Positions 1 through 64,000 of a stretch of DNA of 64,000 bases are shown one piece after another. The notes under the pieces are model-generated. The model did no database searches, was not told the DNA's origin, and saw only the letters and a list, made by a program, of their open reading frames with translations. Within the stretch, counting starts at the first letter, position 1; each line of letters starts with the position of its first letter. The stretch comes from Apoderus coryli (taxonomy: Eukaryota; Arthropoda; Insecta; Coleoptera; Attelabidae): contig OU452198.1 of assembly GCA_911728435.2 (NCBI GenBank), positions 35,183,902 through 35,247,901 on the forward strand, in the 5' to 3' direction. A program made the position numbers and the translations under genes.

Positions 1-720
1 CTAAACCATTGTTTTTTCTGGGCATGTGTATAAACCCATGACATATTATTTTCCATAATGGTTTCCAGGGAACTAAAAACGGTGCCCCGAACTCGAACTT
101 GGTGGAACGATGTTGGTATGTAACTACCTCAGGAGATGGAAGCATCTGTTGATTTATCTTAAAGCGCGATTTATCGATTCCTTTCCAATATACTTGAGGC
201 TTGTGAAATACCATGACTTCAATCATTTGTTTTAAAAATAAAATAATTATTTATAATATTAACATACCTTCACAAATTTAGTATTTTAACATTATGCGTA
301 AACGTAAATTATAACCAGCACAGCAATGTCTCACATCGAAATATTGCGTCAACTAATTGAAAATTCTCGACATGGTTTTCGCGGGTCCCATTCGCAATAT
401 CTAATGCTTACCAACCTGTGTGTGTGCACTATATACCCCCAGCTCTGGCGCGGTTTCCAGATCATTTTGCATCTAATTATAGTGTACATATTCCGCTTTT
501 CCAAACCATGGCTTTTCCAGTGTATGGAATAAGCGTAACAGTGTTAGATGGCAAACGTTTTATTATGGTCAGTGATCTATTGCACCACTGGTTAGTAGAG
601 AATAACGTGTAATTATTAAGGAAATAATATTGACGTAGACTTATTGTCAATTCATTCTCTCATTGCATCGCAGTTAACTTCAGAGTGTATTTGATTCTTC
701 CATTTCCTAAACCAACTGAG
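1..720. other. unassigned AT-rich DNA
   Basis: No recognisable gene. Two overlapping short open frames between 326 and 612 on the plus strand have no motif, no homology I recognise and no splice context, so they are not called. Confidence 0.5.
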
Positions 721-727
721 TCCATCT

Positions 728-1655
728 TAACAATAATAAAAAAGGCATTTATTGTCCAACAGTTAGATAACCATTTACAGGACAAAATACATAGAAAAAT
801 TAACTTAGTTATACTTTTCTTGGTACAAAACAATATAACAACCTAACGAACAATCAAATATAAATTCCGTATTTAAACTAGAAATATACATCTGTTTACA
901 TAGCACACAACCATAATAATTATAGGGGCAAAACATTGTTCGCAACGTTAATGAGTTCACTTCGAGAACAAAAGAATAAGTCACAATCTTCGCAAATGAG
1001 ATTAAAATGACTACATATTATGCGCCATTTATATTTAACGCAGAAAGCAACCCCGAACAATCGACCCTTCCACAAATTAAGTTATGCAGAAAATACAATG
1101 CACTCACAGATCTTCGAAAATCAAGACTTCTAAACTGAAACCTACCCAGAAGCTACCCATAATCGATCCCCCTTTTAGGATAAACGCCATCTCTTTTAAA
1201 TGATAAATATTTTAGGAAACGACGCTGAAGTCCCTCCACAGTGAACTTATGGACATCATATATCGGAAACCAGATCAGCGACGCATATTCAAATTTGGAA
1301 CGAACATATGAGTAATTAACATTTTGAGGGCATCCATGTTATCAAAACCTCTACAATTACGTACAATAAATCCATACATTTTACTTGCCTCAGAAAACTT
1401 GGCAGTAATATGGTCAATGTAAGAACATTTCTCATCAAACACAACACCTAAAACTGTAACAGTGCTACAGCGAGAAATCTGAGTTCGGCTCACGGCATAC
1501 TCATAATCAACTACTTATTTCTTTTTTTCGTGAAAATGTGATGTATTTACATTTTTCCGCATTTAAGCTTAACCTGTTCTGGATACACCATTCCTCAATA
1601 CAAGAGAGATCAGACAGGAGTGGCACACAATCGTCATAACTTTTTATAGATTGAA
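728..1655 (-). pseudogene. non-LTR retrotransposon (LINE) 3' end, reverse transcriptase C-terminus
   Basis: Remnant of a Jockey-like LINE reverse transcriptase read on the minus strand. The segment 1275-1493 contains VTVLGVVFDEKCSYIDHI followed by a helix-rich MYGFIVRNC stretch, the usual region just after the RT palm. Upstream, 1560-1655 in another frame gives a WC..N.L.LN..KC.YITFSR pattern, so at least one frameshift separates the parts. The left boundary near 728 has AATAATAAAA-type sequence, which on the minus strand is a TTATT-rich 3' tail. The 5' part, with endonuclease and RT catalytic motifs, is missing. Dead 5'-truncated copy. Confidence 0.7.
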
Positions 1656-1659
1656 AAGT

Positions 1660-2580
1660 TTTGCGAACAATAACTTATGACAATTGAGTCTATCTTAAAC
1701 GGTTTTGAGAAAACTGCAAAAAAATTTTAATTCAGCTCACAAGTAAGTTAGGAAATATATTTTTTCTGTTCGTTTCAATAAAAAAATTAGATTTTAGGAA
1801 AATCAATAACAAAAAAATTAAATAAACTCGTGATTTTCAAAAAACAAATGAACTTAGAGGGTTTTGGAACTAATAATCGCACTTAATGGCTCCAATTCAT
1901 ACAAAAATTGGCTTCTTTTGCATGATGTGTTTTCCTTTTGAGTCAAAATGAAAAAAACAAATTTCATTCTTAAACATCGGTCTGTTTAAATTATAATAAG
2001 TTTATATAAAAAAAAAAATACTTTTAAATTTCGACATTAAAAAAAAATAATATTCTTCAGCCTATGCTCGAACTTCTTCAAAATCGTCAGCATCAGATTG
2101 TCAATTATTAGTCATATCATTACACATTCTCAAGTAGGTACGCCCATATAAAACTTCATAAAGCTTCGATTGTTTTAAGGGATTTCCTATTGCTATTCTT
2201 TCAGGATTCAATGATGCTAACAAAAATAACACTTGTAGCGTAAATGATTGACAAAAATGAAAGAAATCAGCTGATTAGATCAGTTTAGCACGAAACATTG
2301 GCATAGTATGTTTTATAGTGGGTTTTGTAACAGTTTTCTTTTGGACTACATAGCGAGTTTTGGAAGCAAACGTATATTTTATGGCTGATTTTATTTATTA
2401 TACAGAGTTTTTCTCGGGTTTGGGGTCTTTTAACAGACACTTTACTGTTTTTTTTATCCCCAAAGAAAGAAACCTAATGTGTGTAATGTCCAGCGATCTC
2501 GGCGGCTGATAAATAAGAGGACTATTTCGTCCGATCCAACGATTAGGAAAAATTTAATGTAACCATTATTTTACATTGGC
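1660..2580. other. unassigned AT-rich DNA
   Basis: No gene, clear repeat or inverted repeat recognised; contains poly(A)/poly(T) runs around 1990-2050. Confidence 0.5.
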
Positions 2581-2584
2581 AGCG

Positions 2585-2986
2585 TTACGGATAGGTGTAT
2601 AACTTGTAGCCATAAACAAAATCCCATTCTTGCTTTAGCATCTCCAGCTTCAATCGTATGAAGAAATTATGGCTTAAAAGGTGTCTTATTTGGCTTTTTG
2701 AAATATTTAAATTTCTACTAACATCCCAAAGACTCGCATGTGGATTTTCATTAAAATAATTGACAATCATTTGGTTTCCTCCTAGGTCCCGATTACGATG
2801 CTGATTTGGCACTTTCTGAACTGTCTCATGTTGTTCAAAGAGTTTGTTAATATTTGCCACGGTTACATGGTTAATATTACGTTTTGGATGTCGTTGGTTA
2901 AACGCATTAGCTGCTTCACGAATAAAACGTGTTCCGCCACCAACTAATCTTACTATTTCGGCTTTCTCTTGTAAAGAATAAGACAT
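2585..2986 (-). pseudogene. DUF4817-type helix-turn-helix transposase N-terminus
   Basis: A 133-residue open frame starting MSYSLQEKAEIVRLVGGG. The order is a first HTH (residues about 5-50, EKAEIVRLVG...IREAANAFNQRHP), a linker (KLFEQHETVQKVP) and a second HTH around NENPHASLWDVSRNLNISKS. That is the layout of the N-terminal domain of insect Tc/mariner-like transposases annotated as DUF4817. After about residue 105 the sequence stops resembling the family, and the DDE catalytic domain is absent, so this is a 3'-truncated fragment although the frame itself is unbroken. It would have bound transposon ends; as it stands it is probably non-functional. Confidence 0.75.
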
Positions 2987-3371
2987 TTTTTATGCTTTTT
3001 GCATATTTAGAACAGCACTAATAATACTACAAACTACTTAATTATTAGTTACTGACAGCGGCCAAGATAACATTTTGTGTTTTCACAGAATACTAAGTTA
3101 GTCTTCTCACCGAACTATAATCAAATGATATAACGCAAGGAAATCGTTCGATAGATCAACGTTATTATAAAATCAAACTAATATGTCTTCATAGTTTTAA
3201 AGATATTCTTATTCCAAGTTTGGAGTTGCTACTACTCGGCATTATATTATAATCTACAATTTTTTTTGGACTTGGAATTGATTCACACAGGCGTCCACAA
3301 ATGGTGTAAAAAAGAGCCAAAAATTAAAAAAATATATTTTCCAAACATACCAAAAAAATTGGCTAATTATA

Positions 3372-4425
3372 CAGGGTTAACTATCACTCAGTACAAAAAA
3401 TTTAATCACGTGCTCAGGGAAGCATGAAAAACTGTAACAAATTTGTTTTGGAATTTTTATTCGATGTTTAAAAAATAGGGCAAACTCACGTATTTCCCCA
3501 GTAAATCGGCGGCTATGAAACCCACTTTTCAAAATATCTTCCAACATACGAACAGCTGTACGAATGATTTTCACGGCGTTGCCAATTGTAGAGACGGTGA
3601 AAATGAACATTTTTGTTAATAATAATGATTAAATACCTGATAAATAAGTCCATTTAGATTACTGCACAATTGTACATTAGTTCCTCATTTTTGCAAACTG
3701 TTAAAAGGATATTTTCGCATATTAAATACACTAACACTAATAAGGAATGATTTCTAAAAGCCCACTTTAACGAAATATTAAACTATGAGCTTGCTGCTAT
3801 TACCCAAGGCCTGTATACGAGCCCTGTAAAATGTTTACGTCTGATAGGCACCTGACGTTGTCATCAGTCTTATTATACTTGATCATTAACAGTCAATAAA
3901 CATTATTCTATGATCTAGATCACTGCAATTTAGTAGGTATAGTACTTCTTCGTTTTTGCACAGTCCTAAAACGGTATTTTCCAATATTAAATGAAAGCGG
4001 TAATATTTTACAATAATTATTAGTTCATCACAAAATGTATACAGAAACAAATACAAACAAAAATACGGTAAATAAATAACCTTGGGAAAAATCTGCGTCA
4101 TAATAATTGTACAGGTGACAGGTGGTGTTATACGACACATATTGCGCTAAAGGTTTGTTTCCACAACATTCTGTAAACTAAATTTTTATATTAAATGCGG
4201 GGTAAATCGATACATGTGGCAACATGGTCATGTATCATACTCTTTAACATAATATGTATTTTAAATTTCGATGGGGAGGCGTAAAAAGGGGGTTTAATAT
4301 GACTCACAAAAAAATTATTTTCAGCCTTAAAGACAATATTGGGAATTTTTCGAAAGGCGATTCAGTTAAATCTGATTTTTCTCTACTTTCAGTTAAAATG
4401 TTTATACTGAGTGATAGTTAACCCT
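3372..4425. mobile_element. non-autonomous DNA transposon with CAGGGTTAACTATCACTCAG termini
   Basis: The left end CAGGGTTAACTATCACTCAG (3372) is repeated inverted at the right end (4402-4425, last base differing), giving TIRs of about 28 bp in an element of about 1.05 kb flanked by TA-rich sequence. The right 200 bp, read on the minus strand, match 59735-59945 of this window, where the same end belongs to a longer copy. No transposase frame is visible between the ends. The short frames at 3377-3610 and 3886-4140 have no motifs and are not called as genes. Confidence 0.7.
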
Positions 4426-4448
4426 ATATATATATATATATATATATA
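4426..4448. repeat. (TA)n microsatellite
   Basis: About eleven TA units directly abut the right end of the TIR element, consistent with a TA-dinucleotide target. Confidence 0.9.
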
Positions 4449-4449
4449 G

Positions 4450-5830
4450 TTTTGATATAAGATAACCTATAAAATGCAGCCTAAAAAACCTTGTTTAAAA
4501 AGGGTCAAAAATTAAACTGTAAATTAATATATTTTGCCCTTTAAGTAGTTGAATTGTTGAAAAATACACGATAAAAATGTATGTACTATAGAATAGCTGA
4601 TGTTTACAATAAAAAAATTGGTACAATTGGGTTTTACGGCATCCTAAATAAGAATTAGCCCAAAACTAAAGTTGCTCACTAGTTTAATATACATTTTACA
4701 AAAAAAGTTTATCAAAATCCGTCAAAAGGTAAAAAAGTTACAAGGGTGGTAAGTCCTTAACGTGGACACAATGTATATGAGTGAATAGATACCGGACTCC
4801 CGAACGTCTAAAATAGAAAGATTTCCATAAGGGTAAATACACTCTTAATTAAGAACGTTCTCTGTTTTTATTTAAAATGTTCATCATTTCATTTGCTTTA
4901 TTCTCTATATGGCAGTTCTTAAGCAGTTATTTTAGTGAACACGCTAGTTAAAACACTAACTTTTAACATTAGGATCTTTCAATTAAAGGCCCGTTCTCAT
5001 CGTGTAGTAGAACGTCTATTTTGTATTAAAAATTCTATGGATTAAAAAAACTGAACCCGTCGTCGTGTTTTACTTAATTTTGAAGAATTCTCTGGTAAAA
5101 AACCAGATTTAGCCAAAAATTTTTGTAAAATAATAGTTGATCGCCTGGTTTAACCAAACACCAATTATTCAGAAACTTGTATGCAAACATAATTTCTTTC
5201 AAAATGGAATTGAAATTAGTTTTCCTGCATATCGCCGACTTCTTTTGATATAGCAGCTAGCATACTGCAGGCTAACTTCAATATTATTTTCTATTAAAAC
5301 AATCATCAATCACTTTTTCGTACAAATCACTTGGGGTTATAATTTCAGTACAATGGCTAACTTATCGGAAACTGTAGTCATGTGAGTTATGGTCGCAGTA
5401 TTCCAATTCAAATTTTTCTCAAAACCCTATTCCAACCACTGGCGCAATTGGAAATGTACTTCAGGAAAGGCGAACGCTATCGACGCTATCTGCAAGAGCG
5501 AAAGCGAAAAGTAACAAACTAACTGTAGTGATAAAGTTCGGGATTAAAATTAAACCCAAAGTGGGTGGCGAATATAAACTAAGTGGTTTAACTGGAGTTA
5601 GTTTTGTGCCGCCCGAGATTTTCACTTAACCTTTTAGACGAAGAGGGATGTCAAACGATAAATTGGCATAGAATGGTATACCTTTAGTAAAGTTTTGTGG
5701 CCGAGTTTCTAGGATGTTAAATTTAGGGAATAATAAATAATTTAAGGAAAATTATATGGAACGTCAATTGCATTGAAGTTGAATTTATATTTTTAAAACA
5801 TGAGTTCATTTGAAATAGTTTTCAGAGGAG
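4450..5830. other. unassigned AT-rich DNA
   Basis: No gene or repeat recognised on either strand. Confidence 0.45.
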
Positions 5831-5860
5831 GGATAATTTATTCAAATTAAAATTACAGTT

Positions 5861-6300
5861 CTAATCATGATAATCTTTAGTCATTTGATTATAAACACTC
5901 CTGTACACGTCTAGGCATTGAGCATATGAAATGGTCGATGTCAGCTTTTGGCACTTGGTCACCGAACATATTTGTATACGACGACCTCGTCCCAAGCAGC
6001 TTGAGCTTCGGGGATTAACATTGCGAGAGAATGTGGACAGCCTCCTGCCAATCATATCCCACACTTTTTCGATGGGATTTATATCCGGTGATCGGGGTGG
6101 CCACGGCACGCTAGCTCCTTAGAGAGAGTCCATTGATCGACGAGCAATATGGAAAGGTGCGTTTTATTGCTTAACCGTCCACAGTCCCGGGCATCTAGAT
6201 AAGGGCAAAACAATATTTCGATAGGCAACAATTCTACCCCTGCCAAATCCGCTGACATGATGATAATTGGGACATCATCTAACTTAAGGCATTTTGCCAA
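5861..6300 (-). pseudogene. Tc1-like transposase C-terminal fragment
   Basis: Minus-strand frame 5861-6109 starts in WPPRSPDINPIEKVWDMIGRRL, the hallmark Tc1 region containing the last catalytic acidic residue (NPIE). The adjacent frame 6079-6300 contains HLSILLVDQWTLSKEL, which corresponds to the segment just upstream. The two overlap in different frames, so at least one frameshift separates them. The first two catalytic aspartates and the HTH domains are missing. Only the final third of a DDE transposase remains. Confidence 0.8.
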
Positions 6301-6348
6301 AAAACAGCAAATACATTGTGTCTTAGAATTATTCCAAAAATGTATAAA

Positions 6349-6988
6349 CAGGGTGAGCCAGTTTTATCCAGCAATATTTAAAATTTAGATTCTACTGATC
6401 AAAGTGAACAAATTTTGTTCTATAAAGTTTTTTCAATTTTTCATCGATTTCGAGATATTGGCATTTAATGTTTTTTAAGACAATTTTTCTAGAACTACAC
6501 TTACCAGAAAAAATCATCCTGAAAGGAAATAAAATGCTCTTCCAAATCATGCTAAAGACAATACTGTCAATTATCCCTAGGTCGATTTTTAAATGCCGCA
6601 AATGTGAAAGCTGTAAATATTTCAATTTTTCTCTCTCACTTCAAAAATTTTTAGAAAAGCACTGGCAAAACTTGTCAATATCTGAAAAATTTACAGTTTT
6701 TAACTTTGAGGCTTTTAAAAATGGACCTAGAGTTCATTGTCAGGATTTGCTTTAGCATTATTTGAAAGAGAATTTCGTTCCCTTTCAGTTGATAGAAGAT
6801 GATTTTTTCTGGCAAGTGTAGTTCTAGGAAAATTTTAGGTTAATTGTTCAGAAATATTTCAAACTTAAAAAAACAGTAAATCTCGAAATTCGTGAGGAAT
6901 TGAAAAATAAATTATAGAACAAAATTTGTTCATTTTGACCAGTAGAATCTAAATTTTAAATATTGCTGGATAAACTTGGGTCACCCTG
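6349..6988. mobile_element. 640-bp MITE-like element with about 100-bp terminal inverted repeats
   Basis: Begins CAGGGTGAGCC at 6349 and ends with the complementary CACCCTG at 6982-6988. The first and last roughly 100 bases are inverted copies sharing long identical blocks, including TATCCAGCAATATTTAAAAT and AACAAATTTTGTTCTATAA. The interior (6460-6890) is also loosely palindromic. It has no transposase. CAGGGTG termini are common in insect Tc/mariner-derived MITEs; superfamily assignment is inference. Flanks are TATA-rich, so the target duplication cannot be fixed. Confidence 0.8.
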
Positions 6989-7065
6989 TATATAAAATGA
7001 GCAGTTATATTTCCCACATATTCCCTGTATATTTGATTTTAAATAATTAATTTCCTATAAGATTT

Positions 7066-7356
7066 ATGAATAGTAGAGGTGCCTATTTATCTTTAACTGT
7101 TTTTTTATGTAACTCATTCCTTAATAACCTATCTTCGTCTACGTCTCTGTCCGCGAGTTCTCTACCACGATTGTTCTTTCTCGATGGTACTCACAGTACC
7201 AGCGGGAAGTATTATGGGACCACCCATCCAAACACACTCAGAGTGGACCGCAATTACGTTGCGGGGGGGCCGAAAAGCCCCCGCGGCCTGTCGACGTCCG
7301 CCGACGTCTTTAACGCGAATGGTATGAATGTTCCTACACATACAGAAGCTGGGTGA
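7066..7356 (+). other. GC-rich patch of unknown origin
   Basis: About 250 bp with clearly higher GC than its surroundings, including a GCGGGGGGGCCGAAAAGCCC run and repeated GTCGAC/CGACGTC motifs. A 96-codon plus-strand frame covers it, but no domain is recognised. It might be a 5' UTR or 5' end fragment of a LINE; this is a guess based on composition only. Confidence 0.3.
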
Positions 7357-7359
7357 TTT

Positions 7360-7865
7360 CTTACATGCAAAAGGAGTAAATTATAGTAATTTAGTCTAAT
7401 TTGATAATGTTTAAATGCTATTATTTAGTTTACATTAGAGACAGTACAACTGCGGTACTTGTTTAATTGGCTGCTTTAAGAACGGCAACATAATTGCAGG
7501 ATTTATTTGTAGGCAAAAATATTTCACATTGATAAATTGTAACAATACGAACATAGGCCTACAAAGAAAGATTGATTTATTACAATTGAATGAAGTAAAA
7601 ATTTCGCTGCTGAATTACGAAAATGGGAAAGTCAAAGTATTATTGAAGTTCAAGTTGCAGAGCGCGCATGAGTAAAAGGATTCAAGGAACCGTCAAAATA
7701 CCCAGTTTCCAAAAGCTTCCATTACACGGATAACTCTCCTCTGTAGAGCGACTACTCTGCTTGCGCAGGGCGAGTGGCCCCAATAGATAATGGGATAGGA
7801 AATGAGAGAGTGTAAGCTTACATAATACGATGTTAGGAGCACCGTCCGCGTAAGTATTATATTAC
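7360..7865. other. unassigned DNA between GC-rich patch and LINE remnant
   Basis: Nothing recognised. The stretch at 7730-7850 is less AT-rich than its surroundings, without a frame. Confidence 0.4.
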
Positions 7866-8032
7866 TACTTATTTTTTTTGGCTAAATAGTCCTGTGCAGG
7901 CTCCAGGACGACGCCCAAGAACTTAACCGAGTCGCCACTCTCACGCATGTTCAAGTTCCTCAAGGAGAAGTACATGGTCTGTATCTTCTCTAGATTCAAA
8001 CTCCATTAGCGGCAAACCAGTCTACCATATTA

Positions 8033-9286
8033 TTTTATATTTCGGGATTAGAGAACAAAAACAAATATTAATCATCAAAAATCACTTTATTGTTTTTCAA
8101 AATATTCCCCATGAAGATCTATACACTTTTGCATGCGTTTCAACCAATTGTCGAAGCACTTTTGCCACTCTGATTGAGGTATCTCAAAAATGTGCATTCT
8201 GAATGCAGCAACCGCTTCTTCAGGTGTCGAAAAACGTTGACCTCGCAGTTTGTTTTTTACCTACGGGAATAAAAAGAAGTCATTCGGTGCCAAGGCAGGA
8301 CTATACGGCGGATGACTCATCAAATCGATGTTTTGGGTGCTCAAAAATGCAGTTGTTTGAGCCGATGTGTGAGAGCTCGCATTGTCGTGGTGAAGAGTGA
8401 TCCGTCTTTGGCGGTTGGTTTTCCTGGTTTCTTGGAGGACAACTGGCAAACCAATGGTTGTGTACCACACAGAATTGACTGTTCTGCGTTGTTCTAGTTG
8501 CAACATGTCCAGTTTTTCCGAAAAAATAGGCGACCATTTGCTTGGAAGTGCTTGGTGCGCGAACAACTTTTGTTGGATTTGGCTCATCTTGAAACACCCA
8601 TACAGTCGACTGCTGTTTACTTTCGGGCTCAAATGTGCAATTCCACGATTCATCGCCTGTCACGATGTTATAGACGTGTTTCGAAGCCGGCGATCGTATT
8701 TTTTTTAGCATTTCTATCGACCAATCGACACGAGCCTTTTTTTGAGCCATTGACAAATTGTGTGGGATCCAACACGAACAATTTTTTTTGACAGGCAAAT
8801 GTTTATGCAATATTGAATGTATGCTGGTCCCACTAATGCCTAAGGTTGTCTCAATCTCTTGATAGGTCACATGACGATCTTGCAATATCAGTTCGCGCAC
8901 AGCAGAAGAATAGTTTTCGGAACAACAACTGATTTTGAACGACATCCACGAAATTCGTCTTAGGGTGAATTACGACCACGATTGAATTGACCATATCATC
9001 GATAAACACTGGTCCTTGATGGAGCTTCATCGCCAAAAATTGAATTAAGTTCATCCATCCACTGTTGCTGAGTTAATCCAAGTCGAAAGTTGTAAAAAAT
9101 AATCGCACGAAACTGTTCACGAATTAATTCCATTTTTGGGCCGAGATGAATCTTTTAAGTTACTGTAAACAACACAAATAGCGTTCGTATGTCAAAACGT
9201 TCTGAGTAGTATAATGTCCAACTTTACGATACAGCTGTCAGTTGCCAGATTGCAACACCAGGGTTGCCAAATCCCGAAATATAAAA
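8033..9286 (-). mobile_element. mariner transposon
   Basis: The 17-bp terminal sequence TTTTATATTTCGGGATT at 8033 is present as a perfect inverted copy ending at 9286. The left side is preceded by TA (8031-8032) as expected for mariner, but a matching TA is not directly adjacent on the right. It contains one degenerate mariner transposase and is nested inside a LINE RT remnant. Confidence 0.85.
8087..9133 (-). pseudogene. mariner transposase (broken)
   Basis: About 1047 bp, close to the usual 345-350 codons. It starts MELIREQFRAIIFYNFRLGL at 9133 and ends at a TAA near 8087. In order: an N-terminal HTH with LNSIFGDEAPSRTSVYR, then ETTLGISGTSIHSILH (second HTH), VTGDESW (first catalytic Asp), HHDNASSHTSAQT (second Asp), YSPALAPNDFFLFP (region of the third Asp), and a C-terminus GQRFSTPEEAV...CIDLHGEYFEKQ. 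The pieces sit in different frames: there is a stop after SVYR, a frameshift between the first and second Asp, and another after FLFP. It would have catalysed cut-and-paste transposition at TA sites; this copy cannot. Confidence 0.9.
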
Positions 9287-9835
9287 GGCAACCATCGTAC
9301 TTTATAATATTGTAGTTGGAAATAAGTTCCCGGGTATCTGAGCCCTTCTGTAAGATAGTGGTATCATCCGCAAACAGAATAGCAATGGAACCGCCAACTG
9401 GTTCCGTAACTGCAACCTTGTGGAACACCAAAGGTAGGGTCTCTGACACTCCACCGTTCACCTGAACAAGTTGCATTCGATCACCCAAATACGAACTCAC
9501 AAGGCTCCGAGAAACCGTACTTGTATAATTTCGCAGAGAGCTTATCATGACACAAACAATCAAATGCTCTGCTAAGGTCGCAGAACATGCCTCCAACGTA
9601 TTCACCGATATACAGGAAATGTCGTGTACAAGGAAATAGCACAAATTCCTTGACCTAAAATATGATGATTTAGATCAACTTATCTATATATACAAAATTG
9701 CGTCGTTTGGGCGCTAGAGGGCTTTAAAAGTGAATATTTTTTTACGTTGTTTCAAATAAATCGAAAAATATTTGATAGATTTGATTCATCTTTTATATGC
9801 GCGTTGCACCAATAAACTACAATTGCAACTGCAAT

Positions 9836-10090
9836 TAATTAAATTGTTCAAAATGTCTACCATTTTTATTGACACATAACCTACACAGTTTCTCAACCCT
9901 TCTCAAGGCATTTAGCAAAATTTCAGGTTGCGCCTGTAATTCTGTGTGCTGCAAGAACCAGCTGCAAAACGTTAAACATCGTTTTGGATCATTGGGGATG
10001 TAGGTGTTGCACTATGTTAACCTTATAGGGCTTAAATTTGTGCTTACGTAACATTTTCTGTACCCGTGTTTTGGATATTTCTACGTTCTG
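9836..10090 (-). pseudogene. internally deleted DUF4817-class DDE transposase fragment
   Basis: The minus strand reads TRVQKMLRKHKFKPYKVNIV, then after a one-base slip NDPKRCLTFCSWFLQH. It runs directly into ALRRVEKLCRLCVNKNGRHF and a TAA. The first part corresponds to the segment before the catalytic domain (K.YK.Q.VQ.L...D..RR..FC.WFL) and the last to the extreme C-terminus (R...CL...G.HFE). The DDE core between them is missing, so this is an internally deleted, non-autonomous relic. Confidence 0.7.
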
Positions 10091-10099
10091 CTCCATCTT

Positions 10100-10670
10100 T
10101 CTACATGAAATTTTAGGACTTACAGAATTCTACACTTGCTAGAACATTTATTTCCAGTCATTTGTTTTTGCAAAGCTTAGAAAAGGTTGTCTTCTCTCTC
10201 GAAACCTGACGTTAAATAAATCTTTAGCGTTATAATAATTGCTATGTTAAGAAACTTTTACCTATTTGAATGCATTTCTAATGCTTGATTCCCTCACAAA
10301 TATTCTTGATTTTGAAAAAAAAAAGTCCCGCCATAGTTTTAATGTGTATCGGAAAACTGCACTCTATGACAGTGTCATTTCGTTGCTAAGGAAACATCAC
10401 AACAAAATGTTGTACCATGGCTAGTTTGATCTAAGGACTGGAAATGTGAAAATCTCCATATTTTCTTCATTTTTAAAAATATCCATAAACAATGATATAT
10501 ATTTGATAATTTTTTACTAAATATAGTATCCAACCAAATTACTTAATTTTAAGTCATGTGTCAAATTTCATCCAATCACCTCTGGATTACAGCGATAATA
10601 CCCTACATGTGGTGTTTGCAGTTTGGTGTTTTTTTTTTATTAAAAATTAAATAAACGTCAAACTGACAAC
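10100..10670. other. unassigned AT-rich DNA
   Basis: No gene or repeat recognised; precedes the Crypton-type recombinase and may hold its 5' flank. Confidence 0.4.
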
Positions 10671-10680
10671 TGGTTTAAAA

Positions 10681-11590
10681 ATGTCGCGAAGATTTGGTAT
10701 TGCATCTAACGATGCAAATAATGATATTATATCTAATAATATACCAAAAAATACAATTAAATCAAAAAAATATGCATGGAAAATATTTCTCGAGTTTTGT
10801 GCGACCAGAGAATACGAACTGAATGCTGAAACGAGTTTGCATAATTTGGCTAATTTATTGAAAGATTATGCGGTAAATATGAGAAAAGCTGACGGAACTG
10901 AATATAAAGAAGTAACTGTAAAAACAATTTGGAATACTACGAGTAGGCTACTCCAGGAAAAATACTTCAATGACTTCAAAATTGTATTCGACCCGTTTAC
11001 CAGTGTGATAATCAAAAATGCGCGAGATGCAAGAAATGCAAAACGTTAAAGATTACAGAAGGCTCCAAACAAACGAAAATGCAGTTTATCAAATTTGAGT
11101 TCAAGTGATTTGGCTAGAATCATTGGATTATGGGATGAATGTACACCAGAAGGTTTACAAAAAAAAATACCATATTGTAGCTGTTGAGTCAGCTTGGCGA
11201 GGTGGTGAACCAGTTGATTGCCTTATAGATTATTTCACGATTGAGAAAAATAATGATTGGACGCCAACGAACAGAATTGAATACAATCCAATGTTCAGTA
11301 AAACATGCCAAGGAGGATCGAAAAGTTGTACAAATAGTAAGTGGCTTGCTCCAAATATTGCAAATGAAAGTGCATGCCCTGTTCGCTTATTCCATAAATT
11401 ATTGTCCAAACAGAATTAATATGTGGACCAAATCATCCGCGGAAGCTATTGGTTTGGACACTAAGTGTAAAAAGATATCCAATCATTCGAACAGATCAAC
11501 TGCAGTGAGCCATTTGGCAAATAAAGGAATTCCTGAACAGCAATTAATAACATTTTGTTTTGACAACAGCTTGCGTAATAACTAGGATAC
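10681..11590 (+). pseudogene. Crypton-like tyrosine recombinase (DUF3504 type), broken
   Basis: The first frame (10681-11049, 122 codons, ATG start) gives an N-terminal core-binding fold: TIKSKKYAWKIFLEFC, LANLLKDYAVNMRKADGTEY, VKTIWNTTSRLLQEKYFNDF. After stops and frameshifts the catalytic part continues: NPMFSKTCQGGSKSCTNSKW, CPVRLFHKLL, WTKSSAEAIGL and ISNHSNRSTAVSHLANKGIP. The HSNR (His 11484-11486, Arg 11493-11495) fits the H-x-x-R motif of tyrosine recombinases. This layout is that of Crypton elements and the DUF3504 domain of KCTD1/QRICH1/ZMYM-like host proteins. The nucleophilic Tyr is not identifiable beyond a stop at about 11583. No terminal repeats were seen, as expected for Cryptons. 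Confidence 0.75.
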
Positions 11591-11599
11591 AAGTGGGGT

Positions 11600-12590
11600 T
11601 CCAAAATGCAGAGCTTTTAATAACGCCCAATCCTGATTATGCCGTCTTATGTTTCATATAAGAAAGTAGCAAAGTTCTCTGCTAATGACGACAATACCAT
11701 GCAATCTAGACCAATTTGGGACACAGTGTGCTTCCTTATGTTGTAAGACGCTTCTGTCCACCAACTACATGTCCTGTCCATGCCCCGTTGTGCGTGATTT
11801 CTTAAGATGGACCATTGTCAACCCCTTTTGTAGGGCCAGAACCGTTCTGCGGCTTAGGGATCATTAAGGAGAAGTTCAGAATGAAGGAGGAAAAAGACAG
11901 ATCAATGCTCTGGCAAAATCTTCCTGGACTGCGACACTCCAAGAAATTCCTTGGAACCTTCAAGCATCAAAGATCTAAAAGTTCATGTAACTGAAGACAG
12001 GGGGATACAATTGACCATCAGGTCGTCATGGCCGGACAAGAAGTCGTAGAGGACCAACACTAGCTTCGCAAATGAATGAAGGCTTTATTTTATGAGTTGA
12101 CTATTACGCCAGTGTTGAGTTCTGGATCCAGGAAACGTCTCGTGAGGTGAAACTAAGTTGTGTGAAACAAATTCCAAGTAAATATGGTATATAAGGTAAA
12201 TAAGGATTGAGTAGTGAGAACATGTCTTGGATTCGCGCAATCTTCTCGAGAACTGATGTTTTTGTAGGAAATTGCATAAAATTTTCGTGTGTGTCTGTAG
12301 GTCTATTCATGCGCGCTAGCGATTAAAACGTTTTAAATACCTGCTGGTAATGAGATGGTACTTATTGATGGTCAATACGTGGATTACGAGAATGGCTAAT
12401 ATGGCGTTGACGTTTTTTGGTGTTCATTGTTGAAATCCTCAATATTCGTGTAGATGTGTATCCGTGCTTTTCATAAAGTACCTTGCAATCATCATAATTT
12501 TATCATTTTTTACTTAGTTAGAAATACGGGTGTTATCTAACGTTATAAAAGTTCATCATCACTAACAATAGGTACATTTAAAAGACAGCG
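11600..12590. other. unassigned; possible LINE RNase H trace
   Basis: Around 11880-11990 the plus strand reads RSMLWQNLPGLRHSKKFLG, which resembles the PGL..SK.F segment near the RNase H end of some Jockey-like LINEs, but stops surround it. The rest shows no feature. Confidence 0.3.
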
Positions 12591-12599
12591 ATGAGTACT

Positions 12600-13125
12600 G
12601 CAAAAAAATCGGTTGTGACACCCCAAAACTTTCCCGACAATATAATATAATCAAAAATATATGCCCTGCCTAACGAAATTTAATAATAATTATTGTTATT
12701 ATTGTATGATTTTGATTAATTCCAATAAACTAACGCAATAAATTTTTTATTTAAACGCAATTTTCTCGAGAATTATGGGGCAAATAACAAAAGAGGTATA
12801 TCGCTCTAAAGCAGATAAAAATGCTTTAAAATGATGTTATCACTCGACCCCTTCTGATATATGAAAATTAAGTAGTTGTGTCCACCCCTATCACAGGGCT
12901 TAAGCGATTTCAACCAAAATCTAATGGCTTCATCCAAAGACTGCCTCAAACTCATATACCAAAATTTAGTTCAATTGGTTAAAGCGTTTGAGCGCTATCG
13001 TGGAAGAATACATACAAACAGACAGACAGACTTCCTCCTGGAAATGGTCGTAATCGTCTCAGGGATGGTTATATCCGTCTTCATCTCAAAAAATTTTTTA
13101 GCGCGTTCATAACAATCCCTGTGGG
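12600..13125 (+). repeat. interspersed repeat R1, copy 1
   Basis: Diverged repeat with landmarks CGGTTGTGACACCCCAAAAC (12610), TTTTCTCGAGAATTATGG (12760), GCGATTTCAACCAAAATCTA (12904), CAGACAGACAGACTTC (13018) and a TAGCGCGTTCATA end (13098). The same landmarks in the same order recur at 62437-62770, and the last third at 21700-21950. No coding capacity is recognised. The short frames inside it are not genes. Confidence 0.65.
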
Positions 13126-13129
13126 CGAG

Positions 13130-13390
13130 AGTAAAAAAGAAAGCTTCATAAAATGAGAACCACAGAAATACACACTTCTCCAACTGATAGTCCAGGGAAA
13201 GATTAGTGGAAGCGGAGCATTGGAAGACGCCGTGTGTCCTGGCTAAAGAATCTGAGGGATTGGTTTAACTGTAGCAATGTTCAACTGTTGAGAGCTGCGG
13301 TCAACAAGGTCCGGATTGCTGTGATGATAGCGAACCTCCGATAGGAGATGCACTATAAGTCTCCAGGCTGTAACTTACAGTAGGTTATTA
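13130..13390 (+). pseudogene. LINE C-terminal fragment with 3' flank
   Basis: The plus strand gives YTLLQLIVQGKI, then after a one-base slip RRRVSWLKNLRDWFNCSNVQ and LLRAAVNKVRIAVMIANLR with a stop. The pattern GRRR.SWLKNLRDW....LFRAAVNK..IA.MI.N.R is the extreme C-terminus shared by many insect craniofacial-development-protein-2-like LINE ORFs. Only the tail survives. This is strand-opposite to the RTE copy at 37.6-40 kb. Confidence 0.7.
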
Positions 13391-13565
13391 GTAGTATAAG
13401 TATTATAAATCAAATGTTCGAAATACGTATCAAATTTACAGTAAAGCTAAAAAAGAAATAATACAATTTAATCTAAGCACAAAACATTTTAAAATGTAAC
13501 TTTAAATAAAATAATAACTCATAAATAAACGACTCAACAAAATACTTTTATATCATGTTCGAATT

Positions 13566-13609
13566 AGCCAAACATGTTTCGGAACTTTACTGTTCCATCT
13601 TCAGTGGCA
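13566..13609 (-). ncRNA. hammerhead ribozyme, ACAUGU type
   Basis: On the minus strand: stem I GCCA, then CUGAAGA (position 7 is variable in the hammerhead core), a U, stem II GGAAC/GUUCC with loop AGUAAA, GAAA, palindromic stem III ACAUGU, cleavage base U17, and stem I UGGC closing. All core positions are intact. A degraded tail GTTGAGTCG follows at about 13523-13532. Confidence 0.75.
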
Positions 13610-13801
13610 TTATAAATCTTACAAAGGATTCTTACTTAATGGCTTATGTTGTAATGTGGATTCAAACATTTCATCTTGTGAAAAAAACTTTCATTTAATA
13701 ATAAACATGTTTGAAAAAATAGTCCATTCTTAAGTGGAGTTGCAATTTTAGTGTTTAAATGAAAGTCGAATCTCCACAAAATAAATTTAATAGAAACTAT
13801 C

Positions 13802-13848
13802 GGCCATACATGTTTCGGGACTAGACCAGTCCCATCATCACTGGCATG
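13802..13848 (-). ncRNA. hammerhead ribozyme motif, probably inactive
   Basis: Minus strand: GCCA, GUGAUGA (invariant C3 replaced by G), stem II GGGAC/GUCCC, GAAA, ACAUGU, A17, UGGC. The C3 change should abolish cleavage. It is the inverted partner of the motif at 15256. Confidence 0.65.
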
Positions 13849-14747
13849 TCAACAATCCAACAAACACAACACTAAGACGTACAATGTTTCATTATATTTC
13901 TATTGAAGCCTGGAAAACACACCTCATTCTTAGTTCGTTATCAATATGTGCAATTATCGATTAACTTACCATTTTATGGAAAAATATTTGAATTATAAAA
14001 ATTTTTTAATTAAATTACAGTTACATATTTTGGTCTAATTTTCTTTTTGTATATCATACTTTTCTTTGTTTTCTAATAAAGTGAAAACTATGTAACTATT
14101 TGTTTTTTTGTTAAAGCCGGAATGGCAAGAACGTCATCGACAAACGTAATAAAAAATTTCTTTGTTGGTATGAATATGCGTTGTGTTATATAGGCGATAG
14201 TCTCCAGGCTCCAATTTACAACATGCTCTTAAAATTACAGACAAATAAAGCTTTAGTAATAATTAACTAATCCAGCAATTTTCATACTGATAAATCTAAC
14301 TGAGTCACTAAGGAGTATGATCAGTTCACTGTATTATAAAAGGAACGGTGTAAGATTTTTCAATTATTTTGAGAATTTTAAAACGCCATTGTCGTGTGAA
14401 CGTGCAGTCAATTAAGAACCTAAAATATTATCGAAGAGAAATTTAATCTTCGATGATTTACAAAAAGAAACATAGCATGAAACTTACATTAGAAATAATG
14501 TGATTCTTTAAAAAATTTTTAGTTTTATTTTAAATGTTTAGTAACAAAAACTTAATTTCAAAAACTTTTTATTTTATGACTGAGAGAATAAAAAAATTTT
14601 TTCACACAATGGTAAGTTTAAAAGTTAAAATCATTTTGGTGCAATTGAAAATAATATATACAATCTTACTTCTAGAGTTAATAAATAAATTCCCAAAAAT
14701 AATATGTACTAACTAGTATAACATAGCTTTTCGTAAGAATCTCATAT

Positions 14748-14792
14748 AACCACTGATGATGCGGCCCGGAGCTGCGAAACATATATGGTGAC
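14748..14792 (+). ncRNA. hammerhead ribozyme motif, stem III altered
   Basis: AACCA, CUGAUGA, stem II GCGGC/GCUGC, GAAA, then ACAUAU in place of ACAUGU, A17 and UGG pairing with CCA. The catalytic core is intact but the G16.2 to A change breaks the stem III palindrome. A tail GTGTGGAGGTCGAC follows at about 14828. Confidence 0.6.
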
Positions 14793-15255
14793 AAATGTAA
14801 TTTGTTGAGGATATTTATTAAATTTATTGTGTGGAGGTCGACTTTTATCTCAAGAATATTTTTTCAATTATATTAATAGATGTGTGGAGTTAGGTTATCT
14901 TCGAGGCTCATAAATTTTTACTAAAAGGAAGAGTATGTAGTTGACTTGGGATCTGAACACGTAGAAGAAGAACTTATTAGTATATAAACCTTATTCTATG
15001 ACATTGTTTTTAAGGTTATGATAATATAAACATGTTAAGAAACTCCTTAAGTTGTTATATATTTTTATGGGCCACCATGAATTCTCGTCTAATCGCTTTG
15101 GTAAAGGCATTTTTTATTTATGTTGTATATAGGCATTTGACACAAACCTATAACCATTCGCACATAAAGCTAATAAGGTAAGTATGTTCTTATTTCAAAA
15201 AGGCCAAGGAGTTGAAAAATTGTACGTCTTAGTGTTGTGTTTGTTCGATTGTTGA

Positions 15256-15302
15256 CATGCCACTGATGATGGGACTGGTCTAATCCCGAAACATGTATGG
15301 CC
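15256..15302 (+). ncRNA. hammerhead ribozyme, ACAUGU type
   Basis: GCCA, CUGAUGA, U, stem II GGGAC/AUCCC (four pairs plus one mismatch), GAAA, ACAUGU, A17, UGGC. All core bases are intact; a GUA cleavage triplet is predicted. Confidence 0.75.
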
Positions 15303-15403
15303 GATAGTTTCTATTAAATTTATTTTGTGGAGATTCGACTTTCATTTAAACACTAAAATAAACATGTGGTCAGTCTTTAAAATTATTGAAACTGAAAATT
15401 GAT

Positions 15404-16850
15404 TATATAATAATAATAATAGGTTTATTGTGAAACAAATGCAACAAAACAATTAATAATCTTACAAAAGTACAGTATACATAACTAAATAAAAATTAAA
15501 TAATAATAATAATAATTAATAAACCCAAGATGAAAATATCACACAAAAGAAAAATTCTTGTGCATGGGATCATTCCCATCGGAGAAAAACTTAGATCCAA
15601 ATTACACACTACACGAAATTAACAAGTTAAAATAAGAGAGAAAGAAAGAATACTGAATACCTCATACATACCCCCCGAACGGTTTCACAGACACTTGCAA
15701 TCCTCTCCATACGAGTATTCTACAGCACATTATATGAGTGATAGTTCTTTGGATCTATAAGTCGATGTATTTCTAGTCTTGGTAGGTTCCTCATCCACCT
15801 CATCCACCTCATGAATTTCTTTTTAAACATAGGGGTCGTATTTATTCTTCAAATATTGTCCGGTATAATATTATATAATTTAGGTGTTAAATAAATAAAA
15901 GATCTCTGACCAATTGTTTTTTTGCATTTTGGGAACTTTTAGGTTAGTTTCATTTTGTCTAGATGTGTAGACCTTATTTATGCAAGTAAAAATGCTTCTA
16001 TTTCTATTACAATGCAAAACAATTGTTCTGCAAAACAACTGTCTAGGATCGAGAATATTACTTTCCTGATATAATAGTTCCGTAGAATATATCCAAGGAT
16101 GTGATAAAATTATCTTTAATATCCACTTCTGCGTCGTCTCCAGGTATTTATAAAAGTTGTTTGTTACACCCCCCACCCTATTATTCCATATGTAATATAG
16201 GTTTCCACTAGGGAACGATACAATTGGAGTAGGAGTTGCACATTAAAAAATCTTTTAAAATATTTAAATTTATAAGCCATAGTTCTCAATTTTGCTATTA
16301 AATATTGTATGTGAACGTCCCATTTTAAATTGGTATGAATGTAAATTCCTAGATATTTCACACTATCGGAGCACTTAATCTCTGTGGGGGTTCCTGAAGC
16401 ATGAATACTTAGTGTTGCATAATCAGGTATGTTCCTTTCATAGCAAGAGAAATTCACAAAAGTTGTCTTTTTAAAAATAATAGTTAACAATTTACTGTTA
16501 AAAAACGTGACAATAATTACAAAATCTTGCTCTACCTTTCTCTTTAAGCTACTCCAGGATTCATCTTTATAAAAAACAACTGTATCATCCGCGAAACCTT
16601 TAGAGAAAACAATGCATTAATGTACACAGTAAAAAGGATTGGTCCCAGGACAGTACCCTGAGGAACTCCGTAGGTAATTTTCCTTATACCGCTAACGACA
16701 TCGTCAATTTGGACACACTGTTCTCGATTTTGTAGGTAACTTCTAAATAAATCATTATGTAAAAAGCTAAATACTGTGATACACCGTTTAATGTTGAAAG
16801 TTTCTTTTTTTAAATCATTATAATAAAGAGCATATTGAAAATGCACTTAC
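15404..16850 (-). pseudogene. 5'-truncated LINE, reverse transcriptase and 3' tail
   Basis: Minus-strand order: YLQNREQCVQIDDVVSGI and YGVPQGTVLGPILFTVYINA (RT motif B region, 16544-16846). A frame change removes the YADD-type motif, and then come SVKYLGIYIHTNLKWDVHIQ and LYRSLVETYITYGIIGWG (16164-16490) and ILDPRQLFCRTIVLH (15880-16176). The 3' end at about 15408-15421 is an (AAT)n run, i.e. (TTA)n on the sense strand, the tail seen on other LINEs here. The endonuclease and N-terminal RT are absent; there are three frame changes. Jockey/CR1-like lineage by motif style; non-functional. Confidence 0.8.
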
Positions 16851-16854
16851 GTGG

Positions 16855-17180
16855 TTTGACTTTAATCAAATTCAAAAAATGTGTTGTGGAGTAGACGCCT
16901 TTGATTTATGAATACATCCTGCTGTTCGTCGTAATGGATTACTTTAGAAAATAAAATAATAATTTTTTCATTCTAAATTTTCTTTTTCACAAGGTGTCTA
17001 TTATACATGTTTAAATTTGAATTTTCCATGTATAAACTACTGATGATCTCAGTTTATGTAAATTCTATTTACTATCCCACTGAAGATGGAAGCGAATTTT
17101 CTGAAACAGGTCTTCCTATGTTCCTCCTATGATTTGATCATATATAAATAACGTATTTTGTGGAGGAGACAATTATTATT
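16855..17180 (+). mobile_element. hammerhead-family tails and degenerate copy
   Basis: At 16865-16945 the plus strand carries a complete 3' tail, TTGTGGAGTAGACGC... ending GTAATGGATTACTTTAG. Next, 16955-17180 holds a second, degenerate unit with a hammerhead relic (17074-17116) and a cut tail TTTTGTGGAGGAGAC. The section 16995-17030 matches the inverted sequence at 42905-42940 inside another family copy. It lies just 5' of a truncated LINE. Confidence 0.6.
17074..17116 (+). ncRNA. degenerate hammerhead motif
   Basis: CCCA, CUGAAGA, a weak stem II GGAA/UUUC, GAAA, ACAGGU (palindrome lost), C17, UUCC (does not pair with CCCA beyond one base). Decayed copy. Confidence 0.45.
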
Positions 17181-17548
17181 ACATTTTAATTTCTAATTTT
17201 TGAATAAACGAATTACTGTTTTAATGTTGGTGCCTACTTCTACTTCAGTGTTTAAACAAATTACAAATTTGATTACTAAAGCTTACACACATTTAATTTT
17301 TTTTTTGGCAAAACTAAAACTTTCAATTACCTAATTAACATGCAAAACCCATTCACGTTTTGCTGCAAAATGAAACACGTGCTCCACCAAACACCAAACG
17401 TAAAAATAACCACATTCTGTGTGACAGCCAATAAAATTAAATAGCTGGAAATTTTCGCGTTTTACCAAGTGATGGTACGCATTAAAAATGCAATTGTTCC
17501 ATTTTTTTTGTCTGTGTGTATACTTTTGCGAGTATAAATGGTGGTAAT

Positions 17549-17881
17549 TTATGTGAAACGCGTACGAACAAATGAAATTACAATCGAATGATGATCTTTG
17601 TATTCAGATAACGGCATAAAAAAGGAACAGTCTTTACCAAAGTAAGAAACCTTAGTAAAATTGTATTTTAGACGAATTAAGGTAGTTTCACATATTTTCC
17701 AAGATTTATTCAAGTCATATCTAAAAATACTATTTATTGGATAACGAAGTAGCTCCGGTTCGTGGCACAGGCGTGCTCTTTTCATGAAATTTTGTTTACA
17801 TAATCTTGTAACTTTAAATAACTCCAACACTTTCCAGGTTGAACTATCGCTATCGCCTCCATAATTTATAGTGAAGTTCAT
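17549..17881 (-). CDS. 110-codon open frame of unknown function
   Basis: Intact minus-strand frame with ATG and stop, beginning MNFTINYGGDSDSSTWKVLE, with a mid-part ARLCHEPELLRYPINSIFRY and an end ISFVRTRFT. Amino-acid composition looks protein-like (many aromatic and charged residues spread evenly) and differs from nearby LINE pieces, but I recognise no domain, signal peptide or membrane segment. It could be a host gene fragment, a retrocopy or a transposon ORF. No neighbouring feature helps, and no intron or poly(A) signal is evident. Chance ORF remains possible. Confidence 0.3.
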   Translation of the reverse strand: MNFTINYGGDSDSSTWKVLELFKVTRLCKQNFMKRARLCHEPELLRYPINSIFRYDLNKSWKICETTLIRLKYNFTKVSYFGKDCSFFMPLSEYKDHHSIVISFVRTRFT

Positions 17882-18067
17882 TGCGGTTTCTGTACATTAT
17901 AATTTAAAATAAAATAAACAATACACCATTATTTATATTATTAAACTTAATTATAACCATTTTACCAAGTTTTTTGTCAATTAATTATTAATTTGAATGA
18001 CTTTTTATCTAGGGTTGTAGAACTCATGTAAGTAACACTCTAAACTCTAAATTGAATCAATCAAAAA

Positions 18068-18105
18068 GGCGACGTTTCGCAGGCTATATTGCCGCTTTAT
18101 CAAGC
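18068..18105 (-). ncRNA. degenerate ACGU-type hammerhead-like motif
   Basis: The minus strand reads CUUGAUAAA, a GC-rich stem (GCGGC...GCCUGC), GAAA, ACGU, C. The general order matches the ACGU-type motifs at 19981 and 58697, but the CUGANGA box is altered. Confidence 0.35.
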
Positions 18106-18136
18106 TCTAAAACACAATTCAATACATTAACGAAAC

Positions 18137-18162
18137 CAAAGATTAATGTACATTAATCTTTG
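18137..18162. repeat. perfect 26-bp palindrome
   Basis: CAAAGATTAATGT is followed at once by its exact inverse complement, with no loop. Isolated; function unknown. Confidence 0.8.
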
Positions 18163-18169
18163 ACGAAAC

Positions 18170-18998
18170 AATACGAATCATCAATCCAAATCTTACTTTT
18201 TATAAAAAATTAATGAATCTCTAGTTGTTTAACAATAACTAACCTAACTATGTTAATCAAAAGTTAGAAATATAAAAGTAAACTTCTTGAAGTTTTAAAT
18301 AATTTTAACGAATTTTATTACACGCACATAACAACTGTTTCACCAACACATTGGTTTTTTTCAAGGTCGCGTCACGACACGATTTATAATATGATCGTCC
18401 CGCAAAAGAGATGAAGCATATAACAAATATGAGGGAGAGAGAGAGACTATATCCTATACCGTACACTATTAATATAGCGGCTTAACGTTGCCTATCCTTC
18501 GGTTGTCCCTTTTGTACCGTCATTCGTATTCACTTCTATCACGTGTACTGTGCTGCACGCGTATTTTTTTTATATTTCGAATTATTTTGACCCCTTCTCC
18601 ACTAAATAACTAGTCAATATTTCTGCTATGTTTCGGAAATATGTTTTAAGTTTTTAACCTCTTTTCGAACGCCTATGTCTATTTTTCATGTTAAATGCTT
18701 TAGGTTATGTTCTGTTAAATTAATGAGAAATTATTATTGCCGATATGTTTAACAACTATAAATTTTTGAACCCTTTGTTAAACGTCTTACCTACGCTCGC
18801 TCGCTTTTCGAAAAGTTAATAACCACCTAGAATTATCAGGAAGTATTTTTGTACCAAATTTGTTAAAAATCTGTTGATAAGTGAGTTTTGAGTAATCGTG
18901 GATACAGATTTTTTCTGCCCCTTTTTAGAGTTTTAACGGACGCCTATGGTACAGATATTTTTTGTCGTTTATTTATAACACCAGTTAAAAGGCTAAAT
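18170..18998. other. unassigned DNA
   Basis: No gene or repeat recognised; includes a (GA)n stretch near 18433-18445. Confidence 0.4.
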
Positions 18999-19102
18999 AT
19001 ATAATATTTATCTTCTGAAATAATCCATTACGACGAGGAGCGGGATGCATTTACAAAACAAAGACGTCTACTCCACAAAATGTTTTATATTGATGTTCAC
19101 TT

Positions 19103-19146
19103 AGCCAAACATGTTTCAGAACTCACTGTTCCATCATCAGTGGCTT
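19103..19146 (-). ncRNA. hammerhead ribozyme, ACAUGU type
   Basis: Minus strand: AGCCA, CUGAUGA, U, stem II GGAAC/GUUCU with loop AGUGA, GAAA, ACAUGU, U17, UGGCU. Five-pair stem I and all catalytic bases intact. Confidence 0.8.
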
Positions 19147-19519
19147 TAATAAGCTTTTACAAAAATCTTACCTAGTGTCTAAGCCGTATACAGATTTTCG
19201 AAACATGAATACATTTTGTGAAAACTATTCAATAGTATAAAAAAATAATTGAGGTCAAATGATAAAATTTTTAAAATTTAGAAAACTTAAGAGCTTAAAA
19301 ATTAATTACACCAATTGCAAACAGTAAATTTCATAGTGAAAGATTTAATGTAAATGTTTTTTCCTGTAAATCATTTCTATTAAAGATCTTTGAAAATATA
19401 TTTATGTAGTTCTGATTTCAACCAAATTCGGTTGAATAGTTTTCACAAAATGTATTCATGTTTCGAAAATCTATGTATACGGCTTAGACACTAGGTAAGA
19501 TTTTTGTAAAAGCTTATTA

Positions 19520-19563
19520 AAGCCACTGATGATTGAACAGTGAGTTCCGAAACATGTTTGGCT
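19520..19563 (+). ncRNA. hammerhead ribozyme, ACAUGU type
   Basis: AGCCA, CUGAUGA, stem II GAAC/GUUC (the pair next to the core is changed to U/C), GAAA, ACAUGU, U17, UGGCU. Inverted partner of the motif at 19103. Confidence 0.75.
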
Positions 19564-19644
19564 AAGTGGACATCAATAGAAAACATTTTGTGGAGTAGAC
19601 GGCTTTGTTTTGTAAAATATAATATTTACTTTATTTCCCTTATT

Positions 19645-20115
19645 TTTCTTGAACCATATATTTATAATTTTTGGATGTATCGTTATTGAGTTTTAGGTTC
19701 GTATTAACAACAAAACTGAAATAAAGTTTTTTTTTTAAATTCATGTCGTAGTTCATTTTTCGACGTTTCGAACAACATTTTCTTCTCTTAGTCCTCCAAC
19801 ATCATCTCTTTTTTTTTCTTCCTTCTCTCTCTCCAACTTTTTGTTTAGAAATCCTTTTTTTTTCCAAACCAAAATTCTCTTACCCACACCAAATATTACA
19901 AAGCGAATTATGGAGAGAGAGAAGGAAGAAAAAAGGAAGGCCACTAATGAGATCTTGGGGGACTAAGACATAAAAGAAAATTCCTGAAGAAGACAAGAAA
20001 ACTTTGTCGAAACGTAGAAAAAAGAAATATGACATGAAACAAAAAAAAAATATTTAATTTTTGTTGTTAATACGTACTAAAACCCAATAACAATATCCAA
20101 AAATTATAATATTTC
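19645..20115. mobile_element. second fold-back element with ACGU-type hammerheads
   Basis: Inverted arms: 19650-19790 and 19965-20110 share (inverted) AATTTTTGGAT, the GTTGTTAATACG region, GACATGAA and the GAAACGT core. The right arm has an intact ACGU-type hammerhead (19981-20025). The left arm has lost the CUGANGA box by deletion but keeps TTCGACGTTTCG-type remains at 19757. It starts within about 30 bp of the preceding fold-back's target duplication. No open frame of note. Confidence 0.6.
19981..20025 (+). ncRNA. hammerhead ribozyme, ACGU type
   Basis: Stem I UUC, CUGAAGA, A, stem II GACAA/UUGUC (five perfect pairs), GAAA, self-complementary ACGU as stem III, A17, GAA closing stem I. All invariant core bases present; stem I is only three pairs. 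Confidence 0.65.
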
Positions 20116-20235
20116 CAGTTTAATTTTGTTGACCCTTTTTCTACTATTATTTTTTATTAACGTATATGCAAACAAGGTTCTTATGCCGCATCTTATATCG
20201 AAACTATAATATTAACCAATTTTTCTAGTATGTTT

Positions 20236-21150
20236 AGGCAATAATAATAATAATAATAATATTTATTTCAGTAAGTACAAGGATTACAATGTCGGTACAA
20301 TATATCTCATAATTAATGTGAAATAAATATTAATCAAACTCCTGTGAAATCATATTCTGTAAGTCATCCTGTGTTGCAAAGTTTAAAACTTGTCTGCAAC
20401 TGTAGACGAAGGTAGAACAGATATAATTGCACATGAAGCCATTTCAGTTAAGTATTACCTATATCATTTTACAACCCAAAATTAGAAATATCTTGAGAAC
20501 AAAAAAAAAAGAAAAATAAATGAGTGAATTCTAATCGTTCCCGATTTTATTAGACACAGATTTCACCCCATATCCATTTAGGTGCTTATTTCAATTTTAT
20601 TATCTGTAAGTCAGTTTGAAAAGATTTTTTTAAATGATTTATAAGAGGTTTTCTCTTTTAAATCCAGAGGCAGTTTGTTATAAATTTGCTTACCGACATA
20701 CGCGAAACATCTCTGTCCTATCTGTAATTTAGTTTTGGGAAGAATTAGGTTTTCATTTAGTCTGAACCGCGTTGGATGTCGATGTGTGTTCATATTTACT
20801 AGTCTTTTATCTTTAATTAGTAGAAGTAAGGTCGTTAAAACTCGAGATTGGGTGAATATTAATTCAGACGGATGGCGTATATTAAGATTGAATATTAGTT
20901 TTAGAATTCTCTTTTGTACTATTTCTAGAGGTTGTAAAGTTGTCGAGTATGCTCCACCCCATGCAATAATTCCATACACTAAGGTTGATTGGACCAGGGC
21001 AAAATACACAGCCACTAATTTATCTTTATCTAAAAATTTTTTAAGTAATTTAAAAAGATATATCAGAGAACGAATCTTTTTTACCAAATATTGTACTTGG
21101 ATATCCCATCGCCTGTATATTTTTTACATTTTTGACCCCTGTTTACAATT
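20236..21150 (-). pseudogene. 5'-truncated LINE 3' end (RT C-terminus)
   Basis: The minus-strand frame 20611-21087 (158 codons, unbroken) reads LLKKFLDKDKLVAVYFALVQ, then STLVYGIIAWGGAYS, VQKRILKLIFNLN and near the end FAYVGKQIYNKLPLDLKE. This is the post-palm C-terminal region of Jockey/CR1-like LINEs (Y.ALV.S.L.YGI..WGG; Q.R..K.I; NKLP). The sense-strand 3' end is an (ATT)n tail at 20239-20260. RT catalytic motifs and the endonuclease are missing, so it is a truncated, non-functional insertion despite the long open frame. Confidence 0.8.
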
Positions 21151-21539
21151 TTATACCCTTTTTAAACCCCTTGCCTACGCGCAATGATTCCTAAAAGTCA
21201 ATCAAACACGTATTTCCGGTGAAATGATTTTTTTTTAATAAAACTGATCGCCTCCATATACATAAATATATGATATGTGTTTTATATATTTTGTTTATTG
21301 ACGATGGTGGATGAGAATGGATTATTAATAAAATACATTTTTTATTTATTCGATGACATATGCTTTTATTATTTCTACATACAACACACCACATCGACAA
21401 CTGACATACTTGACATCGACTGTTGACAGTTCACAATGACATACAATAACCATAGACATGATGTCCTGTGACAATATGGAGCTAAAAATACTAATTATAA
21501 CACGATAAACTAACCGCCTACTTTGGTCAAAAATTAACA

Positions 21540-21650
21540 AAAAAAAAAAAATGCAAGAGCAGGGATCGAACCCAAGACCTGCTGCACCCAAAGCCACGCT
21601 GATTACCACTGACGTACAGTCAACGGTAAAGTTAAATATATGTGTTACTT
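21540..21650 (-). mobile_element. tRNA-derived SINE fragment
   Basis: On the minus strand a pol III-type layout is seen: an A-box-like TGGTAATCAGCGTGG near 21605-21620, and a B box GGTTCGATCCC near 21568-21580. They are spaced like a tRNA head, and a T-run follows at 21540. The acceptor stem does not close as in a real tRNA, so this is read as a SINE head. Confidence 0.6.
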
Positions 21651-21699
21651 TTATCACACAAAATTATGCTGGCAAATATCAAAAGTATCCTATCGCTGT

Positions 21700-21960
21700 A
21701 AAACATAATATGCAAAATGATGTATCGCTCGACGCATACTGCCATTTGAAAATTTGAGGCTCTATCACAGCGATTTCAACCAAAAACTAATGGATTCATC
21801 ATAGGAAGAATCCATACAGACAGACTTTCATCTGGAAATGGTCTTAATCGTCTCAGAGATTTCCAAAATGCTTATATCCGTCTTTATCTCAAATTTTTTT
21901 AGCGCGTTTACAAAACTTTCCCTATGGGTCGGGAAAGTAAAAAGTCGGTGCTTGGGGGTT
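21700..21960 (+). repeat. interspersed repeat R1, copy 2 (3' part)
   Basis: Shares GCGATTTCAACCAAAA, CATACAGACAGAC, TGGAAATGGTC.TAATCGTCTC, TTATATCCGTCTT and TTAGCGCGTT with the copy at 12600-13125, in the same order. Confidence 0.65.
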
Positions 21961-21964
21961 AAGG

Positions 21965-22790
21965 GTACAAAATAATGCTCACTGCAGAAAAAGCACTTGA
22001 TTTAGAAGTTATTTACGTGTTTTCGCAGGAAATAAAACGGAAAAAAGATATCCATTTTATTCCATACATATGAATAACCCTGTATATGTCCTAAAGTATT
22101 CATATTTGCAACAACATCAATGTGAAAAAGCCTTTAAAATGCAACCTAGAAATGAGCAGAAACTGAACAAAACGTAGGATATAAAATAAATAAAAAACAA
22201 ACAATAAAAGCAATATTCCCAATATGTCGACCTGTATTCGTATACCGTATAGATTTTAAATTAAATTATTAGTTTTTTGAAAGTGTGCACATGTGTGGCG
22301 AATTCGCCTCGTCTTCGCGATTAAAACGTTTAAAATTCTTGGCGATAATTGAAACAGACTTACGGTTGGTACGTGCGTTTACCTAAACCGGGGAAGAACG
22401 CAATGGCAACGAAACAGCATCAATAACGTATATACAAAAGTTGAAATACCAAGAAATCTAGGTGGTATTGTCTTTACTGAGAACAAGAACGATGCTTTTG
22501 AAGAAATTTGGGACACACAAAAAACAATTGGAAAGAAGAAGAGTTATGCATGATATTTTATAATTGTTCTCTGGTTAAATATTGTGTGTAATTTTTATTA
22601 TGTGGGGACATTCGGGATAATGTTTTGATAAATAGCACTAATATATAACAATATTCTAGAAATTGGTAAAAATTTAAGACCTTAAGATGATGTATATATG
22701 GAGCACTCGAGGAAGACTCAAATAGTGCTTTTCACCTGACTTGGAACGCTTATTGATACCAGCTGTGCAGAACTAAATCTCATATCTGAG
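21965..22790. other. unassigned DNA
   Basis: No gene recognised. A short stretch (22310-22370, GCGATTAAAACGTTTAAAA) resembles 12318-12340, suggesting one more low-copy repeat. Confidence 0.4.
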
Positions 22791-22829
22791 CTAATTGCCC
22801 TGATCACAAACACCTAAAGGTGGATTCTC

Positions 22830-23245
22830 ACTTTAATGCAAGGCGCATGCTGGGCATAGGCTAGGCACAGGATATTAAAAACCAAGCAGAAGGAGTGGTA
22901 AACAACATTTTCTGACAAATAACCACAGTGTTCGGAAAAGTTTTCAGGCTTGGCGGATCTCTCTTCCATACTGATGCGTCTTTTCCTAAAAACAAAAATA
23001 GTGGTGATTTCAGTAGAATTATATTGTTCCAATAATACCTTTATAGCATGGTAAAGGTTCGCTATATTCTATTTGTTCTTCATCGTTAACTTCTTGTTCG
23101 GTGTCCGTAGCATGAACTGATGTGTGTTCATAATGAGACTCACCAGAATCGGATAGGTCATCGCACCCTCCTCCTTACTTTCCTCACTTAACCTTTGCTC
23201 CATTAACTGCCTAAGACGCGTCTCTTCCTGCTCATAATTATCCAT
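22830..23245 (-). pseudogene. piggyBac-like transposase N-terminal fragment with intron
   Basis: The minus strand starts MDNYEQEETRLRQLMEQRLS (ATG at 23243-23245). After a one-base slip it continues in an acidic stretch: DDLSDSGESHYEHTSVH, TDTEQEVNDEEQIEYSEP. A 53-nt intron (22986-23038) with GT and TTTTTAG ends then joins CYK to GKDASVWKRDPP. The acidic N-terminus followed by a GKD...W...PP motif is the start of piggyBac-family transposases. The DDD catalytic domain and C-terminal zinc finger are missing; downstream sequence to about 22830 is decayed. Cut-and-paste TE origin is likely; this copy is dead. Confidence 0.65.
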
Positions 23246-23249
23246 ATAT

Positions 23250-23655
23250 CAAGGCACACGTAAATTTTGTAGCACTAATAGTCGCGCCGGTCTGTGATTC
23301 CGTATAACGCCTTTATTGACAACACCTTGCTTTTCACGAAGCTCGCGTACACATTGCTGCTTGAAAAGTACCCACGTTGGAAGTTAGACGGGTCCTGGGA
23401 CTTTCCACTCCAATCGCTCAAAAATTGTGCGTGACCAACGGAGGGTTAAACATTTTAAATTCAAGGTTTTGTAGAAAAACGTATTACAAATATTTGCCCA
23501 GAGGCCCAAAGTGTGTCAATTCGGGGCTCGTTCAATTCAAAACATTTTTCAACATACCAAGAATATTTGCGAATAATTCAATTACGAATAACATTAACAT
23601 TTCGAAGCAAGATAAAAATTAATAAATAAATAAAATTACCATTTACACTTAATAC
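23250..23655. other. unassigned DNA upstream of piggyBac remnant
   Basis: Nothing recognised; the 81-codon plus-strand frame at 23377-23622 has no motif. Confidence 0.4.
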
Positions 23656-23659
23656 AAAA

Positions 23660-23900
23660 AATTAAAAACTGTTGTAAGTGACCATCTCTAGCCCGGATAC
23701 ATGAATCCCATCATCTCCTCGTTGATTGATTAACTCGAATCGAATTACACCCAGCAATAATGCGATTCCTTAGGTCCTCCACATTTTCCACAGGAATAGC
23801 ATAAACTAAGGACTTCAGGTGGCACCACATGAAAAAAATCAGTGGCTTTCAATCTGGGGATGGTGCAGGCCATAAGTGAGGTCCAATTGTAAACTACAAC
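23660..23900 (-). pseudogene. DDE transposase C-terminal fragment
   Basis: Minus-strand reading: LWPAPSPD, a stop, KPLIFFMWCHLKSLVYAIPV, then ENVEDLRNRIIAGCNSIR and a stop. This corresponds to the WPARSPDLTPLDFFLWGHLK...V..P...ED...RI segment of insect Tc/mariner-like transposases (the last catalytic residue lies in SPDLTPLD). One in-frame stop replaces the L after SPD. It ends near 23660 with a short extension to HLQQF. Confidence 0.7.
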
Positions 23901-23904
23901 ACAC

Positions 23905-25325
23905 GATTTTCAGGCATCACTAATGAACAAAGACTTTACCCGACGTGCAGCGCGAACTGAAGCAACTAATAAATCGAGACACGGTCCTAATGGGTCATGG
24001 TTTAGAGAACGATCTAAAAGCTCTAAAATTGATCCATAAAACCGGTTCGATACAAGTTTCACGTTCGCGAATTGTAGTGACGAAGGGTGTCTATTAAAAC
24101 CATCGCTGAGAGCCCTGTCGAGAATGTTGTTTAAGAAAAACCTTCAGAGCAGTGCAGATGATGCTGCAACCTGTATGCAATTGGTTGGTGGATGCACAAA
24201 GATTTAGAATCCGCTGCTGTCAAAAAGGGTACGTATTAATAATCAGTGGCAGCTTGCGGAATAAAAAAAGAGGTTAATAATTGGTTTTTGGATATATGTT
24301 TAAGATTTTTTTTATAATTGTTAATTTTAATTTTTTTGTACTTTTTATTTTGTAATTATTGTTAAGTTTATTTATTTTGTAATTTTTATTTTTTAGTTGT
24401 TAATTTTCATTGTTTTTTGGACATTTTTCTATTGAATAAATATTTTGATAGAATAACATAATAAAGCTTGTAAAATCAATGAAATTTTTTCTTTAAAAAA
24501 CTTTATTGACTCCAAGAAGAGTTACAGATTTATAATAACGTTTAAGACAAATTGCATTTAGTCATTGTGATACTCCAAAAAAGTGATTTGCAAGACACTC
24601 CCAAATAAATTTTCTCCCAAGCATACATTTCAATATTTATTCATCCCAACCCCAAATCTCAATTACTCATTTTGGTTATTATTTGTCACAACTGAATGTA
24701 ACTCTATTATCATCTATTATTTTCTCAATGGATATTTCTATAATAATAAAACGTTATAGGGTTACTCTACATTATAAAAGTCACCCTCCTCTCTTCTAAA
24801 GTCTACAACAACCGAAACACTTTCGTTTAATAGCCTTGTCACGTGACATGCCGGAAGTGTTAGGATTTTACGATATCTAACTATACACCGAATGATATAA
24901 ATCACTGGTGTCCGGTGTGATTTTTTTTCTATTGAAAATTTTATTGTGATTTTGGTAAGGGTAAATATACTTTTATACAAATTACTCAGCTTTTATGTTT
25001 TCGCGATGAAGCTGAAGTAACAAATTGCTCCTTGAAAGTAAATCTTGAAACCGCTATATAAATTTAATTTAGTTCGGGATCAAAAACTTGCGGGCTGATG
25101 CAGCAAGTCTGATTTTTGATGGTTTGCTGCAAGGATTGAGTTTGATTTCGCGGAATAGTGGAGATGGACGTTAATGGTGGAGATACTTTTTGTAGTGACT
25201 AATTTTTATATTATTCGGGGAATTAATCTTTGAACTATCGTAGATCAAAACTATCGGGAACACAATACTTTTAAAAAAATCATTATTAAAATCATGATCA
25301 AACCAAATCAAATCCGGACCAACAC
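23905..25325. other. unassigned DNA
   Basis: No gene recognised; 24270-24440 is very T-rich low-complexity sequence. Confidence 0.4.
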
Positions 25326-25329
25326 AACA

Positions 25330-25900
25330 AAATCAAAAACAAACGCTACCATGCATCAGCAAAGTAGTCTTCGAGTGAGTAATAGGCCTTCTCAAGAAGA
25401 ACGCGCTTAACAGCCTCCCTAAATTGCTTGGGATTTTTTACAGCCGTTAAGTTTGGCGGTAAATGATGATCTGCGACTGTTATAAAGGAGTAATCTCTTT
25501 AATAGAGCAGACCTCGGTATAGGCAAGTGCACCCGCTGAACTAGTCTCGTGGGATAAGGGTGACTAGGTGGAGCTGAGCTGTTAATGTTTCTTACATTTC
25601 TATGAATAAGACATACAGTTTCTAAAATGAAAAGTGATGTGAGAGTCAATATTCGGTGTTTTTTGAATAATGCTCTACACCTTACAGTAAACTCTGTTTT
25701 ACACATATAACGAACAGCCCGCTTCTGCAGTGTAAATATACTCTGAAACATAGTTTGGCCACAAGTACCACAGAAAGCTATTCCATATCGAAGACATGCT
25801 TCCACTAAAGAAAAATACACATTTCTTGCAACTTTCAGTCCAAGAGCCCCCGATACAACTCTCAAAGCATACTTAATAGCCAGATGAAACTTTCTTGCCT
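25330..25900 (-). pseudogene. LINE RT C-terminal fragment
   Basis: The minus-strand frame 25419-25865 (148 codons) reads ARNVYFSLVEACLRYGIAFC, LQKRAVRYMCKTEFTVRCRA, LTSLFILETVCLIHRN, then in the next frame KNPKQFREAVKRVLLEKAYY and SLEDYFADAW. Such a SLVEA.L.YGI..WG...FQ.QKRA.R block with a FR..VK..L....YYS..DYF end is the C-terminus of a CR1/Rex-like or Jockey-like LINE. The N-terminal RT and endonuclease are absent, and one frameshift lies near 25440. Confidence 0.75.
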
Positions 25901-25904
25901 AACA

Positions 25905-26400
25905 GTTTAATGTGCTCATCTTCTTCTTTCTTTAAATCAATTTGGAGTCCCAAAAATTAGGACTATTAATAGGGTTATTTTCAAATACCACGTAAAATAT
26001 ATCTCTGAGGTAGTAATGCAGAAGTCTCTTAATTCGACTTAGAATGTTTTGATATTTAAAGTTAGTACTTTTCACGCAAAGATATACGACGAGGTTTTGC
26101 TGATACATATTATGGGATGTATTTAACTTTAAACCCGTTTATCCCGGAGGACTACAGACCATTTTATGACAGCCTTATTAGTTATGAAAAATAATACTTC
26201 TTTCAACTACAGGAGTTAGTTGCCTATTTAGTTAAGATTCTTAGATTTTTTTTTGTAATTTCTGAATCAACAGCTCTCGCAAATTACGTCGTTTTATGTA
26301 TTTAACCAACATGTTTCATTATTATTGTTAACAAATTGATTTTTGTCTTTAAAATTTGATGTATCGTTCCAAAACCTCGTAAGTTTTTGCAAGAAGTTTA
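25905..26400. other. unassigned DNA
   Basis: No gene recognised. Confidence 0.4.
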
Positions 26401-26429
26401 AATATTAAAAGTCAAAACCTCGTAAGTAA

Positions 26430-26500
26430 AAGATGTCAGAGCTCGGATTCGAACACAGGACCTTCAGCATACAAAGCGCACCCTCTAGCAACAACCCCAA
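26430..26500 (-). mobile_element. tRNA-derived SINE head
   Basis: On the minus strand: A-box-like TTGCTAGAGGGTGCGC (about 26477-26492), then B box TGTTCGAATCC (about 26445-26455) at tRNA-like spacing. Cloverleaf arms do not close well, so it is a tRNA-like SINE rather than a tRNA gene. Confidence 0.55.
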
Positions 26501-26526
26501 AAATTGCTATTAAATTACTTCATTAT

Positions 26527-27200
26527 ACAGGGTGTCTCTAATAGGTCTGTACAAAATCATACCACAGATTTGTGGGTTCAAAATAAGCCGAATAAACGTA
26601 ACTTACCTTAGTCCAAAATTGCTGCGTTTCGGAAATAAAGGGTGATAAAGTTGAAAAATAAAAACTGAAAATATTTAATATTATGGGCATTTTTCAACGA
26701 ATTGCGCTCCACACTGCAATTCTGGTCCAATAAAATAAGCGTAACTTTTTTCTCAGTGTAATGTTTTACTTTTTTGTGTTCACAAGATAATGCACTGTAC
26801 ATTTCCAAGCAATAAAGGTACTCTATTCAAATTCACTAAAGTAAGTGTATTTCGAGATATTTCGGTTTTTAATTTCTGGTGTCGCATTGGAATATTTTAA
26901 TTATTTTGAAAAATAATAATTTGTTATTGCATTAAGGCCGAAATATGATTATTAGTATCAAATACCAAAGGTTAGACTTCTGTGGATTCATTATTAAAAT
27001 TGTATTTACTGATGAAGCATGTTTTACGAGAAGTGGTATAAAAAACTTGCACAACGAACACGTCTATGCTGATGAAAATCCAAATGCTACCAAAGTAATT
27101 CATTATCAACATGAGTTTAGGATTCACGTATGGGCAGGAATAATTGACAATTTTATTATCGGCCCTGTGGTTTTACCGCCAAGGTTAAGACAATTTTGAA
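26527..27200 (+). mobile_element. DDE transposon remnant with TACAGGGTGTC end
   Basis: Starts TATACAGGGTGTCTCTAATA at 26524, a terminal sequence typical of insect DUF4817-type transposons, and includes the transposase fragment at 26945-27199. The opposite terminus was not found. Confidence 0.5.
26945..27199 (+). pseudogene. DDE transposase catalytic-core fragment
   Basis: The frame contains IVFTDEACFTRSGIKNLHNE, then HVYADENPNATKVIHYQHEF and HVWAGIIDNFIIGPVVLPPR. This is the central catalytic segment of DUF4817-class transposases: first acidic residue in FTDEA, then the W.DENP and VWAGI..GPV.LP landmarks. The frame is open for 84 codons but the upstream HTH and downstream SPD/D segments are missing, so it is a truncated fragment. 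Confidence 0.8.
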
Positions 27201-27204
27201 AATC

Positions 27205-27850
27205 TTGTAGGTAAGTATATCAGCAAAAAATTATAAAATCCTCCCACTAAAACAAATAGCGAAATTCATTACAGCAAAATCCCTCCATCTGTATTAAAAA
27301 TCGAAACAATGTGTCCAGATGTTTGTCCAACGCAAACAAACATATGAAAAACAAATATTAAATGGAAAACACATCTTTTCTCCTACCCCAAACACTGAAT
27401 AAAAGGAAAAATTCCTTATCTGATGGCAGAGGGTGACGGTGACTGACCATTTACCACACAAGCCATATACGACTGCATGTTTAAACACCTTGGAAAAATG
27501 ATTATTTTAACACTCCCTTCGGACATACCTACTTGCAATGCACTATTTGTATGTGTGGATGGTGTTTTTGTTTGTTAATAATGAGTTCACTGACCAATAG
27601 GGTTAAAGCGTGTTTCATGGTCTTTTGTTTTCATTTTTTGGATGGAGAATTCTATAGGAAATGAGGGCGATTTGTTGAATAGAGGTTTCTATAGGTGAAT
27701 ATGGCAGCATCCGCAGTAAAGATTTTAAGAGTTTATCATAAATGTTGAAAATAGATACTAGAGCAACTGTGTATATTTTTTTCTACTCCTGTTATGTTTC
27801 CCTGTCTATTCTAATAGGTACTGTTAACGTGACATGTAAATTCAGTTTTA
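27205..27850. other. unassigned DNA
   Basis: No gene recognised. Confidence 0.4.
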
Positions 27851-27859
27851 CATAAGTGT

Positions 27860-28020
27860 TATGTAATAAATCACCAAAGTGTTGCGTAATAGTATATTAC
27901 GTAATAAGTGTTGTAAAAAGCATTTTACGCACGAAGGGAAAAGTTACGCACGAGGACGCGTAGCGGCGAGTGCGTAATTTTATGAGTGCGTAATTGCATT
28001 ACAACCTACCTACTTATTCA
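27860..28020. repeat. TTACGCAC-rich repeat segment
   Basis: Contains several copies or inversions of TTACGCAC/GTGCGTAA (27924, 27947, 27980, 28002) around a GC-rich GAGGACGCGTAGCGGCGAG core. The local palindromy suggests a small foldback or MITE. It lies just 3' of the tyrosine recombinase gene. Confidence 0.4.
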
Positions 28021-28213
28021 CACAACATCATTTAGTTCTAGTTTTCCATCTGAACTGGTAACAATATCAATAATTTAATAATATAAGAACGTGATCACAT
28101 CAACGAGAAGGTATTTATTGTAATAATTCTACAATATGATTATTTAAATTTACAAATGTTATTTTTTATTATATTATTTATTCTTATTATAATTATTTAT
28201 AGTTACAAAACAA

Positions 28214-29313
28214 TTATTGAAGACAAAAGGTATATCGTTTGTTTTGCTTGTTTAAGCATAAGTAAGATTTTACATTATTAGTTGCCTCAATGAAATTTTC
28301 ATTAATACTATTACTAGGACTTGCTATTGCAGATGATATTTTAGACGAATTGTTAGTTGGCTTATTTAGGGAATTATCGACATACCCTTCAGCTACGGCT
28401 GATGACTGCCATCCGCCGTGTCTTTTTAAATCTAATAAGTCACCACCCGCGTCAACAAGAATAGTCGCGGACGAGCGTCAAAAACCGTGTCCTGTATAAG
28501 TCGCTGCTTCTGGTAGTCCCAGATATATGGCTATTTGTTTTGGAATCTTTCCTAACTTGTTAATACCAACAGACTGTTTGGTACATTTTCCGTTTATATA
28601 GTTTAGAAAAAAGGTAAATTTGGAGCTGTATTTACTGCAGAGCGAAAGTTTATATATTTTTTAACCTTGGGGTAAAAATATTCAGACACCACAAAAGAAC
28701 GTTGCCGTTTAGTTTTTGAATCGGGAATATTAATAATTAGATTCTTCCCTGTGTCTTGAATATCTGATGGTTTTATATTACGCAACTCTTGTTTCCTGCA
28801 TGCACAGCTTATACCAATTCTAAGAGCAACCTAAAAGACGATTTGAAATAAATTTACACATCTATCATTATATTGAGCTCAATATATTACCTTCATAAAT
28901 AAATATTTATCATCTGGTGCGTTTTCTAGAAAATCCTTTATATTCTTGCTTATCAAAATCTTGGATTTTTTGGATTTAAAGCCGTCCGATTTTCTCTTCA
29001 GGAGAGCTTGTAATTTGGAGTAGTTTGCAATATCGACATTGTGATTTATATTAATTGTGGCCTTTAACATTATTGAGTAAAATGACCAAAGTGAGGAAGG
29101 CTTCAACGTTTTTGATAGTTCTTGGAAATATGCCATCATTACATTCTCGGAAAATGATTTAACGTCGTTTTTTAATCTCCATTCCATGATTCTTTGGTAA
29201 GTAAATTTCTATCGATATTCAGATTTTGCCGGTAACAAGTTGTTTTTAGAAGCTTCTGCAATTTCGCTAATATTGGGTGGAGTTAAATTTTCTATTTCAC
29301 TGTCACTCGACAT
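28214..29313 (-). pseudogene. tyrosine recombinase (insect XerC/D-like family), nearly intact
   Basis: Minus strand, ATG at 29311-29313 (MSSDSEIENLTPPNISEIAE), TAA at 28214-28216, about 346 codons after removing a 60-nt intron (28831-28890) with GT and TTTTAG ends. An N-terminal SAM-like core-binding domain (RIMEWRLKNDVKSFSENVMM ... LWSFYSIMLKATI ... LQALLKRKSDG) precedes the catalytic domain: VALRIGISCACRKQELRNIK (first Arg region), IPDSKTKRQRSFVV, then GHGF-stop-RSSATILVDAG and LKRHGGWQSSAVAEGYVDNS with the nucleophilic Tyr. Defects: a TAG after SEYR, a one-base slip after LPFF, and TGA (28478-28480) where the catalytic Arg of H-x-x-R is expected. The family is widespread in insect genomes; its mobility mechanism is not settled to my knowledge. 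Confidence 0.8.
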
Positions 29314-29319
29314 TTTTTA

Positions 29320-30325
29320 TGTAATCAAACTAATTTCACTTTATAATATATTACACTCACATACAAATTTGATTTATGAATATGTCAGTTTTTGAATAAG
29401 TTTGTTTGTATTGACCGTTGCTAAGCGGTTGCTAGGAAAACTGTACGATTTTTTTACCGTACGTATAATACGAATCTTACATTGATCGGAGACGGTGTGT
29501 TTTTAAGTATTTAAAGCAGTGGTCGTAGGTAATATATATTAAAGAACACTAGCGATTTTTATTATTTAATTACCAAAAACCGAAATGGTTCTAGAATCTG
29601 GTTCCGCGATAGGTATTAGAAACTGTCAAAATATATAAAATCAAATTGAAGAAATGTCAATACTAAAAATTTTTAAATGGCAACTCCCAATTTTTATATT
29701 TGATTCAAAAAAGGCAAGTTTATGAAAGCATGTCTATTCGAAACATTTAAAGTTTTCAAAATATTGACAACTTTAGATTTTTCCATTACCATAGTGATAG
29801 GACTCTGAAATTTAACGTGTATAAAAATAGTTAATACATTTTCTTCAATTTTTCTTGAGCCTTATTTCTTCAGATTTCGCTTTAAACTCTTGGGATGGGG
29901 CTCGCAAATAAAACATGAATTAAATAACTAAATGCTATTTAATATCAAAATCTATTTTTTAAATTAAAAGAACGGTTAGTACTAAATAAAAATCATATGG
30001 AAAAAATTCTAGTAACGCCATCTATGTGTGATCCTACGGACTAATTGAATGACCTAATAGTTTAGATCTATTTGGACGATTTTGGTAAGAAAAATAAATC
30101 ATGACGTAAGAATAAGAGCGTTAATAATAGTTAAATAAATAATAAAAATAAATAAATAATAGTTATAATGAATATGTATGAGATTAAATTAAAGTAAATT
30201 GTTTTTAAAAACATTGTAAACTTTAAATTTTATGTGATTATTCTTAATTTACTGATGGATTTATATAATTCGTTTGTATCTGTTGGGCCTGTTCATTTGT
30301 GTAAATTGTTTTATTTTAATTTTTG
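29320..30325. other. unassigned DNA upstream of the recombinase
   Basis: No gene recognised. The 5' flank holds CCGTTGCTAAGCGGTTGCTAGG (29413-29434), a short self-similar motif, and GTACGATTTTTTTACCGTAC (29446-29465), a small hairpin, which might mark an element end. Confidence 0.4.
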
Positions 30326-30328
30326 TAT

Positions 30329-30366
30329 TATAACCTGAAGAAGGCAACAGCGAAACGTTGTTTAAA
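30329..30366 (+). ncRNA. hammerhead ribozyme, ACGU type
   Basis: Stem I AAC, CUGAAGA, a short stem II (GC/GC, loop AACA), GAAA, ACGU, U17, GUU closing stem I. Core bases intact but stem II is minimal; likely weak or inactive. Confidence 0.5.
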
Positions 30367-30508
30367 AAAATTGTTTTATAACTTTATCCATCATTTACAG
30401 AGCGTAACAAGGCTTTAAGCTATACTGGAAATTTGCTTCACCAGACGGAGGGCCTTTTCGTTCAAATTTCCAACATTTACATAGAGCTTAAAGTATCACG
30501 AGATACCG

Positions 30509-30548
30509 ATTGACAACAAGATGTCGCCACATACATCTTGTTGTCAAT
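30509..30548. repeat. perfect 16-bp inverted repeat
   Basis: ATTGACAACAAGATGT and its exact inverse complement are separated by eight bases (CGCCACAT). Confidence 0.8.
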
Positions 30549-30549
30549 T

Positions 30550-31840
30550 GAAATTATTAGGTTCAATAAAGCAGTAGTATGATATGAAATGATTAATATT
30601 TAGATAGAAATTTTGGACACCGTGTATATAAAACCCACAACACTGCATTTTTGGAAAGTAAACTGATCTTAGTTTAAATTTTTTACAAATTTACAGTTAA
30701 ATTAAATGAAAAATGACGGCGGAATTGAAATTTAAGTGACGTAGTTATTTCGTCAAAAAAAAATCTAAACATATTCAATAACATGGCGATATCGCGTTTT
30801 TAAACAAAAATAAATATTTTAGAGTTGAACAAAAGATCCAATCGGATACTAATATCAATAAAAATCGGTAGGACATCCCGTTAAAAAAATTAACCCTGTT
30901 TAAGTCAAATTATTTTTATACTATTAGCATAACGCTAAACAACATTTTTATTGAATTAAAAACCATTTAGCTGCAATCAAATACCGGAGAGTGTTAAATA
31001 GACACCCTGTATATAATAAAAAAAATTGAAAAGTTAAAAACAAAGAAACTCTGTTAGCTAATTTTTCCGACGTTTCTAAAAAAGATTATCCACCATCCTC
31101 AGAACAAACCGTTATTGTTAGTTTTGTTAGTTTTATCGAAAAATAGCTCATAACATCCTGACTACTTCTTTCCTTTCGAATTTGGGACACCCTGTTCACT
31201 ACTTATAAGTGATGCAGAAATAATAAAATGATAGAGGCATAGTCCTGAAAACTTGATTTCGTTAGCCTTTTTTGAGATCCAAATTCGGACAAAATAGCCA
31301 TAGTTTAGTCTTCTGAATGTATGCAATTTATGTATGTTACATACATACGCTTAAAGCGGTTTCCGGTTAAATATCAATTGTTTGCTGTCGCTACTCCGGT
31401 CATAGTCCGGCTGCTGCACGACAACAACGTCGCTCTCCGTCTTTCCTCTATTATGGGGTTGCACGGAGGGTGACTTTTAAGGGATGACAATTGCGCCACT
31501 GTTACTGTCGGGACGTTAGATGCGCTCCAATGATTATTTGGCTTTTCATGTCAGGCTATACAGTGTGGAATAGAACACAAATACTTATTGAAAGCGCTTT
31601 TACACGAGTCATGTAGTGATCCTTAGGAACTTTTTTAACTGTATAACAAAGGAAACACCAATGGTGTAATTAATTTCAAATAAGCTTCCCTTTGAAGGAA
31701 AACTTTCACTAAATATATTTCTAAGGCGCCAATCAATACTCTGATTTCATCTAACAGTTTGTTAACAATCCGTAAGATAGTTGAAGCAAATACACTCTTG
31801 AATTCACATAAACTTCAGCGACATAACGAAACTCGTGATG
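30550..31840. other. unassigned DNA with CAGGGTGTC-type relics
   Basis: Contains GACACCGTGTATATAAAA (30616), GACACCCTGTATAT (31002) and GGGACACCCTGTTCAC (31184), resembling ends of insect DNA transposons, but no matching pair or transposase was resolved. 31380-31490 is relatively GC-rich without a frame. Confidence 0.35.
31066..31104 (-). ncRNA. degenerate ACGU-type hammerhead motif
   Basis: Minus strand: CUGAGGA, a long poorly paired stem II, GAAA, ACGU, C17. Stem I pairs only through G.U wobbles. Confidence 0.35.
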
Positions 31841-31849
31841 CTGAAATTA

Positions 31850-32235
31850 AAAATCCATGCATAGGAAGGGCTGACATTCACCGAAAGTTATGAAGCCTCG
31901 CATTCGCAAATCAAAATTAGAGGACCCAAATGAGACCCCTGAGGAACATTAGAGGAAAGGGGAATAGGCTTAGCACCAGCTAACGGAGACAATCTGAGTT
32001 CTATACCAGACAATTAACTGTCCAATACTGAGCTTATTAATCAGATGCTGAAGTTTGACACATTGCTTCTGTAAACTCAAGGAGCTTAAGCTTCGTGGAC
32101 AGATTGTTCGTCACAGATCATCACTGGCTCCAGAATGGCCTTTAGATGTCGTCTCATTAGACTCTCAAAAGCTTGGATACGGAGTTAAATATACAGACAT
32201 ATAGACCTGTCTGTATATTTAACTCCGTTCAACAA
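31850..32235 (-). pseudogene. LINE reverse transcriptase relic
   Basis: The minus strand contains SSNVPQGSHLGPLILI, the RT motif B region (GVPQGSHLGPLLF in Jockey-like elements), preceded by SGIELRLSPLAGAKPIPL. Surrounding frames are broken in many places. Only this motif is secure. Confidence 0.6.
32180..32228. repeat. perfect 20-bp inverted repeat
   Basis: CGGAGTTAAATATACAGACA and its exact inverse complement are separated by nine bases, forming a strong hairpin at the edge of the RT relic. Confidence 0.85.
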
Positions 32236-32239
32236 ACAC

Positions 32240-33235
32240 ATCGCTTATGTTACCGGAGGAGCGATGAAATAGTTTGCCACAATGTTGGAAGGACGCACAT
32301 GTGAATTGATGAGATGAAAATGATTTGAAGGGCCAACGAAAAACAGCATTCCCTGAGAAACACGGACTGGATCCCATCAGAGCTAGGTGATCTTCTCACA
32401 CACAATCCCACGAGTGCATCAAGATATACAGTTCATTCAGCACAATATTTGGTATAGTATTTCTGAAACCCAATCCATTTAGTCAAAAAACTACTCAAAT
32501 ATCGCAAGTCTTTTGCAAAGAGAATATAACAAAACTAAATTAGGAATACTCAAATGGTTCTGTATATTTTGACACACTGTAGCTTGGCAAATGCAACCCC
32601 CTCATATGTAATGTGTCCCTGAAAAATTATATATGTTTCCCTAAAAAGTAAATTGCACGTAAAAGACAAGCAGAATCGGTCGTAACTGTTTGTGATATTA
32701 ATTCGGTTGATGACATCTTATTACTGCTACTCCAGTGGACTTTGTTTCATTAGTAGGTTCAAGTAAGGAGTTTGGGAAAATATGTTCTAATTATATCAGA
32801 ATTTAGTTAATTTTCATTAAACCTGTTTTGTTTATTGTATTTGACGAAAGTGTCTTTTACAGAAATTTTAAATAATTAATTTGTGTGAAGATTCTTGTTG
32901 AGAAAGGTTTATCTTAACTACGTCTGCAATATTTTTGGTTTATTTGGCTTAAAAATAACGGTAAACCTTTGTATTGTCACAAATAGAGTTCGAAAATATA
33001 TATTGGACCTCCGCTTTGTCACAAAAGTATTCGAAGATTCAGGTGAGCTGGCTCCATTGAGTTAAAAGTTTATATATAATATAGAGAAGGGTTTGATATT
33101 TTATTGATTATATTCTTTTGGTTTCAATAATTTACTCGTTTGGCTTGTAGAGTTACTCGAGAATCGCCCACGTACATTAGGTACGCTCACGTAAGGAGGA
33201 TCTTAATGGTTCTCCCTCGTAAACGGTCTGTATTT
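32240..33235. other. unassigned DNA
   Basis: No gene recognised. Confidence 0.4.
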
Positions 33236-33477
33236 GAACTGCGTCTCTTAGTTAATAGTTATGTATATCCAAAGTTAATGTATAATATATAAATTTAAGG
33301 ATTCTACCGGGGCTATCCGTTCCCATGCCTCTTTACATTATAAATGGGCATCGAATTCAGCGTTTTTTTTTATACATTTCTCCCTCGTATATAAGACGTA
33401 TAATAAATCATGCTTGTCAAAGGAAGCCGCCTTATAAGAAAAGTAACTACAGGGACTGGCAGAACTATTGGATTAAT

Positions 33478-33850
33478 TTTAAAGAAGTAGTCCATTCTAA
33501 AGTGGAGTGAATGTATTGTAGCAGGAAATAAAACGTCAGACTCCACGAAATCAGTTTAACACATTACACTTAATGTGTTATGTCGATTAAAGCACCAAAC
33601 ATGTTTCGAAGCTCACTAGCTTCATCATCAGTGGTAACATTTAGTAGAGAAACTGTATTTTGTAAATATTACATTAGTATGACTATATTAAGAGTAATGT
33701 GTTGAAGTCACCTCGAGGAAAATTCTTGTTAAAACTATGAAATTAAATTTTACGTTATTACATATTGCTGTTTTTCTTTTTGATCATTTTTTAAAAATTG
33801 AATTTTTATAAAATTTTTATTTTATTTATATGGTTGTTTTCTACGCAGCA
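33478..33850 (-). mobile_element. hammerhead element, 373 bp, about 10-bp TSD
   Basis: Absent from the related transposon copy at 59.7-60.7 kb, so its boundaries are defined by an empty site. Flanks repeat TTGGATTAAT / ATGGATTAAT. The minus-strand 3' end shows the complete family tail: TTTCGTGGAGTCTGACG, the complementary ACTCCACTTTAG, and AATGGACTACTTC. It contains one intact hammerhead (33592-33636) and, unlike other copies, no inverted second arm. Confidence 0.8.
33592..33636 (-). ncRNA. hammerhead ribozyme, ACAUGU type
   Basis: ACCA, CUGAUGA, U, stem II GAAGC/GCUUC (loop UAGUGA), GAAA, ACAUGU, U17, UGGU. Stem I and stem II both differ from other copies with pairing retained. Confidence 0.8.
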
Positions 33851-34284
33851 ATGGATTAATGATTAGAGTTTGCAAATAAATATAATATGAATGAAACATA
33901 ATTTTTGGCAACGTATTATTTTCTCAGATTAATCTAAATATAATCGGATGGACATCATATGGTATGGCGAAGACTTAATGTGGAATTTACGAAGAAAATT
34001 TGTGTTCGACAGTAAAACACGGTGGCAGAATATTGTAACCATGATCTGTTCAATAGTTTTTCTTAGTTTAATAAAATGTAAGAAGATCTATCAAATTACA
34101 TAATAACTTTTAATCACACCTCAAGTGGATGAAGCTTTTTCCCTCAGTGTATACAGTGACGCGATACGTTATGATGTTATACGACAGGAGCGGAACACGT
34201 TGGGAGTTTAAGCATCAATATTTATATGAGCAAATATATTTATCATCAGTTAAGGTCTGAAAATAATGAAGTGACGAATACACT

Positions 34285-35581
34285 TATTTTAAAAAGCATG
34301 TTTGAATTAACTAAGGTTCCGGTTTCTACTATTAATCTAGTTATCAGAAAAGGGGTTGCTGTAGATCACTCTGTTAAAAGAAAACGGCAAAATCAAAAAT
34401 AACAGTACATAAAACGGCTTGAGTGGCTCAAGTTTGAATTTGTTGTTAAGTTCCATTTTGCAACCTTCAAAAACCGATTAATGATATGCTCCAAACCTAC
34501 GTATTTAAAAGAGAAATTAATATTTAGACACCATATTTATTCTGTAAATATCCGTTGCCAGAGTTTATTGACTATGCCTCGTTTTCATACCGCGATTTTC
34601 AAAAAATCTTTTACTTGGAATGCTGTTAAACTATACAATAATTTGAATTCTGAAAATAAAGTATTAATTGTAAGCCAGTTTCGTAAAAAAATAAGAAAAG
34701 AGCTAATGATGGAATGCTATTTCTCACTTTAGTTTATTTTGTGTTTACTGTATGCTGATTTTTCTTTTTTATGTAAAATGGTTCGCCGCAAATTTTGTAT
34801 TATGTAATTTCATGGATTTGTTAGTTTTTGTTTTCTATGTATAATTATACTCTGCTATCATTTATTTAGTTTTAGCTATCATTGACTGTTGTTTTTTCTT
34901 TTTGTACTTATATAATGTGAATTTGTACACATCACGGGCTCATTGTTTTTATATATTTTTTTTTCTAGTACTGTTATATTATGGTTAAGTGGAAGAATAG
35001 CTTAATGCTAAACTTCGCCATAATTACATGACTAATCTTGTTAACTTTATTTTACTTTATTATTATTTTTTTTAATTTACTTTATTTTTTTTTATATTTT
35101 TTTTTGCATCAATAAAGACGATTATTATTATTATTATTAAAAAATTAAAAATATGGACGATGCCGGAAAGGAATGTATTCGAAGAACAATTCATAATTTT
35201 TATAAAGAAAATACAGTCTTTACTGATTTCGAATAAACTGAGCGAATAATTATAATTATCGATCTTGGGAAACTTTAAGAGGTATTTTATTAGAGTGCTG
35301 ATTTAAATATAAGAAAATTAATAACCGTTGATTAATAATGGAATCTCGCCGTATTGTGGAAATGCGCGAGGAATATTTGCGAGTCAAAGAGAACGATAAT
35401 ATATCTTGACGAGACGTGGTTTGATACGCATGATACTGTGAAGTTCGGTTGGGTATCCATGACTCAGAATTGTCCTTTAAATGCTCCATGTTCAAGGGGA
35501 AAACGCCAAAAACATAAGACGGACTACCACGAAGACATGACCGCAAATTTGTTTCAAAAATGGTTTAAATCATTTGTTTAA
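34285..35581 (+). pseudogene. DDE transposase, split by a LINE insertion
   Basis: The N-terminal part before the insertion reads KSMFELTKVPVSTINLVIRK then AVDHSVKRKRQN, an HTH followed by a basic stretch. After the LINE (34401-35140) it resumes with MDDAGKECIRRTIHNFYKEN. After decayed sequence comes RTIIYLDETWFDTHDTVKFG and a C...NAPCSRGKR segment (35390-35508), the first catalytic Asp region of an insect DDE family with the YLDETW hallmark. Several stops lie between 35230 and 35340. The C-terminal half of the catalytic domain is missing. Confidence 0.7.
34401..35140 (+). mobile_element. 5'-truncated LINE with (ATT)n tail and 13-bp TSD
   Basis: Inserted inside a transposase frame. Flanks AAAATCAAAAATA (34388-34400) and AAAATTAAAAATA (35141-35153) form a target duplication with one mismatch. 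The 3' end is AATAAAGACG followed by (ATT)n at 35121-35139. The frame 34481-34732 gives MPRFHTAIFKKSFTWNAVKL and NSENKVLIVSQFRKKIRKEL, the C-terminal tail typical of Jockey/CR1 LINE polymerases. A T-rich 3' UTR fills 34735-35110. Dead on arrival. Confidence 0.8.
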
Positions 35582-35784
35582 ATAAATAGAAATCAAATGT
35601 TATGCCAATTGAGTTGGTTTTTGATTGTGGCAATGGCGTTTCAACTAAATTCAAATAAGTATGATGATGAGTAGTAATACGAATATAGTCAAATAATTTT
35701 ACTTTTAACAATTTTGAGTTTTAGTATATATAAAGTTATTTGACTTTACACATAAAAATGTTTTTTCCTTTTAATGGAATCAAT

Positions 35785-36005
35785 GCATTTCTCATACATA
35801 AATCAATAATAATAATAACGATTCATAGCTTTCGTAACTAACTAACCACTGATGATGGGTCATGTGCTCCGAAACATGTATGATTGTAAATAATTTGTAG
35901 ACGAATCTATTAAATTTGTTTCGTGGAGGTAGACTTTTATTTCCTAAATTAATCACATCATTCAACTCCACTTTATCATGGACTACTTCTTTAAAATTTC
36001 TGATT
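35785..36005 (+). mobile_element. hammerhead element, plus orientation
   Basis: A hammerhead (35843-35887) is followed by the full 3' tail: TTTCGTGGAGGTAGAC, complementary AACTCCAC, and ATGGACTACTTCTTTAAAAT ending near 36003. The 5' boundary is unclear. The long minus-strand frame over this region (35792-36109) is a shadow. Confidence 0.65.
35843..35887 (+). ncRNA. hammerhead ribozyme, ACAUGU type, weak stem I
   Basis: ACCA, CUGAUGA, U, stem II GGG/CUCC, GAAA, ACAUGU, A17, UGA. Catalytic core intact; stem I pairs only two bases before a mismatch. Confidence 0.6.
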
Positions 36006-36009
36006 GAAT

Positions 36010-37435
36010 TGCAGTTCACAATTCTGCAAACTGGTCGAATAATGTGCGTGAAAGACCATAACGTGTGAGTATGCTTACGCAAAAATACGCAACCCTTGAC
36101 ACACTGCAAGTATTAATCAAACAGCCTCGGTATTGCCCTTAGAAACGTATTTATTTGTGGACTGAAGTGCGCTAGTTTAAACCAAAAAACCACACGGCTA
36201 AAATAAAAAAAAACAGAGGATCGTTTGCACACACAAACACAAGGTCCGTGGACGTCGTTAAAAATCTATTAAGTATAACTTTGAGATTTATCTTTGCTGT
36301 CAGGGGATTTTGTCAGTTCGTGGGTAAAAAATGAAGGGACCTTATTTCTTTTAACAAGATTATTGGGATGAAAATATATTTTAACGTGAAATTATCATTT
36401 TTAGTGGTTGTAAAAATGCATGTTAGATATTTTCTAAAGTTTTGGATGATAAATAGGTGTTATAGAAAAATGGATATATAAGTATGTTTTGTTTTAGAAT
36501 TTTGGAGATGGAATTCTTTCATTATGTAGGTATTAGGTATCTTTTTGTGGTCAAAACGAAATTAAATCTAATATTAGGTATTTTTAAATAGTTTAGATTC
36601 TTATGTTTTGTGATCTTTATCAAATTTTACATTTTGAACATGTGTAGGTTGTGATTAATGTTATTTATCAGATTAAAATATATAACGGCTGTCCTACAAA
36701 ATTAAATACGGTCGAACCTTTATATAGTGAAAGACCAAAATGTCAACCGAAATTGCACTATACGAGTTTTTCACTATACAGGGTTATTCACGCTTTATCG
36801 CGCGGAATATTGTGGCCAAACGTGTGGGCATCTACTATGGCTACTTTTTAAAATTGGTTTCTTATTATACAGGGTGGCACAAGTAACCTAAGAGTATCAA
36901 AGTTATGTTTTTTTAAATAGAATCCCCTGTATATTATTGCACTTTTAGATCCTCTGATCAAATTAAGAGTCAGTTTCATTAAAGTTTATAATACCTAAAC
37001 CTTAACGTTTTTTAAATAAATTGAATTTTGTCCAAATTTCATCTTTCAAATACCCCCGTATGCTACTATAAATATTTATTTCAAATCCGACCTTATTTTA
37101 AGCTTAATGCGCTAAATTAATTTTCCTTAATGTGCCAAAGCTAATGATACACATTAATGTGCTCAAAAATAAACACAGTTAGCATCAACCTTAATGTTAG
37201 GACCTGATGGTCTATGCCATGTATTGTCATACTTAACGTTTGTTTACTCTTTCAGAAACGTTAATAACTGTAATTTTAAAATCATCATCATTTCATTAAG
37301 CCACATTATGTGACTGACGGTCGGTTAGGGTTTGTGATATTGTGGTTTGAGAATAATATAATATATAAAATTATAATATAGGTATTATGGAATGAACTCA
37401 ATAATAATTAAATTGGGACGTGTTTGAAAAAACGC
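36010..37435. other. unassigned DNA
   Basis: No gene recognised. TATACAGGGTGGCACAAG (36868) and TCCCCTGTATATTA (36923) look like transposon-end relics. Confidence 0.4.
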
Positions 37436-37529
37436 TCGGACATGTCGATTGGTACTTTTAGGTGCGCATTTCTTTCAACAGAAACTTTTGATACAGGAGG
37501 TGTCGTGTAACATTGGCCTTTTTCGAGCA

Positions 37530-37645
37530 AAATCATCCTAAGCGACGAAGCACATTTTCACCATGATGGGTTTGTTAATCGCCAAAACTGGCGCTTTTTT
37601 TTTGTGAGAACCCACATGTGATTTTTGAAAAACAAATTGAATTGG
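37530..37645 (+). pseudogene. short DDE transposase fragment
   Basis: The plus strand reads LSDEAHFHHDGFVNRQNWRF (37537 on), then a one-base slip and ENPHVIFEKQIEL. This is the first catalytic Asp region (SDEAHF...G.VN.QN.R.W..ENPH) of DUF4817-class transposases. It abuts the 3' truncation point of the RTE LINE. Confidence 0.7.
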
Positions 37646-37649
37646 TTTT

Positions 37650-39950
37650 TGAAAAACAAATTCTACACTTTATTTTTTTGAAGTGGTCCCATGATTCACT
37701 GAGGTTACAACCAACATAAGTAAAACTGCGCACTCTCTTTATATACAGCACACCGCGTTGATTAGGGGACTTACTTATAACCACGTATCTGGTCTTCTTA
37801 ATATTCAGTTCTAACCCGTATTGTTCGTTTGTGTGTGTAACTCGGTTGGTAAGTTCCTGTAGCCCCTCCAAGTCATCGGCTAGGAAAACCGTGTCGTCGG
37901 CATATCTAATATTGTTGATCCACTCACCATTCACCTTAACACCGCCTGTGGTGTCTTCCAGTGCCTCCCTAAATATTTTCTCCGAGTAGAGGTTGAACAA
38001 TAAGGGAAGACCTATGGTTGCTTTCTGATTCCAATAAAGATTGGCAATGATCCTTATGTCCTTTTCATCTAAGCCCGTTTCACGAAGAACTTTTATCATC
38101 GTTTCGGGGTGACAGCAATTCATATTCCTACATCGTTGTATAAGAACTTGTATGACAAATAGGAATGCTTCTCGAGTACCGATGCTGTTGCGAAATCCGA
38201 ACTGTGATTGGCCCATATATTCTTCGCATTTATTATATAGGCGGGCATGAATTACCTTCCGTATTGTTTGTATTATCAGGTTTTTCTGGACGCTGATCAT
38301 CTTTGAAGAGTTCAAGTATGTATTTCTGCCATGTTTTTAGTTTTTCGTTCACTTCATTGACAAGCTTGCCTTGTTCATCCATAATGATTTCTGTTGTTCT
38401 TTTTTTGTGTCTGCCTGTGACTTCTTTGATTTTATTATATATATTAAACGTGTCATGCTTACAATCAAGTTCTTCAATCTCTTGACATTTCTCACTCATC
38501 CATCTTTCTTTAGATTCTCTGATTTTTTGTTTAATGGCACTATGAATTCACCCTTCGTCTGTCTTCCATCATCTCCAAGATTTCGTCGGTCATCCACTGC
38601 TTCTTCTTTTGTTGATTATTAGTAGAAGTCAGGAATTGCTCGCAAGCCTGGGTCACCGATTCTTTGAAAGCTGTCCACGTGTATTCTATTTGAGCTTCCT
38701 CTAGTGTTGTCTTTTGTCATTCTGCACTTATCGCCCTTTCCACTGCATGCTGTATTTCCTTATCCTGCAGCTTATCAATATCATATTTTTTCTTATTCAT
38801 TGTGGCTTGGGCAATCTGAGTAGTTCGTGGTTTAGCTCTCAGTACGCAGACTATGGGAGTGTGATCAGATGGAACATCTGCTACTGGATAAGATTTGACC
38901 GATATTATGCTGTTTCGAAACCTCTGATTAATCAGGATAAAATCTATTTGATTTCTCACGATATTATCTGGTTTGTCCGCTGGTGCTTTCCAAGTTTACA
39001 AGCGTCGTGGTGGTAGTTTGAACAATGTATTTGTTATTACCATGCGTTCCTCTCTACAGAATTGTGCCAGTCTGTCTCCTCTTTCGTTCCTCCGTCCTAG
39101 ACCAAAGTCACCCACTATTTCGTCCTCCTTTCCGTGTCCAACCTTAGCATTGAAGTCTCCCCTCACCATGTTTACCTCTCTTGCTTTAACGTTTTTAAGT
39201 ACTTCTGTTATTTGAGCATAAAGGTCTTACACTTCCTCTTCACACAGGGCATATATTTGTATAAGATTTATGTTCCTCTGAGCTTTAGCAAAATAACCCT
39301 GTCAGAGTATGGCACGCAGCTAATAATGGAAGGTTTCAACCCCTTCCTCACGATAAATCCAACTCCCTACAGGTGGTTTCTCTATTCGTTTCCAGCATAA
39401 TAAACTATATAATCTCCTATCTGGCATTCTCCGCTTCCTCGCCATCTAATTTCACTGATACCCATCACGTCAATACTCAATCTGTTCATTTCCTTTATTG
39501 TGTTATGAATTGTTCCTGCTTCAAACATACCTCTGACATTCCAGGTGCAAATTTTCAGCGCCGGCCGGGAGATTCTTCGCACCCTCTGACCATTGAAGGT
39601 CTGCCCGGGACTGAGGGCCATTCTTGCAGTTTTTCCGGCCATGAAGATTTTCCTGGGAAGAGTTAGTGTAGTGGTTTTCCGTTGCCTTCTACACCGCTGT
39701 ACAAACGCCGTTTCAGTGGATGCCACTCCGCCGTTTGCTGTCTGAAACACAGCCAATAATGTTTCTCAAATTTATGCCTGTGGACAGTTTTGAGACAGGC
39801 AGCTGCCGCTGCTCAGTGCTAGTTTTGGTCCGCCCCGAGTATTTCATTTCCTCGGTACCACCCATATCTGGGAGGCCTGCCCCTATCCGCCACCTGGGGA
39901 GGCGCCCGATGGGGGACTAGCAACCCCACACGGGTATAGCGTGGATAATT
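37650..39950 (-). pseudogene. RTE-like LINE (craniofacial development protein 2-like type), 3'-truncated and decayed
   Basis: In minus-strand order: a GC-rich 5' leader with CCCGATGGGGGACTAGCAAC seen inverted near 39905; LTLPRKIFMAGKTARMALSP; then the AP endonuclease LKICTWNVRGMFEAGTIHNT, IDVMGISEIRWRGSG, RGDFNAKVGHGKED and NQIDFILINQRF with SDHTPIV. The linker follows (DEQGKLVNEVNEKLKTWQKY ... LELF, 38233-38499). The RT comes next: IIQTIRKVIHARLYNKCEEY, GQSQFGFRNSIGTREA, then IRYADDTVFLADDLEGLQEL (catalytic YADD) and ELNIKKTRYVVISK, ending at SFTYVGCNLSESWDHFKKIK. Stops and frameshifts separate endonuclease, linker and RT; a PQG-containing stretch is deleted before YADD. The C-terminus is cut near 37650. 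All plus-strand frames here are shadows. Confidence 0.85.
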
Positions 39951-39954
39951 TGAA

Positions 39955-41580
39955 ATATTTTGATATATCCCAAATTCCTAGTCAATTATGCCAAATGTAT
40001 AAAAACAAAACTGCAGACCTGACGGGTACATTTAGTTTGACGCGGATACTCAAAATGTCAACTTTCTCTCATTAATAGAGATGCAAGAAATGTATCGTTT
40101 GCGTTTTAAGGTTGATATATTGTCTGCAATCAAGGCAAACGTCGCAAGACTGGCCAAAAGTTAAAGCTCTCAGGACCAGCCACTGAGTGCAGTTTAGCTA
40201 AGAACCTTTGTGCAATAAATGTCTCTGGGAAACGTGCAACCATCCAAAAGACATTAAGGAACTTGTTCCTTTGCGATGGCAACAATGCTATAGTGGCAAA
40301 GTAGCCAAACTAGTGAGAACAAAAAAGTTTGAAAGCAGAAAGGAAGATGCCATCCAAAACCAACTGCAAAGCCAAAGTTGCCATTAGCAGAGAATCCTGG
40401 CAGATAATACATTTCTAACCTTAGGTGTTGACTGGCTCAGTTAGACAAATTAAATAAATTATATCTTGCTCTGGACATAGAAAATCTGGAAAGTGTCTTA
40501 CAAAACTCAATGTATTTATCTTGGTATCCCGATGCAGTGTCTCTCTGGATATGGATTCTTAAGCGACATTTTAGTAATTCCTGACGATAGCTTGGTCGTA
40601 GTTGGCACCTTGGTCTCTTGAATCTTATTGAGAGTACTGTACCGCTTCGTCTTTCAATGTTTCTACTTCTAATCTATTCCCAACCAATTCAAACATGGTA
40701 TCAGCTTTATATACCCAGTTAAAACAATCTGAATCACGTGCGTTTTGAATAAGGACTCATCTCTGTACTTTGCTCTTCTTATTTTCCGATTTATTTTTCG
40801 GAAACCCTGTAGGTACATATTTAAAATTCTCTTATTCAAAATTTCTCTAGTTATACCTCAATATCGTCATATCTTCTGATAAAACGTGCAGAATATGATA
40901 TTTCTGCACACAATTCAAACACAGGCATGTTAATATCTTTTTGTGTTTTCAAATCGTTAATAGCATATCATTAGGTTAAGAAGCCCAGGGTCTGCTTTAA
41001 GAATTCTATTATCGACTGTAACAACGTAGCAAATGATCGGTTTCTCGATCATCATAATTGCAGACTATAAATCTGCATATCATTTCTGCACGTCTGTCTT
41101 CGATGTCGTGTAGCACACAATGTGCAGCGGGTTTAAAGCAGAGCTTCTCAAAAAGTGGACGAGTTGATAATGGGAAAAGTACTTTTATCCCATAAATAAG
41201 TGAGGATATCGACAGGACCGTGGCAGGACAGGTCGATCATGATGGATCTCACCTGCGCTTTGCCCAAGAGGAGAGAGATTCATGCGGTTGGATTTCTCTA
41301 TAAATTGATTCATATCAATAAAGATAGCCCATTCCCGTTGGGCTGTGTGAGATTTCTAGTTCCCCGTTTTGTGGCTAGAGGTTTGGCTACTTTTTTTTTA
41401 TAGCGCCAGCTAGGCAAACTTTCTCTATCAGAGTCCTGTGTACTTCATGTGCTCGGTGTTCAATCGCGTCTGTGGCGACTGTGATCTCCATTTATTATCA
41501 CTTCCTCAAGTTGTTAGTGACCATGTGAACATAAACACACACACCAAGTAACAGTGAGCGACAGATTGTAATTTCATTTA
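39955..41580. other. unassigned DNA
   Basis: Nothing secure. At 40200-40250 a CNKC....C-like stretch hints at a LINE ORF1 zinc knuckle but is too broken to call. Confidence 0.35.
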
Positions 41581-41589
41581 GGCGAACTT

Positions 41590-42075
41590 CAAAATCTTTC
41601 AAGAGAACGTATTGTGCCAAAAATATGGCTAGGAATAATTCTGCCACACGGGTTATAGTCGTGATCTGAACACACCCGACCTTCACCTCCTCTCCATCTA
41701 AAGAAACCTCTTCAGGGAGTGCGTTTCAACGCTGGAAAAGCTCCAAAGAGAAGCAACCCGACAGATTCGGATGCAGAACGGGACATTGAACGCTGGCAAG
41801 CGTACGCAATAATAAGGGAGGAATGGATATTATTCTTCAACAATATTAGGAATGTACCAGTCTCACTACGTGCCTCAAAATCTTGTCAAGAGAGTGTATT
41901 GTGCGAAAAATACGGCTAGGAACAACTCTGCCATACTGTCCTGATCTGAACTCACCTAATGTTGATCTCTTCAGGCTGATGAAACTTTTTCATAGGGTGC
42001 ATTTTTCGACACTGAAAGAGCTCCAGATTATTTTCAGTAGCTGCCAAAGTTACTTTCCTGTTCGAAATTAGTTAC
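41590..42075 (+). pseudogene. two diverged copies of a mariner-type transposase C-terminus
   Basis: 41883-42071 reads LGTTLPYCPDLNSPNVDLFR then LMKLFHRVHFSTLKELQIIF, matching the LPYSPDL.P.D..LF....H.L.....F pattern of mariner transposases around the third catalytic residue. About 290 bp upstream (41590-41730) a second, more decayed copy has the same nucleotide landmarks (CAAGAGAACGTATTGTG, AAAATATGGCTAGGAA, GATCTGAACACACC) in the same order. They are tandem paralogous relics, both lacking the rest of the transposase. Confidence 0.6.
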
Positions 42076-42079
42076 TTAG

Positions 42080-42425
42080 AGAAATTCTTCCAAATTTAAA
42101 TCTCTTATATACACCGACGACACCGATGCCTCAGACATGGGCTTCATCATCATGCTTTCCGAGTAAAACTTGCAAATTAAAAGAAATAAAAATGTGTAGT
42201 GCCCATTTAAATAAGGATGGCTCCCATAATAATAGAAGAACGATATCTGTTGGTGACTTTTACATGCAATATAACCAAATTAAAATCTTGACCTGAAAAA
42301 CTGAAAACTTCAATCGTCAACTTCAAACTACATATTGGCATAAAGAAACATGCAATCTTAGAAACACCATAGTAAACTTCCCAATAGCGTAGAGATACAA
42401 AAAATCATTTACTGAAAAATTGTAA
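42080..42425. other. unassigned DNA
   Basis: No gene recognised. Confidence 0.4.
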
Positions 42426-42720
42426 TTATTAATCACCGGCTAAACTTCTTTCCTTAAGAAATGGGAAATCGGCAACATTAATACTTGTATTAATAACAGA
42501 TTTTCCAGTTTTCATTTTAAAAATATATAAATAATAATAAATATTAGCTACTTCAATTTTATTATTAAGAGATTCTTCAATGTATTCTTCAGCAACAGTT
42601 GCCGACTTCCATCCCCCATGCCCCTTTAAAATAGTAAAATCAGCGCCAGAGTCAACCAAAATTGTCGCAGAGGGCCGGCGAAAACAATGCCCTTTATATC
42701 CTCCAGGATTTGGTAATTTT

Positions 42721-43239
42721 CTTAAAGTAGTCCATTTCAATGAAGACTGGGCTCTATTTGGAAATGAAACGACGTCTACTCCACAAAATAGGATATGTAT
42801 ATATGTTCAAATCAAAGGAAGAACAGAGCCAGTCATGGTTCGGAATATCTGGAGTGGTATATAACATAGAATTTAAATACATTTAGATCTTTTTATTGGT
42901 TATACATGGAAAATTCAAACATTTATAGGCATCCTGTGAAAAGAAAAATTTTAAATAAAATTATTATTGTTATAAATAATAAAATATAAGTTACATATTG
43001 AATTTTGATCGTTGAATTATTTCTTTTTGTATATCATTTTAAGTTAATAATATAGAAATTGAGATAATTAAATGTTGCTCATTGCCAATAAATTTAGTTT
43101 ATACAATATAAAAACGGAATGAAAATTTCCATTTCATGTGATATGCCACTGAAGATGTAATAGAATATTCCGAAACATGTCTGGCTATGTTGTTCCTTTG
43201 ATTTAAACATATATAAATAACGTAGACGTTGTTTTATTT
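42721..43239 (-). mobile_element. hammerhead fold-back element inside the recombinase
   Basis: Flanked by CCAGGATTTGGTAATTTT (42703-42720) and CCAAAATTTGGTAAATTT (43240-43257), an 18-bp duplication with three differences, both encoding the NLPN segment of the recombinase. The minus-strand 3' end is at the left (AATGGACTACTTTAAG with TTTTGTGGAGTAGACG upstream); the right end is the inverted tail truncated after AACGTAGACGTTG. It carries an intact-core hammerhead (43143 plus) and a deleted one (42826-42858 minus). Confidence 0.8.
43143..43188 (+). ncRNA. hammerhead ribozyme, ACAUGU type, GUC site
   Basis: GCCA, CUGAAGA, U, stem II GUAAUA/UAUUCC (one mismatch), GAAA, ACAUGU, C17, UGGC. A GUC cleavage triplet is the most efficient natural type. 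Confidence 0.7.
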
Positions 43240-43459
43240 CCAAAATTTGGTAAATTTACATATTTGGCAACAGTTTAGCCATTTTACCACTTGTTTGCAG
43301 CTTTTTCCTTTTTGATATTTAAAGAACAAAAGAGAATTTTCGACCTTTTTTGGCCTTAATGCATAATATTTCCTATAGAGTTCTATGTATGTCTGATTTT
43401 TCACAACCGATCTCCTATGATTGCTGCTCTCGGCTGGCGCCTCGCCCATCAAATTCCAT

Positions 43460-45425
43460 AGCCGTCCCGGAAAGTGTTCATTTTCCTATACTAAGTACAC
43501 AATATACTATTTTCGTAAACATGGAAACCCTTAACCTTTATTTTCGATAAAACATCTGTATCCAATTTTTGACCTTATTACGATACTTCCGTGCTATACT
43601 ACACTATAGGCTATAAAAATAGTGCCAAAATTAATGGCATCTTTGTAAACTCAAAAGGAATGCTTTTAATGGTAACGAAGTTGTTTAAAATGTTTTAAAA
43701 TTGTTTGGGAACCACTGGAATAAATTATTAGGTCTAATAATATCAAAACTGATCTGGTATGCATAATATTGTGAAATATGAGCTGGCAATTTAAAGAGGT
43801 AAAATACACATCATTTATTGCCAAAGAAAAATTGAATGAAAAAGTGTTATGTCAGCAAAAATGAGTAGTTTGTGAAAATAAATGCCCATCGGGCACACAT
43901 ACTGTTAATAGGTGAACAATTTTATATTTTGTAAGGCAATTTTATGTAATCGTTTTGAAAAATTAGCTAAGATACAAGGCATTTTAGAGTTAACTATCTG
44001 TGGATGAGGAATGCGAAGATGAACAAAAAAAAAACTTGTTTCTGAATCAATCTGACCGTCGCCGTTCGACGATTAACTATTCGTAAGATTACTGAATCTA
44101 TAGAAATTGACATGAGAGTTTACGAAAATATTGGTACTGACTCTTTGAGAGCCATTAAACATGTCAAAACTTCTTGGAAAGAAGTTAGTGTGAATTTGTG
44201 AATTCACGAAACTTTACGTATTCCAGTTGTCCAGTCCCCAAAACCTAAAAAAGATGATGAGCTTCAAAGGAGAAATATTAACTAAAATACTTTTTGTGAA
44301 TTATGGGGTTGTAGGATGTCGGGATTTCTTTTGTAAGCTTGAAAGAAAACCGTAAAGACGTTGAAGATGAAAGGAAGTCAACGTCTCCTAACTGGTGAGG
44401 AAACGTGAATTTACGGTTATGATGTCGCAAGGCTCACTCTGTTCTTGTCACAAGGTCAAACAATCAACAAGGAGGATAAGTTTCTGCTGCTTCTTCAAAT
44501 TCAGACTCTTAAATTTCTTTCCGAAAGGTCCAAACACATCTGTAACTAGAGACTACTTGAGTGAAGTAGCAATTGACTTCTACAAAGTCCTGTTCACACA
44601 TTTTCTGAGCTGGGCATTAGTCTTTTAGGCCAGCGTCTCCTGTTGTCGTTGCCTATCGTCCTCCTCCAATGTCTTTTTATTTGTTCACTGGCCTTTATAC
44701 AGACTAGTCTTATAAGCGTTATTATCAGTACTGCGGGAGTACAGACCGTCCTGCACAATCTTAAGGGGCAGACAGACTCTTATCATGGCACGTCAGGTAA
44801 CGTGTTATCACATCGGCTAAATCTCACATGCTATCACACCTTTACATAATACGCAGATCGTTTTTATTACATATTTTCACTTACTGACCCAGTGTTGCCG
44901 GTAGCACGGTTTTAAATTATGTGATAAAGAATAAAGAAATTCATTGTAATCATAGGGACCGTTTATCACGAATCATAGTTAAAACGAAATTATAAGCACG
45001 CATAATTTGTATTGCTGATTTTTTGTACGTGGCGTGACATCGCGTAATAGCATGTGACCCCACGTGACATGATCGTAGTCTATCTCTGCCTTAATGCACA
45101 CCTTTCCCTTGACGCTCTGCAGGATGGGGTGTTTATTGGGTACATTGGTATAAAATGACTATATCTTTACTTTCTCGCCTCAGCATCGAACGCTGCCTTT
45201 GCTGTTTTTTTCAAACATACAGATAATCCACATCAGTATTTAAAATCCGCGAAGACACATTTGGTTAATTAATTAATAACATCCCTTTTTTCGTCTTCTC
45301 TTGCAAGAACAAGTGTGGAGACCACCTCCCATGCTGTTGGCTCTTTTGTGTTGCTCATGAGTTTCTCCTGAAACCAAACCAACTCCACTCTATACTTCAG
45401 TGGTGTTACGCAGAGCAAAGGTTGC
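43460..45425. other. unassigned DNA
   Basis: No gene recognised on either strand; short frames at 44395-44849 have no motif. Confidence 0.4.
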
Positions 45426-45429
45426 AAAG

Positions 45430-45562
45430 GACCATTTATTAATACAGTAATGATACGTTAACTTTTGCTACGGTCGTAACAAATTCTACTATATAATAAC
45501 TATGTATTTTTGTTACGACCGTAGCCAAAGTTGACGTAACATAACTGTATGATTAAATGGTC
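45430..45562. mobile_element. 133-bp palindromic MITE
   Basis: Arms 45430-45483 and 45509-45562 are inverted copies of about 54 bp (GACCATTTATTAATACAGTA..., CTACGGTCGTAACAAA) with few mismatches, leaving a 25-bp centre. No coding capacity. The flanks do not give a clear target duplication. Confidence 0.75.
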
Positions 45563-45569
45563 AATCGCA

Positions 45570-46240
45570 TTAAACCCAACTTACGACTATTTATCCAGAT
45601 AGTCCTCAATCAGCACCATAGCATCTTGTCTTCATCTACCTAATTATTTATTCCTCCGTCGATATTACTTAAAAAACTTGAAATTCGAGCCAATTTAGAT
45701 ACCATTATGTCGACACTGTTTAAGTCAGCAGGAGCTTCTGCATCCTGTGCTCAAGCGGCCGCCAGCAGTTTGTGAATCCGTCTAAAGGTAGTTTTTTATT
45801 TTATATAAAACTAAAGACCCAAACGTGTTAAAAATAGCTTTAACTTGTATCAATATTACTGCATAAAACATTGTTAAAATTGCATGTAGTATGCTAGAAT
45901 AGACAAAATAAAAGGGTGCAGAATGAGATCCGACCACTTCCCCAAACAATACTGGTTAAATTTCTAATGCGGTTTCTTCATTACAATCAGAGCAAGCAAA
46001 CATATAAATTACTAATTCTTTTAGCAAATAAAAGTTACCAGTCTCTGCTATATTGTTCGTGTTGTCTGTATTATCTACTTATGGAAGCTTTTAAATAATG
46101 TTATTTATCATCCACAATTCGTATAGGTACTTGTCGCAATTTCTACTAAATAGGGGTGGAAATGTATACTTCTTGAGTGTCAAATTGGTAGCTTTTGCAA
46201 TACATGTTAACCTATTTGAAAATCATTTTAGGAATACCAC
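45570..46240. other. unassigned DNA
   Basis: No gene recognised. Confidence 0.4.
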
Positions 46241-46249
46241 AAATATTGT

Positions 46250-46620
46250 TCAGAAAATGATTTAAGGCCCATCACTCTACTTTAAATTTTGCCCACATTA
46301 ATCAAAAAAATTATCCACAAGCAAATAGTGAAATTTTGGAGTGACAACAACCCTTTTCCAAATTGCCAGTCAGGGTTTCGAAGGGTCCTTAGCACCACCA
46401 TTGCTTTGTTGGACGATATATTGGGGACTATTATAGACAGAAAAGAGACCGCGGGGTTGACGCTGTTGGACTTAAGTAGAGGCTTTCGATACCATATACC
46501 ATCAGCTTCTTTTCGCGAAATTATGTTTAGTAGGTATTTGAAAAAACGTTCCCAGTCAGTTATGATAGATGATAAAAGAGCTGATAGTCTTGTTCTTACC
46601 TGATGGGGTGTTGATAGGCA
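46250..46620 (+). pseudogene. LINE reverse transcriptase N-terminal fragment
   Basis: The plus strand reads ENDLRPITLL, a stop, ILPTLIKKIIHKQIVKFW, FPNCQSGFRRVLSTTIALLD, TAGLTLLDLSRGF and YLKKRSQSVMIDDK. These are RT motifs 0-A of Jockey-like LINEs (DLRPI.LL......E..I; Q.GFR...ST..AL; LDLS.AF). The catalytic Asp context LDLSRGF has lost part of its downstream block through a deletion. The YADD region is missing. Confidence 0.7.
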
Positions 46621-47420
46621 TAATCAAGCTTCTAGAGCCTCTGGGAATGTGGATTAAACAGTGCAGCACCGTTCAGGAGAATAGAGAGAACCTTAACACA
46701 GTAAATACCTGAAAATCATCGCTAGGTTTTCCACTGGTCGATCATGTTGTCTTTCGATACGTTGGAGATGCAAAAGGTTACCATTGGACGTATTTAACAA
46801 TTTTGTAACAAAACGTGGACACAGGAACATTAAGATGAAATTGATGTGCATAATCAATCTTCTAGAGCCTCTGGCAATGGTGATGAATCAGTGCAGCACG
46901 ATCCGGTTTTTTACTCGTCGATCAACTTGTGTTTTGACAGGTGGAAGATGCAGAAGGATACCAATGCTCGTATTTATTACCTTTATCACAAAACGTGGAC
47001 ACAGGAACATCAAGAACGTCTATTAATAAAGCAAAAATTCGTACAGATTAAGCTAGTTAAGAAGATCTCCGAACTGCTTTTGCAGATCCATTTTCCTGGT
47101 CGCTTAACAACGAAAAATGAAAACTAGGCTGTCATGAAACCTACTAATGTGCAGTGGCATTCTCCTAAACTAAGGGGTACAGTACAGTGTAGCAGGAACC
47201 GGTAGAACAGAGGGACAGTAAAGACCTGGGAATTATAAGTAGGTTTTTTACTCGTCGAACAACTTGTGTTTTGACACGTCGAAGATGCAGAAGGATACCA
47301 ATGGGCGTATTTATTACCTTTGTCACCAAACTACCATTTCCCTGGTTGTTTAACGACGAACAAGGAGAACTAGGCATACGAGAAATCTACTGATGTGGAG
47401 TGGCATTTCCCCAAACAAAT
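46619..47420 (+). repeat. irregular tandem repeat of about 0.18-0.34 kb units
   Basis: CATAATCAA.CTTCTAGAGCC recurs at 46619 and 46849. The block ACTCGTCGA.CAACTTGTGTT...GATGCAGAAGGATACCAATG recurs at 46913 and 47250 with a diverged copy at 46733. A TACTAATGTGCAGTGGCATTC-like block occurs at 47143 and 47388. Order is kept but spacing varies. The adjacent RT fragment suggests the unit came from a LINE; no protein motif is clear. Confidence 0.6.
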
Positions 47421-47429
47421 ACATGAAAC

Positions 47430-48325
47430 TCAATCTTCACATTCACAAAGGCCCAGCCCATATGACATAGAGTACTACAGAGTTTACGTCCAAATCAACA
47501 TCATTGTTGTCCTATGGCCTTGAAATCCTCATATTCCCCAACTAAGCCATTGGCCATAAAATGCCTAAGATCATGATGATCCACATCATCAACGATGAAA
47601 AACTGTTTGCAATGTTGGGCTTACGTATCCGTACCAAATTCAAGTGTCATTTGAAAGTTAAAATTGTTTTCAATATGCACGAAGTTAGTGAAGTGAAGAA
47701 TCCAATCCAAGTCTTGGTAAAATGTGCCTCTATGATAATGTAACTAGTATAAATTTTATTTTGGGGAACAAAAAACGACATTTGAAAGAACCTGGCATAG
47801 AAAACACCTAGTTGCAGCAGAATGCGCCATCATGTAATAAAACCATAATAATAATTGAGATCTTGACTTATGTATTTGAACTAAAATCCTCTGAAATATT
47901 TTATTAATGCATTTTTTATAATTCCTGTCATTTCGATCCTTCTACTACTAATAAAACAAAACTTCATCTTTTCATATCATATATTATGATGTAGTTATAA
48001 ATTCGCATCTATTTCGATTTCCCCGTTGTCAAATTAAATACACCGAAAGAACTAAGTATACACAATAATAAAAATGATAAACACACCAGGAATTCCAATA
48101 ACTACCACAGGGAATTTCCTGTGAAAGCAGGAAATATGTGGTGGCTGGAAAAGTATGTATATAGGATGTTCTTCCCGAAGTTACAGTCATAAACATCGGT
48201 AGTACGGAAATCCTGATAAAGTGTTCTTATTTTTTAGCAAAAGCTATTGATATTTTCTAATATACACATACTAATAATAATATACAGAAACAAGTTGTGC
48301 GCTTTGTTTCGAAATTGCTGAAATA
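47430..48325. other. unassigned DNA
   Basis: No gene recognised. Confidence 0.4.
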
Positions 48326-48329
48326 CGAC

Positions 48330-48610
48330 CAACAACTATCTCGCGTAGAAGTTATCCTGAAATGATTAAACCCAGTCCAGAAGAGGGACATCATATAAAC
48401 CGAGAGAATTCTAAGACATCGTTGATTATACTTCTCTAGGTTCTTTAAATGGCTGCAATAAGTGGTCCAAGACTCACAGCTATACGCAAGGGTAGGAACC
48501 ACAATAGCATTATACTCTCGCAACTTAGTTCCAACGTGGATGTTATGATTATCAAACAAAGACTCTCGTCCTCAGACGGCCAAAAGATGCGCTTGCCCAT
48601 CTTATATCAG
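48330..48610 (-). pseudogene. LINE RT C-terminal fragment
   Basis: Minus-strand reading: LFDNHNIHVGTKLREYNAIV, VPTLAYSCESWTTYCSHLKN, LEKYNQRCLRILS. This fits the block L...V..KL..Y.A.V.PTL.YGCE.WT.......LE..HQRCLR found after the RT palm in craniofacial-protein-like LINEs. Short, dead fragment. Confidence 0.75.
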
Positions 48611-48619
48611 CAACTGGAA

Positions 48620-50245
48620 CTTCTTAAAATGGTCTTAACAGATTAAGAATCAATGGTATAACGTCGAACTGCATTCCCAGTCCTCCCATTCGAAAGTACT
48701 TGAAAGAATTGCTATAAATTTAGTGTAGAAATTCTCAATAGCCATTTAGAAATATACAGGATACAATGTCGAATGTAATACTCAATTATCGTACTGAAAC
48801 TGCCTGAATTTCCAATCAAATTCTCTAAAAGAACTTGCTCAGTAAAGTCCATCCATCATTACTTCAAATGGCTTTAACATGTGAAGGATTATCGGCAGAA
48901 AGTCGAACTCAATGTCCTGTCATCCCATTAGAAACTGTCTGAAGTTTCGATTACTTAATCAAATGCAAAGTGCATCAGGAGTTTTATTCAGAGTAAAAAA
49001 TATTAGAAATTGCTTCTGATACCTTTATTGTTGTTTTTGCTACGCTAATTTATAATTTGTCCTATTTCTGAGACAGAACAAAACCAATAAGGAGCAACAT
49101 TAATGTTCAATCAACTGTTGACGAACGCAAAACAGAATCGCTGAAGAAACCCAAACGGTTTTGCTGATAAGTGTGTTCCGGAAGTGTTTCCAAGATTGGA
49201 AAAGGTGCTATAGCAAAAGCATATTAATTCTAAGAAGGATTATTTTGTAAGGATAATGTATAGGTAAATAAAGATTTTTGAAAAAATATTAGCTCTTCCT
49301 AATCCAAATAAATCTTGATTTGCATGGGAATAGTTTAATCACTCATCAGATAGCTCGGACTTGCCTACCACTGATCTCTGATTCTGAGGAAACCAAATTT
49401 TGCCACATATGACTGACTTCTCTGACGAGGATATTCGAAAGTTTATACTACTTTATAACAACTGTCAACTTAAGTAGCTGGAAAAGGAAGACAAATAATG
49501 TCTGTCTCCTATGTCCATTCTTCCGAACTCACCCTGTTTGTCGACGAACCTAATTACCAATGTCACATTACGAGAAATTGGTCCATATAAACAAAACATT
49601 AAATCTCTTATCAAAACAGAAGCATACTGTCTGTGGAGCTGGGGTCATTTCCAAAATATTTAAGTGACACACAATAGACGTATAAAAGGGATCGTCTGAT
49701 GACGCCGAGGGTATGTACGTGCACTAGCCGAGAGATACGAAGATTCATACAAGATTAACATTCCAATAACAAACAGCATGACAAATATTGAGTCTGATAT
49801 GCCAAAATTAGGCGGGGTATTGACCAACTGCACCAATGGAATGGATTTTTCCTTTTTAATTTATTTCAAAGGATCACGTTATTTTGTGTATAGGTATATT
49901 TGAGAGTGTTCAACCCGACAATTTTCACAAGGAGATTATTTCAATTGTTATGTTATAGTAGTAGTTTACTAGTTAATAACACAAGTTCTATTATGGATCA
50001 TCCACGGGCCAAATGAAACACAAAGCATCGAAAATGCCTCTACTTGTGGAGCAAACCTACTGAATTTGGACAACTTTCAGATTTAAATTTTAGGCAAACT
50101 TTTAATATTTACTCTTCAATATAGAACATTAAAAGCGGTCAAGATGCATTAAGGCTTCAGGCGTCCTAGAGATGTCAAAAAATATCTAATTCTATATAGT
50201 TGAGGAATACAAATTAGATCTAGTTATTACAAAATGATGTTTAAG
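48620..50245. other. unassigned DNA
   Basis: No gene recognised. Diverged similar stretches at 48664, 48770 and 48903 (GTCGAACT.... CCCATT.GAAA) hint at an old tandem repeat. Confidence 0.35.
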
Positions 50246-50252
50246 TGACTAA

Positions 50253-51700
50253 AACCACATTGTCTCGCTCCTGCCCAATTTCTCGAAGGTTTTTGAGGCG
50301 GCATTACACCGAAAAATCTTTACTCAAATTAAGCATCAGATTGATCCACAGCAGCATGGTTTTTTCCCAAGCCGCTCTACAGTAACCAACCTAACCTGTT
50401 TTTTAGAGGATGTATTTCGTACCGTCGGGGAGGGTCTGCGGATCGATGCCATTTATACAGATTTTTCGAAGGCTTTCGATAAGCTGGATCATTCGCTTGT
50501 CCTACGGAAAATGTCGAGGTTGGGTTTTCATGAGGATCTTTTAACGTTTTTTGCCTCCTACTTGTCTGATCGACAACACTATGTCGAATACAATGGTCAT
50601 AAATCGGAAACTTTCACACCCACCAGCGAAGCGCCTCAGGGCAGCTGTTTGGCACCATTAATATTTTCAATTTTCATTAATGACATATCCCAGGAACTTA
50701 CAAGCAACCATTTGATGTTTGCAGACGATCTGAAGTTGTATCGTGTTATTCGAGACACTTCGGATTGCGTATTGTTACAGCGCGACTTGAAGATTGGTGT
50801 AACTATAATAAATTGCCTTTAAATATTAATAAATGTAAGTTTGTCATATTTTCGAAATCGCAAACTGTTTTTGAATATCGCTATCAGCTGAATGACACTG
50901 CGCTTGAGTGTTGTGATGTTGTCAGGGATCTTGGAGTTTCCGTCGACACTGAATTGTCATTTAATTATCATATTCAAAGTACTATCCGAGATGCACTACG
51001 CATGCTTGGCTTTTTGTTTCGTGTTACCAAAGATTTTAGTGATATTGAATGTGTAACTAAGTTATATTGTGCTCTGGTAACATCTAAGCTTGAGTACGCA
51101 TCAATATTGTATTATAATACAGTCTCCCATTTACCAATCTCATGCAGGACACATTGAATACATACAGCGCAAATTCTTTAAATATTTAGCGTTTAAAATT
51201 GACGGTAGATTCGCATGTAGAGGATTCGATCATAGAGTACTGCTCGATCGCTTTCAAATGGTTTCGCTGGTTGCTCGCAGAGTGTATGCCGGACAACTCT
51301 TTCTGTTTAAGATTACAAATAGCTTGGTGGACTGTTCAAATCTACTCCAATCGTTGAATTTTAACATACCGCGCCCCTCCTCTGCGAGGAGTAACAGACT
51401 AATTCACGTTCCTGTTTTTCGTACTAATTATGAATCCAAAGCACCACTACTTCGAGCATGCCAAACATGTAACATAGAAGGATTTAGTCAAGAAATTAAC
51501 TATTTCAATGCGCCTGTAAGATCTTTCTGCGCTCAATTGTCTCGGTTCCTGCAAAATCTAGCCATCTGATGTGTGTGCGTATTTTGTTTTGTAGGATTAT
51601 TAATTAGTTTATTATTAGTAGCTTATTTATTTAGTTATATTGTCTTGTAATTGGGTCTGTAACCTGTTAGACAATAAAGAATATTATTATTATTATTGTG
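50253..51700 (+). pseudogene. Jockey-like LINE, RT domain to 3' tail, three frames
   Basis: One long open stretch from 50253 starts NHIVSLLPNFSKVFEAALHR, then QQHGFFPSRSTVTNLTCFLE, IDAIYTDFSKAFDKLDHSLV (motif A), EAPQGSCLAPLIFSIFINDI (motif B) and HLMFADDLKLYRVI (catalytic FADD). After a frameshift near 50790 it reads LEDWCNYNKLPLNINKCKFV, DLGVSVDTELSFNYHI, LYCALVTSKLEYASILYYN; after another near 51130, HIEYIQRKFFKYLAFKIDGR to LSRFLQNLAI. The 3' end is AATAAAGAAT then (ATT)n at 51682-51699. It is 5'-truncated with no endonuclease. The best-preserved RT in the window, only two frameshifts. Confidence 0.85.
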
Positions 51701-51750
51701 TTTCCGGCAAGCACCCTTCCGAGAGTGGGACAAGTCGATTGGACAAATTT

Positions 51751-51800
51751 GATTCACCACTGATGATCTATGGATCAACGAAACGGTCCGTCTAGTGAGG
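51751..51800 (+). ncRNA. hammerhead-like motif with hairpin stem III
   Basis: UUCACCA, CUGAUGA, an irregular stem II (UCUAUGGAUCAAC), GAAA, stem III ACG/CGU closing loop GUC, C17, UAGUGA pairing with UCACCA with one mismatch. Stem II can instead form UGAUC/GAUCA using core bases. Different from the two palindromic stem III groups. Confidence 0.5.
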
Positions 51801-51809
51801 CAAATAAAA

Positions 51810-53265
51810 AATTGATTGAGGGTTTGTTATTACCTATTTGACCATTATGGTGCAGTTGAGATGGTCCACAAATAAATATTTCGGTAAATCACATTTTACA
51901 CAAACATATATGCTCAACCCTCTTTTTCCACACAATAAGTCCCCAAAAATATACATTTAGTGTAAGGGTGATTTTCTGGTGGCTTTAACTACGGCTGACC
52001 ATAGAAAATTTGCTAATATCTGAAAATAAATCACATTTTATCATAGCAATAATATTCCTGTATTATATAAGAAGATTTGTCTTTCGCCTGACGCAAAATA
52101 CATGAGAAGAGATGGTCTTATTTACCCTCATTTTGGATATTTTATGTGAAACCATAAATATTTTGACGTATAATGCGGGAAATGAATATTATTTTCTTTG
52201 AAGAATTTAATAATACTGGATTTTTCAAATTATTACAACACTAGATTGAAATATTTCATTATTAATAAAGAAAACGACGAGGGAGTATTCGGAAGTAATA
52301 TAAAAAGTAGTAGTTTTAAAATTGGATCTGCATATCGTTATTATTTATTATTATTGAATGAATTTAAGGAGAAATACAGATGCGAATATAGTTAATTAAT
52401 AAAATAATGAAATTGTGAATTTAAAGGATATGATCTGGTGAAACACCGATTTTTAGTAGACAAATTAGGTTTGAATTGAATTCTTTTTTATACAATGTAA
52501 CAGTGTGTTAATATATTAGTTGTAATTTGGTACGTAATTGTACAATATGGACCAGTTTCGAGAGCGGAAGACAGACAGAGAACCACAAAACAATATCAGT
52601 TTGTATATCAAAATTTTTACTAAAAATTTTAGATCACATCATCGCACAATCACTATGAAATCTACCCGAAATATTGTCTATCGTTCGCCACTCTTTTCTG
52701 GAGGCAGTTGGTAGACGCGCTTGGTTCTGATTTATACCGGTTGTATTGCAGCATGCACAATAGTATTATTATACCAGTTGTACTTTGTTGTATTAAATGG
52801 TTTTTACTGAAATAAATAATAATAAGAATGATTCATTTTTAATTAAAAATTAATGAATAATAATTTGATATTTGAACAAAAACTTTGTTTTCCACTATAT
52901 TCTTAACATTAAATTGTCCAATGATTTATAAACATGTAATTAGATATACGTTGCATATTTATCTTTGTTTAAACTTACACAAGAAATAATTATAAAATAA
53001 AATATTTACAAAATAACTTTGTGATTAGTCGTACGTTTTCGTTGTAGTGTTTATTAAATTGTGTATTAGTTTGATATAAATATCTTATATTGAAATTCAT
53101 TTTAAAACGTTTTTTAATTTGTTATTTGATTAGTTGTTTAGTTAATAGCATGGTTTGTAGGCAAGTGATATTGTCTTGTCTTATGTAAAAGTACGTGATA
53201 AGATGTTTTAATTTTATAAAAAAATTATGGAATATTTGTATTGGATTTTTAATGTAACATTGTTA
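51810..53265. other. unassigned AT-rich DNA
   Basis: No gene recognised. Confidence 0.4.
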
Positions 53266-53270
53266 TATTT

Positions 53271-53496
53271 AAAGAAGTAATCCATTAGATGCAGTGGAGT
53301 GTAATATAATTACAATAAAACAAAAATCATCGTCTCCACTATTTAATTAGTCCATAAATTATGAAATGTCAAAGGGACATGTTTCGGAGACTCAGCTCCA
53401 TCATCAGCCTTGGTGGTATAAAATGCTCACTTTGTGAAGGCAGAGCTCCTAACAGAGTCTGTTAGGGAGACGATGATTTTTGTTTTATTGTAATTA
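53271..53496 (-). mobile_element. 226-bp hammerhead fold-back element with perfect 12-bp TSD
   Basis: Flanked by ATTGTTATATTT at 53259-53270 and 53497-53508. The minus-strand 3' end is at the left: AGTGGAGACG hairpin strand, complementary CTCCACT, then AATGGATTACTTCTTT. The right end is an inverted tail piece (GGAGACGATGATTTTTG, truncated). One intact hammerhead (53369-53413). Smallest complete copy with all parts. Confidence 0.85.
53369..53413 (-). ncRNA. hammerhead ribozyme, ACAUGU type, GUC site
   Basis: AAGG, CUGAUGA, U, stem II GGAG/CUCC, GAAA, ACAUGU, C17, CCUU. Stem I is entirely different from the GCCA/UGGC of other copies, yet all four pairs are kept. Confidence 0.8.
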
Positions 53497-53509
53497 ATTG
53501 TTATATTTT

Positions 53510-54380
53510 ATAGATGTTCATAAGAGTACCAAAGATGACTCAGCACAAACTAATGAAGATTTATTAGTATTTTAGTATTATATACGTACTTCCAGAAATT
53601 TCAAATGTTTCCATATTATACTTTCAAATTTGCCAATCGCGACCTAAAGGTGCAAGAAATTCTAATAATAAAGTGGTAAAACCTCATGTAAAATTAAGAA
53701 TTTTGCAAAATGTTTAAAAAAATATGTGACATTAATAATAAAATTTTAGATCTTGAAAATAAATAACAAGGAACAGATCTATTAGATTTTACCATGCTAT
53801 AAAACTAACAACCCCAGTTTCTGTACAGAATTAGTATAAGAAACTCTAATCAAACTATATTAATTTTGGTCTAAGCAGCTAGGTGATTTAATATATAATA
53901 ACATTTATTTAGTTTATATACAATATAGCTGATCGTTTAAAGGTCTATTTAAAATATATATTATTACAAATATATCTTTTCTATTTTTTTATGTGCTAAA
54001 ATATTGTGTTTCATCCTATGTTTTAATTTATTAAATACTTAGTTAAGTAAGTATATGTAATTTTGTACTTCTTCAAAGTATATCTTTGTTACATTTTTTT
54101 GTTAAAAATCAAACATCATTAATTTTGTGTAAAATAAATAAAAAAAAGCTTTTATGCACCAATGGTTTTAATTTAAAAATTATCTACTTAATTTAAATAA
54201 CAACGAATATATTGTAACATTTTTTTAGCTTATGTTTAAAACGTATTATTTCTCATAATTGTTTTAATGAAAACGTTTTCAGTGTTATAATATATTCTTT
54301 TCATACAGTATATTTAGATGTACCTGTAAACTGAATTGTGAATTAATATAAGATAGATAATCATATTAGTACATTTCAAA
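53510..54380. other. unassigned very AT-rich DNA
   Basis: No gene recognised. Confidence 0.4.
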
Positions 54381-54385
54381 CTTAC

Positions 54386-54422
54386 CTGGTATATTAATCT
54401 TCTCGCTATTGTTGTGATCTTC
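54386..54422 (-). other. candidate 37-nt micro-exon
   Basis: On the minus strand TTATTATTTTTAG precedes, and GTAAGTTTGAAATG follows, a 37-nt segment that can read EDHNNSEKINIP. Both splice sites fit consensus well. No neighbouring exon was found, so this may be chance. Confidence 0.25.
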
Positions 54423-54768
54423 CTAAAAATAATAATAGTTTTTCAAGTAAATACTTTCCAACGGCTGTTGTTGATTTCTGGCTGGCGTACCGAAAACAAG
54501 ATTTGTGTAATTTTTAACCGGTGAAAATTATCTCATTAATTCAATAGAATCACTTTATTGTAGATTTTTCTATGAGTGCTGTTCTGGCGTCCATAGTGTT
54601 CTGAGACTGATGATAATATTGTGGTAATTTCCATCGATTTAATGACTTAATCAAGTTGCTTCATTTCATCAAATTCCTATCGTTGAACTCCCTAATCAGA
54701 TTTAGGGGTAAGTGCAAATCTTTTGTCTATATCAATTTCTTATCCTGTTCTGTCTCGACATTACAGGG

Positions 54769-54932
54769 TTTTAAATTTGGGCTACAAATTTCCCAATTTC
54801 CATCCTGATTTGGTGAAACGTTCCGAAGGACTGGGTTGGTCAGATAGCAGCCAAAATGTACATGAAGCTGTTTCCGGCTCCACTTACAGTTTTCTCCAAG
54901 GAAGTTTGAAACAGGTTTCTTTAAATTTATAA
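54769..54932 (+). other. candidate terminal exon of an unidentified gene
   Basis: A pyrimidine-rich tract and AG (CTGTCTCGACATTACAG, ending 54767) lead into an open frame: LNLGYKFPNFHPDLVKRSEG, LGWSDSSQNVHEAVSGSTYS, FLQGSLKQVSLNL and a stop. AATAAA follows at once (about 54932). A weak donor CAG/GTTTCT lies at 54914. The segment is less AT-rich than its surroundings. No domain is recognised. It could be a host exon or part of an unknown transposon. Confidence 0.35.
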
Positions 54933-55327
54933 TAAACATTATTTTATATTAATAACTAGACTTAATTAATAAACATAATTGGGTTTCAATTTATTGAATT
55001 ATAGATTTAGTAATATTTTCAATTACGTTGAACAATTAATTAGTTTCAGACTCATAAAGCCATAATTAACATGAATTTCAAAATTTAATTTTTGAGTAAT
55101 ACTTAAACAAAAAATTAAATAAATAATACTATTGGTTTTCTTGTGATCAATATTTCATAGAAATAATTTTCATCAGATGAAATTTTCATGATTAATAGTA
55201 CTGATTAATAAGTTGGTAGTGTATTTTTGCCTTTGTATTAACATTTAAGACTGAGTTCGAATAAATTTGATATTTTAATTACTCACACATATATTATATT
55301 TTTTTGTATTTTTCTATTTTCGCATAG

Positions 55328-55515
55328 GTTTCTTGTTATACCTACAAAAAAATAAGTGGCGCCCAGATTTATATTTTAATTATTTACAAAATTGGCAAGT
55401 TCTATTAACCCATGGTCCAATGCTCACCGATGAAAAGCTGCCGTCGCTCTTGTGTGAATTTTTCCAAATAACAATAATAACATGGAATTTAATTACTTTA
55501 AAAAAAAAATCATAA
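55328..55515 (+). other. candidate coding segment of unknown function
   Basis: After TTTTCTATTTTCGCATAG (acceptor-like) an open frame reads FLLYLQKNKWRPDLYFNYLQ and NWQVLLTHGPMLTDEKLPSL before a stop at 55515. Its phase does not fit a direct join to the 54914 donor. Unrecognised; low support. Confidence 0.25.
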
Positions 55516-55679
55516 AGTGTCACAATATAATGTTTACCGCCCTCGTAAGAATAATTTTTAAACATGCGTGCATAGATGCCCCCGTATTACGATTTATCTG
55601 TTATCTTTTATTGCTGCATGTCTCGATAGACGGTATCTCTTTATAAATGCAAAACAAAGGGTTCCTTATATTTACGTTG

Positions 55680-56960
55680 GCACAATTTACAACAAAATAA
55701 GGCTATTTACTTTTTTTCGTTTGACACATCGTTTTCAAGGAAAAACGTAAAATACCTACTGATTTCTGAAAAAAAAAAAATTAAACCAAAACAAAAATAA
55801 GAAATTTAATAAGTGGCTTTCAACAACATTAAGCAAATGAAAGAAAATTAAAGGTAAAATCACAAAAATTGCTCGAAATATAGTCCACCCACCTCAATAC
55901 ATTTTCGACAACTTCTTAGCGCATACTTTATCTTTAATAGTGCTCCAAACGTAAAAATCTAGCGGGTTAAGATCCCGTGACCTGGGTGGCCAGGCTACTG
56001 GTCCAATATTAACCAGATCATTATTCATGTTATTGCTCTCTAGCCGGCCAATCCATCGTTGACGATAATTATTATTGAGCAATTCTCTTACAGCTATTCC
56101 AAAATGCAGGAGAAGTTCATCCAGCTGTATCCAACTCTCATGCCTTAAATTAAAGGTTATCTAGCAGATTATTTTTAAGAAACTCCAAAAACAGTTCCAA
56201 GTTCAACGTTGGGGATAGGAAGTTTGGACCACAAACATTACCATTAATAACACCCCACCAAACATTTACGGAAAATTCATTTTGAAATGATCTTGGCCGA
56301 ATTTCTCAAGGATATTGATATTATGGTAATTTGTTACCCCACGTTTGGTGAAAGAGGACTCATCCGTCCAAAGAATATTATGTAAAAAGTCAGGATTTTC
56401 TCCCGACGAGTTTAAAAGCCACTGGCAAAATCTTATTCTTTTTTCAGCATCACCAGGGTTCAATATCTGAACAGGCTGAGGCTATAGTCATCGGTTAGTG
56501 TAATATTTTAGACTTAGGTCCTTCACATACCTAAGTCTACAATATTTTGAGCTACCTTCCAAAAGCTTATCCTCGGATTGTTATCAAAAGTACGAAGTAT
56601 ACTCTTCTATTTGTATAGCGTCTACGATATTCACGTACTACCGCTTCTGCATTTCCAGCAAAAAAGTAATTAATTTTTGGTGACAACAGCCGTCAAGTTC
56701 TGCTGCGGGTAGCTTCGAAAAAACTGCTGACAGGGCTGTCATGCTGTCATACAGATTTTCCATATAGAAAAAATTTGTAATTCAAAACTGCACGCTTCCG
56801 ATTGGTGGAAATTAGGGATTAACTGTCATAAGAAAATAAAAAAACTTTTTTTTCATGGCAGATTGAAATTTGTTTGAATTCCAGAATGTAAATTTTTTAT
56901 TGGCAAACGATGTGTCAAACGAAAAAACGTAACGAGTCATTTTTGTTGTAAATGGAAGAA
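55680..56960 (-). mobile_element. DDE transposon with about 65-bp subterminal inverted repeats
   Basis: 55688-55755 and 56890-56952 are inverted copies (core TTTTTCGTTTGACACATCGT) on either side of a degenerate transposase (55870-56720). Exact ends are unclear. They may lie near 55675 and 56960, or further out toward the TTTTGACACCCTGTAAC at 57173. Confidence 0.6.
55870..56720 (-). pseudogene. DUF4817-class DDE transposase, degenerate but near full length
   Basis: Minus-strand order: FAGNAEAVVREYRRRYTNRR (N-terminal HTH), NPRISFWKVAQNIVDLG (second HTH), MNPGDAEKRIRFCQWLLNSS, then FLHNILWTDESSFTKRGVTN (first catalytic Asp, TDES), a stretch with FGVWWG-like sequence near 56250, and GPVAWPPRSRDLNPLDFYVW followed by STIKDKVC (last catalytic block; SPD changed to SRD). 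At least four frame changes and stops. Probably once about 330-400 residues. It gave cut-and-paste transposition; this copy is dead. Confidence 0.75.
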
Positions 56961-56964
56961 AGAT

Positions 56965-57775
56965 TTCAAAAATATTTTTAACTAAAAAATAACTAGTGGC
57001 GTAACAGTTTTTTTTTCATTAAAATTGCCCCGTACACACTCCATTGGTGGAAATAAAATAATATTTTTTATGTAAAAAGATATATTTAAATTCTCTAACC
57101 AAACTTGCCAAATTTTGTTCAAATATCTGAAGTAGTTTTAAAAACATTAGTAAATTTGGATTTTTTTTTTAAATTTTGACACCCTGTAACTTTGTAACGA
57201 ACCATTTTTTCGTCTGCCTTTCCACATTCGAAACTGGAGCACCCCGTATAGTTTTTAAAAATACTCGTTTTACTGATATTTACGTACTGCTAGTTTTAAT
57301 TAAATTAATTAAAAAAACTAAATGTTTGTATGCAAAGCTATTACCTACTGCCTCAAAGGCACCGGTTTATTTATATTATCGCCATACCATATTTATTCAA
57401 AACAACTTAATAGAGACATTATAAATATACTTAATAGAAGTAAAATATGTTGAAATTTATTGATACTCACTTGCAATATATTTATTATAATATACAGTGT
57501 GTACATATAGTAAGGAAAATTTGTTAACCGCATCTGTGACGTCATCCCTGTGTCGGATATGACGTCATCAGTATTTTTTGCAAAAGACAACCCATATTTT
57601 TCGCAGTCACATATGAAAGAGCATAATTTTCAACATACGGCAGCACCAAATACCATGTGATCTTACATCAATTATTAATGTATGAATTTTATTTAGTTTA
57701 TTCAGTTAATTTACCAAACTAGTTAATTAAAGTGTTCAAATTGGTCCTGACTCTGGCAGTATCCTAGACGGTGAA
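56965..57775. other. unassigned DNA with transposon-end relics
   Basis: GACACCCTGTAACTTTG (57178) and GCACCCCGTATAG (57238) look like insect transposon termini; no gene. Confidence 0.4.
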
Positions 57776-57779
57776 TAAA

Positions 57780-58490
57780 TTGTAGTTGGACCTTACTGAG
57801 AGTTTCATTCGAAATACTACTATAATAAAATAAATATTATACGATATTTTTTATTGCACCCCATAAAAAAGAATCTAAGAGATTGAGGTCAGGAGACCTT
57901 AGAGGCAATTCAATTTAACCACGCCTGCCTAACGATCTATTTGGACAGATCTTGTCAAGATATCTTCTCGCATTAATTGCAAAGAGCAACAGGATTATTT
58001 GAATTAGGAAACAGGATTCTGAGATTAGGTAAAAAATTCGAGGTAGCCTGGATTATTTAAAGTTTCTTAAAAACAATAGGGTAGGGCACTGTGTATGGTG
58101 TTCTATCATCTATTTTGAATTCTCCTGGGCCCAGTACCTGCAGTTCTCCCGATTTACTGTTCCTGTTAGTGCAAACGTAGCTTCGTCAGATACAAAAAAT
58201 ATTTGTGACAAGCAAAGGGTTCTCATTGCACATATCCATTCACGTTTCGCAGAACTGCATCCGTCGGTCTTGATCATCCTCGGAAGGGTCTTGGATCAAA
58301 TTTACTTTATAAGGAAATTTTATGCGCAGTTGTGGCTGGGATTATTCTTCTAAGAAAATCCGCATACCAGTGACTTTCTTCCATCGCTAATAAGACGTCG
58401 AATTTGATCTGTTCATTGACTGTACGACGCCTAGCTCTAGGGATATCTTTAACAGTGCCAGTTTCTCGATACTTACTTTCAATTTCTTTA
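57780..58490 (-). pseudogene. second DUF4817-class DDE transposase, degenerate
   Basis: Minus strand: FPYKVNLIQDPSEDDQDRRM then QFCE (58240-58330), followed by decayed catalytic sequence (GELQVLGPGEFKIDDRTPYT around 58110), and NRSLGRRG, a stop, IELPLRSPDLNLLDSFLWGA and IKNIVYN (57850-57960). The order K.VQ.L.EDD...R..FCE ... R.LG.RG...WP.RSPDL.PLDFFLWG..K matches the family from just before the catalytic core to its last third. Many stops. Distinct from the neighbour at 55.9-56.7 kb. Confidence 0.7.
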
Positions 58491-58696
58491 CTGCTGATTG
58501 AGTTGTAGGTCTTAGAAATACATTCTCACCAGTTTACAAAGTTAGGCAGTCGTTTGTTTAACGAACTGAATAAAATAAATAAAATTTAAACATTAACTTA
58601 CCCAAATATTATGTTTTTTCATTTCAATTTTCTTCGGGTTTTAAATGTTTTATATCAAAACATGTTGTTGTTTTATCTTATTATTTTTTTCTATTT

Positions 58697-58740
58697 GTTA
58701 CGACGTTTCGGCATGTTTTTTGCCATCCTCAGGCAGGATA
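58697..58740 (-). ncRNA. hammerhead ribozyme, ACGU type, GUC site
   Basis: UGC, CUGAGGA, U, stem II GGCA/UGCC with loop AAAAAC, GAAA, ACGU, C17, GUA. Core intact; stem I three pairs including one G.U. Confidence 0.6.
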
Positions 58741-58974
58741 TTAGTTAAAAATCTATATACAATATAATATGGCATTTCAAACTATATAACACATCCAATA
58801 AAGTTACACTACATAACATTTAACTAGAATATAAAACAATTACATATTTCTGCTTGAAAAACAATTTAAATTTATACACTTAGTTTAAATACTATATGAT
58901 CATTAAAAAAAAAAGTATTATATGTGTTACATAGTTTGAAATGCCATATATTGTACATAAATATACATTGTTTA

Positions 58975-59081
58975 TTTTATTAAATAATCCATTCAAAGAG
59001 GAGCGATGATTAATGTATAAATCAAACGGCGTCTGCTCCACAAAACTGTTTTTGTGGAGCAGACGCCGTTTGATTTATACA
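58975..59081 (-). mobile_element. 107-bp hairpin insertion (tail-only hammerhead-family copy), 11-bp TSD
   Basis: Flanked by TACATTGTTTA at 58964-58974 and 59082-59092. On the minus strand it ends with the family tail (TTTTGTGGAGCAGACGCCG ... GCTCCTCTTTGAATGGATTA) and begins with an inverted piece of the same tail, giving a perfect hairpin of about 32-bp arms with a 4-bp loop at 59046-59049. No ribozyme core. Confidence 0.8.
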
Positions 59082-59149
59082 TACATTGTTTAACTAATAT
59101 TCTACCTCAGGAACGCAAAAACATGCCGAAACGTCGTAACAGACATAAA

Positions 59150-59725
59150 AAAAAATGTTGATTTTTGAATATAGAAACAAAACACAAGAAAATTGATAAA
59201 AATTGATATACAAGGTTCAAGAGAATAAAATAAATTAAACTAAAATACCTATATGGGTATTTTTTGAAAAAAATAACGTCACACATGCGGCTAATACGTC
59301 AAAAGATGCACATTTCTAAACAACAATTGATGTGTCCGAGGATGTTTCCGGAAACCTTTTCTTTTTTGAACAAACTGATTTATTCTTTACTTCATGTACA
59401 CACTGTATAATAAACTAATTTGCTTTTATTCTATCAAACATATTATTTGAAAATGAAGTTCCATTTACTTTCATTTAATATTACTTCGTCTAAGACATCT
59501 TAATAAGTACTAATATGTAAGTATTAAAGAAGACTACAAACAAATTAATAATTGCTTGTGATATTAATAACATAGAGTGGGATTTAACTTCATTAAAATA
59601 TAATATAAATGTCTAATAGGTTGTGCATAATAATATGTTGAATAAAATATTACTAGCGAATGCATTAGTAGTGTAACACTTTAATAAGCTGAAAGCTAGT
59701 TGCAAATTTTCTATATTATTTGTAC
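59150..59725. other. unassigned DNA
   Basis: No gene recognised. Confidence 0.4.
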
Positions 59726-59730
59726 GTATA

Positions 59731-60660
59731 CAGGTTTCACTATCATTCAGTACAAAAAATTTAACTGGAGGTAGAGAAAAATAAGTTTTACCAGAATCGC
59801 CTTTCAAAAAATTTCCAGTATTTTTTAAGGCTGAAAATAATTTGTTTGTAAATCATATTAAACCCCCTTTTTACGATGCCTATGACCGCCTCCCAACGGA
59901 AATTTAATATACCCTTTAGGTTCAAGGTTATCATACACCATGTTGCCACGTGTACTGTATTTGTATAGTATTTCCAAAGTTAATTTGAAATATATAAATT
60001 TAACGATTCTACCGGGGCTATCCGTTCCCAGGCCTCTTTACATTATAAAAGGTCATCGAATGCAGCGTTTTTTGATACATTTCTCCATCGTATATAAGAC
60101 GTATAACAAATCATGCCTGCAAAAGGATACCGACAGTAATACAAATAACTACAGTTACTGGAAAAAGAATTGGGTTAAAGATTAATCGAAAAAAAAAGAG
60201 TTTGCAAATAAATATGTCAATGAAACAAATAATTTTTGGCAACGTGTTATTTTCTCAGATTAATCTAAATATAATCGGATGAACATCATATGGTATGGCG
60301 AAGACTTAATGTGGAATTTAAACAAGAAAATTTGTGTCCGACAGTAAAACACGGTGGCACAATATTGTAGCCATGATTTGTCCAATAGTGTTTCGTAAGA
60401 TTAATAAAATGAAAGAAAATCTATCAAATTGGATAATCATTTTTAATAAATCCGCAAGTGGATGAAACTTTTTGAAGTCACTGTATCAGACACGGCCAGT
60501 ATACGTATACAGCACGGTACACGACACGAGCGGAATACGTTGTGAGTTTAAGCATTAAGATTTATATGTGCAAAGCCAGCGTCTTCTTTTAAATATTTAT
60601 CATCAGTTAAGGTCTGAAAATAATGAAGTGACGAATACACATATTATAAAATTTTTACGA
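59731..60660 (+). mobile_element. DDE-family transposon copy, 5' end
   Basis: Starts ACAGGTTTCACTATCATTCA (59730), matching the TIR of 3372-4425. The first 200 bp match that element's right end inverted. From 59963 on it matches 33240-34270. No transposase frame survives here; the right end was not found. It supplies the empty site for the hammerhead insertion at 33478-33850. Confidence 0.65.
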
Positions 60661-60963
60661 TCTATAGAAAATATCACTGACTAAGTGAGTAAAATTTGTT
60701 GTTAGTTTATAATATCAGAAGCATATTATTAAAATGTATCTACTTATATGCATAACAAGTATTACTAACAGTATTAATTATTATAAAGGTATGTTCCTTG
60801 CTGTTCGAACACAGACGTGTACATCTATGTCTAAACTTCAAAAAACAACTTTTTTAGCGTAGGTTTATAATGTTGCCGTATTGGAGCGGCAAGGAAAAAT
60901 ACAGTATAATTTTATACAAATGAACATACAATAAAGGATTTTTAAAATATCGTAAGACATGTA

Positions 60964-61600
60964 ATAATAATAATAATAATAATCAGTTTATTTGCAGTTC
61001 AAAATACAAAAGAAAAAAACAATTCCAGATATAATACAATACAGTACCAGAACTACAAAAGGGGTTAGGTGGCAGTAGAAACTGATATTAAAATCTAACC
61101 CCCAATTAACAGTTCAATAATATAAATAAATAATACCCCATCATACGTATACGACATGTGATTTAAGCCTTATACATAATCCCTAACTAATCTACACTAC
61201 AAAAAAAAAATAAGCCAGAATTTCACTGTAGAAAAAAAAGAGTCATCATAGTACAAAACAACACAAAATATGAGCAACATAACAGCAATAGAAGAATATA
61301 AAAAAAAGAAAAAAAAACAAAATTAAAATAAAATAATAACAAAAAAAAAGCATTAAACGATCAACGAGTAATAGCTACAGTGTTAATTTGGATTCAACAA
61401 TCGATAGCGAAGTTTTTTTTTTAATGTATTGTTACGAAAAGTTAAAAGGGTGCGCCTAAGGATGGCTACGGTCGGTATTGACATTCCAAAGGGGTATTGA
61501 GTTGTGGTTTTTTATATCATATTAAATTAAAATTAGAAAGACTATTCCACGCATTTAAAGTAATTTTTTTTTTACAAAATGTAGATGATTATTATTGTGA
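60964..61600 (-). mobile_element. LINE 3' end with (TTA)n tail
   Basis: (AAT)n at 60965-60983 is the sense (ATT)n tail of a minus-strand LINE, followed by a long A-rich 3' UTR. Around 61390-61560 the minus strand reads AWNSLSNFNLI and, near the end, KLRYRLLNPN, the AWN.LP......F...L..Y.L style C-terminal end. Truncated. Confidence 0.55.
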
Positions 61601-61604
61601 TTAG

Positions 61605-62430
61605 AATCATGTTTTCGGACATGTCATTCACTGAATGTACTAATATATCCACAATTCTGCAGTGATCCAGATCGACTATTATATATTGATCAGGTATTAT
61701 AAGACTGAAGACAAATTCATAATGAATTGTCCACATAGTAATTGGAGATTGGAGAGACCTTAGCACAACATATATGAAGATTTGACCCAAAACACTTAAA
61801 TAAAATATTCTCCCTTACCGTGATAGAGGGTGTTTTACTATATCTACATATTCCCAAATGATTTTAGCACATTGATTTGACACCTCGTTAAATAACTACC
61901 AAACCACCAGTTACGAAAAATTCTACTTTAAGCAACTGGTGATGAAAAGTAAGCCATTTGAAAACGTCAAGGAATTTTGAGAAATGTCAGTTTAAATGTC
62001 AAAATTAGATTAATGGCTCTTGGACTATTTGTCAATATTTACCAGAACTAAACTAAATGTTATACAAATTTCATCAGTAAGTACACACGTATTCATTTAG
62101 TAATTGATACAATTTCTAATTACATGTAATTTAAAATAATGAATGGTAAGATGGGTTTCTTTAGATTGTATTTGGTATAACGAGTATTAAGGAAATTTGA
62201 TAAATGTGATAATAAAACTATTTAATTGATGATATAGAAATCGTCTAATTAATGTTAATGTTATGGCTTAATTAGTATACTAAGATGATATTATCTTCCA
62301 ACTAATGAAAAAACTGGGAAATTTGAAATTAAATTAAATGTAAAAATGTCTGAATAAATAATTGCAATCACATGTTCTTTCTGTATATGTAGAATGATGT
62401 TTATAGAGACGAAAGTGTGTTGAATAACAA
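61605..62430. other. unassigned DNA
   Basis: No gene recognised. Confidence 0.4.
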
Positions 62431-62436
62431 TGAAAA

Positions 62437-62800
62437 AAAATCGGTTGTGTCACCCCAAAACTTTCCCGGTAAGATATAATTATAATCTAAAATACATATA
62501 ATATGACCTGCGTAACAAAAAATAATTTTAAGAATGATAATTTTCTCGAGAACTATGGAGGTGACTCTCAAAAGTAGGCTATTGCTGTAATGAGCATAAA
62601 AAGTGATTTCAAATGATATAGGACCACTCAATCACTACTGCTATTTAAGAATTTGGAGTTTTTGTGCACCACTGTCACACGGTTAAAGCGATTTTAACCA
62701 AAAACTAATCTACTTTATACTTTATTTATCACATTGGCTTAGCGCGTTCATACGGAAGCCCTGAAGACTCAAAGCATTTTTTTTCTATGTCAAACGTTTG
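62437..62800 (+). repeat. interspersed repeat R1, copy 3
   Basis: Shares ATCGGTTGTG.CACCCCAAAA, TTTTCTCGAGAACTATGG, GTCACACGGTTAAAGCGATT, CAACCAAAAACTAATC-like and TTAGCGCGTTCATA with 12600-13125 in the same order, with internal deletions. Confidence 0.65.
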
Positions 62801-62828
62801 AGCAAAAGTCAAGCGTTTGCTAAAAAGG

Positions 62829-64000
62829 TAATAATAATAATATTCTAATCATTTATTGTTTCTGAAGGTTACAAACCTTATAACAAGAGTATGGTTTAAC
62901 AAACAAAAAAAAATACATTCTAATAATAAATATACAAGAAAAAATAATAACAATAAAAGCGAGCTAATGACATATCACAATAGGTCAGTGGTACAATTAC
63001 ATAAATTATATCAAAAAAAAAATTAATTTAATTAAATCCTAGAAAATGTTAAAATTTCAAATCAAATTAAAAATCTACTATTCACTTAGTAAGAACAATC
63101 TCAACTTTAAAATGGCCACCAAAAATTTCGCTATCCTGGACAGGCAAGCAAGTGATTCCGATGCCAAAGCAGAGATCAGATCAGTAAAAGTTGCCACATC
63201 TGACAAAAAGTGTGCTCTTAAATGTGCATACAAGGGACACTCAAAGAAAAGATGCTCAACTGTCTCCGGCCTGTGCTGATTACAAATTGTACACAACTCG
63301 TTCATTTTGATCGAGTAGGCTATACCATTCCGTAGGTAATCCCGACCACAAGTTATAATTTGTGCAATAAGTCTTGTTATAGATATTGGGAATTTGAAAG
63401 ATAAATAAGAAGACAGAACATTGTATGAAAAGAAGTTGGACAAATAAGGAAAAGTTGATACCGCCAATCTATTAATGTCATGTTGTTTTCAAAAATCGCT
63501 ATACATGTTAAGAATCAAATCATTATTAGCAGATTCCCATAAATGAGTGCCACCACAGATGTTATAAAAGTGCTTGATCTGCAAAACCCAGTTAAATTTT
63601 ACTTCTGAACAACTAGTTAATTCTAGCAGCCTCTGCGATAACAAATCTTAGGCAGGCGCGAGTCGTCCATCTGTTCAAGTTTCTTACGCCAAGTGAGTGC
63701 CATTTTTAAAATAGTATAGCTTAAACCAATTACGTCCACCTCCAACCGCACTACATAATCTGGTGTATTTCTAGGCAAAGAAAGAAGCTTTTTAAGAAAT
63801 CCTACCTGAATCCGCTCCAAGACATCCTGATACCTCAGTCCCCAAACTCCGACAGCATAAGTTAGTGATGATACAATGATGCTATGATACAGTTTCATTC
63901 TTGCGTCCCAGGAATTTACTTTAGTGCGTGCCAATAATCCCATGGTAGAGCCTATAGCCTGTTTACATTTAAGCACCGTTCTCCCAGACATTTGACAAAA
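62829..64000 (-). pseudogene. LINE 3' region with zinc-knuckle C-terminus, running off the window
   Basis: Minus-strand frame 63623-63991: MGLLARTKVNSWDARMKLYH, SLTYAVGVWGLRYQDVLERI, LKKLLSLPRNTPDYVVRLEV, the post-RT region of an R1/Jockey-like LINE. The next frame 63078-63467 reads LIAQIITCGRDYLRNGIAYS and NELCTICNQHRPETVEHLFF then ECPLYAHLR: a C..C....ET..H..F.CP knuckle seen at the C-terminus of such elements. The 3' (ATT)n tail is at 62829-62845. One frame break near 63480-63620. The 5' part continues beyond 64000. Confidence 0.8.

What the first reader, a model, noticed from the sequence alone, without database searches (positions are those of the whole stretch)
13566..53413. A multicopy hammerhead ribozyme family with covarying stems
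About ten sites share the order stem I - CUGANGA - stem II - GAAA - ACAUGU - H17 - stem I on one strand. Seen directly: stem I is GCCA:UGGC (13566, 15256, 19103, 19520, 43143), ACCA:UGGU (33592) and AAGG:CCUU (53369). Stem II is GGAAC/GUUCC, GAAGC/GCUUC, GGAG/CUCC, GCGGC/GCUGC or GUAAUA/UAUUCC. Pairing is kept while sequence changes, strong evidence for an RNA structure. Stem III is a palindrome, so cleavage would probably need a dimer or a tandem transcript, as described for small hammerheads of Penelope-like elements and animal retrozymes. Oddity: most copies have one extra U between CUGANGA and stem II.
Basis: partly seen in the sequence, partly recalled or inferred. Interest (0 to 1): 0.88.

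Follow-up and report, generated by a model that had tools for sequence, protein, structure and literature searches.

The report
Hammerhead-like motifs in Penelope retrotransposons
The repeated RNA motif is a minimal hammerhead-ribozyme variant carried near the end of very abundant Penelope-like jumping genes, a known association, and the copies hint at how these elements insert: as two back-to-back DNA copies, one with a longer end than the other.

Summary
In detail: ten strong copies in the window, five per strand, and 10,339 exact matches of the loose motif genome-wide against 10 for the reversed control. Stems I and II covary. No Rfam family reaches its gathering score.

The copies match the hammerhead variants of Penelope-like elements (PLEs). 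In L009 the motif flanks a reverse transcriptase plus GIY-YIG-like ORF; in L048 it lies just upstream of a PLE ORF. PLE hammerheads are known. The 'extra U' also occurs in the tested Anolis PLE hammerhead (my parse).

Among the first 100 listed places, same-stem neighbours within 5 kb are divergent, 10 of 10. Of 17 head-to-head insertions read, 15 have flanks sharing 11-16 bp (mismatched flanks: 7 of 272) and 16 have exactly one 'tail', the ORF start. A seven-unit array has the same two ends. This favours two cDNAs started at two sites over fold-back self-priming.

Cleavage is untested; energy models favour another monomer fold. Verdict: new member of a known kind, with informative insertion anatomy.

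The parts
13565..13610 (-). hammerhead-type motif, stem I 4/4, stem II 5/5, N7=A, H17=U
13801..13847 (-). hammerhead-type motif of the left arm of a head-to-head PLE insertion; C3 changed to G
14747..14791 (+). hammerhead-type motif of another family, single copy lying between the arms of the 13711-15359 insertion; ACATAT in place of ACATGT
15257..15303 (+). hammerhead-type motif of the right arm
13711..15359 (.). head-to-head PLE insertion: inverted arms 13745-13891 / 15213-15359 (97%), tail on the left end only, shared 11-bp flanks AATAAACATGT; ends approximate
19102..19146 (-). hammerhead-type motif, left arm
19520..19564 (+). hammerhead-type motif, right arm (U in place of G10.1)
19010..19616 (.). 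head-to-head PLE insertion: arms 97% complementary, tail on the left end only, shared 11-bp flanks; left end approximate
33592..33637 (-). hammerhead-type motif of the L009 PLE family; its 3' end carries the tail
35843..35886 (+). hammerhead-type motif, single copy with tail (stem I 3/4, stem II 4/5)
43143..43187 (+). hammerhead-type motif; a decayed inverted partner lies at 42789-42848 (87%)
53370..53413 (-). hammerhead-type motif with AAGG:CCUU stem I
53268..53496 (.). PLE insertion read by eye: left arm with motif and tail, right arm only 31 nt (53466-53496) with a short end; left end approximate; not among the 17 counted
17079..17113 (+). decayed motif (22.7 bits)
58703..58732 (-). second hammerhead-like class (CUGAGGA-U-GGCA..UGCC-GAAACGU), left one of a divergent pair
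59106..59134 (+). partner of the same pair, decayed core (CUCAGGA)

Best explanation
Each site is the minimal hammerhead variant of a Penelope-like element. In the family where I could place it (L009/L048), A9 lies about 100 nt (short end) or 136 nt (tail end) from the 3' end of the insertion. Shown by sequence: PLE ORFs, some in tandem units of about 3.5 kb; hammerhead, then a GTGGAG/CTCCAC hairpin, then the ORF start; insertions made of two head-to-head arms, one ending in the hairpin loop and the other within the first codons of the ORF, with 11-16 bp of shared flanking sequence. Inferred: the element's protein cuts both target strands and starts one cDNA on each, at two nearby sites in the same RNA region, as described in vitro for the Anolis PLE. 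Also inferred: the hammerhead works as a dimer through its ACAUGU palindrome, or with help from the element's protein, cutting multimeric PLE transcripts into unit RNAs. My estimate is about 0.95 for identity and anatomy, 0.7 for two-sided priming, and 0.4 for the cutting role.
For: Own-genome count 10,339 against 10 in the control. L009: RT (PF00078, E 9.6e-13), GIY-YIG-like C-terminus aligned to a PLE protein (E 3e-11 for that pair), and a motif at each end. L048: hammerhead, hairpin, ORF MDYFFK.... Tail codons M-D-Y-F are kept with synonymous changes in 12 of 13 printed tails; L023 reads GACCAT. Covariation: 56 double-change cells against 16.3 in shuffles, 0 of 500 reach it (on pairing-filtered copies); stem II tests without that filter. 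Divergent arrangement in 10 of 10 same-stem neighbours against 5 -+, 4 +-, 3 --, 2 ++ in 14 different-stem neighbours (first 100 listed places). Shared flanks in 15 of 17 insertions against 7 of 272 mismatched flank pairs. One tail in 16 of 17. A seven-unit array of about 22 kb with the same two ends and a 12-bp shared flank. H17 is A 50, T 7, C 2 of 59.
Against: No RNA evidence. In 6 of 6 sequences folded, the monomer's lowest-energy fold is a rod that pairs AUG with CAU, not the hammerhead, and the hammerhead dimer is not the best dimer either. Rfam finds nothing. In the Anolis element the hammerhead was inactive without protein, its mutants did not affect insertion in vitro, and no reads began or ended at the cut site (PMC11167929). 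The 13801 copy has a C3-to-G change of the kind that abolished cleavage there. A looser tail scan (two mismatches) also reports tail-like words on three ends I call short (L011:1020, L016:889, window 15263); in sequence they do not read as tails.
Confidence: 0.78

Rival explanations
1. Rolling-circle variant: dimeric hammerheads cut multimeric transcripts into monomers, the host ligates them into circles, a monomer circle (single motif, rod fold) is not cut again, and RT runs round it, giving tandem arrays on each side of the insertion.
For: Tandem units 3,485 bp apart in C15 (three intervals), 3,483 in C19 (two) and 3,487 in C101 (one); six of the seven C15 units score identically against the RT query, and that array has one tail and a 12-bp shared flank. 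RT start sites lie just downstream of the ribozyme, near the 5' side of a cut unit RNA, where a linear cut RNA would give cDNAs of only about 70-110 nt. The monomer favours a rod, the palindrome allows dimers. A circle-templated tandem cDNA is proposed in print for retrozymes (PMC7229834, passages).
Against: A linear multimeric transcript of an older array gives the same arrays; the Anolis study proposes an mRNA of multiple copies. No circles were looked for here. One C15 interval is 3,273 bp and its seventh unit is partial with a stop. The inner ends of arms do not cluster clearly at the cut site (small sample).
Confidence: 0.3
2. Fold-back self-priming: one cDNA folds back and copies itself, giving the head-to-head arms.
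For: Proposed for rotifer PLEs (PMC3846280, passages); arms can be identical (L016: 350 nt at 100%).
Against: A simple fold-back copy would repeat the same outer end on both arms. Here 16 of 17 insertions have one long and one short end.
Confidence: 0.12
3. The motif is kept as a structural signal (RNA dimerisation or protein docking beside the RT start hairpin) and cleavage is incidental or lost.
For: Rod and dimer folds are stable. Hammerhead mutants still insert in vitro in the Anolis PLE. The extra base and GAAACAUGU are nearly invariant across 33 stem II types. The rod as a whole, which shares stems I and II, also pairs 95.5% of cells.
Against: N7 varies (61 T, 11 A, 4 G, 1 C of 77 distinct motifs), which breaks a rod pair and is free in a hammerhead; but that pattern fixed CATGT, so compensated forms could not appear, and the count of them did not complete. 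H17 avoids G. The rod's own three AUG:CAU pairs show no change on both sides.
Confidence: 0.2
4. DNA transposon or MITE terminal inverted repeats.
For: Inverted ends with shared flanks, hundreds of bp apart.
Against: Asymmetric ends; PLE ORF between the ends and arms of unequal length in L009; four and three PLE units in the C15 array.
Confidence: 0.02

Closest known systems
Poseidon PLE of Anolis carolinensis (PAc) and its hammerhead (PMC11167929, all four parts read)
   Same: CUGANGA, one extra U, stem II, GAAA, palindrome, H17, stem I (my parse of the printed RNA); RT start in a stem-loop 111-118 nt into the ORF with a second site, the tail between them being 30-40 bp (here about +100 and +136 from A9); both strands cut and extended in vitro
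   Different: There the AUG formed by A9, the extra U and G10.1 is the ORF start and stem III is ACGU; in L048 the ORF starts about 118 nt further on, inside the tail, and the hammerhead AUG frame closes early in the families whose frame I followed by eye; stem III is ACAUGU
Minimal type-I hammerheads of PLEs (Cervera and de la Pena 2014; Lunse et al. 2017; neither held; known to me from citing passages)
   Same: short or absent stem III, thousands of copies, dimer cleavage reported in the title of the 2017 paper
   Different: whether the extra base and the six-base palindrome are in their sets could not be checked
Adineta vaga Penelope families (PMC3846280, passages)
   Same: inverted pLTRs, 8-10 bp TSDs, tail optionally on one inverted pLTR, DNA captured between pLTRs
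   Different: low copy number there; the word hammerhead does not occur in it; self-priming is favoured
Metazoan retrozymes (PMC7229834, outline and passages)
   Same: type-I hammerhead, dimer dependence in amphibians
   Different: 170-400 nt non-autonomous elements in direct tandem repeats; not the arrangement here
CChMVd viroid hammerhead with an extra core nucleotide (De la Pena and Flores 2001, seen only as a reference title and an unnamed mention; virus name and position recalled)
   Same: an extra base after A9 (recalled)
   Different: viroid, different stems (recalled)

Membership tests
Canonical type-I hammerhead ribozyme | CUGANGA and GAAA core, H17 not G | tested here: met
Canonical type-I hammerhead ribozyme | stems I and II paired with covariation | tested here: met
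   the alignment came from copies passing a pairing filter (59 of 68 candidates), searches had no such filter but fix the core and cover stem II only
Canonical type-I hammerhead ribozyme | stem II directly after A9, no inserted base | tested here: not met
   stem II with at least 4 of 5 pairs in 74 of 77 with the base skipped, 5 of 77 with it included
Canonical type-I hammerhead ribozyme | stem III within one molecule | tested here: not met
   ACAUGU could leave only a 2-nt loop (sequence)
Canonical type-I hammerhead ribozyme | match to an Rfam hammerhead model | tested here: not met
PLE hammerhead variant (as in PAc) | extra base after A9, palindrome in place of stem III | tested here: met
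   here; PAc by my parse
PLE hammerhead variant (as in PAc) | lies in the pLTR beside the RT start hairpin of a PLE | tested here: met
PLE hammerhead variant (as in PAc) | cleavage after H17 | not testable with these tools
   no bench or RNA data
Penelope-like element | RT plus GIY-YIG ORF | tested here: met
   Pfam alone did not report the GIY-YIG part
Penelope-like element | pLTRs, tandem or inverted copies, tail, TSD | tested here: met
Retrozyme | short ORF-less direct tandem repeats giving circRNA | tested here: not met
   no same-stem direct neighbours among 24 neighbour pairs within 5 kb (first 100 places); one short inner direct copy in L016; circRNA not testable

The most novel reading that the evidence does not exclude
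The palindromic hammerhead is a copy-number gate: multimeric transcripts cut themselves because neighbouring motifs pair, while a ligated single-unit circle with one motif stays in the rod fold and survives as a rolling-circle template for the PLE reverse transcriptase, primed from both strands of the target at two fixed start sites. This would explain tandem arrays, head-to-head arms and the one-tail rule together.
Probability: 0.25. Interest if true: 0.8.

Novelty: new member of a known kind. Interest (0 to 1): 0.42.

Why it matters
The role of hammerheads in Penelope-like elements is called a mystery in a 2020 review (PMC7761336, passages). This genome gives more than ten thousand exact-core matches in many stem II families, open PLE frames, and insertions whose two ends can be read. 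It therefore allows direct tests of how PLEs prime reverse transcription and whether the ribozyme feeds that step. The one-long-one-short pattern argues against the self-priming idea in print, for the 17 insertions read here.

Tried and rejected
Start-codon explanation of the extra U: attractive because in PAc A9-U-G10.1 is the start codon. It fails as the sole reason here: in L048 the main ORF starts in the tail, the hammerhead AUG frame closes after 4 to 16 codons in the six families I followed by eye (sequences), and 4 of 77 distinct motifs have A instead of U. In the GAAACGU class the base is A in 8, T in 6 and G in 1 of 15 loose candidates.

Rod fold as the conserved structure: lowest energy, but N7 varies and its own three pairs show no double changes. 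The planned genome count of the compensated rod form did not complete, so this is not closed.

5' ends at the cut site: three of four truncated arms start 7 nt before to 13 nt after H17, the fourth about 114 before; other held arms start elsewhere (L020 about -31; 53466 at +39; both arms of the mini element about 5 nt before GTGGAG). One search scored 40 of 1,288 candidates, so this is no result. The planned 26-mer counts did not complete. The BLAST part handled strand wrongly for minus-strand copies; only its printed L020 sequence was used.

Pairs seen but not in the 17: 53377 (one tail and a shared flank, by eye), L020 (tail on one end; partner short), L044 and L030:2273/2532 (ends not examined).

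MITE/TIR and retrozyme readings rejected as stated above. Density from random stretches was 3 exact motifs in 90 kb; replaced by the whole-genome count.
Full report
WHAT IS THERE. Eight exact matches to CTGANGA..GAAACATGT lie in the window with none in 100 shuffles. A covariance model from 31 copies finds ten strong copies and one decayed copy in the window, and six strong plus one weak in nine other 10-kb stretches of the genome. Seven window copies and five of those other copies were used to build the model, so they match by construction. The strong window copies are five on each strand. No Rfam family reaches its gathering score in the window, and no hammerhead family appears up to E 10 in 13300-15500 (the rest was not searched that loosely).

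SCALE. The whole genome (428 Mb, 129 contigs) has 10,339 exact matches of the loose motif and 10 of the pattern read backwards; stems were not checked in that count. The stricter form with CTGATGATG and TATGG has 2,066, control 0.

STRUCTURE. Among 99 hits that I copied out (56 distinct stem II inserts; core, G10.1 and TATGG fixed by the pattern, stem II free), pairs 10.2 to 10.5 are standard in 52, 52, 50 and 50 of 56. Shuffles average 32, 42, 39 and 30 and reach at most 41, 48, 46 and 38; pair 10.6 is not supported. Among the 100 hits listed (77 distinct), 74 pair at least four of five when the extra base is skipped and 5 when it is included. In a 31-row alignment (24 of 26 stem II types from the other loci plus 7 window copies), chosen from copies passing a pairing filter and so biased upward, 95% of cells pair, and 56 cells change on both sides against 16.3 in shuffles. 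That set includes stem I as ACCA:UGGU, GCCA:UGGC and AAGG:CCUU. H17 is A 50, T 7, C 2 in the 59 filtered copies. N7 is T 61, A 11, G 4, C 1 of 77. These are hammerhead rules. Against them, nearest-neighbour energies prefer a rod in which AUG of CUGAUGA pairs with CAU of ACAUGU, in 6 of 6 sequences folded without flanks. The rod's own three pairs have no double changes, but the decisive count of compensated forms did not complete. Stem III cannot close in a monomer (two-base loop) but ACAUGU pairs with itself in a dimer.

THE EXTRA BASE. All 59 filtered copies have U between A9 and stem II; of 77 distinct genome motifs 73 have T and 4 A. A second class in the same genome, with GAAACGU, also has a base there: of 15 loose candidates, stem II of at least three contiguous pairs forms in 6 with the base skipped and in 1 with it included. 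The Anolis RNA printed in PMC11167929 reads, by my parse, CCU-CUGAGGA-U-GCC..GGC-GAAACGUC-AGG, and the paper's cut site 26 nt downstream of the start codon fits that parse. So the extra base is found in PLE hammerheads of two hosts at least, and the Anolis ribozyme was seen to cleave when protein was added.

THE CARRIER. L009 holds an RT (PF00078, E 9.6e-13) followed by a GIY-YIG-like end with the motif at each end of the insertion. Its named protein relatives include Diabrotica proteins at 39-42% identity, so the host is probably an insect, perhaps a beetle (inference). A search with that RT scored 87 of 2,662 candidates; many have open frames of 850-887 aa, and several lie about 3.5 kb apart in the same direction: 3,485 bp three times in C15, 3,483 twice in C19, 3,487 once in C101. 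L048, an ORF-to-ORF junction of the C15 array, shows in order: stop of one ORF, about 780 nt, hammerhead, GTGGAGT/ACTCCAC hairpin, and the next ORF with first Met MDYFFKINNASQ. The tail of other copies is this same ORF start: 12 of the 13 distinct tails printed read ATG GAY TAY TTY, and L023 reads ATG GAC CAT TTT.

HOW INSERTIONS ARE BUILT. Of 24 neighbouring motif pairs within 5 kb in the list (first 100 places, the first 3.3 Mb of C1), 10 share a stem II (same length, at most 3 differences) and all 10 are divergent; the 14 others are mixed, 5 -+, 4 +-, 3 --, 2 ++. I read 17 head-to-head insertions: 11 in L009-L019 (places), L023, three in the window (13808, 19109, 42789), the C15 array, and a mini element at 58985-59092. 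Longest words shared by left and right flanks are 11-16 bp in 15 of 17 against 7 of 272 mismatched flank pairs; the search did not require the word to abut the element. The two misses are L023 (6) and the decayed 42789 pair (9). Exactly one end carries the tail in 16 of 17: 14 by scan with one mismatch, the C15 array, and the mini element by eye. The scan also gives one tail for the 42789 pair, but it is too decayed to count. A two-mismatch scan reports tail-like words on three ends I call short; I reject them on sequence. L016 has a third, inner direct copy. The C15 array, with RT units at 217741-, 221014-, 224499-, 227984- and 229444+, 232632+, 236117+, ends with a tail on the left and a short end on the right, and its flanks share TATTATGAATAT. 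The simplest reading is one insertion of two multimeric cDNAs. Against perfect regularity, one C15 interval is 3,273 bp and unit 229444 is partial with a stop. Short and tail ends lie at about +100 and +136 from A9. The Anolis PLE starts RT at +111 to +118 and at a second site, the tail between them being 30-40 bp, and cuts and extends both strands.

MECHANISM. Shown: anatomy, covariation, asymmetry, shared flanks, tandem units. Inferred: the element protein nicks both strands and starts one cDNA on each, at different start sites, on one or two RNAs. A simple fold-back copy would carry the same outer end twice, so the asymmetry speaks against the self-priming proposal in PMC3846280. In L048 the cut site lies about 70-110 nt upstream of the two start sites and of the ORF. 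Cutting there would split multimeric transcripts into units whose start hairpin is at the 5' side. Such a linear unit could template only about that length, so if cutting precedes reverse transcription, a circle or an uncut neighbour is needed. The circle model is my most novel reading and is not proven; linear multimers remain possible.

WHAT IS KNOWN. PLE hammerheads, tandem and inverted pLTRs, TSDs and the optional tail are all in print. Six library searches were run: Penelope-like with hammerhead ribozyme (22 papers); hammerhead with terminal inverted repeats and miniature inverted (1); Penelope-like elements with inverted, pseudo-LTR, tail (39 with at least three terms, 12 listed); the 2017 title words (7); with Coleoptera (0); with circular RNA, reverse transcription and tandem (5). 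Of the papers listed I read one whole and passages of six. I saw there no statement of a strict one-tail rule or of a circular PLE template, but the two key papers (2014, 2017) are not held and most subscription journals are missing.

VERDICT. By its tested features this is not a canonical hammerhead (extra base, no stem III in one molecule, no Rfam match); it belongs with the PLE hammerhead variants and would work like them. That makes it a new member of a known kind. The insertion anatomy raises it above routine.

Noticed in passing
58985-59092: Mini PLE insertion of about 105 bp: both arms start just upstream of the GTGGAG hairpin, tail on the left only, shared flank ATACATTGTTTA; it lies inside the 58703/59106 pair of the second hammerhead-like class.
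   Followed up: partly
19984-20015, 30335-30358, 31070-31102, 58703-58732: Second hammerhead-like class with GAAACGT, 4 exact matches, none in 100 shuffles; 31070 and 30335 have poor stem II. Its genome count did not complete.
   Followed up: partly
13892-15212: About 1.3 kb between the arms of a PLE insertion; the part next to the left arm (to about 14136) matches other copies of the family, 14367-14861 matches another PLE family (L002/L022), and the rest showed no match among the rows printed against held loci.
   Followed up: partly
8261-8969: Overlapping minus-strand frames that look like a broken mariner-type transposase (recalled; no family search run on them).
   Followed up: no
10651-11049: 132-aa frame resembling the N-terminal part of Crypton-like tyrosine recombinases (recalled; Pfam found nothing).
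   Followed up: no
50253-50822 (+) and 37575-38336 (-): LINE-like reverse transcriptase fragments (RVT_1, E 2.5e-19 and 6.8e-12; LINE is my guess).
   Followed up: no
L022:197-233, L032:1876-1912, L037:9852-9888: A separate dispersed repeat containing CTGACGTTAGGTATAGG..GAAATATGT (first two) or a diverged form (third) that mimics the motif in loose searches but pairs only 1 or 2 of 4 in stem I.
   Followed up: no
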